DNA of 36,364 nt, from contig JAFZIQ010000025.1 in NCBI GenBank assembly GCA_017554285.1, forward strand, positions 1 through 36,364, given 5' to 3'. The position numbers and the translations under genes were made by a program. Under the pieces are notes generated by a model, which worked only from the letters and a program-made list of their open reading frames with translations, was not told where the DNA came from and made no database searches. Positions 1 through 36,364 of the stretch are shown here, one piece after another. The stretch comes from Selenomonadaceae bacterium. Its GTDB lineage: Bacteria; Bacillota; Negativicutes; Selenomonadales; Selenomonadaceae. Position 1 is the stretch's first letter, and every line of letters starts with the position of its first letter.

Positions 1-105
1 GCTCTTCGTACGGTTCCAACCGTAAACTGTAGCTTCCTCATCACTCTTGTAAGCCTTTGCGAAAGAGGCACCTATAAGGCCTAATCCGACTACACCGACT
101 GTCAT
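1..105 (-). CDS. tyrA: Prephenate dehydrogenase, N-terminal fragment (window edge)
   Basis: The first 35 codons of a gene that runs out of the window. The peptide begins MTVGVVGLGLIGASFAKAY, which is the dinucleotide-binding beta-alpha-beta start (GxGxxG) placed at the very N-terminus, as in TyrA-type prephenate dehydrogenases of Firmicutes. That family oxidatively decarboxylates prephenate to 4-hydroxyphenylpyruvate for tyrosine synthesis. The ATG lies one base after the stop of the truncated dcuB gene, and no clear ribosome binding site precedes it, so translation would depend on coupling. Other Rossmann-fold dehydrogenases cannot be excluded from 35 residues. The close junction with a truncated dcuB suggests a rearrangement or an assembly join. 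Confidence 0.6.
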   Translation of the reverse strand, partial: MTVGVVGLGLIGASFAKAYKSDEEATVYGWNRTKS

Positions 106-106
106 C

Positions 107-1138
107 TCAAGGATATTGAGCGACCGCATTGCCCAAGAAATCTTTCAGAAAAGTCATGTGCGCTCCGAAGCAAGTATTAGCCATCCAAGCGACGCCGTAA
201 ACCGATACCAGCGCGACGATACCAGATTTGAAAACTTGACTGTTGCCAACGTCTTTAGCCTTGACTTTGCAGACAAACAGAATAGTCGCCGCGACGAGCA
301 ACATAACCATTTGGATAACCGCCGTCATTGAAATTGGTTTCATATCGCCCTTAGCGTTCGGGAAGTGAGGCAACAAGTCGGGGAAATTGCCGAGAATGGC
401 GATAACAATAATGCCCGTGAAGAAAATATACATTGCGTGATAAAAACTGGGCGGCAATTCCTTATTCATAAGTGATTCGCTGTCGCCGTAAACATATTCC
501 TTATTCGCAGGGTCTTTGATGAATTCTTGAAAACGTTCATCCTTGTCGAGGTCTTTACCGCGCCTGTAACTCCAAAGAGCCGCCATAAAGACGCCCAGCC
601 CTGTTGCAGGCATGGCGACTGCCAAAATTTGAAGGACAGAATAATTATGACCTGCAGTAGCCATAAAGCCGACGATTGAGACGATAGCGACCGAAACGGG
701 CGAAGCGCAAATACCCATCTGCGACGCAACAGATGCGACTGCCATCGGACGTTCGGGACGAATGTTTTGTTTAATCGCTATGTCGTAGATAATCGGGAAC
801 ATGGTATAAACTACGTGCCCCGTGCCGCACAAGACGGTTAGAAACCACGTTGTCAACGGCGCGAGTATCGTAACATGTTTGGGATTATTGCGTAAGAATT
901 TTTCGGCGTATTTGAGCATGACGGTTAAGCCGCCCGAAGTTTGCAGGAAGCCCGCGCAGGTTACGACAGCCAAAATCGTCAACATAACGTCGATAGGCGG
1001 AGTGCCGGGCTTATAACCGAATATGAATGTGTAAATTACAAGACCAATGCCGCTTATGACGGCAAGCCCGATGCCTCCGTGTCGCACGCCGATGATTAAA
1101 CACGCCAGCAATACGAGGAATCCCAAAAACATCTCCAT
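107..1138 (-). CDS. dcuB: Anaerobic C4-dicarboxylate antiporter DcuB, C-terminally truncated
   Basis: A polytopic inner-membrane protein that matches Dcu-family fumarate/succinate antiporters along its whole length (for example LCGTGHVVYTMFPIIYD and RGKDLDKDERFQEFI). The start was set at the ATG at 1138 because GAGGTGA lies just upstream; a TTG further up is an extension. The ORF has 343 residues, whereas family members recalled from E. coli have about 435-445. The reading frame ends with TGA right after a conserved Tyr-Pro, and the downstream DNA in this frame is not DcuB-like, so the last roughly 95 residues and their membrane helices are missing rather than hidden behind a point stop. A DeoR-type regulator is transcribed divergently. 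Probably non-functional as written. Confidence 0.8.
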   Translation of the reverse strand: MEMFLGFLVLLACLIIGVRHGGIGLAVISGIGLVIYTFIFGYKPGTPPIDVMLTILAVVTCAGFLQTSGGLTVMLKYAEKFLRNNPKHVTILAPLTTWFLTVLCGTGHVVYTMFPIIYDIAIKQNIRPERPMAVASVASQMGICASPVSVAIVSIVGFMATAGHNYSVLQILAVAMPATGLGVFMAALWSYRRGKDLDKDERFQEFIKDPANKEYVYGDSESLMNKELPPSFYHAMYIFFTGIIVIAILGNFPDLLPHFPNAKGDMKPISMTAVIQMVMLLVAATILFVCKVKAKDVGNSQVFKSGIVALVSVYGVAWMANTCFGAHMTFLKDFLGNAVAQYP

Positions 1139-1168
1139 ACAAATCACCTCTTCCAATAAAATTTTTAT

Positions 1169-1198
1169 TTGCGTCGAAAAGTTATTCGTTGCGTCGAA
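1169..1198. promoter_or_regulatory. Direct-repeat operator candidate between dcuB and deoR
   Basis: TTGCGTCGAA occurs twice, at 1169-1178 and 1189-1198, with a period of exactly 20 bp (two helical turns). It lies upstream of dcuB and about 20 bp before the deoR promoter. Placement and phasing suit an operator for the adjacent DeoR-type regulator, but this is inference. Confidence 0.4.
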
Positions 1199-1217
1199 TG
1201 TATTTCCTGCAACATGT

Positions 1218-1246
1218 TTGCAAACGGCGGGAAAAAGATATACAAT
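1218..1246 (+). promoter_or_regulatory. Sigma-70-type promoter of the deoR-uvrB unit
   Basis: TTGCAA at 1218-1223, a 17-bp spacer and TACAAT at 1241-1246. The -35 box sits inside a perfect 10-bp palindrome, GTTTGCAAAC, at 1216-1225, which could itself be a regulator site. Confidence 0.5.
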
Positions 1247-1304
1247 CGCTTTGCATATAAGATTAAACTTGGCGGAAATTATTTTTCAAAGGAAGTGACC
1301 GAAA

Positions 1305-2075
1305 ATGTTTTTGGAAGAGCGGCAGTCAAAGATTCTGGAAATGTTGGAGCGCGACGGAAAAGTTTTGGTAAAAGAACTCGCGGAAATTTTCAGCGTAACG
1401 GAAGATTCAATTCGCAAAGACCTCAGCACACTTGAAATGGACGGGAAATTGAAACGTACATACGGCGGCGCGGTTACGATAGAAGAAAAATTGCAAATGA
1501 CGGAGGCAAATCGGCGGCGTATTTCGGACGTGGAGGCTAAACGTAAAATAGCGGCAATGGCAGTTCGACTCATGCAACCGCAGGATTTGATTTTCCTTGA
1601 CATCTCGACGATAAGCATAGCAGTCGCGCAGATTTTGGAAAAGACAGAGACGCCTTATAAGATTTTGACAAATATGGTTGACGTGCTTGTCATGTTGGCA
1701 CGCAATCCGAAGATAAATTTATTTTTCGCGGGCGGGCAGATTAATCACAGTCGCGACGGCTTTTCGGACGTATTGAATTTGGAATTTATCTCGAAGTTTC
1801 GACCGGATATAGCGTTTATCGGCGCGAGCGGCGTAGACATAAAAAGAAATTCTTTAAGCTCTCGCGATACTTCATCGGGACTTCACAAGACGCGCTTGAT
1901 TGAATTGAGCAAAGCTTCTTACGTGATAGCCGAATCGCGGAAAATCGGAATTGAAGGCAATTACAGTTTCGCCACGCTCGACAAAATCAACGGTATCATA
2001 ACCGACGCGAAAATTTCTAAGACTCTAACAGCCGCCGCCGAAGAACTTGGTGCGAAAATTATTTTGGCGGAGTAG
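1305..2075 (+). CDS. DeoR-family transcriptional regulator
   Basis: A 256-residue cytoplasmic regulator of usual family length. Residues about 5-58 form the DeoR winged helix-turn-helix ([19 protein letters not shown], then the wing with RTYGGAV). Residues about 75-235 form the DeoRC sensor domain, recognisable by [18 protein letters not shown] and IAESRKIG, which in this family senses phosphorylated sugars. AAAGGAAG at 1288-1295 supports the ATG. The stop is four bases before the TTG of uvrB, so the two are probably cotranscribed. No sugar gene is nearby, so the effector is unknown. The divergent dcuB and the 20-bp-phased repeats between them are the obvious candidate targets. Confidence 0.88.
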
Positions 2076-2079
2076 AATT

Positions 2080-4062
2080 TTGCTTAAGAAAAAATTTAAA
2101 GTGGTGTCGAATTTCAATCCGACGGGCGACCAACCGCAAGCGATAGAATCATTGGCAGAAGGGCTTGACGACGGCTTAAGGTCTCAAGTCCTTTTGGGCG
2201 CGACGGGCACGGGCAAAACTTTTACAATCGCTAAGGTTATCGAACGTGTTCAGTTACCGACGCTGGTTATAGCGCATAATAAAACTTTAGCCGCGCAGTT
2301 GGCAGCCGAATTCAAAAATTTTTTCCCTGATAATTACGTCGGCTATTTCGTGAGTTATTACGATTATTACCAGCCCGAAGCGTATATAGCGGCGACGGAT
2401 ACTTACATTGAGAAAGACGCCTCGATTAATGACGAAATTGACCAAATGCGGCATTCGGCGACGTGCAGTTTATTTGAAAGGCGCGACGTTATTATTGTTG
2501 CCAGCGTCTCTTGCATTTACGGCTTGGGCAGTCCCGAAAGTTATTACAAATTGCTTTTACATCTGCGCGTCGGTCAAATTATTTCCCGCGATAAAATTTT
2601 GCGGCGGCTGATTGAAATTCGTTACAATCGGAATGACATAATTATTGAGCGCGGGAATTTCCGAGTTCGGGGCGACGTTATCGAAGTCACTCCTGCGGGT
2701 TATAACGGTCGGGCGATTCGGATTGAACTTTTCGGCGACGAGATAGATAAAATCAGCGAGTTTGAAATTTTGACGAGCAAAGTTATCGGGCGTCGGGAAG
2801 AAATTTTTATCTTTCCTGCGTCCCATTACGTGACGGATTATGATGATTTGGAGCGGGCAGAAAAAGCTATTCGGGCTGAAATGACCGCGCAGGTTGAAAA
2901 ATTTACAGCTAAAGGCAAGTTGATTGAGGCGCAACGGATTGAGCAACGAACGCGCTTTGATTTGGAAATGATGGCGGAAATGGGCTATTGTACGGGCATA
3001 GAAAATTATTCGCGGCATTTGACGGGCAGAGCTGAGGGCGAGCCGCCGTTTACTTTGATAGATTATTTCCCCGAAAAATTTTTAACGGTGATAGATGAAT
3101 CGCATGTAACGTTGCCGCAACTTCGGGCAATGTATGCGGGCGACCAATCGCGAAAAAATTCATTGATAGAAAACGGATTCCGATTGCCGAGCGCGAGAGA
3201 TAATCGCCCTTTGACTTTCGAGGAATTCAATCAAAAAATTTCGCAGATAATATTTGTATCGGCGACGCCCGCAGAATATGAATTGAACGAATCACAAAAC
3301 ACGGTCGAGCAAATCATACGCCCGACGGGATTATTGGACCCGATTGTCGAAGTTCGCCCGATAGAAAATCAGATAGACGATTTGATTTCGGAAATAAATC
3401 TGCGCGTCAAAATGGAAGAGCGAGTTTTGATAACGACGCTGACAAAAAAATTTGCGGAAGAACTGACGGATTATTTAAGCGGCGTAAAAATTCGGGTGAA
3501 GTATTTGCATTCGGACGTTGTGACATTGGAGCGGGCAGAAATAATTCACGACCTCCGCGCAGGCAAGTTTGATGTATTGGTCGGAATAAATCTTTTGCGT
3601 GAAGGCTTGGACATGCCCGAAGTTTCGCTGATAGCAATTTTGGACGCGGACAAGGAAGGCTTTTTGCGTTCGGATACTTCGTTGATACAGACAATCGGGC
3701 GGGCGGCTCGGAACGTTCACGGCAAAGTTATTTTATATGCAGACAGAGTAACGGACTCAATGCGACGGGCGATGAATGAAACTGCGCGGCGTCGAAAAAT
3801 TCAAGAGGAATACAACGCAAAATTCCACGTAACCCCCAAGACGATAGAAAAGCCGATAGCTCCGTTAATTGAGTTGCCGCTGAAAAAATCTGTCAAGAAA
3901 CCGCAATCGACAAGCGAACTGATAAAAAAATTGACTCCCGCGCAGAAGAAAAATTTAGTCAAAAGTTTAACCGCCGAAATGCGGGAGGCGTCGCGAGCTT
4001 TGGAATTCGAGCGAGCCGCCGAACTCCGAGATTTGATCTTAAAGTTGGAAGAACACTTATAA
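2080..4062 (+). CDS. uvrB: UvrABC excision repair helicase subunit UvrB
   Basis: UvrB receives damaged DNA from UvrA, verifies the lesion with its beta-hairpin and loads UvrC. Visible parts are the Walker A GATGTGKT (residues 40-47), the tyrosine-rich beta-hairpin region starting [10 protein letters not shown] (from about residue 93), the DESH box (about 339), the helicase motif QTIGRAARN near residue 540, and a C-terminal UVR motif (about 620-655) that contacts UvrC. At 660 residues it has normal length. The start is TTG at 2080: GGCGGAG lies seven bases upstream, and the alternative upstream ATG would overlap deoR and add a non-conserved tail. It follows deoR by four bases. Confidence 0.97.
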
Positions 4063-4066
4063 AAAA

Positions 4067-4104
4067 AATCAGCCCCGCCGTGTACGAGACTGATTAATTT
4101 TTTT
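4067..4104. terminator. Terminator between convergent uvrB and the glycosyltransferase gene
   Basis: AATCAG (4067-4072) pairs with CTGATT (4090-4095) across a 17-nt loop. A T-rich run follows on the + strand and an A-run precedes it, so it could work in both directions. The stem is short. Confidence 0.45.
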
Positions 4105-4117
4105 GCGCGATACCAAA

Positions 4118-4939
4118 TCATTTTATCGAATTCAAGTCGTAGAAGAACCCGAATTCCTCTTCGAGTTGTTTTTTTGTGATGTCTGCAGTAGTCAGCTTTT
4201 TCTTATTTGGAAGCTTAAGCGTCGAATTGGTAACCAACAATTGTTGTGAAAACTCATGCCTGAAATAAATATAGGCTTTTGAGGAGAGATTTTGTTGAAA
4301 CATATTATCCGAAAACTTCATACTGTTTTTCTCAAGGAATTCTTTCAGGTTAAGTTTAGCTTTTGTATGGTCAAAATTATATGGATAAACAAATGGTAAA
4401 TTTTTACCAAACGAAGATTTAATTATCAGAGACTGTAAAATAGAATGGTGACCTATTCCGCCCCATTTAATGTCATAAATGTACAACTCGCCACAAATAT
4501 ATTCATATCCGTCGCAATAGCCATATGACAAAATGTTTTCACAATCATCAACTTTGCTCTGCGTGTCTGCAATGGCGTCTTTAAATATAAAATCGTCAAA
4601 ATCTATTCTGGATTGAATTACAAAATCATAATTATCATATGCCTCTTTAACCAAGCGGAGAATATCCGCCCATTTTACGAATTTAAGCGGCAGAGTGGTA
4701 GAATCTCTCAACGTCGAGAAAATGAATTCGTATTTTGTGTCATCAACGAATTTGTCATTTACGAAAAAAACAAGTTCAAAATTTTTGTTCGTTTGATTCT
4801 CCAGAGACTTTAACATATTTTTTGCCAACGGCAACTGCTTTGATAAGAAATCTACATCAAGGACATTGTGCGGATAACCTTTTCTTTGAAAATTAAAAAA
4901 TCTGCTGATAATAAAATGTTTTATCGTCTTGTCTGACAT
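4118..4939 (-). CDS. Putative rhamnosyltransferase-like glycosyltransferase
   Basis: A 273-residue soluble protein that resembles the 'putative rhamnosyl transferase' family: an N-terminal FIISRF, then SLENQTNKNFELVFF, then an acidic QSRIDFDD motif (residues 109-116) where a sugar nucleotide and metal would bind in a GT-A fold. The start is the ATG at 4939, preceded at seven bases by GGGAGG; an in-frame TTG lies within that binding site and is not the start. It stands alone between convergent uvrB and the divergent STAS gene. Its AT-rich, Asn/Lys/Phe-rich composition differs from its neighbours, hinting at acquisition. Substrate and acceptor are unknown; surface polysaccharide is likely. Confidence 0.6.
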   Translation of the reverse strand: MSDKTIKHFIISRFFNFQRKGYPHNVLDVDFLSKQLPLAKNMLKSLENQTNKNFELVFFVNDKFVDDTKYEFIFSTLRDSTTLPLKFVKWADILRLVKEAYDNYDFVIQSRIDFDDFIFKDAIADTQSKVDDCENILSYGYCDGYEYICGELYIYDIKWGGIGHHSILQSLIIKSSFGKNLPFVYPYNFDHTKAKLNLKEFLEKNSMKFSDNMFQQNLSSKAYIYFRHEFSQQLLVTNSTLKLPNKKKLTTADITKKQLEEEFGFFYDLNSIK

Positions 4940-5109
4940 TTCTTTACCTCCCAAAAATTATTTGTAAGTTGTTCGCCCTTACTGCGTGGCATGTGTACAC
5001 GCGCACAGACAAATCAAAACTTCGGGAGGTATTATATATATATATATATGCTGTCAAGAGTTGTTATAGAAAAATTTTCGTCAAATCGTTTAAAAATCTT
5101 TTTGCAAGA

Positions 5110-5139
5110 TTGACAGAGTGTGATATTATCTATTAACAT
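5110..5139 (+). promoter_or_regulatory. Promoter of the STAS/anti-sigma pair
   Basis: TTGACA at 5110-5115, an 18-bp spacer and TAACAT at 5134-5139, about 40 bp before the ATG at 5179. The -10 box is weak. Upstream (4940-5109) the DNA holds the palindrome GTGTACAC at 4993-5000 and a run of eight TA units at 5033-5048. Confidence 0.45.
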
Positions 5140-5178
5140 AGCTTAACATCTTGAGGATTTAAAAAGGAGATTGTAAAA

Positions 5179-5475
5179 ATGGAAATCAAAAAGGAACAAA
5201 ATGGAAACGCATTAACACTGAAGATTGTCGGACGCCTCGATGCAGGCTCTGCGCCCGAACTGTCCAAAGAATTGACGACTTCGCTTAACAACGTAACGGA
5301 TTTGACTTTCGACTTAGCCGAGTTGAAATATATCGCGTCTGCCGGACTGCGTGTCTTGCTCGTCGCTCAAAAGCGCATGAATAAACAAGGTTCAATGAAA
5401 TTAATCAACGTCAGCGAAGCGGTTATGGAAGTTTTGGAAATGACGGGTTTCGCGAGCTTGATGACAATTGCTTAA
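5179..5475 (+). CDS. STAS-domain anti-sigma factor antagonist (RsbV/SpoIIAA-like)
   Basis: A 98-residue single STAS domain, the usual length for anti-anti-sigma factors. The conserved loop IASAGLRVLL carries Ser54, the residue that the partner kinase phosphorylates in RsbV and SpoIIAA. Unphosphorylated antagonist binds the kinase and releases its sigma factor or other partner. AAAGGAG before the ATG supports the start. The kinase gene follows after 12 bp. No sigma factor or PP2C phosphatase gene is in the window, so the regulated partner is unknown. Confidence 0.88.
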   Translation: MEIKKEQNGNALTLKIVGRLDAGSAPELSKELTTSLNNVTDLTFDLAELKYIASAGLRVLLVAQKRMNKQGSMKLINVSEAVMEVLEMTGFASLMTIA

Positions 5476-5487
5476 CGGAGAATTTCT

Positions 5488-5895
5488 ATGGAAAAAATTA
5501 CGGTTGAGGCGGTTGTCGAAAATCTTCAAACGGTTATCGACTTCGCAACTGAAAAATTGGAAGCTCGCGATTGCCCCATGAAAACTTCCATGCAACTTGA
5601 GCTTGTTATCGAAGAGATTTTCGTAAACATTGCAAACTATGCTTATCACCCCGAAACAGGCGTGGCAACTTTTTGCATGGAGTTTGAAGAAAATCCGTCT
5701 GCCGTGTCAATGACGTTTATTGACGGCGGCAAGCCTTACAATCCATTAGAAAAAGATGACCCCGATACCACGCTCGACGTTGACGAACGCGAAATCGGAG
5801 GTCTTGGAATTTTTCTTGTCAAGAAGAATGTCGACGAAATTTCTTATGAATATGCGGACGGGAAAAATATTCTGCGCATGAAAAGATTTTTCTGA
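5488..5895 (+). CDS. Anti-sigma factor serine kinase (RsbW/SpoIIAB-like ATPase)
   Basis: A 135-residue GHKL-type ATPase domain. The N box is in ELVIEEIFVNIANYAY (Glu42/Glu43, Asn47), and the G1 box is FIDGGKPYNP with Asp79; a glycine-rich GGLGIFLVKK follows. This is the HATPase_c_2 architecture of RsbW, which binds a partner and phosphorylates the STAS antagonist encoded just upstream. GGAG at the end of the upstream gene is the likely binding site. In related anaerobes such pairs often serve surface or stress regulation; the target cannot be told from here. Confidence 0.85.
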   Translation: MEKITVEAVVENLQTVIDFATEKLEARDCPMKTSMQLELVIEEIFVNIANYAYHPETGVATFCMEFEENPSAVSMTFIDGGKPYNPLEKDDPDTTLDVDEREIGGLGIFLVKKNVDEISYEYADGKNILRMKRFF

Positions 5896-5934
5896 AGTTT
5901 TCGCGATGATGTTTCACGTGCAAGCGGGAATACT

Positions 5935-7071
5935 TCACGCGGGCAAAATTTTTGCAAGCGTCTCCATCATTTTCGGCACGTCGACAGGTTTGGCAATATG
6001 CGCGTTCATGCCGGCTGCGAGAGCGTTTTTAACGTCCTCACTGAAGGCGTTGGCTGTCATTGCGATAATAGGAATATTTGCGAGTTCGGGATTTTCCAAC
6101 TCGCGAATTTTTTTTGTTGCCTCGTAGCCGCCCATTATCGGCATTTGAATATCCATAAGGACGCAATCATAATCGCCGGGCTTGGCATTGGAAACTTTCT
6201 TGAAAGCCTCCGAGCCGTCGCCCGCAGTATCGACGATAAAGCCCGCCGCCTCAAGGAGCATTTTGGCAATTTCGCGATTAACTTCAATGTCATCGACCAG
6301 CAAAAGTTTCTTGCCTTCAAAGTCAATCATCTGCGCGGCTTTATTTGTATCGTTTTCTTCTTCGATTTCATCGGCAAGCTTGAAATTAATATTCACTAAA
6401 AACTCGGTGCCTTCTCCGGGCGCGGTGATAACTTTAATTGTACCGTTCATTAAATCAATAATACTCTTTGTAATTGCCATGCCAAGTCCCGTACCTTGAA
6501 TCTTGCTTACCGTCGAAGTCCTTTCGCGTTCAAATGCCTCAAAAACTTTCGCGGCAAATTCGGGCGTCATACCTATTCCGCTGTCCTTAACGCGCAATTC
6601 ATAATCCGCCGATTCGTCATGAATCTCTCCCAGTTGCTTAAGCGTCACGGAAATTCTCCCGCCTTCGGGCGTGAATTTGTAAGCATTGCTTAAAAGATTC
6701 AGCAAAACTCTGTTCAAACGATTTTTATCAAAGACAGCGTATTTATTTTTAACGCCGGAGCTGTCCACGTCAAAAGTTATTTTCTTGCCCTGCATCTGTG
6801 TCGCGAACATATCATAAACTTCATTCATAGTCCTTACCAGATTATCGGGCACAAGTTCAAGTTCCATTTTGCCGCTTTCGATTCGGCTCATCTCCAACAC
6901 GTCATTAATCAGCGCGAGCAAATGCTTACTTGAGGCATCAATTTTATTGAGGAATCCAAACATTTTATTTGGAATATCACTCGGACAAGGTTCGTCTCGA
7001 TATTTCGGACAACGTTCGCAAGTCTTGTGCAAATCTCTGGCGATACCGAGATAGCCGACGATTGCATTCAT
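5935..7071 (-). CDS. Hybrid histidine kinase, catalytic and receiver part (downstream piece of a frameshifted gene)
   Basis: It begins at MNAIVGYLGI, the sequence that normally follows the phosphoaccepting His-Asp in the HisKA domain. It then carries the second HisKA helix (LINDVLEMSRIESGKM), the HATPase boxes (NLLSNAYKFTPEGG, DSGIGM, GTGLGMAI) and a C-terminal receiver with VDD and the phosphorylated Asp in VLMDIQMP. The phosphoacceptor His is in the upstream ORF, which overlaps it by ATGA. Inserting one base near 7079/7080 restores a continuous 749-residue protein. An unusual cysteine cluster (CERC, then Cys eight further on) lies between the HisKA helices. Either a sequencing error, a recent pseudogene, or a reinitiating split protein. 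Confidence 0.8.
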   Translation of the reverse strand: MNAIVGYLGIARDLHKTCERCPKYRDEPCPSDIPNKMFGFLNKIDASSKHLLALINDVLEMSRIESGKMELELVPDNLVRTMNEVYDMFATQMQGKKITFDVDSSGVKNKYAVFDKNRLNRVLLNLLSNAYKFTPEGGRISVTLKQLGEIHDESADYELRVKDSGIGMTPEFAAKVFEAFERERTSTVSKIQGTGLGMAITKSIIDLMNGTIKVITAPGEGTEFLVNINFKLADEIEEENDTNKAAQMIDFEGKKLLLVDDIEVNREIAKMLLEAAGFIVDTAGDGSEAFKKVSNAKPGDYDCVLMDIQMPIMGGYEATKKIRELENPELANIPIIAMTANAFSEDVKNALAAGMNAHIAKPVDVPKMMETLAKILPA

Positions 7072-8183
7072 TGGCGTCCTATATCGTGGCTCATATTGGA
7101 AAGAAAAGTTGACTTGGCTTTATTGGCTTCTTCGGCGCGTTCCTTTTCAGCGATAAGTTCTGCCTGTTGACTTTTTAATTGGTCGCTTTGCTGTTTAATC
7201 GTCTCCAAATTTTCTTGAAGTTGAAGAGTATATTGCTCCTGCGAATGGGCGTAACGAATTTGAAGATAAGCATAGCCGATTAAAAGAATAACCAAAAGCA
7301 CACTGGACAAAATCAGCGCGATAAGCCACGGGCGACTTGTAACCATTTCTTCAAGCGTGATATTTTCGTAACGGCTGCTGATCCATTTTTTGGTTAAGGC
7401 GTCGAGACGACCTTCCTGTTGCATTTGAATCAAAACGGCATTGACGCGAACGCGGAGCATTGTATCTTCCGGATGCAAGGCAAGAGTGCCGTAAACATGC
7501 TGAACGGCGTAACTGGGGAAAACGTCGCTGATATGCATTTTATCAAGAAAGCCGCCGCCGACTTGAATCGGACAAATGGCAAATTCATATTCGCCGCTTT
7601 TAATTCCTTCAAACATTCTTTTATAGGAATGAATGTAAGAAATTTCGTCATCGAGACCGAGACCGGGCATTTTGTGCAGTGAAGCAACTCTGCGCCCGTA
7701 AAGTTCGGCGACAGAAGAAATTTCTTTGCGCCCGTAAACAACATATTGTCTTTCAGTCGTTGGCAAGGTTGCGATAATCGAGGGATTATTTATAATCGAA
7801 TCGGATTCCATATTCATGATAATATCTGCGCCGCCGCCGAGAAAAATTTTATTGGCGTCGTTCCAATCCATAAGCGACAAGTCCAGATTCATCTGCAAAC
7901 GGTTGGCGATTTCGTTCATCATTTCGACATCGTAGCCTTGATAATTGCCGTCGGCGTCGACGTAGGAATAGGGCGAGTAATCGTTATCGGTTACAACGTG
8001 CAGAGTTTTCTTAAAATTATTCTGTGGTTGGATTTCGACTCTGGGCGGTTCTCGGAAGACGCCCGCGAGATTGAGATATATCCCAACAAAAATAATTGAA
8101 AGAATTATCGGCAAGGAGATTGCCAATATTACAAGATAATTTTTCTTATCGAAGAATTTTTTTTGCGGTACCTGATTGTTCAT
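7068..8183 (-). CDS. Sensor histidine kinase, periplasmic SBP-like sensor part (upstream piece of a frameshifted gene)
   Basis: Residues about 17-38 form a membrane helix. About 60-280 form a family 3 solute-binding domain (LHVVTDNDYSPYSYVDADG, then GYDVEMMNEIANRL), and about 285-308 a second membrane helix; a coiled coil follows, then the H box NMSHDI with His366. The next codons should read Arg-Thr-Pro-Met but are shifted, giving GRQ-stop. The sensor is related to the amino-acid-binding lipoproteins at 13478-19240 and probably detects a small polar metabolite in the periplasm. Its promoter and a perfect inverted repeat lie upstream. Confidence 0.82.
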   Translation of the reverse strand: MNNQVPQKKFFDKKNYLVILAISLPIILSIIFVGIYLNLAGVFREPPRVEIQPQNNFKKTLHVVTDNDYSPYSYVDADGNYQGYDVEMMNEIANRLQMNLDLSLMDWNDANKIFLGGGADIIMNMESDSIINNPSIIATLPTTERQYVVYGRKEISSVAELYGRRVASLHKMPGLGLDDEISYIHSYKRMFEGIKSGEYEFAICPIQVGGGFLDKMHISDVFPSYAVQHVYGTLALHPEDTMLRVRVNAVLIQMQQEGRLDALTKKWISSRYENITLEEMVTSRPWLIALILSSVLLVILLIGYAYLQIRYAHSQEQYTLQLQENLETIKQQSDQLKSQQAELIAEKERAEEANKAKSTFLSNMSHDIGRQ

Positions 8184-8219
8184 AGATTTTTCCCCTTCAA
8201 GCGGATACGTTTCAAACTT

Positions 8220-8264
8220 AGTTCAAATCGATTGAACTATATCAAAAAATTTTTTAAAAGACAA
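8220..8264 (-). promoter_or_regulatory. Promoter and inverted-repeat operator of the hybrid kinase gene
   Basis: On the - strand TTGTCT (8259-8264), a 17-bp spacer and TATAGT (8236-8241). AGTTCAA and TTGAACT form a perfect 7-bp inverted repeat with a 5-bp centre at 8220-8238, overlapping the -10 box and the start region. A repressor site is likely. Confidence 0.5.
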
Positions 8265-8291
8265 TGACAAAAGGGAGCCGAAAAATTTTTC

Positions 8292-8320
8292 TTGACAGTT
8301 TTAAAAACAGAGTTTATAAT
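8292..8320 (+). promoter_or_regulatory. Perfect-consensus sigma-70 promoter of the tRNA-Val operon
   Basis: TTGACA at 8292-8297, a 17-bp spacer and TATAAT at 8315-8320, 24 bp before the first tRNA. All twelve consensus positions match, as expected for a stable-RNA promoter. Confidence 0.9.
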
Positions 8321-8343
8321 TACGCCTGTCTTGAAAGAGACAT

Positions 8344-8420
8344 GGGGTTGTAGCTCAGATGGTTAGAGTGCCTCGTTGACATCGAGGAGGTCACAGATTC
8401 GAGTTCTGTCAGCCCCACCA
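8344..8420 (+). tRNA. tRNA-Val (anticodon GAC)
   Basis: A 77-nt cloverleaf. The acceptor GGGGTTG pairs with CAGCCCC, the D arm is GCTC/GAGT, the anticodon stem is CCTCG/CGAGG with loop TTGACAT, the T arm is ACAGA/TCTGT with TTCGAGT, and CCA is encoded. The anticodon GAC reads GUC and GUU. Confidence 0.96.
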
Positions 8421-8434
8421 ATTTTTTTATTTAG

Positions 8435-8510
8435 GCTCGCTTAGCTCAGTTGGTAGAGCATCTCCGTCACATGGAGGAGGTCGGGGGTTCGAGTCTCTCA
8501 GCGAGCACCA
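8435..8510 (+). tRNA. tRNA-Val (anticodon CAC)
   Basis: A 76-nt cloverleaf. The acceptor GCTCGCT pairs with AGCGAGC, the D arm is GCTC/GAGC, the anticodon stem is TCTCC/GGAGG with loop GTCACAT, the T stem is GGGGG/CTCTC with two G-U pairs, and CCA is encoded. The anticodon CAC reads GUG. It follows the first tRNA by 14 bp in the same transcript. Confidence 0.94.
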
Positions 8511-8527
8511 CTTAATACGAAATTAAT

Positions 8528-8564
8528 AAATCACCTTCCAAATTCGGAGGGTGATTTTGTTTTT
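8528..8564 (+). terminator. Intrinsic terminator of the tRNA-Val operon
   Basis: AAATCACC-T-TCC pairs with GGA-G-GGTGATTT around a 6-nt loop, followed by TTTTGTTTTT. The stem is also usable for the convergent cbiD transcript. Confidence 0.85.
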
Positions 8565-9624
8565 ACAAATCAATATCGGAGCCTAAAATATTTCCCGCGA
8601 AATCGACAAGGATTGCAGAAACTTTCAGCTTGCCGAAAATATATCGTTCGGCTCGGAGACTTGCCCGCGCCGCGATTTTTTTATAAACGTGTTCGAGATG
8701 ATTTGCGGAAATAATCTGCGCGGCGTCTTCGGTAGTGTTGGCGTCGAGGATTTTTTGAACTTCAATTGCGGGAAGACCTTCAGCCGCCGAATAAGCCGCC
8801 AAAGTTTCAAGTCGGCAATCTGCAACGCGATTATGCGTATGAAAAACGCCCGCCGCAACTTTTGCCAGCTTGCCCAAATGCCCGCACAGAATTATTTTTT
8901 TTATCTGACGTTCAGCCGCCGCCTCCAACATGAATCCGATAAAGTTACTCGTTTGAATAATTGCGCCGTCGTTAAAGCCGAGTTGTTTGGCGATTGTTTC
9001 GCCGATTTTACCTGGTACGAAAACTAATTCGTCAAAACCTGCCGCCTTAGCCACGTCGATTTGAGGTACGAGAGAATTTTTAAAAGCCTCTTCCGACATG
9101 GGGCGCAAAACTCCCGTCGTTCCGATTATCGACAAACCGCCTTCGACGCCGAGAATCGGATTTAAAGTTTTTTTGGCGAGTTCGACGCCAGCAGGAATTG
9201 AAATTTCTACTTCAAGCCCGCCGATTCCGAATTCAGCCGCGACGTTCTTAATCAATCTGCGCGGAGCGGGATTAATGGCAGGTTCACCGACGGGCAGTTG
9301 AAGACCGGGTTTGGTGATTCGTCCGACGCCCAAACCTGCGCGGAAAATAATTTCAGTGCCCGAAATTTTTCTTACTGTTGTAAAAACCGATGCGCCGTTG
9401 GTAATGTCGGGGTCGTCGCCCGAAAATTTTATAATTTCTGCGCGAATGCCTTCAGAAATTTTTTCTACATTTTTAACGGGAATTTTTAAAGGCGTTCCGT
9501 CAAGCGCGGTAATCTCAACGTCATTAACGATTTCGCCCGTCGTCATATAAATTAATGCCGCTTTAACGCCCGCCGCCGCGCAGGCTCCCGTTGTATAGCC
9601 GCTCCGTAAAAATTTTTTAGTCAT
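8563..9624 (-). CDS. cbiD: Cobalt-precorrin-5B C1-methyltransferase CbiD
   Basis: CbiD is the SAM-dependent enzyme that methylates C1 during anaerobic, early-cobalt corrin ring synthesis. The protein has 353 residues, normal for the family, and opens with the family signature LRSGYTTGACAAAGVKAAL. Further in are NGASVFTTVRK, TGVLRPMSEEAF and LCGHLGKLAKVAAG. No other cobalamin-synthesis gene is adjacent. The ATG lies inside the last codons of hicB (8-nt overlap) with no good binding site, so translation is probably coupled to the antitoxin gene. Its product would help supply the cobalamin cofactor used by MetH at 32672-35029. Confidence 0.95.
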   Translation of the reverse strand: MTKKFLRSGYTTGACAAAGVKAALIYMTTGEIVNDVEITALDGTPLKIPVKNVEKISEGIRAEIIKFSGDDPDITNGASVFTTVRKISGTEIIFRAGLGVGRITKPGLQLPVGEPAINPAPRRLIKNVAAEFGIGGLEVEISIPAGVELAKKTLNPILGVEGGLSIIGTTGVLRPMSEEAFKNSLVPQIDVAKAAGFDELVFVPGKIGETIAKQLGFNDGAIIQTSNFIGFMLEAAAERQIKKIILCGHLGKLAKVAAGVFHTHNRVADCRLETLAAYSAAEGLPAIEVQKILDANTTEDAAQIISANHLEHVYKKIAARASLRAERYIFGKLKVSAILVDFAGNILGSDIDL

Positions 9625-9943
9625 TGCTGAGGTAAAGTTTCCTGTAAGCGTCGGTGTCGGCTTTAATCAGTGTGACGAATGCACTTGTCGAGTATTCATC
9701 AGGCTCGGCTTTGATTTTCTCAATCGGAGTAGGCTCGACAATTCTGTTATTCATTGGCAACTTAGATTTTCCGGCTTTGAAATCTTCCCAGCTGACCAAC
9801 ATGCCGGCAAGCGAATCTTCTGCCATTTCCAACGCCTCATAAAGAGTTTCGGCTTGCGTGATTGCGCCTTCGACATCAGGAAAATCAATGTAGTAACCGC
9901 CTTCAACTGCGCAATGAAAAACTGCAGGATAAACATACTTCAT
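9617..9943 (-). CDS. hicB: HicB-family antitoxin
   Basis: 108 residues. The N-terminal half (about 1-60) is the degenerate RNase H-like HicB domain: an aromatic first strand, GGYYIDFPDVEGAITQAETL, and a helix EALEMAEDSLAGML. The C-terminal half has no clear DNA-binding helix-turn-helix, so how it would repress its promoter is unclear. AGGAGGA overlapping the hicA stop gives it a strong binding site; hicA precedes it by 12 bp. HicB binds and neutralises HicA in this type II toxin-antitoxin family. It overlaps the start of cbiD by 8 nt. Confidence 0.88.
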   Translation of the reverse strand: MKYVYPAVFHCAVEGGYYIDFPDVEGAITQAETLYEALEMAEDSLAGMLVSWEDFKAGKSKLPMNNRIVEPTPIEKIKAEPDEYSTSAFVTLIKADTDAYRKLYLSND

Positions 9944-9955
9944 AACAATTCCTCC

Positions 9956-10153
9956 TCAACGTCTTTTCGGAACACCGGCTTTTTTCCTGATTTCTATCTC
10001 CGTGCCCTTTTTAACTTCTTCCCTATCGTGCCGTCCGACTTGAAATCTTTCGTTGGTTATCGGGCTGAACCACCATTCGTGATTGCCGCCTTCACTTTCT
10101 TTGTAGCAACCGGCTTTTCTCAGTTCGCGTTTGAGTTCTGCAAACTTTGGCAT
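9956..10153 (-). CDS. hicA: HicA-family mRNA interferase toxin
   Basis: 65 residues, typical for HicA, a small double-stranded-RNA-binding-fold ribonuclease that cleaves mRNA. The catalytic His25 is in GGNHEWWF. The pattern LKRELRKAGCY at the start and RFQVGRH further in fit the family. GGAG precedes the ATG. The gene starts 12 bp after rfbB, so the toxin-antitoxin pair appears to be expressed from a housekeeping operon rather than from its own visible promoter. Confidence 0.88.
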   Translation of the reverse strand: MPKFAELKRELRKAGCYKESEGGNHEWWFSPITNERFQVGRHDREEVKKGTEIEIRKKAGVPKRR

Positions 10154-10165
10154 AGAAATTTCTCC

Positions 10166-11185
10166 TCAACGATTGTCATACATTTTGGCATAATAATTTT
10201 TGTACTCGCCGCTGATAATTTTTTCCCACCAAGCGCGATTGTCCAAGTACCAAGCAACAGTCTTCTTAATTCCGTCGTCAAATTTGGTTTGCGGCGTCCA
10301 ACCCAGCTCGTTAGTAATTTTCGTCGGGTCGATTGCGTAACGTTGGTCGTGCCCTTTCCTGTCCGTCACGAATTCAATCAAGTCCTCACTCTTGCCGAGT
10401 ATCTTTAAAATCGTCTTGACGACTTCAATATTGGTTTTCTCGTTATGCCCGCCGATATTGTAGACTTCTCCGACTGTGCCCTTGCGAATTATCAAGTCAA
10501 TAGCCGCGCAGTGATCCTCAACATAAAGCCAATCGCGAACGTTAATTCCCTTTCCGTAGACGGGCAATTTCTTATCGTGGAGCGCGTTGATAATCATGAG
10601 CGGAATTAATTTTTCGGGGAAGTGATAAGCTCCGTAATTGTTCGAGCAACGACTGATTGTCGCAGGGATTTTATATGTTCGTTGGTAAGCTTGAACCAAT
10701 AAATCTGCCGCCGCCTTGCTTGCCGAGTAAGGGCTTGACGTGTGAAGATTCGTCGTCTCGGTAAAAAATAAATCGGGGCGGTCGAGCGGTAAATCACCGT
10801 AAACTTCATCGGTTGAAACTTGGTGAAAACGTTTAATGCCGTATTTCCTGCAAGCGTCAAGCAAAACACTTGTTCCGATAATATTTGTACGCAAGAAAAG
10901 TTCCGGCTCTTCAATCGAGCGGTCAACGTGACTTTCCGCCGCAAAATTCACGACAACATCGGGCTTTTCTTCCTCAAAAAGTTTATACACCGCCTCACGG
11001 TCGGCAATGTCGCCGCGAATAAATTTGAAATTCTCATTAGCCTGCGCGTCCGCCAAAGTCTCAAGATTGCCCGCGTAAGTCAGCTTGTCAAGGCAAATAA
11101 TTTTATCGTCTGCATGATTCTTGAGTTCGTAATAAACAAAATTGCCGCCGATAAAGCCCGCGCCGCCCGTTACTATGATTTTCAT
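10166..11185 (-). CDS. rfbB: dTDP-glucose 4,6-dehydratase
   Basis: This extended short-chain dehydrogenase converts dTDP-glucose to dTDP-4-keto-6-deoxyglucose, an early step towards dTDP-rhamnose and other surface sugars. NAD binds at GGAGFIG (residues 7-13). The catalytic Thr-Asp-Glu is at 125-127 and the Tyr153/Lys157 pair in YSASK. At 339 residues it has normal length. The start is the ATG at 11185 with GGAGGG nine bases upstream. No other rml gene is adjacent, but a rhamnosyltransferase-like gene lies at 4118-4939. hicA follows by 12 bp. Confidence 0.93.
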   Translation of the reverse strand: MKIIVTGGAGFIGGNFVYYELKNHADDKIICLDKLTYAGNLETLADAQANENFKFIRGDIADREAVYKLFEEEKPDVVVNFAAESHVDRSIEEPELFLRTNIIGTSVLLDACRKYGIKRFHQVSTDEVYGDLPLDRPDLFFTETTNLHTSSPYSASKAAADLLVQAYQRTYKIPATISRCSNNYGAYHFPEKLIPLMIINALHDKKLPVYGKGINVRDWLYVEDHCAAIDLIIRKGTVGEVYNIGGHNEKTNIEVVKTILKILGKSEDLIEFVTDRKGHDQRYAIDPTKITNELGWTPQTKFDDGIKKTVAWYLDNRAWWEKIISGEYKNYYAKMYDNR

Positions 11186-11221
11186 TGAAAATTTCCCTCC
11201 AAAGTTTTTCCTCATGATAGC

Positions 11222-11251
11222 AAAAAAAAATCCCCGCGTCATTAGCAGGGA
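11222..11251 (-). terminator. Intrinsic terminator downstream of the amidase gene
   Basis: On the - strand TCCC-T-GC pairs with GC-G-GGGA around a short loop and is followed by nine T. It separates the amidase from rfbB. Confidence 0.75.
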
Positions 11252-11259
11252 AAAATTTT

Positions 11260-12732
11260 TTATCCGAAATAATCTTCTATGCCGTCGAAAATGCCTTGCG
11301 CCGCCTTCATGACGCCTTCCTCCGAATCAAGAAGTTTTTCCTCTTCCTTATTCGAGATAAATCCCAACTCAATCAGCGTGGCGGGCATGTCCGTATTTTT
11401 TACGACGTAGAAATTGCAAGGTTGCGTTCCGCGACTCGGCGTTCCCAACTGTTCAACCAAATTGCGTCGAATACAATCCGCCAATTTCTGCCCTCTGCCG
11501 CTTGTACTTTTGCTGTAGTAATAACCGGTCGTGCCGCGTGCTTCGGGTCGGGTAAAGCTGTCAGCGTGAATCGAAATGAAAATGTCCGCGCCCGCCATAT
11601 TTGCAACTTCGCAACGTGCGCCGAGTTCTTCAATATCCGACGCCTTAGCCCCTTTTGCCGAAACTGTTCTGTCGGTCTCGCGTGTCATAATTACTTCCGC
11701 GCCTTCTGCCTCAAGCAATCTCCGAAGTTCCAATGAAACTTTTAACGTAACCGATTTTTCCATGACGCCCGACGGTCCGATTGCGCCCGCGTCGTTGCCG
11801 CCGTGTCCGGAGTCTATAACAATTTTTTTGTCCTTAAGCGCAGTCAGTCGATTCAAATCATTTTCCAAATCCTTAAACGGCTCGTCAACTTCTTTATCCT
11901 TATCTTTGCCTTTATTTTTATCCTTGTCTTTGGATTTTTTATCCTTTTTCTCGCGTTTTTCTTTTTCCTTAAGTTGCTTTTCGCGCTCGCGTTGTTCTTT
12001 GAGTTCCTTCTCGTGTTGTTCTTTTAATTCCTTTTCGCGTTTTTCCTTTTCCTTAAGTTCGCGTTCCTGTTTTTCTTTAAGTTCTTTTTGTTCTTTAAGC
12101 TCGCGTTCTTGTTTTTCCTTTAAAGCTTTTTCGCGCTCGCGTTGTGCTTGAATTTCTTGTTCCTGTCGACGTTTTTTCTCCAACTCAACGTCTTCGGGAT
12201 CTACTATCTCAACGTTTTTCGGAATTTCTTTGACAGGCGGATTAACAGGTGTCGTTGTTTTGGGAGGTTCGGGCTTGTTAAGTTCCGGATCCTCTTCGAA
12301 CTCGGCGTTGCCCACGTCTACCACAAATCGATAACCCGACGTTCCTCCGCTTAAATAAAACGGTCGTGTGTCAGCCATAGTTTCTATTACCAATCTGACT
12401 GTCGTAGAATCAAATTGCGCAACTCGAAGTTTCTTCGCCGCTAAGGACTTCAACTCAAATTCTTTTTGAACTTTCGGATTGATCCACGTATTTTTTAAAT
12501 CGACTATGATTCGCGAAGGATTTTCGGCGTAAGATTCTTGGAACTCGACCTTCTTTGTAATGTCTGCAACGATTCGGATTGTGCCGGAGCCGTAACCGAC
12601 TCTTATGGATTGTATTTCAGCCAAATTCGCCGTGCGTTCTTTGAAAGTCGGCTCCGATTTTTGCTCTGCCGCTTCTACTGCCGCAGTCGCCGCAAACAAA
12701 ATGAGGAGACTCAGCAATATTCTTTTTATCAA
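11260..12732 (-). CDS. N-acetylmuramoyl-L-alanine amidase with AMIN domain and charged linker
   Basis: A secreted zinc amidase that cuts the MurNAc-L-Ala bond of peptidoglycan, as in AmiC-type cell separation enzymes. Residues 1-22 form a signal peptide (cleavage after VEAA). About 35-142 form an AMIN domain for envelope targeting, about 181-281 an almost purely Lys/Glu/Arg/Gln linker, and about 302-487 the Amidase_3 domain. Zinc and catalytic residues are His310 (DSGHGG), Glu325, His389 (SIHAD) and Glu455 (LIELGF). The start is TTG at 12732 with GAGGAGG nine bases upstream. The charged linker likely forms a long solvent-exposed helix that spans distance in the periplasm. Confidence 0.92.
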   Translation of the reverse strand: MIKRILLSLLILFAATAAVEAAEQKSEPTFKERTANLAEIQSIRVGYGSGTIRIVADITKKVEFQESYAENPSRIIVDLKNTWINPKVQKEFELKSLAAKKLRVAQFDSTTVRLVIETMADTRPFYLSGGTSGYRFVVDVGNAEFEEDPELNKPEPPKTTTPVNPPVKEIPKNVEIVDPEDVELEKKRRQEQEIQAQREREKALKEKQERELKEQKELKEKQERELKEKEKREKELKEQHEKELKEQREREKQLKEKEKREKKDKKSKDKDKNKGKDKDKEVDEPFKDLENDLNRLTALKDKKIVIDSGHGGNDAGAIGPSGVMEKSVTLKVSLELRRLLEAEGAEVIMTRETDRTVSAKGAKASDIEELGARCEVANMAGADIFISIHADSFTRPEARGTTGYYYSKSTSGRGQKLADCIRRNLVEQLGTPSRGTQPCNFYVVKNTDMPATLIELGFISNKEEEKLLDSEEGVMKAAQGIFDGIEDYFG

Positions 12733-12760
12733 CCTAATAAAGCCTCCTCTTTGATTAGTA

Positions 12761-12824
12761 ATTAGGAGTTAGGGACATAGGGACTAGAAGTTACTAGTCC
12801 CTAGCCCCTAGTCCCCAGTCCCTA
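12761..12824. repeat. Heptamer repeat tract with perfect palindrome
   Basis: Consecutive 7-bp units of the CTAGTCC type (four between 12794 and 12821). TAGGGACTAG (12778-12787) and CTAGTCCCTA (12794-12803) form a perfect 10-bp stem with a 6-nt loop. It lies between the permease stop and the amidase start and may end the transporter transcript. It belongs to the same family as the repeats at 32043, 33320, 34165 and 36191. Confidence 0.85.
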
Positions 12825-12826
12825 TT

Positions 12827-13471
12827 TCACGTTTCATATGAGCCGTAACGCTGTTCGAGTTTCTTGAATATCCAAGTCAATATCGCCGTCATGCCCAAAT
12901 AGAACATACCCGCGATAACAAACGGCGTCATGTCAAATTCGCGTTGTACTATCGTCCGCGCCACTCTCAACAAATCATTCATCGCCAAAATATAAATCAG
13001 CGAAGTATCTTTGACAAGGTTTATAGTCTCATTTGAAATCGGCGGCAAGACTACCCTCAACACTTGCGGGAAAATTATATAGCGCATCATCTGCCAATGT
13101 TTCAAGCCCAATGCCTTTGCCGCTTCATATTGCCCGCGTGGTATCGCTTGAATGCCTGCGCGGAAAACTTCTGCGAAATACGCCGCATAATTCAGAGTAA
13201 ATGCCAATAACGCCGCCGCCACGTCCGGTAACATTATCCCGACCATCGGCAACGCGAAGTACACGAACAACAGCTGCAACATTAACGGCGTACCGCGCAT
13301 TATCCAGACGTAAAACTCCATTAAGTAACGAATCGGCGCAAAACTTGAAATCCTGCCCAGTGCCGCCAATGCCCCGATTGGCAAGCTTAAAATTAAAGTC
13401 ACGAAGAAAATTTCCAACGTGACTTCCGCCCCTTGCATTATAAGGAGCGTCATATCCAAAAATTTTTCCAT
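12827..13471 (-). CDS. Polar amino acid ABC transporter permease (HisM/GlnP type)
   Basis: 214 residues with about five membrane helices, the size of HisQ/HisM/GlnP-type subunits. The EAA loop that docks on the ATPase is EAAKALGLKHWQMMRYIIFP. MRGTPLMLQLLFVYFALP and the region NLVKDTSLIYILAMNDL are typical of amino acid importers of this family. It starts 6 bp after the last of seven solute-binding lipoprotein genes. No ATPase gene is present here, so the subunit must be shared or encoded elsewhere. It could homodimerise, as GlnP-type permeases do. Confidence 0.93.
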   Translation of the reverse strand: MEKFLDMTLLIMQGAEVTLEIFFVTLILSLPIGALAALGRISSFAPIRYLMEFYVWIMRGTPLMLQLLFVYFALPMVGIMLPDVAAALLAFTLNYAAYFAEVFRAGIQAIPRGQYEAAKALGLKHWQMMRYIIFPQVLRVVLPPISNETINLVKDTSLIYILAMNDLLRVARTIVQREFDMTPFVIAGMFYLGMTAILTWIFKKLEQRYGSYET

Positions 13472-13477
13472 GACTTA

Positions 13478-14287
13478 TTAATTCTTAGACTTGATGAGGT
13501 CAGCTTTAAACCATTCATCGGAAATTTTCGCGGCGGCTCCGTCTTTAACCATTTCATCGAAGACGCCTTGAACTTTGTTGCGGAGGTCTGTGTCGTCTTT
13601 GCGGAAAGCAATTCCGAATTCGCTGACAGGACCGACAGTAACGTCGAGTGCCTCAAATTTTCCGTCCTGCTTGCTCATCGCATAACGTCCGACAATCTCG
13701 TCGCAGACAAGTGCGTCGATTCTGCCGTTCTCCAAATCCATGAACGCGCTGACATAATCGCCGTAAGTCTTAAATTCTCTGAAACTGTTCTTAAGGTTTT
13801 CGGTCTTGTCAATGTAAGATTCGGCAGTCGAGCCGGCTTGCGTTCCGATGCCTTTGCCCGCCAAATCAGCTTCAGCCTTAATGCCTTGATCGTTGCCCTT
13901 CTTCACGAAGACGATTTGGCGATTATCCATGTAAGGATCGCTGAACAACATATTTTCTTGACGTTCCGGCGTAATGTCTAAGCCGTTCCAAATTATGTCA
14001 ATGCGCCCGCTCTTAAGCTCAGCCTCTTTGCTGTTCCAGTCAATCGCTTTGAATTCGACTTTGCAACCCAAACGCTTAGCCGCCTCTTTAGCCAAATCAA
14101 CGTCGAAGCCTACGATTTCATTCTGTTCATTCTTGAATCCCATAGGCGCGTATTCGTCATCGAGTCCGATTGTAATTTTCTCAATCTTCTTCGAGTCGCC
14201 GCCGTCAGATTTAGGCTGGTCGCCCCCGCCGCAACCCGTAAACATCATCGTAACAAGGAGCAATACCGCCATAAAAATTTTTCTCAT
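13478..14287 (-). CDS. Amino acid-binding lipoprotein, array member 1 (permease-proximal)
   Basis: A family 3 solute-binding lipoprotein of 269 residues. Signal peptide MRKIFMAVLLLVTMMFTGC has the lipobox Cys. The ligand-site signatures are GLDDEYAPMGF (aromatic stacking residue), WNGLDITPER (Arg expected to hold the alpha-carboxylate) and VCDE (Asp for the amino group). The ATG at 14287 was chosen because it starts directly with the signal peptide; an in-frame ATG seven codons earlier is less likely. It has its own promoter and is followed by the permease after 6 bp, so it is the best candidate for the core binding protein of the system. Confidence 0.9.
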   Translation of the reverse strand: MRKIFMAVLLLVTMMFTGCGGGDQPKSDGGDSKKIEKITIGLDDEYAPMGFKNEQNEIVGFDVDLAKEAAKRLGCKVEFKAIDWNSKEAELKSGRIDIIWNGLDITPERQENMLFSDPYMDNRQIVFVKKGNDQGIKAEADLAGKGIGTQAGSTAESYIDKTENLKNSFREFKTYGDYVSAFMDLENGRIDALVCDEIVGRYAMSKQDGKFEALDVTVGPVSEFGIAFRKDDTDLRNKVQGVFDEMVKDGAAAKISDEWFKADLIKSKN

Positions 14288-14334
14288 ACCCCGGAAACAT
14301 CCTTTCATAAAAAAATTCGATTAAAACGCGTTGC

Positions 14335-14363
14335 ATTATACTTTATCGATTATTTCATTGCAA
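14335..14363 (-). promoter_or_regulatory. Internal promoter for array member 1 and the permease
   Basis: On the - strand TTGCAA (14358-14363), a 17-bp spacer and TATAAT (14335-14340), about 48 bp before the ATG. It lies in the longest gap of the array (83 bp), so the permease can be made without the other six binding proteins. Confidence 0.65.
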
Positions 14364-14370
14364 GCGCATT

Positions 14371-15147
14371 TCAACGGTTATGCTTAATCAAATCCGCTTG
14401 AAACCATTTAAGAGAAATTTCTCGCGCCGTGCCGTCCTTAATCATTTCGTTAAAAACTTCTTGAACTTTATCGCGAAGCTCGGCATTTTCTTTGCTGAAT
14501 CCTACTCCGAATTTCGTCGCGGGTCCTATTGTCAAATTGATAACTTTAAATGTAGCGGGGTGTCTCCTTATCTCATAACGCGCCGCTACTTCGTCGATAA
14601 TAATTATTTCGCATTCGCCGTTCCTTAACGACTCAAATTCATCTTTGATATTACGATAAGTTTTAAACTCGGCTAAACTTTCCTTGAGCCGTGTATTGCT
14701 GTTTATGTAGTCTTCGGAATTCGAGCCGGATTGAGTTCCGACGATTTTACCGGCAAGATCATATTCACTGCGAATTTCTTCATAATAATCGTCCCTTACC
14801 ATAAGAACTTGGCGATTGTTCATGTAAGGACGGCTGAAAACCATATATTCTTTGTATTCCTCCATGATGTCAAGCCCGTTCCAAATCATATCGACATTGC
14901 CGGAAGTTATTTCCTCCTCCTTGTTATTCCAGTCGATAGACTTGAATTCAAGCGCGACTCTCATACGACGCGCCGCCTCCTTAGCCAAGTCAACGTCAAA
15001 ACCGGTGAACTCTCCGTTTTCGTCTCGAAAACCCATTGGAGAAAATTCGTCATCAATCCCGATAATCAATTTGTTTTGCGCATTGGAATTGCTGCAACCC
15101 GTCACCAATAAAACCGCCGCGCAGATTGCTATTAAAATCTTTCTCAT
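14371..15147 (-). CDS. Amino acid-binding lipoprotein, array member 2 (Arg-to-Tyr variant)
   Basis: 258 residues with a lipoprotein signal ending LLVTGC. The aromatic site is kept (GIDDEFSPMGF) and so is the amino-binding Asp (IIDE), but the segment that normally reads ITPER reads IMEEYK: the residue matching Arg77 of HisJ/LAO is Tyr and the preceding Thr is Met. Member 5 has the same change and the same SNSEDYIN hinge-side motif, so the two are a subgroup that probably binds a different ligand or binds its carboxylate differently. GGGAG lies nine bases before the ATG. 83 bp separate its stop from member 1. Confidence 0.9.
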   Translation of the reverse strand: MRKILIAICAAVLLVTGCSNSNAQNKLIIGIDDEFSPMGFRDENGEFTGFDVDLAKEAARRMRVALEFKSIDWNNKEEEITSGNVDMIWNGLDIMEEYKEYMVFSRPYMNNRQVLMVRDDYYEEIRSEYDLAGKIVGTQSGSNSEDYINSNTRLKESLAEFKTYRNIKDEFESLRNGECEIIIIDEVAARYEIRRHPATFKVINLTIGPATKFGVGFSKENAELRDKVQEVFNEMIKDGTAREISLKWFQADLIKHNR

Positions 15148-15180
15148 ACCAAAAAACTCCCATAAAAAATTTCTTCAGGA

Positions 15181-15963
15181 TTATTTTCTTAACTTGATAA
15201 GGTCAGCTCCAAACCATTGCTCCGAAATTTTCTTCGCCGTGCCGTCTTTGATTATTTCATCAAATGCTTTTTGAACTCTGTCGCGCAGTTCCGTATCGTT
15301 TTTGCGAAAGCCGATTCCCATTTCGCAAGCCTTGCCGACTGTTATATTAACCAGCTCAAACTCGTTTCGATTCCGAATCATTTCAAAACACCCTATAATT
15401 TCATCGCAGACAATCGCGTCGGCGTTGCCGTTCTCCAAATCTTCAAAAGCTTCTTCATCGGTGACATAAATTTTAAATCCCGCGAGACTGTCTTTAAGCT
15501 TTTCATTATTTTCAATGTATATCGCAGACGTAGTGCCCGCCTTCGCGCCGACGATTCTGCCTTTAAGGTCGCCCTCAGAATATATATCGCGGTTATCGCC
15601 TTTCCTAACCATAATTATTTGGCGATTGTCCATGTAAGGCTTACTGAACAACATAACTTTCTTGCGTTCGGGCGTTATGTCGAGTCCGTTCCAAATCGCG
15701 TCGATATTGCCGGCTTCAAGCTCCTTTTCCTTATCAACCCAATTTATCAGCTTGAATTCAATCGTAACTCCCATGCGCTTTGCAGTCTCTTTGGCAAGTT
15801 CAATCTCAAAGCCGATAAATTCTCCTTTCTCATTGCGAAAACCCAGCGGCGATTCGTCCAGCCCCACTACGAATTTTTCTTGCGGATTGGAATTGCCGCC
15901 GCAACCCGCAAAAAACAATGCGCAAATCATAATGCATAACGCGTAATGAAATGACTTTTTCAT
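15181..15963 (-). CDS. Amino acid-binding lipoprotein, array member 3
   Basis: 260 residues; signal peptide MKKSFHYALCIMICALFFAGC. The carboxylate-binding Arg (WNGLDITPER) and the Asp (VCDE) are present. The first ligand loop is two residues shorter than in all the others and reads GLDESPLGF, so the aromatic residue that stacks on the ligand in HisJ-type proteins is missing. The corresponding motif GAKAGTTSAIY is also divergent. The hydrophobic core of its signal peptide is encoded by 7-bp repeats at 15917-15951. The gap to member 2 is 33 bp. Confidence 0.9.
   Translation of the reverse strand: MKKSFHYALCIMICALFFAGCGGNSNPQEKFVVGLDESPLGFRNEKGEFIGFEIELAKETAKRMGVTIEFKLINWVDKEKELEAGNIDAIWNGLDITPERKKVMLFSKPYMDNRQIIMVRKGDNRDIYSEGDLKGRIVGAKAGTTSAIYIENNEKLKDSLAGFKIYVTDEEAFEDLENGNADAIVCDEIIGCFEMIRNRNEFELVNITVGKACEMGIGFRKNDTELRDRVQKAFDEIIKDGTAKKISEQWFGADLIKLRK
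15917..15951 (-). repeat. Heptamer repeats (AATGCGT family) inside the member 3 signal peptide
   Basis: Five consecutive 7-bp units related to AATGCGT (+ strand), such as AATGCGC, AATGCAT and AACGCGT, encode the hydrophobic core YALCIMICAL. Confidence 0.75.
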
Positions 15964-15987
15964 CGTAACGACTCCTGTTTATCTTTG

Positions 15988-16755
15988 CTATTTGATAAGG
16001 TCGGCTCCAAACCATTTCTCCGAAATTTTTTGGGCAGTGCCGTCGGCGATAACTTTATTAAAAGCCTCTTGAACTCTGTCGCGTAATTCTTTGTCCTCTT
16101 TGCGAAAACCGATTCCGATTTCGGTAGCGATTCCTATCGTCACATTGATTATCCTAAACTTTTTCTGATTTTGGATTATCTCGTAGCGGGCGGTTATTTC
16201 GTCGCAAATCAACACGTCAACCACTCCGCTCTCCAAATCCTCAAATGCCTTTTTGTAGGTTTTATAAGTCCTGAAATCCTTAAAAGTGTCTTGAAGGTCT
16301 TCGTTTTTAATCACATAAACTTCGGCAGTCGAGCCGGCTTGCGTTCCGACAATTTTTCCAGCCAAGTCTTTTTCGGATTTGATTTCCAATTTACTGTCCG
16401 CCTTAACCAAAAGTATTTGCCGATTATCCAAATAGGGCTTGCTGTAGAGAATATTTTTCTTGCGTTCGGGCGTTATGTCCAAGCCGTTCCAAATAATATC
16501 AATATTGCCCGTCTTGAGTTCGATAATTTTGTTATCCCAATTAATAGGCTTGAATTCAATCGTAACTCCCATACGTTTAGCCGTCTCTTTAGCCAAATCA
16601 ATATCGAAGCCGACAAGTTCGCCCTGTTCGTCTCGGAAGCCCATAGGCGCGTATTCGTCATCGAGTCCGATAACCAATTTTGTCGGCTTACTGACTTCGC
16701 CGCAACCCGTCATCAGCAAAACAATCGCGCAGATTGCCGCAAATAACTTTTTCAT
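15988..16755 (-). CDS. Amino acid-binding lipoprotein, array member 4
   Basis: 255 residues; signal MKKLFAAICAIVLLMTGC without heptamer repeats. All three canonical ligand contacts are present: GLDDEYAPMGF, WNGLDITPER and ICDE, plus GTQAGSTAEVY. It is closest in motif to member 1, which suggests that the pair share a ligand class, probably a polar or basic amino acid. The gap to member 3 is 24 bp; no promoter is visible. Confidence 0.91.
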   Translation of the reverse strand: MKKLFAAICAIVLLMTGCGEVSKPTKLVIGLDDEYAPMGFRDEQGELVGFDIDLAKETAKRMGVTIEFKPINWDNKIIELKTGNIDIIWNGLDITPERKKNILYSKPYLDNRQILLVKADSKLEIKSEKDLAGKIVGTQAGSTAEVYVIKNEDLQDTFKDFRTYKTYKKAFEDLESGVVDVLICDEITARYEIIQNQKKFRIINVTIGIATEIGIGFRKEDKELRDRVQEAFNKVIADGTAQKISEKWFGADLIK

Positions 16756-16770
16756 GACGAAACCCTCCGT

Positions 16771-17577
16771 TTATCTCTTAGCTTTAATGAGATCAACTCC
16801 AAACCATTGTTCAGAAATTTTTTTAGCCGTGCCGTCATTAATCATTTCGTCGAAAACTTTTTGAACTTCGTCGTGCAACTTAATATTGTCTTTGCGAAAA
16901 CCTATTCCAAATTCCGTGACGGGACCTACCGTCAATTCAATAACTTCAAACGCGCCGGGATTTCTGACCAATTCATAACGCGCCGCAATTTCATCGACTA
17001 TGATAACGTCAAATTTTCCTTCGCTCAAAGATTTGAAGCCCTCTCTGACATCAATATACTTTTCAAACGAAGCAAAACTGTTTTTAAGCTCCGGATTGTC
17101 GTTGATATAATCTTCGGAGTTCGAGCCGGCTTGCGTCCCGACAATTTTATTTGCAAGGTCGCTTAACTTGCCGATATTTTGAGTATTGCCATTCCTGACC
17201 AAAAGAATTTGCCGATTGTCCATGTAAGGCTTGCTGAACATCATATAACTTTTGTATTCGTCCATAATGTCGCAACCGTTCCAAATCATGTCAATATCGC
17301 CGGAAGTTATCTCAGCCTCTTTGTTGTCCCAAATAATCGGCTTGAATTCAATCGCGACACCCATACGCTTAGCCGCCTCCTTAGCCAAATCAACGTCGAA
17401 GCCGATAATATTTCCGTTTTCGTCACGAAAACCCATTGGCGCAAAGCCGTCATCAATCCCGATGATTATTTTCCCGCGATTAATCGAAGTATTGCTGTCC
17501 GCCGAATTGCCGCCGCAACCCGCGATAAACAATGCGCAAAGCGTAATGCATAATGCGTAATGAAATAACTTTTTCAT
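16771..17577 (-). CDS. Amino acid-binding lipoprotein, array member 5 (Arg-to-Tyr variant)
   Basis: 268 residues; signal MKKLFHYALCITLCALFIAGC. As in member 2, the ligand segment reads WNGCDIMDEYK, so the Arg that should bind the carboxylate is Tyr and the Thr is Met, while GIDDGFAPMGF and the Asp (IVDE) remain. It shares the SNSEDYIN motif with member 2. The ATG at 17577 was chosen because GGGGAGGG lies just upstream; an in-frame start five codons earlier falls in that site. The signal-peptide core is encoded by heptamer repeats at 17531-17565. The gap to member 4 is 15 bp. Confidence 0.9.
   Translation of the reverse strand: MKKLFHYALCITLCALFIAGCGGNSADSNTSINRGKIIIGIDDGFAPMGFRDENGNIIGFDVDLAKEAAKRMGVAIEFKPIIWDNKEAEITSGDIDMIWNGCDIMDEYKSYMMFSKPYMDNRQILLVRNGNTQNIGKLSDLANKIVGTQAGSNSEDYINDNPELKNSFASFEKYIDVREGFKSLSEGKFDVIIVDEIAARYELVRNPGAFEVIELTVGPVTEFGIGFRKDNIKLHDEVQKVFDEMINDGTAKKISEQWFGVDLIKAKR
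17531..17565 (-). repeat. Heptamer repeats (AATGCGT family) inside the member 5 signal peptide
   Basis: Five consecutive 7-bp units (AATGCGC, AAAGCGT, AATGCAT and so on, + strand) encode HYALCITLCAL. Confidence 0.78.
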
Positions 17578-17592
17578 AACAGCCCTCCCCAT

Positions 17593-18399
17593 TTATCTCC
17601 TTTTACTTCTGATAAGGTCGGCTCCAAACCATTGCTCGGAAATTTTTTTAGCAGTGCCGTCCTTAATCATTTCGTCGAAAGTCGCCTGAATTCTGTCGCG
17701 TAACTCTGTATCTTCTTTGCGAAAACCGATGCCCGTCTCGGTTATAACGCCAATTTTAATATCGATTATCTTTAATTGGTCGGGGTGAGTATTCATTTCA
17801 TAACGGGCAATAAGTTCATCACAAACAATAAGTTCAATTTCATCGTTCATTAAAGCCACAATCGCATCTTTAAATCTGTCGTAAGTTTTATGCTCACCCA
17901 AAACGTCTTTAAAATTTCTTTTAAGATAACAATCCGAAGTCGAGCCGGCTTGCGTTCCGATAATCTTACCTGCCAAATCGTGTTCCGAATAAACAGGCAA
18001 CGTGCAATCCCTCTTAGCCAAAACTATTTGGCGGTCGTCCATGTAAGACTTGCTGAATATCATATAACTTTTGCGCTCTTCGGTTATGTCAAGCCCGTTC
18101 CAAATTATATCTATGTGACCCGAAAGAATTTCTTCGCGCTTATTATCCCAATTAATGGGCTGAAATACCATATTAACACCCATGCGTCTGCCGACTTCTT
18201 TAGCCAAATCAACGTCAAAGCCGACAAGTTCGCCGCGTTCATTTCTGAATCCCATTGGCGGGAAATCGTCATCCAATCCGACGATAATTTTTTGTTGTCC
18301 TTTGAAATCGCCGCAACCGCCGAAAAGCAATGCACAAACTGCAATTAGGAATGCGTAATGCGCAATGCGTAATGAGTAATAGAAAAATCTTTTCATCAT
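17593..18399 (-). CDS. Amino acid-binding lipoprotein, array member 6
   Basis: 268 residues with an unusually long signal peptide (about 32 residues, ending LLFGGC). Canonical contacts are present: GLDDDFPPMGF, WNGLDITEER and VCDE. Two ATG codons in tandem (18399 and 18396) could start it; an upstream extension is not signal-like. The binding site before them is weak (GGGG). The extra length of the signal is made of heptamer repeats at 18350-18377. The gap to member 5 is 15 bp. Confidence 0.89.
   Translation of the reverse strand: MMKRFFYYSLRIAHYAFLIAVCALLFGGCGDFKGQQKIIVGLDDDFPPMGFRNERGELVGFDVDLAKEVGRRMGVNMVFQPINWDNKREEILSGHIDIIWNGLDITEERKSYMIFSKSYMDDRQIVLAKRDCTLPVYSEHDLAGKIIGTQAGSTSDCYLKRNFKDVLGEHKTYDRFKDAIVALMNDEIELIVCDELIARYEMNTHPDQLKIIDIKIGVITETGIGFRKEDTELRDRIQATFDEMIKDGTAKKISEQWFGADLIRSKRR
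18350..18377 (-). repeat. Heptamer repeats (AATGCGT family) inside the member 6 signal peptide
   Basis: Four consecutive 7-bp units (AATGCGT, AATGCGC, AATGCGT, AATGAGT, + strand) encode SLRIAHYAF, the clearest copy of this family in the window. Confidence 0.85.
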
Positions 18400-18421
18400 A
18401 AAAACCCCGTAAGGATTAAAA

Positions 18422-19240
18422 TTATTTGTTCGTTCTGATAAGGTCGGCTCCAAACCATTTCTCGGAAATTTTTTCGGCAGTGCCGTCCTTAATCATTTCG
18501 TCAAAAACTTTTTGAAATCTGTCGTGCAATTCGGTTGCGTCTTTGCGGAATCCTACCGCCAATTCTGTAATCGGACCGACTGTCGCCTCGATTGCCTCAA
18601 ATTTATCAAGGTGACGATGCATTTCATAGCGGACAACCAATTCATCACAAATAACCGCGTCAACTTCGCCGTTCTCCAGAGCTTTAAATACGTGTTCATA
18701 GTTATCGTAAGTTATGAATTTGCCGAAACTTTCCTTGAGAGTTTTATCATAAGCAAGGTATTCGTCCGAAGGAGCACCCAACTGAGTACCGACAACTTTA
18801 CCCGCAAGGTCGGCAGCAGATACTATGCCTTTATTTGCGCCCTTCGCCACCAAAATAATTTGGCGGTTAAGCATGTAAGGCTTGCTGAAAAGAATATACT
18901 CCTTGCGTTCGGGTGTAATGTTAAAGCCGCTCCAAATAATATCAATTTTCCCTTCCGTAATCTCCGCCCGCTTGTTATCCCAATCTATGGGACGAAATTC
19001 GACTGTGACGCCCATGCGTTCGGCGACTTCTTCGGCAAGGTCAATGTCAAAGCCGACAATTTCATTATCATCATTTCTGAATCCGAACGGCGCGTAAGCG
19101 TCATCAAGTCCGATAATAAGTTTTTGATTAGGCGTTTCGGCGTCTTCAACTTCGACGGCTTTTTTTTCTTCGCCAATGCAACCCGTGAAAAGCAATGCAA
19201 GATTTATAATCAGGAATGCGTAACAAAAAATTTTCCTCAT
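18422..19240 (-). CDS. Amino acid-binding lipoprotein, array member 7 (promoter-proximal)
   Basis: 272 residues, first gene of the array. Signal MRKIFCYAFLIINLALLFTGC is followed by a short acidic tether. Ligand motifs are GLDDAYAPFGF, WSGFNITPER and ICDE; the GTQLGAPSDEY motif and the Ser-Gly-Phe-Asn change mark it as the most divergent member that keeps the Arg. AGGAG eight bases before the ATG at 19240 supports the start. A good promoter lies 40-70 bp upstream. Diverged 7-bp units (19194-19228) also underlie its signal peptide. Confidence 0.9.
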   Translation of the reverse strand: MRKIFCYAFLIINLALLFTGCIGEEKKAVEVEDAETPNQKLIIGLDDAYAPFGFRNDDNEIVGFDIDLAEEVAERMGVTVEFRPIDWDNKRAEITEGKIDIIWSGFNITPERKEYILFSKPYMLNRQIILVAKGANKGIVSAADLAGKVVGTQLGAPSDEYLAYDKTLKESFGKFITYDNYEHVFKALENGEVDAVICDELVVRYEMHRHLDKFEAIEATVGPITELAVGFRKDATELHDRFQKVFDEMIKDGTAEKISEKWFGADLIRTNK

Positions 19241-19279
19241 ACAGTAAACTCCTCTCCAAAAGAGAATTGCCTTGCTTGA

Positions 19280-19309
19280 ATTATATTTTAAGTATCGCGT
19301 GCTTGTCAA
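19280..19309 (-). promoter_or_regulatory. Main promoter of the binding-protein array
   Basis: On the - strand TTGACA (19304-19309), an 18-bp spacer and TATAAT (19280-19285), about 40 bp before the ATG of member 7. No operator is evident. Confidence 0.75.
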
Positions 19310-19462
19310 AATTTATTTGGCGGGAAAATTTTTATCCTCCCTTGCGTGAAGAAGACCGATGAGATGAATTGCCGATTGACTTTGTAGTTTCAAAAAGATA
19401 TATTCTGGTTGTGGATGACTACCACGTTAAAAAAGTGTAATTTTAAAAGTAAGCGGAACCCG

Positions 19463-19563
19463 AAAGGCGACCGTGTGTGGGCGACTTGGACTCGCCTTTG
19501 AGAATAAGGATTGCATAAATCAAACTTCTCATGAATCCCCCGCCTCTACAGGCGGTGAGAAGT
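19463..19563 (+). mobile_element. Probable IS200/IS605-family right-end (omega-RNA-like) remnant
   Basis: In the 300-bp gap before leuA, AAAGGCGA (19463-19470) pairs with TCGCCTTT (19492-19499). A second bulged hairpin follows: ACTTCTCA (19524-19531) with TGAGAAGT (19556-19563), and inside it CCGCCT with AGGCGG around CTAC. The motif GAATCCCCCGCC...GGCGG followed by GTTCAA is the look of right ends of IS200/IS605 elements, where the guide RNA of TnpB ends. No transposase or TnpB ORF is present, so this would be a relic. The rest of 19310-19462 shows nothing recognisable. Confidence 0.45.
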
Positions 19564-19571
19564 TCAACTGC

Positions 19572-19577
19572 TATAAT
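19572..19577 (+). promoter_or_regulatory. Possible -10 box for leuA
   Basis: TATAAT about 49 bp before the leuA start, directly after the hairpin remnant. No good -35 is found at 16-18 bp, so this is weak. No leucine leader peptide or T-box motif was seen. Confidence 0.3.
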
Positions 19578-19625
19578 CTCGGCGTTTGAAATTTACATTA
19601 CGAATTATTGACGAGGTGTTGAATT

Positions 19626-21296
19626 TTGAAGAATCATACAAAGTACAGTAAAGGTTATTTCATGCCGCCCGAAATGATAATGGATTGGGCGCAGAAAGAA
19701 TATCCCGAAAAAGCTCCGGTATGGTGCAGTGTCGACCTGCGCGACGGTAATCAATCGCTGATTATTCCGATGAGTCTCGACGAGAAGATTGAGTTTTATA
19801 AAACGCTCGTCAAAATCGGATTCAAAGAGATTGAAGTCGGTTTCCCCGCCGCCAGCGATACGGAATATGCGTTGCTTCGCAAGTTGATTGAAGATAATTT
19901 GATTCCCGACGATGTAACGGTTCAAGTTTTGACGCAAGCGCGGGAACACATTATAAAGAAAACTTTTGAGGCACTCGAAGGCGCGAAAAATGCAATAGTT
20001 CACGTTTACAATTCGACTTCGGTAGCTCAGCGCGAGCAAGTCTTCAGAATGTCGAAGGACGAGATAAAAAATATTGCGACGGACGGCGCGAAACTTTTAC
20101 TTGAGCTGACGAAGAAGGCGGGCGCGAATTATCGATTTGAATATTCGCCCGAAAGTTTCACGGGAACAGAGCCTGAATACGCGCTTGAAGTTTGCAATGC
20201 CGTCCTCGACGTTTGGGAACCCGTTATCGACCGTCGCCCGATTATCAATATCCCCGTAACGGTTGAAATGAGTTTGCCGCATATTTACGCCGCGCAGGTT
20301 GCTTACATAAATAAATATCTCAAGTTCCGCGATAAAGTTGTTTTGAGCCTTCACCCGCATAACGACAGAGGTTGCGGCGTGGCAGATTGTGAACTCGGAC
20401 TTTTGGCGGGCGCGGACAGAATTGAGGGAACACTCTTCGGCAACGGCGAACGTACCGGCAACGTCGACATTGTAACTTTGGCAATGAATATGTTTGCTTT
20501 GGGCGTCGACCCCAAACTTGATTTCAGCAATATGCCCGAACTCGTTGAAATGTATGAGCGCGTCACTCGAATGAAAGTTCACGATCGTCAACCTTATGCG
20601 GGCTCATTGGTCTTTACGGCATTCAGCGGCAGTCATCAAGACGCGATTGCCAAAGGTATGCATTGGCGCGACGAAAAAAATCCCGACCGTTGGACTGTGC
20701 CTTACTTGCCAATCGACCCGCACGACGTTGGCAGGACTTACGACAGCGACGTTATCAGAATCAATTCGCAGAGCGGCAAGGGCGGCGTCGGATTTATTAT
20801 GGAGCAACGTTACGGCGTCGAAATGCCCAAAAAAATGCGCGAGGATTTCGGCTATTGCGTCAAGGCTGTTTCCGACCGCAAGCACAAAGAACTTTTGCCC
20901 GACGAAATTTATCAAATTTTCAGCGACCAATATGTCAACGTCGACAAGCCGTATAAGCTGATTGAATTTCATCTTCGCAAAGAACCGGGCGGCGCACGTG
21001 TGGGCAGTGTAGATTTGGAAGTCGACGGCGAACGAATAACTTATATGGCTCGCGGCAACGGTCGACTTGACGCCGTCTCTAACGCCATGCAAAAAAATCT
21101 CGGCATAAACTATTCCAATCTGACTTACAACGAACACGCTTTGGAAATCGGACAATCTGCGCGGGCTATCGCTTACATTTCAATCACGGGCGCGGACGGT
21201 AAAACTTTCTGGGGCGCGGGCATGGATACCGATATTATCACGGCGTCGATTCAAGCCCTGTTCAGCGCGATAAACAGAATGGTTATGAATAAGTAG
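19626..21296 (+). CDS. leuA: 2-isopropylmalate synthase (long LeuA form)
   Basis: This enzyme condenses acetyl-CoA with 2-ketoisovalerate, the first step of leucine synthesis. The 556-residue protein carries the catalytic DLRDGNQSL (37-45), the metal-binding LHPHNDRG and GNGERTGNVD, and a C-terminal LeuA allosteric domain for leucine feedback (from about 430). The sequence pattern fits the longer form found in yeast and Actinobacteria rather than the 510-residue E. coli form. The start is TTG at 19626 with GAGG nine bases upstream; the next ATG would remove conserved residues. No other leu gene is adjacent. Confidence 0.93.
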   Translation: MKNHTKYSKGYFMPPEMIMDWAQKEYPEKAPVWCSVDLRDGNQSLIIPMSLDEKIEFYKTLVKIGFKEIEVGFPAASDTEYALLRKLIEDNLIPDDVTVQVLTQAREHIIKKTFEALEGAKNAIVHVYNSTSVAQREQVFRMSKDEIKNIATDGAKLLLELTKKAGANYRFEYSPESFTGTEPEYALEVCNAVLDVWEPVIDRRPIINIPVTVEMSLPHIYAAQVAYINKYLKFRDKVVLSLHPHNDRGCGVADCELGLLAGADRIEGTLFGNGERTGNVDIVTLAMNMFALGVDPKLDFSNMPELVEMYERVTRMKVHDRQPYAGSLVFTAFSGSHQDAIAKGMHWRDEKNPDRWTVPYLPIDPHDVGRTYDSDVIRINSQSGKGGVGFIMEQRYGVEMPKKMREDFGYCVKAVSDRKHKELLPDEIYQIFSDQYVNVDKPYKLIEFHLRKEPGGARVGSVDLEVDGERITYMARGNGRLDAVSNAMQKNLGINYSNLTYNEHALEIGQSARAIAYISITGADGKTFWGAGMDTDIITASIQALFSAINRMVMNK

Positions 21297-21312
21297 AATC
21301 CGTTTTGTAAAT

Positions 21313-21350
21313 AAAAAAATCCTCCTCCTGTTTCGGAAGAGGATTTTTTT
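21313..21350. terminator. Bidirectional terminator between leuA and recR
   Basis: A-run, ATCCTC pairing with GAGGAT plus TCC/GGA inside, then seven T. It serves both convergent genes. Confidence 0.88.
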
Positions 21351-21948
21351 AAACCGGTACGCGATTTTCTATTGCCTTAGCGATAGTCAAACTGTCTGTT
21401 CCCGCGAAGTCCGCGCCGACTGCCAAGCCTCGCGCAAGTTTCGTAACTTTGACGCCCGCAGGATTCAGCAATCGCGATATAAAAAGTGAAGTCGCATCGC
21501 CTTCAACGGTCGGTTCAAATGCGATTATCACTTCTTGAACGCTGTCTTCACTTACACGCTTTATCAGCTCGCGCAGATGAATATCGTTTTGCGATACGCC
21601 CGCCAACGGAGAAATCAATCCGCCCGTAACGTGATATTTGCCGTCGAAAGTTCCTGCTCGTTCGATAGCGTCCAAATCCTTAGCGTCCTTGACTACGCAA
21701 ATAATTTTCCCGTCGCGCTTATTCGAGGCGCAAATGTCACAGATATTTTTTTCGGCGTCAATCGTGTTGAAACAAATTTCGCAAGCGTGAGTATCAAGCT
21801 TGACCGAACGAATCGCCGCCGCCAAATTTTCTACGTCATCGGATTTCATTTCCGCTATATGATAAGCAAGCCGAGCGGCAGTTTTAATTCCGACGCCCGG
21901 CAATTTCGTAAGCGACTCAACCAAAGCCGCCATTGCTTTTGAACTCAT
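21349..21948 (-). CDS. recR: Recombination mediator protein RecR
   Basis: 199 residues, standard length. The order is a helix-hairpin-helix (LTKLPGVGIKTAARLAYH), a four-cysteine zinc finger (Cys56, 59, 70, 73) and a Toprim domain. RecR works with RecO and RecF to load RecA on single-stranded gaps. It follows ybaB by 6 bp with a weak binding site, so translation is probably coupled. The dnaX-ybaB-recR order is widely conserved. Confidence 0.96.
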   Translation of the reverse strand: MSSKAMAALVESLTKLPGVGIKTAARLAYHIAEMKSDDVENLAAAIRSVKLDTHACEICFNTIDAEKNICDICASNKRDGKIICVVKDAKDLDAIERAGTFDGKYHVTGGLISPLAGVSQNDIHLRELIKRVSEDSVQEVIIAFEPTVEGDATSLFISRLLNPAGVKVTKLARGLAVGADFAGTDSLTIAKAIENRVPV

Positions 21949-21954
21949 AAATTA

Positions 21955-22323
21955 TTAAGCCTTGCCGCCGCCTAAAAATTTTCCGATAAGGTCTCCTATG
22001 TTGCCGCCTGCGCCGCCAAGTGCATTGGTCGCGAAGGACGCCATGTTGGAATTAATTTTCTTTTCGATTTCGGCATTGGCTGCATTAACCGCGCTGACTA
22101 CCAAATCTTCAATAACGCTGACTTCAACGTCTTTGATGAGTTCGGGCGAAATCTTAATCTCTTTAACGACTTTCTCGCCGTCAACCGTCGCGCTGACTAC
22201 GCCGCCGCCGACTTGAGCCGTAGCAGTTTCCTGTTTAATTTTAGCCTTGCTCTCCTCAAAAGTTTTTTGCAAAGCTTGCGCCTGTCTGAGTATCGCGTTT
22301 AAATCAAGTCCCTGTTGTGCCAT
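21955..22323 (-). CDS. ybaB: YbaB/EbfC-family nucleoid-associated protein
   Basis: 122 residues. The family core is recognisable in VGGGVVSATVDGEKVVKEIKI and in the DLVVSAVNAANAEIEKK helix; the C-terminal tail is Gly-rich. YbaB dimers bind DNA without strong specificity. The start is ATG 22323 with AAGGAGAG eight bases upstream. It lies 17 bp after dnaX in the conserved dnaX-ybaB-recR cluster. Confidence 0.93.
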   Translation of the reverse strand: MAQQGLDLNAILRQAQALQKTFEESKAKIKQETATAQVGGGVVSATVDGEKVVKEIKISPELIKDVEVSVIEDLVVSAVNAANAEIEKKINSNMASFATNALGGAGGNIGDLIGKFLGGGKA

Positions 22324-22340
22324 TTCAAAATCTCTCCTTG

Positions 22341-23789
22341 TCAATCATTAATTTTTACAACATCGGACGCTTGAAAGGCTTCCATTGCGCCCGTAAGATT
22401 CTTGCGAGCGGGTTCGGACATATTGTTTAGAACGGGCGACGGCAACTTTGTATCGACGACGTAAGAAAATTTTATCGTCCGCCCCGTATTCTGCGCGGCT
22501 TGCCGTTCAAAATCCTTTTGAATTTTCTTAAACATATTCGCAGTAACTGCCGATTTAAAGCCCAAGTTCAAAGTGTCACCCGTAAAACTGAGGACTCTTA
22601 CTTTATCGCGAATATATTTTACGTCCGAAATTTCTCCGCTTAATGAATCCGCTGTATCATAAAAAATTTTTTGCCCTGCGTCAAGATTTTCATTGGGCAA
22701 AGAAATCTGCGCGGGTTGCGACGCTGTAAAAGTTTGAACGGGCGCGGCAAGTTTCATCAATGTCATTTCCAAAATTATATCGGGAATGCCGGAGCCGTTC
22801 ATTTCAATCGTTGCTTTTCTCAGCGCGTCGATAAAATTATCCGGCTCGGAGAAATTTTTTTCATTACGGTCGAGCATGTCAAATTCAATATCGCGGAGCC
22901 GTGTGATTAATGATTCGGCGATAATATTTGCCGATAAACCCGACCTGAAAGCTTGCGTAATCGCTCTGCCGACTGCCGCTCTGTCTTTAGCTTTGACTGC
23001 GGAAATTATTTCGTCCAAATTTTCATCGGAAATTAATCCCAAAGTTTCGTTTACGTCGTCAAGGGTAATTTCCTTATCAGCCATTGCATAGCATTGGTCG
23101 AGATAAGTCATCGCGTCGCGCATTGAACCTTCAGCAAGCCGAGCGATTTTTTTAGCCGCCTCTTCCTGCAAACCCACGTTCAATCTTCTTGCCAACGTCA
23201 AAAGGTACGGCGCAATTATCGACGGCGGTATCAGTCTGAAATTCAAAACTTGACAGCGCGAGCGAATTGTCATCGGCACTTTATTTATTTCGGTCGTCGC
23301 CAAAAAAAATGCCACATTCGGCGGCGGCTCCTCAATTAATTTCAAAATCGAATTGACTGCCTCGAACGACAGCATATGAACTTCGTCGATTATAAAAGTT
23401 TTGACGCGTGCTCTGAGCGGCGCAAGATAAGCGGTCGATAAAAGGCGCGTGACATCTTCAACCGAACGATTGGACGCGGCGTCAAACTCCACATTATCGG
23501 GCGATGAGTCAAAGGATTTACATGATTCGCATTTATTGCAAGGGATTTCTTTTTTATCAAGCGGACGACCGGCAAGTTGTGCCTCGTGAACTCTGTCGCA
23601 ATTCATAGCTTTGGATAAAAGCCGTGCCGTAGAAGTTTTGCCCGTGCCGCGAGTGCCGACCAATAAATAAGCGTGTGACAATCTGCCGCTTGAAATTGCT
23701 CGCGTCAAGGCGTTTGAAATGTGCTCTTGCCCGATTAATTGCGACAAAGTTTTTGGTCTGCCGCGTGTATAAAGTGCCTCGTATGCCAT
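22341..23789 (-). CDS. dnaX: DNA polymerase III subunit gamma/tau
   Basis: The clamp-loader ATPase. Walker A is GTRGTGKT (45-52), and zinc is bound by Cys64, Cys84, Cys87 and Cys90. Walker B is IDEVHM, and the arginine-finger region TTEINKVPMTIRSRC follows. At 482 residues the protein is at the short end for tau-like forms, with a brief C-terminal region after the collar domain. The start is ATG 23789 with AAAGGAA upstream. A self-complementary element with a T-run lies only 20-30 bp upstream, so it may be the end of a separate RNA or a leader that affects dnaX. Confidence 0.95.
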   Translation of the reverse strand: MAYEALYTRGRPKTLSQLIGQEHISNALTRAISSGRLSHAYLLVGTRGTGKTSTARLLSKAMNCDRVHEAQLAGRPLDKKEIPCNKCESCKSFDSSPDNVEFDAASNRSVEDVTRLLSTAYLAPLRARVKTFIIDEVHMLSFEAVNSILKLIEEPPPNVAFFLATTEINKVPMTIRSRCQVLNFRLIPPSIIAPYLLTLARRLNVGLQEEAAKKIARLAEGSMRDAMTYLDQCYAMADKEITLDDVNETLGLISDENLDEIISAVKAKDRAAVGRAITQAFRSGLSANIIAESLITRLRDIEFDMLDRNEKNFSEPDNFIDALRKATIEMNGSGIPDIILEMTLMKLAAPVQTFTASQPAQISLPNENLDAGQKIFYDTADSLSGEISDVKYIRDKVRVLSFTGDTLNLGFKSAVTANMFKKIQKDFERQAAQNTGRTIKFSYVVDTKLPSPVLNNMSEPARKNLTGAMEAFQASDVVKIND

Positions 23790-23807
23790 AGAAAATTCCT
23801 TTCGCGC

Positions 23808-23949
23808 AAAAAAAATTTCAGCCGTCAACGCAAAGGCTTAATCTCATTCCGAAGCTGCGCTACAATAACCGCTCGTTGCTGCGTATGCCCTGGCGAGCTT
23901 GTCAGTACAGTTTGTGTTCGGCGAAACCAAGTCTCTGCGTTCACGGCTG
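23808..23949 (-). ncRNA. Unidentified self-complementary element with T-run (candidate small RNA)
   Basis: The ends of 23819-23949 pair over 15 or more bp: CAGCCGT with ACGGCTG, one mismatch, then AACGCA with TGCGTT, another mismatch and further pairs. Inside, GCTCG (23871-23875) pairs with CGAGC (23894-23898) and CCGAA with TTCGG. On the - strand the element ends in eight T just before dnaX, like an intrinsic terminator. It lacks the conserved SRP RNA core expected at this locus in Firmicutes and is not recognised as 6S, RNase P or tmRNA. It could instead be a miniature palindromic repeat. Confidence 0.4.
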
Positions 23950-23963
23950 TGAATTCAATTTAT

Positions 23964-23984
23964 AATTCGTAATGCGTAATTGCA
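23964..23984. repeat. Short AATGCGT-family heptamer tract
   Basis: Three 7-bp units, AATTCGT, AATGCGT and AATTGCA, between the structured element and tRNA-Ser; same family as the repeats in the lipoprotein signal peptides. Confidence 0.5.
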
Positions 23985-23989
23985 GTAGA

Positions 23990-24081
23990 TGGCGGAGAGT
24001 GAGGGATTTGAACCCTCGGTACGCTATCAACGTAACACACGATTTCCAGTCGTGCTCCTTAAGCCGCTCGGACAACTCTCC
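23990..24081 (-). tRNA. tRNA-Ser (anticodon GGA)
   Basis: A 92-nt class II tRNA. The acceptor GGAGAGT pairs with ACTCTCC, discriminator G and encoded CCA follow. The anticodon stem is CACGA/TCGTG with loop CTGGAAA, and the long variable arm is present. It reads UCC and UCU. Confidence 0.95.
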
Positions 24082-24093
24082 GCAACGCCGCAA

Positions 24094-24122
24094 AGTTTAT
24101 CATTCTAATCCTTAACTGTCAA
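24094..24122 (-). promoter_or_regulatory. Promoter of tRNA-Ser
   Basis: On the - strand TTGACA (24117-24122), a 17-bp spacer and TAAACT (24094-24099), 12 bp before the tRNA. Confidence 0.6.
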
Positions 24123-24130
24123 GATTTTTT

Positions 24131-24766
24131 TCAATACTCGGCAGGCGGAATGAAAATTTTATTTATCGGGACTTCATTAATCGGGAGATCGCCGTCTTCG
24201 TCGCTCAAAATCCCTCGCGAACGTCCGATTATCAATTCGTTATGTTCCCGCGCCCATTCCAATACCCGCCGATAAAATTTATACATTACGTCTTTGCCAG
24301 AAAAATTTTTCAAATCCACAGGCTCGCCCGAAGTATCTTTATCGAGTGCGCCCCATGTGTCGTCCAAATCTGTTTTCTCAACAACCTGCACCGTCATATT
24401 TTTTAAATCGAATTTCAACATTTCCGAACGCCCGACCAATTTATCGTAACCTCGCGTTGAAAGTTTTCGCCATTTTCTTTTCTGAATCACGTCTTCAATC
24501 TGAATGTTATCGTAAATATAAATCGCCGGTACCATTAACGTTTCCAAATCGAGTGTGCCGTCTTCCCTGACTCGATAGCCGATTTGCTGATGATTAAACC
24601 AATAATTTGCTCGCGGCGTCGATTGCACCCACATATAAATTTCTGTCGGGACTTCGGTTATAACTTCGCCATCTTCTTCCGCCGCGAAAGCAGGATTCGT
24701 TGAAAAAATCATTGTCGCCGATATTATCCCTGCAAAAAATCTTTTATGCCGTGAAAAAATTTGCAT
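24131..24766 (-). CDS. Unknown secreted protein
   Basis: I do not recognise this 211-residue protein. Residues 1 to about 28 form a Sec signal peptide ending AFA, so the mature protein of about 183 residues is exported. It has no lipobox and no further membrane segment. It is rich in Tyr, Trp and charged residues, with IYMWVQSTPRANYWFNH near the start and paired acidic stretches. The start is the ATG at 24766: AAAGGA lies eight bases upstream, whereas the ATG three codons earlier overlaps that site. TATAAT on the - strand at 24789-24794 may be its -10. It sits alone upstream of tRNA-Ser. Confidence 0.65.
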   Translation of the reverse strand: MQIFSRHKRFFAGIISATMIFSTNPAFAAEEDGEVITEVPTEIYMWVQSTPRANYWFNHQQIGYRVREDGTLDLETLMVPAIYIYDNIQIEDVIQKRKWRKLSTRGYDKLVGRSEMLKFDLKNMTVQVVEKTDLDDTWGALDKDTSGEPVDLKNFSGKDVMYKFYRRVLEWAREHNELIIGRSRGILSDEDGDLPINEVPINKIFIPPAEY

Positions 24767-24831
24767 GTTGTTCATCCTTTCCGCGCAGATTATAGCAGGG
24801 ATTAATGAAAAAAAATAGTGATTACTTCCGT

Positions 24832-25299
24832 TTATTTAGGCTTGGCAACGTCAACCCAACCCGCGCTTTTTATGTAGCGTTCCAACTCGTCAAGTTTAAA
24901 TCGCGCACAACTTTTATCGTTACCTGCGGCGGGATAAACTACGTCGAAACGTTTCAACGAGGCATCAAGATAAATCGGGACGCCCTCATTGACTGCGAAC
25001 GGACAAACGCCGCCGACTGCGTGCCCGATTAAATTTTCGACTTCCTCAACGGGAATCATATGCGGGCGGCAGTTAAATTGCGTCTTGAATTTTTTATTGT
25101 CAATCTTCATATCGCCCGACATCAAAATTAACACAGGTTTTTTATCGACGAATACAGAAATCGTTTTGGCAATGCGTCCGACTTCGCAATTCAAAGCTTC
25201 CGCCGCAAGTTCGCTGGTAAACGTCGATTGTTCAAATTCTATCACCCGTTCCGGCTCGCCGATTTCCGCAAAATATTTCTTAACCTTTTCAATGGACAA
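24832..25299 (-). CDS. YbaK/EbsC-type aminoacyl-tRNA deacylase-like protein
   Basis: 155 residues forming a single YbaK/ProX-type editing domain, which hydrolyses mischarged Cys- or Ala-tRNA(Pro) in characterised members. Visible family features are the strand KTISVFVDKKPVLILMSGD and the glycine loop IGHAVGGVCPFAV. The start is TTG at 25299 with GGAGGG seven bases upstream; a longer start would overlap the upstream phosphatase gene. It follows that gene after one base and ends the operon that begins with the DUF445 pair. Confidence 0.85.
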   Translation of the reverse strand: MSIEKVKKYFAEIGEPERVIEFEQSTFTSELAAEALNCEVGRIAKTISVFVDKKPVLILMSGDMKIDNKKFKTQFNCRPHMIPVEEVENLIGHAVGGVCPFAVNEGVPIYLDASLKRFDVVYPAAGNDKSCARFKLDELERYIKSAGWVDVAKPK

Positions 25300-25300
25300 A

Positions 25301-25963
25301 TTATTTCCCTCCAAAACTAATCTTATCAAAAATTTCCAACGGGTGGTCGATAATTATTTCTGCGCCGCTCTCGACAAGTTCACTGCGCGGACGAAATCCC
25401 CATGTCACTCCGATTGCCAAGAATCCCGCGTTAATAGCCGTCTGAATATCAACTGCCGTGTCGCCGAAATATGCCACGTCTTCGGGAGCTACGCCGAAAC
25501 TTTTTGCGCCCGCCAATGCGCGAGTCGGATTTGGTTTTCTCGGAAGACCGGGTTCGTCGCCGCTGACGTAAGAAAATTTTATCGGCGCAAGAACTTTATC
25601 CGCAATTTCAATCGCCGCGAAGTGTTGCTTGTTCGTGCAAATGCCCAGCGGTATTTTTTTCGCCTCAAGCGTAGTCAAAAGCTCCATGATTCCTTCGTAA
25701 GGCTTGATTTTCTTCAAACAGTTGCGGGCATAACAGCCGTCGTAATATTTCAAAGCCTCGTCAACGAAATTCTCCTTATCGGCGGGCAAACTCCTAACCA
25801 TTAATTTTCTTGCGCCGTTGCCGACGAATTGTCTGACTTCATCAAGCGTCCTTAACGGAAAATTATAGTGAGCAAGCATTTCATTAACGCTTTCATGTAA
25901 ATCTGCCAGCGTGTCCGTCAATGTGCCGTCCAAATCGAATATCGCCGCTTTATAAGTCTTCAT
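25301..25963 (-). CDS. HAD-family phosphatase (phosphoglycolate phosphatase-like)
   Basis: 220 residues of the HAD superfamily with a helical cap of the Gph/PGMB type. Motif I is FDLDGTLTDT with the nucleophile Asp, motif II CTNK, the motif III lysine is in RKPNP, and motif IV is FGDTAVD. Members remove phosphate from 2-phosphoglycolate or other small phosphoesters; the substrate is not decided by sequence alone. Its ATG overlaps the murI stop as ATGA, so the two are translationally coupled. Confidence 0.85.
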   Translation of the reverse strand: MKTYKAAIFDLDGTLTDTLADLHESVNEMLAHYNFPLRTLDEVRQFVGNGARKLMVRSLPADKENFVDEALKYYDGCYARNCLKKIKPYEGIMELLTTLEAKKIPLGICTNKQHFAAIEIADKVLAPIKFSYVSGDEPGLPRKPNPTRALAGAKSFGVAPEDVAYFGDTAVDIQTAINAGFLAIGVTWGFRPRSELVESGAEIIIDHPLEIFDKISFGGK

Positions 25964-26742
25964 GTCACCGCCTCCATTTCGTCCAAACGTCTTAAAAATT
26001 TCTCCAGTCGAGCCAATTCAGCCGAATCTGTTACGCGCCTTTTTGAGTAAAAAAATTTAATTTCCCTGACACCTGACACCTGACTCCTGATTCCTTTAAC
26101 TCGGCGAATCAATTCATTAACGGTTCCCGCGTTCCCGTCCAAAATTTTCACGTGCGAAGGCAAGATTTTTCTCAGCGTATCTTTGAAATAGTTAAAATGC
26201 GTGCAACCCAACACCAATGACGAAAATTTTTCAAAGTCATAATCGGCAAGCTCGCCGCGCAGATAACTTTCAACCGCCGCCGAATTAAATTCCTGTCGCT
26301 CCGCAAATTCTACCAGTCGAGGCAACGCTTTAAGCTCCACAAAATTTTCCGCATGAAGTTTTTCTATCAGCAAGCGAATTTTCTCGCCCGTGATTGTTAT
26401 CGCCGTCGCCGTAACCAAAACTTTTCGCGCGGGAAATAAATCCAACGCAACTTTTAACGCCGGCTCCATTCCAATTATCGGCAATGAATATTTTTCGCGC
26501 ATTTTCTTTACCGCTGCCGAAGTCGCCGTATTGCAAGCCACCACTATCGCTCCGACGCCCTGCGCGATTAAAAATTTGAATGCCTCGTCCACAAATTTTA
26601 ATACTTCTTCGCGTGATTTCGTCCCGTAAGGAACATTATCTTCATCTGCATAAAATATAAATTCTTCTTGCGGCAAAATTTTCAGCGCGTGATGCAAAAC
26701 CGATAAGCCGCCCATTCCCGAATCGAAAAACGCTATCTTCAT
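25960..26742 (-). CDS. murI: Glutamate racemase
   Basis: MurI makes D-glutamate for peptidoglycan. The two catalytic cysteines are Cys70 (VVACNTATS) and Cys180 (LGCTHF); Asp7 is in FFDSGMGG. The length (260) is normal only because the C-terminal part carries an unusual stretch GIRSQVSGVR, which is encoded by four 7-bp repeats at 26065-26092 and is not expected in this family. The gene overlaps the DUF445 gene upstream (ATGA) and the phosphatase gene downstream (ATGA). Confidence 0.94.
   Translation of the reverse strand: MKIAFFDSGMGGLSVLHHALKILPQEEFIFYADEDNVPYGTKSREEVLKFVDEAFKFLIAQGVGAIVVACNTATSAAVKKMREKYSLPIIGMEPALKVALDLFPARKVLVTATAITITGEKIRLLIEKLHAENFVELKALPRLVEFAERQEFNSAAVESYLRGELADYDFEKFSSLVLGCTHFNYFKDTLRKILPSHVKILDGNAGTVNELIRRVKGIRSQVSGVREIKFFYSKRRVTDSAELARLEKFLRRLDEMEAVT
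26065..26092 (-). repeat. Heptamer repeats (CCTGACA family) inside murI
   Basis: Four consecutive 7-bp units (CCTGACA twice, CCTGACT, CCTGATT, + strand) in frame in murI, encoding IRSQVSGV. Confidence 0.88.
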
Positions 26743-28067
26743 ATACTCAATCCCGCCGCTTTTATCAAAATGAAAATCGCAAGCCCTACTGCCGAGCCGA
26801 CTATCGACCCGTTTAATCGAATCCAGATAAAATCTTGCTCAGCCTTGTCGTAAACCAAATTGTTTAATTGCTCTTCCGTCAACTTGTCCAATGCAGACTT
26901 CGCGACAGTCCCGACCAAAGGTTGGGCATGAAGTGCCGCCCGCGCCGTCAATTCGTCAATGAATTTCTCAAACGCATCTCGCGCCGCAGTATCTTCGCTG
27001 ATAAGTTTTAAAAAGTTGTCGTATTCGTCATTGAAAATATTCACGAGCAACACGCCCAAACTTTTGCTGTTCAATTCGAGAGTTTTCGACTCCCGTGCCT
27101 TTTTTAATGCCTCTTCAAAGTCCGTCGTCGTGATTTGGTTTTCTATGTGAATCAGCGCAAGTTCAATCGCCTCTTCAAGCGGCAGTTCCGTCGCCGCGTC
27201 TATTTGAATTCGCTCAACCAAATCTTTGAATTCGGGCGTTTCACTCAGCTCCGATATTTTTAATCGGCATTCGTTAAGCGTTCGACGATGAATTTGCGAA
27301 TCGGCGGCGAGTTCGTCCAATAATTTCAGCAGTTGCGTTTGCATTATCCGCGCCGCTTCCTCAAAGTTCACCAAGTCCAACATTTGCGCAAGCCCCGCCA
27401 TTAAAATTGAAAAGCCGCCCATGTTTTTGGTTTTTTCTTCCGCGTATTTCTCCAAAATCGCCTGAAGTTTGTCGCAAGTTTCCGGCTTGGCGGCAGTCTT
27501 GCGCATCGCTTTGACTATGCTGATAAAGATTTCTTTATCCTTATCGCCGCGTTTGAATTGCGCTCCGAAATCGCTAATCAAACCCTGCGCGGGAATATCT
27601 CGCAGAATTCGGCGCAATTCATTTGCTATCGTCTTTGAGCGCGTTTCCTTATTCTGCGCGGCTACAAATTTTTTCACGACGTTAAACAGTTCCTCAATAA
27701 CCGTTTTGCGCGTCGAATCCTTTTCAAAAAATTTAACTATGCGCGGTAAAAGTTTGAAGTCGCCCAGCTTTTTAAAGATATTTCGCCGTGAAAAAAATTC
27801 CTGCTGAACCATTACAACCGACGCTTTAACGAAATCTTCTCTCCTGCGCGGCAATATCGCCGTGTGAAACGGAAATCCGAGCGGCTTTTTGAATAACGCC
27901 GTCACCGCAAACCAGTCCGCTATTCCGCCGACCAATGCCGCCTCCGTCACGAATAAAAAGCCTTCCGCAACGATATTGCCCGGAAATGCGATTTTAACGC
28001 CTGCCGCCATTAAAAAAAACAGCGCGGCACAAAGTAAAGTTGTGTCCGCATTGTTCCACCTGTTCAA
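26739..28067 (-). CDS. DUF445 membrane protein (second copy)
   Basis: 442 residues. Two N-terminal helices with the family motif VGGIADWFAVTALFKKPLG are followed by a long helical region and one C-terminal helix ending in GSAVGLAIFILIKA. This is the DUF445/YjiN family of membrane proteins of unknown function. The start is TTG at 28067 with GGGGTGA just upstream. It lies 15 bp after a paralogue with the same architecture and overlaps murI. Confidence 0.88.
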   Translation of the reverse strand: MNRWNNADTTLLCAALFFLMAAGVKIAFPGNIVAEGFLFVTEAALVGGIADWFAVTALFKKPLGFPFHTAILPRRREDFVKASVVMVQQEFFSRRNIFKKLGDFKLLPRIVKFFEKDSTRKTVIEELFNVVKKFVAAQNKETRSKTIANELRRILRDIPAQGLISDFGAQFKRGDKDKEIFISIVKAMRKTAAKPETCDKLQAILEKYAEEKTKNMGGFSILMAGLAQMLDLVNFEEAARIMQTQLLKLLDELAADSQIHRRTLNECRLKISELSETPEFKDLVERIQIDAATELPLEEAIELALIHIENQITTTDFEEALKKARESKTLELNSKSLGVLLVNIFNDEYDNFLKLISEDTAARDAFEKFIDELTARAALHAQPLVGTVAKSALDKLTEEQLNNLVYDKAEQDFIWIRLNGSIVGSAVGLAIFILIKAAGLSI

Positions 28068-28082
28068 AAATCGTCACCCCTC

Positions 28083-29465
28083 TTAACGTAATGCGTTTTC
28101 GATAATTTGCGAGACGATATATAAAAACATACCGACAATCGCGCCGCAGACAGAGCCGTTAATTCTTATCATCTGCAAATCGTTCGCAACGTGCCCTTCA
28201 ACAAATGCCGTCAATTCATCGTCACTGAATTTATCAAGCCGCTCACGAATCATCTGCGGTATTTGCTCGCGATATTCTTCAAGCAAATTTTCTACAAAAC
28301 CTTTTATCAGCGCGTCGAATTTCCGCTGATATTTTTTATTCGCCTTGAACTCGTCAATCTTAGCGTCGACAATGAAATCCGCCGCCTCTTTCCAGATAAC
28401 GGGCTTGCGCTCAACTTCAACTATCCTCTTTACATTCGGATTAGCCATTTGCTGTCGACGTATCTTTTCCAAAATTCGCGGGTCGGTCTCGCCTTTAACA
28501 TTCACGTCGAGCCACGTCTTGATAAAATTCGCCGAATCGAATTTCTCCATGAAAAGATTTTTAACGTCGTCAAGAAATTTTTTCGTGTTAAGACTGCCCG
28601 TCGCATTCCTCACGAAGCCGCCGAACATTTGAATCATTTCCTCTGCCGCCTTAGCGGTTTCGGCGTCGACCATGCCTTTTGTATTGAGAATTTTCTCAGC
28701 GTCGCTGATTTTCTTCTCGACCGTTTCATTCAATATCCGCAAAATTTTTTCGTCAGTCAAATCCATACTCGACAGCACCAAAGCGCGTCCCGCAGAATCG
28801 CCTTCATAAGCCTCGCGCAGTTCGGTTATCTTTTTCAAAATCTCTTCCTGCATGTGCTGACTTTGTAAAATTTTATGACCCGTGTCGAAAAGTATCATCA
28901 AAATACGGCGGCTGTGTTTATCGCTCGTTATAACTTTAATCACCGCGTCGAAAAGTTTCTGCGCGTCCAGATTTTTAATTTCGTTCTCCAAAATCGGCGC
29001 AATCCCTTGAGAAATATTTTTCGTGTCAAGTCCGCCAAACAATTCGCTCAAAACGTCCCGCACAAGTGCCTTAGTTTTTGCGCGACCGTTATTTTGCTCG
29101 AAATAATCAATCAAAAGTTGCGCGGTGTTTTCGTCGCGAACAGTCTCCATAATATTTTTGGTGTTTAAAAGGTCGGTGCCGACGAATTCGACTATCGCAT
29201 CCATTATCCGAGCACGATTGCGACGTAAAATTTCCGTGTGAAAACCTATTCCGAGCGGCTTGCGAAAAAGTGCCGTCACTCCGAACCAGTCCGCCATACC
29301 GCCTATCGTCGCCGCCAAAAACCCGTGATTCAATAATCCCAATGTGAAATTACCGACCGCGCCCGTCAAAATAAATTTCAGCGGAGAAATTTCCGGCAAC
29401 GTCGAGACCGCGCAGATTGCACTTGCCGCCAATGTTGCCGTCGCCTTTGTCTTGTTATCAACCAA
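28083..29465 (-). CDS. DUF445 membrane protein (first copy)
   Basis: 460 residues with the same layout as the next gene: a hydrophobic N-terminus, IGGMADWFGVTALFRKPLG, a long amphipathic helical middle and a C-terminal membrane helix after RINGSVCGAIVG. Family function is unknown; DUF445 proteins are often paired. The start is TTG at 29465 with the full consensus GGAGGTGA upstream. It opens a five-gene - strand operon that continues to the YbaK-like gene. Confidence 0.88.
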   Translation of the reverse strand: MVDNKTKATATLAASAICAVSTLPEISPLKFILTGAVGNFTLGLLNHGFLAATIGGMADWFGVTALFRKPLGIGFHTEILRRNRARIMDAIVEFVGTDLLNTKNIMETVRDENTAQLLIDYFEQNNGRAKTKALVRDVLSELFGGLDTKNISQGIAPILENEIKNLDAQKLFDAVIKVITSDKHSRRILMILFDTGHKILQSQHMQEEILKKITELREAYEGDSAGRALVLSSMDLTDEKILRILNETVEKKISDAEKILNTKGMVDAETAKAAEEMIQMFGGFVRNATGSLNTKKFLDDVKNLFMEKFDSANFIKTWLDVNVKGETDPRILEKIRRQQMANPNVKRIVEVERKPVIWKEAADFIVDAKIDEFKANKKYQRKFDALIKGFVENLLEEYREQIPQMIRERLDKFSDDELTAFVEGHVANDLQMIRINGSVCGAIVGMFLYIVSQIIENALR

Positions 29466-29554
29466 AAATTGTTCACCTCCGTTTATTTTATTTTATCACG
29501 AAACTTTTCCCGTGTCTTCAAAAATTTTTCACAAAAATAAAGTCGCGTTCGTGT

Positions 29555-29560
29555 ATAATG
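29555..29560 (+). promoter_or_regulatory. Possible -10 box for truA
   Basis: TATAAT 26 bp before the truA start; the -35 region is weak. The gap 29466-29585 holds nothing else recognised. Confidence 0.4.
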
Positions 29561-29585
29561 ATAAAAAAATTTCGGGAGGAAAATT

Positions 29586-30374
29586 TTGAGGTCTGAACAT
29601 AAACAGGAAATGAAATTGCGGCGGCGGAATATCGCGTTGACTGTCGCCTATGACGGCACGAATTACAACGGCTTTCAATGGCAAAGCCCGCCGCGAGTTG
29701 CCGTTCAAAATATTTTGGAGGAGCGGCTTGAAAAAATTTTCGGCGATAAAATAGAACTGGCGGCGGCAGGTCGAACGGACGCGGGAGTTCATGCCTTCGG
29801 GCAAGTTGTCAATTTCTTTACCGACGGGCGAATCGACGTTGAAAGAATTCCGCTTGCCGCGAGTTCGATTTTGCCGTCAGATATTGTCGTCCGTGAGGCG
29901 CGGGAAGTCGATAAATATTTCAGCGCATTGCACAGTGCGAAGAGTAAAATTTATCTTTATCGAATTCTGCGCGGGTCGGCGTCGAATCCCTTAGTCAATC
30001 GATTTGCTTGGCACATTTTCAGACCGCTTGACGTTGAGGCAATGCGTAAGGCTCTGACTTTGTTAATCGGCACAAAGGATTACTCAAGTTTCAAGGCGGC
30101 GGGCGGTGCTCCCAATATGAATCCCGTCCGAACGATTTACGCGGCTGAAATTTTTAATGAAAATCTTTTCAGCGGCGATATTTTAACGATAAAAATTCAC
30201 GCAAGCGGCTTTTTGTATCACATGGCGCGAAATATCACTGCGGGTATTGTTGCCGTCGGACGACAAAGATTAAGCGTCGACGAATTCCAAAAAATCATCG
30301 ACGCTCGTGACAGAAGTTTATTGCCCGCTACTGCTCCCGCGCAGGGCTTATGCCTTCAAGAAGTTTTTTATTAA
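29586..30374 (+). CDS. truA: tRNA pseudouridine38-40 synthase TruA
   Basis: This enzyme isomerises uridines 38-40 in tRNA anticodon arms. The catalytic Asp65 is in AAGRTDAGVHA, and YDGTNYNGFQWQ is the conserved start of the family. The 262-residue length is normal. The start is TTG at 29586 with GGGAGG six bases upstream; an ATG eight codons later (29610) has only GGAA and is the alternative. Its last four bases overlap the end of the convergent queC. Confidence 0.94.
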   Translation: MRSEHKQEMKLRRRNIALTVAYDGTNYNGFQWQSPPRVAVQNILEERLEKIFGDKIELAAAGRTDAGVHAFGQVVNFFTDGRIDVERIPLAASSILPSDIVVREAREVDKYFSALHSAKSKIYLYRILRGSASNPLVNRFAWHIFRPLDVEAMRKALTLLIGTKDYSSFKAAGGAPNMNPVRTIYAAEIFNENLFSGDILTIKIHASGFLYHMARNITAGIVAVGRQRLSVDEFQKIIDARDRSLLPATAPAQGLCLQEVFY

Positions 30375-31066
30375 AATTTCAATGCGGGGTCTTCGATGCC
30401 GTTAAGTTCAAATGCCTTAGCTCTGTCAAGGCAAGTGGCGCATTGCCCGCAAGGTTTATCGCCGCGTTCGTAACAACTCCACGTCAATTCATACGGAGCC
30501 TTCAATTCCAATCCGACCTTAACAACGTCGGATTTTTTTTGACATAAAAACGGAGCAACCAATCTGATTTTTTCATACGTGCCGATTCGGATTGCCGCAC
30601 TCATCGACGCGACAAAATCAGCGCGACAATCGGCGTAAGCACTGCCCGTAGCCGCGTCGTCCGCATGTACTCCGATATAAATTTCAATCGAATCTTTTTC
30701 GTAAAGACCGTCCGCGAAACTCGCCGCTATCGAAAGCATAAGCCCGTTTCTGAACGGAACGTAAGTTGAAATTCGCGGCGAATGATTTTTGGAAATCTGC
30801 GCGGCATAGGAGCTTTTTTCGAGTGATTCGCTTGAAGTATTCAGCAAGGCGGAATGAGAATTTTTGAAAATTTCTGCGGCGTTAAGTTCGTAATGGGCGA
30901 CGTTATAAAATTTCGCTACGGCTCTCGCGCTTTGCAATTCCCGTTCGTGACGTTGCCCGTAAAAAATCGAAAGTGCCGATACATTTTCCGCGCCCAATTT
31001 TTTTACCGCCATTGCCAAACATGTCGTCGAATCGAGTCCGCCGCTTGATAAAACTACTGCTTTCAA
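30371..31066 (-). CDS. queC: 7-cyano-7-deazaguanine synthase QueC
   Basis: QueC converts 7-carboxy-7-deazaguanine to preQ0 for queuosine synthesis. The PP-loop SSGGLDSTT (residues 7-15) binds ATP, and four cysteines (198, 206, 209, 212) bind zinc. The length (231) is standard. The start is TTG at 31066 with GGAG nine bases upstream. It closes the operon that starts with the pilus-like gene; no other queuosine gene is adjacent. Confidence 0.95.
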   Translation of the reverse strand: MKAVVLSSGGLDSTTCLAMAVKKLGAENVSALSIFYGQRHERELQSARAVAKFYNVAHYELNAAEIFKNSHSALLNTSSESLEKSSYAAQISKNHSPRISTYVPFRNGLMLSIAASFADGLYEKDSIEIYIGVHADDAATGSAYADCRADFVASMSAAIRIGTYEKIRLVAPFLCQKKSDVVKVGLELKAPYELTWSCYERGDKPCGQCATCLDRAKAFELNGIEDPALKF

Positions 31067-31081
31067 AGTTCAAAACTCCTT

Positions 31082-31954
31082 TTAACTCGCCAAAACTTCC
31101 GCGCCCGTCTCGGTTATCAAAATTGTTTTCTCCCATTGCGCCGATAAACTCCCGTCCTTAGTCCTGACAGTCCAATGATCGTCTTCATCAGTCGTCGTAT
31201 ATTTTTCGCCGGCATTAATCATCGGCTCAACCGTCAAGACAACGCCCGGCACAAGGAGCATTCCGGTTTCAGCTTTGCAATCGTGACTGACAAACGGCTC
31301 CAAATGAAATTTTTTACCGACGCCGTGCCCGCCCAAATCGGTTACGACGGAATAGCCGTTATCGTGAGCCATTTTGCCGCAAGCCGCGCCTATATCTCCT
31401 ACGAAATGCCACGCCTTAGCCGCCGCAATGCCCGCCTCCATAATGTCATGCGTCACGTCGATTAATCGCCGAGCTTCGGGAGATATTTCGCCGACAGTGT
31501 ACATACGCGTGGCGTCGGCAAAGTAGCCGTCGAGGTCGGTCGTTATATCAATGTTGAGAATATCGCCCGCCTTGAGAATTTCCTTGCGCGAAGGTATGCC
31601 GTGACAAATGACGTTATTAACCGAAATGCAAATGCTCTTCGGATAACCTTCAAAGCCCAAGCAACTCGGATTCGCGCCGTGACTTACGATAAATTCATGC
31701 GCGGCGTTGTTGAGCGTTAAGGTATCGACACCCTCTTTTACAAGCTCGCTCATCAAGTCGAGTGCACCCGCGTTGATTACTGCCGCACGCTTTATCCCCT
31801 CAATGTCTGCCGCATTGTTGATTAAGCGTTTCGGCGGGCGAGTCTGATTTTTAGCTTTGATAAATCTTATCTCGTCAATTTTTGCGTCAAAATCTGCATG
31901 ACACTTTTTATATTTCTTGCCGCTGCCGCACCAACACGGGTCGTTTCGTTTCAT
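31082..31954 (-). CDS. map: Methionine aminopeptidase with N-terminal SEC-C motif
   Basis: This enzyme removes the initiator methionine. After a short zinc-binding SEC-C motif (NDPCWCGSGKKYKKCH; Cys7, Cys9, Cys18, His19), the catalytic domain shows the metal ligands in NIDITTDLDGYFADATRM, GHGVGKKFHLEP, TVEPMI and QWEK. The SEC-C extension is common in Clostridia-type MetAPs and may help ribosome association. The start is uncertain: ATG 31954 begins at the motif, with AAGGAG 12 bases upstream, while an upstream start at 31987 is possible. It lies 15 bp before queC. Confidence 0.93.
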   Translation of the reverse strand: MKRNDPCWCGSGKKYKKCHADFDAKIDEIRFIKAKNQTRPPKRLINNAADIEGIKRAAVINAGALDLMSELVKEGVDTLTLNNAAHEFIVSHGANPSCLGFEGYPKSICISVNNVICHGIPSRKEILKAGDILNIDITTDLDGYFADATRMYTVGEISPEARRLIDVTHDIMEAGIAAAKAWHFVGDIGAACGKMAHDNGYSVVTDLGGHGVGKKFHLEPFVSHDCKAETGMLLVPGVVLTVEPMINAGEKYTTTDEDDHWTVRTKDGSLSAQWEKTILITETGAEVLAS

Positions 31955-31993
31955 ATATCGCAACATCTCCTTGAAAAACTTCATCATAAATTT

Positions 31994-32656
31994 TTATTTC
32001 CTCATCGGACAATCAATCTTATTACAGGCAGCGCAATTCCCTTGTCCCTTGCCCCTTGTCTCTTGTCCCTTTTTTTCGAGTCCGATAATTGCCGTAACGG
32101 ATTTTCTCGGCTCCAACATCATTGCCGAAGTTAAACTTATTCCGATTTGTTCCGCGCCCGAAATTTTAAAAAGTTTTTCCTGCGCCGTCAAATCCCAATC
32201 GCCGTAACCGGGACTGAATCGCCAACGCATTTTATATCCTTCCTTAGAAAATTTCGCCGCAAAATTTTTCTCCATTAAATCAGCCGCCTGTTCGACTGCC
32301 GCAGTAGCCGCCGCGTCCAACAGTACCGAATTTAAATATTCTCCGCGCTCAAATTTTTTATTAATCTCCCGTTCAATCGCCGCGCCGACCGTTACCGCCA
32401 CACAGATTACTTTCTCGCAACCGCTAAGGTGTTTTATAATCGAATTGCCCGCGATTGTAAAGGGCGGCTCGCTTTCGACCGTGCAATTTTTATAATCGTA
32501 AAGCTCCCAGACGCCTCGAACTTCCGAAAGTATCAGAGCTTCCGCGCAGGCGTCCGCAATATTTTTCTCGCCGAAATTTTGAGCTGTCTTTAAGCCCGCG
32601 TAGCGACGAGTTTCCGCCGCGTCTATCTCCAAAATCTGCGCGTTATATATCGGCAA
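31994..32656 (-). CDS. Stand-alone MetH reactivation-domain protein
   Basis: 220 residues resembling the C-terminal activation domain of cobalamin-dependent methionine synthase: RFSPGYGDWDLTAQEKLF, then MMLEPRKSVTAIIGL and a cysteine-rich end (CAACNKIDC). In E. coli MetH this domain binds SAM to remethylate oxidised cobalamin; here it is a separate gene 15 bp after a metH that lacks it, a split known in Firmicutes. The start is TTG at 32656 with AGGGGG upstream. Before the cysteine cluster, the segment EKKGQETRGKGQGN is encoded by 7-bp repeats and looks inserted. Confidence 0.85.
   Translation of the reverse strand: MPIYNAQILEIDAAETRRYAGLKTAQNFGEKNIADACAEALILSEVRGVWELYDYKNCTVESEPPFTIAGNSIIKHLSGCEKVICVAVTVGAAIEREINKKFERGEYLNSVLLDAAATAAVEQAADLMEKNFAAKFSKEGYKMRWRFSPGYGDWDLTAQEKLFKISGAEQIGISLTSAMMLEPRKSVTAIIGLEKKGQETRGKGQGNCAACNKIDCPMRK
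32043..32070 (-). repeat. Heptamer repeats (TGTCCCT family) inside the MetH-activation gene
   Basis: Four consecutive units TGTCCCT, TGCCCCT, TGTCTCT, TGTCCCT (+ strand), with a partial fifth before them, encode the Gly/Lys/Gln-rich loop near the C-terminus. Confidence 0.85.
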
Positions 32657-32671
32657 AATTTTTTCCCCCTC

Positions 32672-35029
32672 TTATTCGCCGATTAAATTTTTAGCCAAAC
32701 GAACAGCCTCAACGCCGTCTTTGGCATAAGCGTCCGCGCCGGCAGAATCGGCATATTCCTGCGTCAAAGCCGCGCCGCCGACCATGACTTTAGCCGCACA
32801 GCCCGCCGCGTGTAAATCGGCAATGACTTTATCAATCTGAATCATCGTCGTTGTCATAAGGGCGCACAGTCCGACAATATCGGCGTCATTTTCAATGGCG
32901 GCTCGAACGATTTCCGCCGAGTCAACGTCTTTTCCCAAATCGATAAGTTTAAAGCCGCTGTTTGAAATCAAAGCTCCGACGATATTTTTGCCCAAATCGT
33001 GAACGTCACCTTTAACCGTCGCGATAACAAAAGTTCCGTGCGTCTTGGTTTCCTGCGCGGGCAGAATTTTTTTCAATTCGTCAAAGGCTAGCCGCATGGT
33101 TTCGGCACTCAATAAAACTTGCGGCAAGAAAATTTTACCGGAGCCGAAATCTTCGCCGAGTTCGTTCATTGCGGCAGTTAAAGCGCGTTCGGTTATTTCA
33201 TCGGCAGAAAAATTTTCATCGACAGCCTTTTTAATCAGCGCGGGGATTTCGTCTTTGTCGCCCTCCTGAACGGCAATTTTAATCGCGTCGAGAGTCGGCA
33301 AAGCAATGATATTTTTCTGTTCCCTGTTCCCTAATCCCTGTTCCCTGCTGAAGTTCAGTCCGTTGGGGTCTTTTCCGAGCAAGGCGGCGGCAGATTTCAA
33401 AACATTTTGCATTGATTCATCGTAGGGATTCATAATCGGAGCGTCGAGTCCTGCGGCAAGGCACATTGCAAAGAACGTGCTGTTAATCAACGGGCGATTA
33501 GGCAAGCCGAAAGAAATATTACTTAAACCCATAGTCGTCGGCAAGCCGAATTGTTCACGATAAAGTTTCAGAGTGTTTAAAACCTCAAGGCAAGCATTTT
33601 TATCTGCGGAAATAGTCATGACAAGGGCATCGAGCAGAAAATCTCCGTCGTCAAGTCCATGAGCTTTGGCGGCGTCGATAATTTTTTTGGCAACGGCAAC
33701 ACGTTCGGCAGAAGTTTTTGGAACGCCCTTTTCAGTCAGAGGAAGAATTAAAATTGCGGCTCCGTAACGTTTTGCTAGCGGCAGAAAATTTTTAATGCGG
33801 TCAGGCTCAAAACTCACGGAATTAATCAGCGCACGACCGGGAAAATTTTTTAAGCCAGCTTCCAAAGCCTCCGCGTCGCCGGTATCGATTGCCAAAGGCG
33901 CGTCGGTTATTCGAGCGATTTCTTTAACCGCCTCAGCCATCATTTCGGGCTGATTAATGCCGCCGACGCCCATATTGACATCAAGAATTTTCGCGCCTGC
34001 CTTGACTTGATTGAGAGCGTCCTTTTTAACGCCTAAAAGCGAACCTTCGCGAATTTCTGCGGCTAATTTTTTCCTGCCTGTAGGATTAATTCGTTCGCCT
34101 ATTAAAACTGTCGGCAAATTTTTATCGATATTAACCGTCTTGCTCCTAGTTGCCAACATAAGTGTAGGGACAAGGGACGAGGGATTAGGGATTAGTTTTT
34201 TTACGACGTTTGCCAGTTCGCGGATATGTTCGGGCGTCGTGCCGCAACAACCGCCCAAATAACTTGCGCCCGCCTCGACAAGTTTGATTCCCCACGAGCC
34301 GAAAGTTTTGGCGTCCATAGGAAATTTGGTTTTGCCGTCTTCAAGATAGGGCATACCCGCATTGGGCTGAACGCTGACAGGAACGCGACAATTTTCCGCC
34401 AAAATCTTAACGACGGGAACTAATTGTTCCGGACCGAGCGAACAGTTGACGCCGATAATACTTGCGCCCATAGCGTCGAGAATAACGGCGGCAGATTGCG
34501 GGTCGGTGCCCGTGACGGTTCGACCGTCTTCGCTATAGGAAAGTTGGCAGATAATCGGCAAATTGCAAACGTCCTTAGCCGCAAGTAAAGCCGCCCGCAT
34601 TTCTTGAATATCAATGCACGTCTCGATAATAAGAAAATCCGCGCCCGCTTCCGCCAATGCCAAAGCTTGTTCGCGAAAAATATTATAAGCGTCGTCGAAG
34701 TCCAAATCACCGAGCGGCGAAATAAATTTACCTGTAGGACCGATTGAACCCGCGACTTTGGCTTGAGATTGAGCGGCTTCTTTGGCGATTTTCACGGCGG
34801 CGAAGTTCAATTCATGAACGCGATTTTCAAGCCCGTAATGAGCGAGCTTTAAACTCGACGCGCCGAAAGTATTTGTCTCAATAATCGTTGCGCCCGCCTC
34901 AATATAAGCGCGGTGAATTTTCTTCACAACTTCGGGTGCCTCAATGTTCATAAGTTCGGGACACGCGCCCGCCTTCAAGCCGCCCGCTTGCAACATTGTA
35001 CCCATTGCCCCGTCAAAAATTTCTATCAT
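32672..35029 (-). CDS. metH: Cobalamin-dependent methionine synthase MetH, without activation domain
   Basis: MetH transfers a methyl group from methyltetrahydrofolate through cobalamin to homocysteine. In order: homocysteine domain (1 to about 278) with zinc Cys196, Cys261, Cys262; pterin domain (about 305-555); four-helix cap (about 578-660); B12 domain with DVHDLG (675-680), whose His677 is the cobalt ligand. The SAM-binding activation domain is absent and supplied by the next gene. Start ATG 35029 has AAGGAAGT eight bases upstream. Two interdomain linkers (about 279-291 and 561-571) are encoded by 7-bp repeats. Confidence 0.96.
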   Translation of the reverse strand: MIEIFDGAMGTMLQAGGLKAGACPELMNIEAPEVVKKIHRAYIEAGATIIETNTFGASSLKLAHYGLENRVHELNFAAVKIAKEAAQSQAKVAGSIGPTGKFISPLGDLDFDDAYNIFREQALALAEAGADFLIIETCIDIQEMRAALLAAKDVCNLPIICQLSYSEDGRTVTGTDPQSAAVILDAMGASIIGVNCSLGPEQLVPVVKILAENCRVPVSVQPNAGMPYLEDGKTKFPMDAKTFGSWGIKLVEAGASYLGGCCGTTPEHIRELANVVKKLIPNPSSLVPTLMLATRSKTVNIDKNLPTVLIGERINPTGRKKLAAEIREGSLLGVKKDALNQVKAGAKILDVNMGVGGINQPEMMAEAVKEIARITDAPLAIDTGDAEALEAGLKNFPGRALINSVSFEPDRIKNFLPLAKRYGAAILILPLTEKGVPKTSAERVAVAKKIIDAAKAHGLDDGDFLLDALVMTISADKNACLEVLNTLKLYREQFGLPTTMGLSNISFGLPNRPLINSTFFAMCLAAGLDAPIMNPYDESMQNVLKSAAALLGKDPNGLNFSREQGLGNREQKNIIALPTLDAIKIAVQEGDKDEIPALIKKAVDENFSADEITERALTAAMNELGEDFGSGKIFLPQVLLSAETMRLAFDELKKILPAQETKTHGTFVIATVKGDVHDLGKNIVGALISNSGFKLIDLGKDVDSAEIVRAAIENDADIVGLCALMTTTMIQIDKVIADLHAAGCAAKVMVGGAALTQEYADSAGADAYAKDGVEAVRLAKNLIGE
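33320..33347 (-). repeat. Heptamer repeats in the MetH pterin-cap linker
   Basis: Four consecutive units (TTCCCTG, TTCCCTA, ATCCCTG, TTCCCTG, + strand) encode REQGLGNREQ at residues about 562-571. Confidence 0.9.
34165..34195 (-). repeat. Heptamer repeats in the MetH homocysteine-pterin linker
   Basis: Four consecutive units (TAGGGAC, AAGGGAC, GAGGGAT, TAGGGAT, + strand) plus TAG encode LIPNPSSLVPT at residues about 279-289. Confidence 0.9.
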
Positions 35030-35051
35030 CAAAAATCACTTCCTTAATATT

Positions 35052-36086
35052 TTATTCCAATGCGGCGCGAATCACAAAGATAATTTCGCCGTCGTCGCGC
35101 TCGGAAGAACTTTCAAGCCGCGCAGATTTGGCAACAGAATTTTTCACACGCCCCAAATAATTTTTCAGAGTGTCTGTGTTATCGGTTATGCCCTCAATCT
35201 CCAATAAATTTTCTTCGGCGCGAAGTTTGGTTAAGCGAATATTTTTATCGGAAATTCTTCCGAGATTGATTAGGAGATTAAAATTTTGCAACGTCTCAAC
35301 CTGCGCGGCAATCCGATTTATTCGGTGAAGTTCGTCAATATTTTCGTCCAGAGTTTTCTTCAAAGCAATATCTTCGCTTAAACTTTCCACAGAAATTTTT
35401 GCCGCGTCAAGTTTATCCGAAGCCTCGCCGTAATCAAGAAAAAGTTTTATCGAGCCGCCGATTAATGCGATTAAGAATATTGCCGCCGCCGCATAGGAAA
35501 TTTTTTGCCAATTAATCAAGCCGCCTCGTGTCGTTAAAAGATTCGGAGCTTTTCTTTCGCGAATGATTTCTGTTATGAATTCCGTCCTGTCGTAAGGGTG
35601 AATCTTTGTCAGCAAGTCGACAGGCATGACCGACAGCCCGCGCAGATTCAATCCGAACTTTTTAAACGCGCCGAAAATTTCTTCAGCCGTTGTCTCAGGC
35701 AAAGTTTCCATCCAAAGTTCCTCGCCGACTTTAGTAAATGAAAAAATTGCGTCCTCGCCCGCCTGCGCGATTGCCCAACTTTTAACCAGCGCGGGAATTT
35801 CTTTTTCGGGTATGTTATCAATTTCTGTTTGAAAAGTTACGGCGTCATCGTTGCGAAGGCAAAATCCTATTGATGAAGTCTTCCACCCCTTTTGCTTACA
35901 GACTTGAAAAATTTTCTCTGCGATTTGTTCAAACTCCGAGCTGTCGGATTCAATTTCAATCGTCTCAAATTTTTTGGTAAGTCTGGCGATAAAAATCTTT
36001 TCTCCGTCAAAATATGCGCCGATAACTTCGCCGCTATCCTCAAGAAAAAATTTCTTAATCGGCTCCAAAAACTCCCTGACGCCCAA
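35052..36086 (-). CDS. Bitopic PilM/PilN- or GspL-like assembly protein (probable)
   Basis: 344 residues. A cytoplasmic N-terminal part (1 to about 190) opens GEVIGAYFDGEKIFIARL and resembles the actin-like fold of PilM/GspL but lacks a clear ATP site. One membrane helix follows at about 197-217, then a coiled coil (about 222-275) and a small C-terminal domain with IRLTKLRAEENLLEIEGITD, as in PilN. This is the layout of a PilM-PilN fusion or GspL in type IV pilus or type II secretion platforms. No pilus gene is adjacent, and the family call is tentative. The start is TTG at 36086, four bases after GGAGGTGA. Confidence 0.5.
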   Translation of the reverse strand: MGVREFLEPIKKFFLEDSGEVIGAYFDGEKIFIARLTKKFETIEIESDSSEFEQIAEKIFQVCKQKGWKTSSIGFCLRNDDAVTFQTEIDNIPEKEIPALVKSWAIAQAGEDAIFSFTKVGEELWMETLPETTAEEIFGAFKKFGLNLRGLSVMPVDLLTKIHPYDRTEFITEIIRERKAPNLLTTRGGLINWQKISYAAAAIFLIALIGGSIKLFLDYGEASDKLDAAKISVESLSEDIALKKTLDENIDELHRINRIAAQVETLQNFNLLINLGRISDKNIRLTKLRAEENLLEIEGITDNTDTLKNYLGRVKNSVAKSARLESSSERDDGEIIFVIRAALE

Positions 36087-36173
36087 AATTTCACCTCCCA
36101 AAAAATTCTCCGTTATTGTATTCAAAAAGTTTCCGTTGTGCAATTAACCGAAATGAAAATACTTTATCCGAGC

Positions 36174-36236
36174 AAAAAAAATCCCTACACAGGGAGTAGG
36201 GAACAGGGATTAGGGACTAGGGATTAGGATTTTTTA
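36174..36236. terminator. Heptamer repeats embedded in a terminator-like hairpin
   Basis: AATCCCTA (from 36180) can pair with TAGGGATT (36218-36225). A-run and T-runs flank it on both sides. The loop consists of five consecutive 7-bp units of the AGGGANT type (36191-36225). It would end the partial - strand gene at the window edge. Confidence 0.6.
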
Positions 36237-36364
36237 TTTGGCTAGAGTTTTTCCGCTGACGTGATAAGCTTCGCCATTGATGTTGAAATCGGTTGAGGCG
36301 GTAACATTTTTGAATATGACAGAGCCGCCGTCTTTTACCGTAAGCGTGAGTGTGCCGTCTTTGA
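36234..36364 (-). CDS. C-terminal fragment of an unidentified beta-rich protein (window edge)
   Basis: The last 43 codons of a gene that begins outside the window. The peptide alternates hydrophobic and polar residues with glycine turns (GTLTLTVKDGGSVIFKNV, then INGEAYHVSGKTLAK), suggesting beta strands of a repetitive surface or calcium-binding protein. Too little is visible for a family call. Confidence 0.55.
   Translation of the reverse strand, partial: KDGTLTLTVKDGGSVIFKNVTASTDFNINGEAYHVSGKTLAK

What the first reader, a model, noticed from the sequence alone, without database searches (positions are those of the whole stretch)
12761..36228. Dispersed families of 7-bp tandem repeats, many inside reading frames
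At least eleven tracts of strictly 7-bp periodicity occur in about 24 kb, in three sequence families: AGGGANT/TGTCCCT type (12761, 32043, 33320, 34165, 36191), AATGCGT type (15917, 17531, 18350, 23964, diverged at 19194) and CCTGACA type (26065). Eight lie in coding sequence and stay open, and the coding copies use unit variants that avoid stops, whereas the intergenic copies contain TAG in several frames. Similar heptamers (STRRs) are known from cyanobacteria; how widespread they are in this lineage, and what spreads them, is unclear to me. The shared 7-bp period across unrelated sequences hints at one mechanism.
Basis: partly seen in the sequence, partly recalled or inferred. Interest (0 to 1): 0.75.

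Follow-up and report, generated by a model that had tools for sequence, protein, structure and literature searches.

The report
Five-step heptamer repeats overwriting protein linkers
A rumen bacterium and many of its close relatives carry short DNA pieces made of about five steps of seven letters, which appear to be copied from place to place and to replace stretches of dispensable sequence, even inside enzymes, with little change in length.

Summary
The tracts are real. The host is an uncultured rumen Selenomonadaceae near Quinella. Tracts recur through its genome and in 11 of 16 genus genomes sampled (host included); AAT-type tracts are nearly absent from ten other-genus Selenomonadaceae and a Bacillota sample.

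They are not simple slippage tracts. In the AAT family 38 of 56 runs have exactly five anchors at 7-nt steps, with position-specific spacers and conserved flanks. Exact 28-nt blocks recur at different loci. Many tracts form convergent pairs, 12 of 41 with clearly different units. In orthologous MetH linkers and a B12-activation protein one slot holds different heptamer families, sometimes a period-8 version, or none, at similar length. MetH linker 1 needs at least 12 gains or losses.

Convergent pairs and a four-unit preference are published for Xanthomonas GGGAATC repeats; their spread is unexplained. Best reading: polar half-elements copied as short patches that overwrite host DNA; the copying step is inferred. 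No reverse transcriptase or Ku was found in the host, and Y1 transposase does not track density.

The parts
12754..12822 (.). Intergenic inverted pair: left TTAGG/TAGGGAC-type arm (12754-12787) and right CTAGTCC arm (12794-12822)
   Evidence: RNA of the minus strand folds at -36.5 kcal/mol, z -2.8
15918..15948 (-). Decayed AATGCGT-like tract in the signal-peptide region of a family-3 solute-binding protein (15181-15963)
   Evidence: score 7 only, not significant alone; SBP_bac_3; extent judged by eye
17530..17562 (-). AATGCGT-family tract in the signal-peptide region of the solute-binding protein 16771-17592
   Evidence: score 13.5
18350..18380 (-). AATGCGT-family tract in the signal-peptide region of the solute-binding protein 17593-18453; a six-anchor run counting the upstream AATTAGG unit
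19193..19223 (-). Strongly diverged AATGCGT-like stretch in the solute-binding protein 18422-19309
   Evidence: below score 5; judged by eye
23957..23980 (-). Four-anchor AAT tract between dnaX (22341-23828) and tRNA-Ser (23990-24081)
   Evidence: score 9.5
26065..26095 (-). CCTGACA tract in the Asp/Glu-racemase-like gene 25960-26742
   Evidence: score 19; the one relative found among held loci (L184, 71% identity) is one residue longer there, without the peptide
32038..32071 (-). TCCCTTG tract in the C-terminal part of the Met_synt_B12-like protein 31994-32656
   Evidence: score 17; orthologs hold AATTAGG, AACTAGG or no tract in the same slot
33317..33347 (-). AGGGANN tract in MetH linker 2 (gene 32672-35032)
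   Evidence: same site in L009; linker comparison
34166..34195 (-). TAGGGAC tract in MetH linker 1, between the S-methyltransferase and pterin-binding domains
36191..36228 (+). AGGGANN tract upstream of the ORF 35052-36143, flanked by A and T runs
   Evidence: weak fold, z -1.2

Best explanation
The tracts are members of a lineage-limited class of dispersed, non-coding, polar micro-elements. In its typical form one half-element is about 31 nt: short anchors at 7-nt steps (occasionally 8), variable spacers between them, and for the AAT family an outer flank AAA.GC. It occurs alone or as two half-elements facing each other across 0-33 nt, sometimes from different families. Existing copies are re-used: short patches carrying a half-element or a pair are copied into new sites, where they overwrite host DNA. 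Survivors sit where sequence is tolerant: intergenic DNA, signal peptides, interdomain linkers, tails. Shown: the AAT architecture, block identity, family swaps at one site, small length change in the coding slots compared. Inferred: that copying works by microhomology-guided short-patch synthesis with ordinary repair enzymes rather than a dedicated enzyme, and that the 7-nt period began as old slippage.
For: Of 56 runs of AAT at 7-nt steps in the 100 listed of 110 places, 38 have exactly five anchors, 15 four, 3 six; chi-square against a geometric decline 52.5. Over all families 45 of 77 tracts from 16 genomes are 28-34 nt, mode 31. Spacers are position-specific (MI 0.497; maximum of 2000 permutations 0.465) with conserved flanks (38 elements). 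Identical elements: 6 pairs against 1.0 expected, p 0.004. One exact 28-nt block recurs at several loci of three genomes. MetH linker 1: without lag-7 tract mostly 132 (26) or 135 (22) nt of 58; single tract 132-138 (11); pairs 153 and 159. At least 12 tract/none changes and 17 with families on a tree of 50 orthologs. L020 and L072 hold different families in equal lengths with about 95% identical flanks. 42 of 77 tracts have a neighbour within 40 nt against about 0.7 expected.
Against: No donor-to-target event was seen at population level. Small length change could partly reflect selection on linker length; against the nearest tract-free relatives coding singles range from -12 to +9 nt, and a single tract just upstream of MetH (L020 2560) is +24, +24, +23 and -140. 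The five-step rule is sharp only for the AAT family; other families were judged by overall length, and TAG and AGGGA runs vary more. Dependence between spacers is significant only for 2-3 and 3-4 of six combinations. Why five steps, and why convergent, is not explained. SPDIR-like patching is recalled; two searches listed no paper describing it.
Confidence: 0.5

Rival explanations
1. Replication slippage independently expands local 7-nt words at each site, 7 nt being favoured by the polymerase.
For: Heptamers are the commonest long simple repeats in most genomes of one survey, and a polymerase-contact idea was proposed for it (reported in PMC4679880, introduction read). Nine fetched loci from other Bacillota hold mostly regular arrays of 36-129 nt, as slippage gives.
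Against: Peaked anchor number, position-specific spacers, exact blocks at different loci, family swaps at one site, small length change, and a period-8 class of similar step number. MutS is over cut-off in G000 and in 35 of 41 genomes.
Confidence: 0.12
2. Each half-element is added to a broken DNA end by templated tailing, and the tailed ends are then joined, giving convergent pairs; host DNA lost by resection makes it a replacement. This would resemble interstitial telomere repeats.
For: 41 of 50 distinct pairs are convergent and 1 divergent; 12 of the 41 have units differing at three or more of seven positions. Arms of AAT pairs are hardly more alike within a pair than between pairs: 9.1 against 8.6 of 16 variable positions, 8 combinations from 6 loci. 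MetH pairs of 69-79 nt give net gains of 12-27 nt, so about 45-54 nt of host linker is gone.
Against: No reverse transcriptase (PF00078) match in G000, G010, G015 or G024, though five genus genomes have one, among them tract-rich G022 and G023. No Ku in any of 25 genus genomes. Parts of pairs, junction included, are copied as a block (L246 and L264 share 51 nt exactly). My polarity motif list was chosen after seeing pairs.
Confidence: 0.12
3. A transposase mobilises them as REP- or MITE-like elements.
For: Convergent pairs resemble element ends; G000 has one complete and one partial Y1 transposase match.
Against: Y1 gives no match in tract-rich G015, G022, G023, G024 and G010 (assemblies 82-94% complete). 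Replacement is not transposon-like. Other transposase families were not tested.
Confidence: 0.1
4. The tracts are maintained because they work: terminators, G-quadruplexes or RNA-protein binding sites.
For: The window pair 12754-12822 folds well (z -2.8). A/T runs flank many copies. The GGG types could form G-quadruplexes, as shown in vitro for Xanthomonas repeats (PMC4692102).
Against: No enrichment between convergent genes (5 of 33 intergenic tracts against 81 of 424 gaps; rough ORF calling). Of five other window tracts folded, four gave z above 0 and one -1.2. AATGCGT, AATTAGG and AAGCTT families lack GGG runs yet share the length. Mixed pairs cannot form full hairpins.
Confidence: 0.1

Closest known systems
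GGGAATC / GGGGA(C/T)T heptamer repeats of Xanthomonas and Nostoc (Rehm et al. 2015, PMC4692102; abstract and sections 10, 11, 14, 16 read)
   Same: Dispersed degenerate heptamers, majority with four units, closely spaced convergent pairs (70 cases in Xcc, 75 in Xac), length and sequence variation between related species at the same place; mechanism unknown.
   Different: There one G-rich family, 89-93% intergenic in Xanthomonas (68% in Nostoc, few pairs), linked by the authors to G-quadruplexes. Here many families including ones without GGG runs, mixed-family pairs, in-frame replacement in enzymes, and a period-8 variant.
TAACTGA direct repeats of marine Beggiatoaceae, some cyanobacteria and Bacteroidetes (MacGregor 2015, PMC4679880; abstract and sections 3, 8, 15, 24 read)
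   Same: Dispersed 7-bp direct repeats, mainly intergenic, some in ORFs; spread unexplained.
   Different: One exact unit; [quoted passage not shown]
Cyanobacterial STRRs (heptanucleotide repeats; recalled, original papers not read)
   Same: Degenerate dispersed heptamers; several unit families seem similar.
   Different: The five-step, convergent-pair and replacement features were not tested there.
Rickettsia palindromic elements (passages of review PMC10969869)
   Same: Short elements found in frame inside unrelated protein genes.
   Different: About 150 bp and described as insertions; no 7-nt period noted in the passages seen.

Membership tests
STRR-like dispersed heptamer repeats | Tandem 7-nt units dispersed at many loci of one genome | tested here: met
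   25 tracts in 217 kb; other lags 0-3 except lag 14 with 15; 110 AAT-type and 176 AGGGA-type pattern hits genome-wide, overlapping hits included
Xanthomonas-type heptamer repeats | Two tracts close together in convergent orientation | tested here: met
   41 of 50 distinct pairs convergent, 1 divergent, 8 other; by G minus C, 20 of 27 and 0 divergent
Xanthomonas-type heptamer repeats | Preference for four units | tested here: met
   45 of 77 tracts 28-34 nt; 38 of 56 AAT runs with five anchors, i.e. four intervals
Xanthomonas-type heptamer repeats | Unit GGGAATC or close to it | tested here: not met
   Unit list: many families, several without GGG
G-quadruplex repeats | Four G-tracts of three | tested here: not met
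   Not met for the AATGCGT, AATTAGG and AAGCTT families by sequence; possible for AGGGANN
Simple slippage SSR | Copy number declining with length; independent units at each site | tested here: not met
REP/RAYT elements | Y1 transposase in element-rich genomes | tested here: not met
   No match in five tract-rich genus genomes, which are incomplete
Telomerase-like or retro-copied repeats | Reverse transcriptase present | tested here: not met
   PF00078: no match in G000 (88.7% complete), G010, G015, G024; present in G007, G013, G017, G022, G023
Intrinsic terminators | Stable hairpin at gene ends | tested here: inconclusive
   One strong fold of six window tracts; no enrichment between convergent genes
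MITE | Insertion with target-site duplication | tested here: inconclusive
   No scan for target duplications was made; coding sites compared show replacement rather than insertion

The most novel reading that the evidence does not exclude
A polar, reverse-transcriptase-independent process writes a fixed five-step tract onto DNA ends or gaps from a set of templates and rejoins them, a telomere-like patching that repeatedly rewrites protein linkers; heptamer repeats of Xanthomonas and cyanobacteria would be products of the same process.
Probability: 0.12. Interest if true: 0.9.

Novelty: new variant of a known kind. Interest (0 to 1): 0.62.

Why it matters
Dispersed heptamers have been known in cyanobacteria and a few other groups without an accepted origin. 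This clade offers a natural experiment: dozens of related genomes, with the same slots of conserved enzymes filled by different tract families or none at similar length. That makes the origin testable, and it weakens G-quadruplex formation as the general reason for the four-unit preference, since families without GGG runs share the length. It also shows a way by which bacterial protein linkers can be rewritten wholesale.

Tried and rejected
Linked enzymes: reverse transcriptase (absent from the host, present in 5 of 25 genus genomes including tract-rich G022 and G023), Y1/RAYT transposase and Ku (0 of 25 genus genomes) do not track density. Loss of MutS or RecJ: both have matches in 41 of 41 genomes, over cut-off in 35 and 39. 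SbcC: matches in 40 of 41, none over the curated cut-off, so it says little. Other candidate genes were not searched.

Hairpin fold-back as origin of pairs: arms agree at 6-12 of 16 variable positions, mean 9.1, against 8.6 between pairs (8 combinations from 6 loci). Terminator role as main cause: no orientation preference.

Same unit on plasmids: one record, Caballeronia, three places; the one fetched is a longer single array (55 nt at lag 7) without the five-step form. A peptide-string literature search gave nothing.

Controls that fail or cut against: the backwards control is useless because the unit read backwards repeats itself; that gave 32 against 110; that gave 1 in the host but up to 9 in other genomes, so period-7 arrays of other units do occur elsewhere in Bacillota.

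Choices that could bias counts: C164 and C188 were put in the own-genome sample because one search had shown hits there. The 40 regions were picked, leaving out several lone four-anchor hits, so the fair anchor count is (100 of 110 places), not. One search dropped the AATCC-type runs (2 of 40). Polarity motifs were chosen after viewing pairs, and some pairs share a half. Five MetH linker labels (L009, L014, L113, L057, L109) were set by hand; one search shows a period-8 tract for the first four, L109 is by eye. One single-tract linker (L060) is weak. Orthologous length comparisons used the five nearest tract-free relatives per tract; those against L009 (a period-8 pair) gave -21 and -27 and are set aside.
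Full report
Host and setting. The window is contig C208 of an unnamed 2.37-Mb assembly, 88.7% complete. Its MetH-like protein (32672-35032, minus strand) is 93% identical to a Selenomonadaceae MAG from water buffalo and 88% to Quinella sp. 1Q5. The window holds seven family-3 solute-binding proteins (13478-19309), a LeuA-like gene, dnaX, a tRNA-Ser, a racemase-like (MurI) gene, and MetH with a B12-activation-like neighbour.

Is it real? A lag autocorrelation scan finds eight period-7 tracts in the window at score 11 or more, and 0-1 at other lags of 4-13. In 217 kb of host sequence there are 25 at period 7, none after third-order Markov shuffling, and at most 3 at any other tested lag except 14, the harmonic (15).

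How widespread? In 16 genus genomes sampled, host included (1.03 Mb, 77 tracts), density runs from 0 to 20.8 per 100 kb; 11 of 16 have at least one, and the five without had 24-62 kb sampled each. Among 80 MetH loci, those titled Selenomonas, Mitsuokella or Anaerovibrio have none, and so has the Quinella sp. 1Q5 locus (titles). In a Bacillota sample of 398 genomes the AAT-type pattern is in 14: 49 hits in the host, 1-4 in each of the other 13, none in ten same-family genomes of other genera. The backwards control gave 1 in the host and up to 9 elsewhere. Nine fetched loci of the other genomes hold mostly regular arrays of 36-129 nt.

Architecture. In the AAT family of the host, 38 of 56 runs of AAT at 7-nt steps have exactly five anchors (15 four, 3 six), against 13.8 under the best geometric fit. 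The four spacers differ by position (first mostly TAGG or GCGT, 13 and 9 of 38; last GCGT in 22 of 38), beyond within-element shuffling, with a common flank AAA.GC before and (G/T) then A- or T-rich after. Across families the commonest length is 31 nt. Relatives carry period-8 versions of 35-37 nt at MetH linker 1 (L009, L014, L057, L113) and of 33-37 nt elsewhere (L024, L063 twice, L176). So step number may be more constant than period; this is an inference from few cases.

Pairs. 42 of 77 tracts have another tract within 40 nt, against about 0.7 expected. By G minus C, 20 of 27 pairs are (+,-), none (-,+) and 7 have like signs. With a motif-based polarity over a wider set, 41 of 50 are convergent, one divergent and 8 unclear or like-signed; 18 of 50, and 12 of the 41 convergent ones, have units differing at three or more of seven positions. 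AAT five-anchor runs alone give six loci, all convergent. Rehm et al. (PMC4692102; abstract and sections 10, 11, 14, 16 read) describe convergent pairs and a four-unit preference for GGGAATC in Xanthomonas and relate the four units to G-quadruplexes. Families here without GGG runs share the length, so that cannot be the general reason.

Replacement at orthologous sites. In MetH linker 1 the common linker (e.g. VKNLSPAPRRFNRPLM) gives way in different relatives to CCCTAAT, CTAGTTC, CTAGTCC, AATTAGG, AATGCGT, AGCT or period-8 tracts. Over 71 orthologs at 72% identity or more, linkers without a lag-7 tract are mostly 132 (26) or 135 (22) of 58, single-tract ones 132-138 (11), pairs 153 and 159. 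On a tree of 50 orthologs built without the linkers, linker 1 needs at least 12 tract/none changes, 17 with families; linker 2 needs 8. L020 and L072 hold AATTAGG and AATGCGT tracts in 43 nt each with flanks about 95% identical; L021 and L022 hold inverted pairs of different families at one place, 74 and 94 nt, where L072 has none. The B12-activation protein has four states in one slot, three at one length and one a residue shorter; MurI differs by one residue from the only relative found, at 71% identity. Against near tract-free relatives, coding singles range from -12 to +9 nt and MetH pairs from +12 to +27; outside genes the picture is mixed (L020 2560: +24, +24, +23, -140).

Copying. Among 38 five-anchor AAT elements identical pairs number 6 against 1.0 expected with columns shuffled, and pairs sharing three of four spacers 40 against 21. 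Pairs are re-used too: host loci L246 and L264 share 51 nt exactly, an AGCT half with the junction and the first AAT units, but differ in the outer AAT units.

Where tolerated. 23 of 77 tracts lie wholly inside ORFs of a rough caller that covers 91% of bases, so coding DNA is depleted; 33 intergenic tracts show no preference for gene orientation. In the window the coding copies are in signal-peptide regions, interdomain linkers, a C-terminal part and a MurI segment.

Mechanism. Candidates with a known enzyme were tested and not supported. What remains is copying of existing blocks into short patches that overwrite host DNA. I favour microhomology-guided short-patch synthesis by ordinary repair (recalled as SPDIR; two searches listed no paper describing it) over slippage, transposition or end tailing. 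It explains neither the five-step rule nor the convergent polarity, which are the strongest reason to keep the end-tailing reading alive.

Novelty. Dispersed heptamers are a known kind; this is a new variant with several added regularities. The rows listed by searches, and a find in the Quinella genome paper (PMC9585023), showed no earlier description in Selenomonadaceae. Not every matching paper was listed (20 of 70, 8 of 1,158 and 8 of 151), and subscription papers were mostly not searchable.

Noticed in passing
L126:12456-12525 and L178:12301-12370: A 70-nt stretch identical in the host and a relative whose neighbouring sequence is about 84% identical: a GC-rich hairpin ending in T's whose loop is a five-anchor YTAG heptamer tract; the downstream sequences differ.
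   Followed up: partly
L009:10866-10900, L113:225-260, L057:3452-3488, L063:3990-4025 and 5928-5960, L024:5341-5375: Period-8 tracts of four to five steps in relatives; the first three are at MetH linker 1.
   Followed up: partly
window 13478-19309: Seven consecutive paralogous family-3 solute-binding proteins; two have a clear AATGCGT-type tract in the signal-peptide region, two a decayed one, while the others have ordinary-looking signal peptides.
   Followed up: partly
L041 (MetH linker 1): Linker 1 region is 219 nt, with extra sequence lacking detected heptamer periodicity.
   Followed up: no
L129:14138-14209 and L135:16237-16308: Two host loci share 33 nt exactly, the left half of an AAGCTT inverted pair including an odd AAGGTGT unit; the right halves are similar, not identical.
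   Followed up: partly
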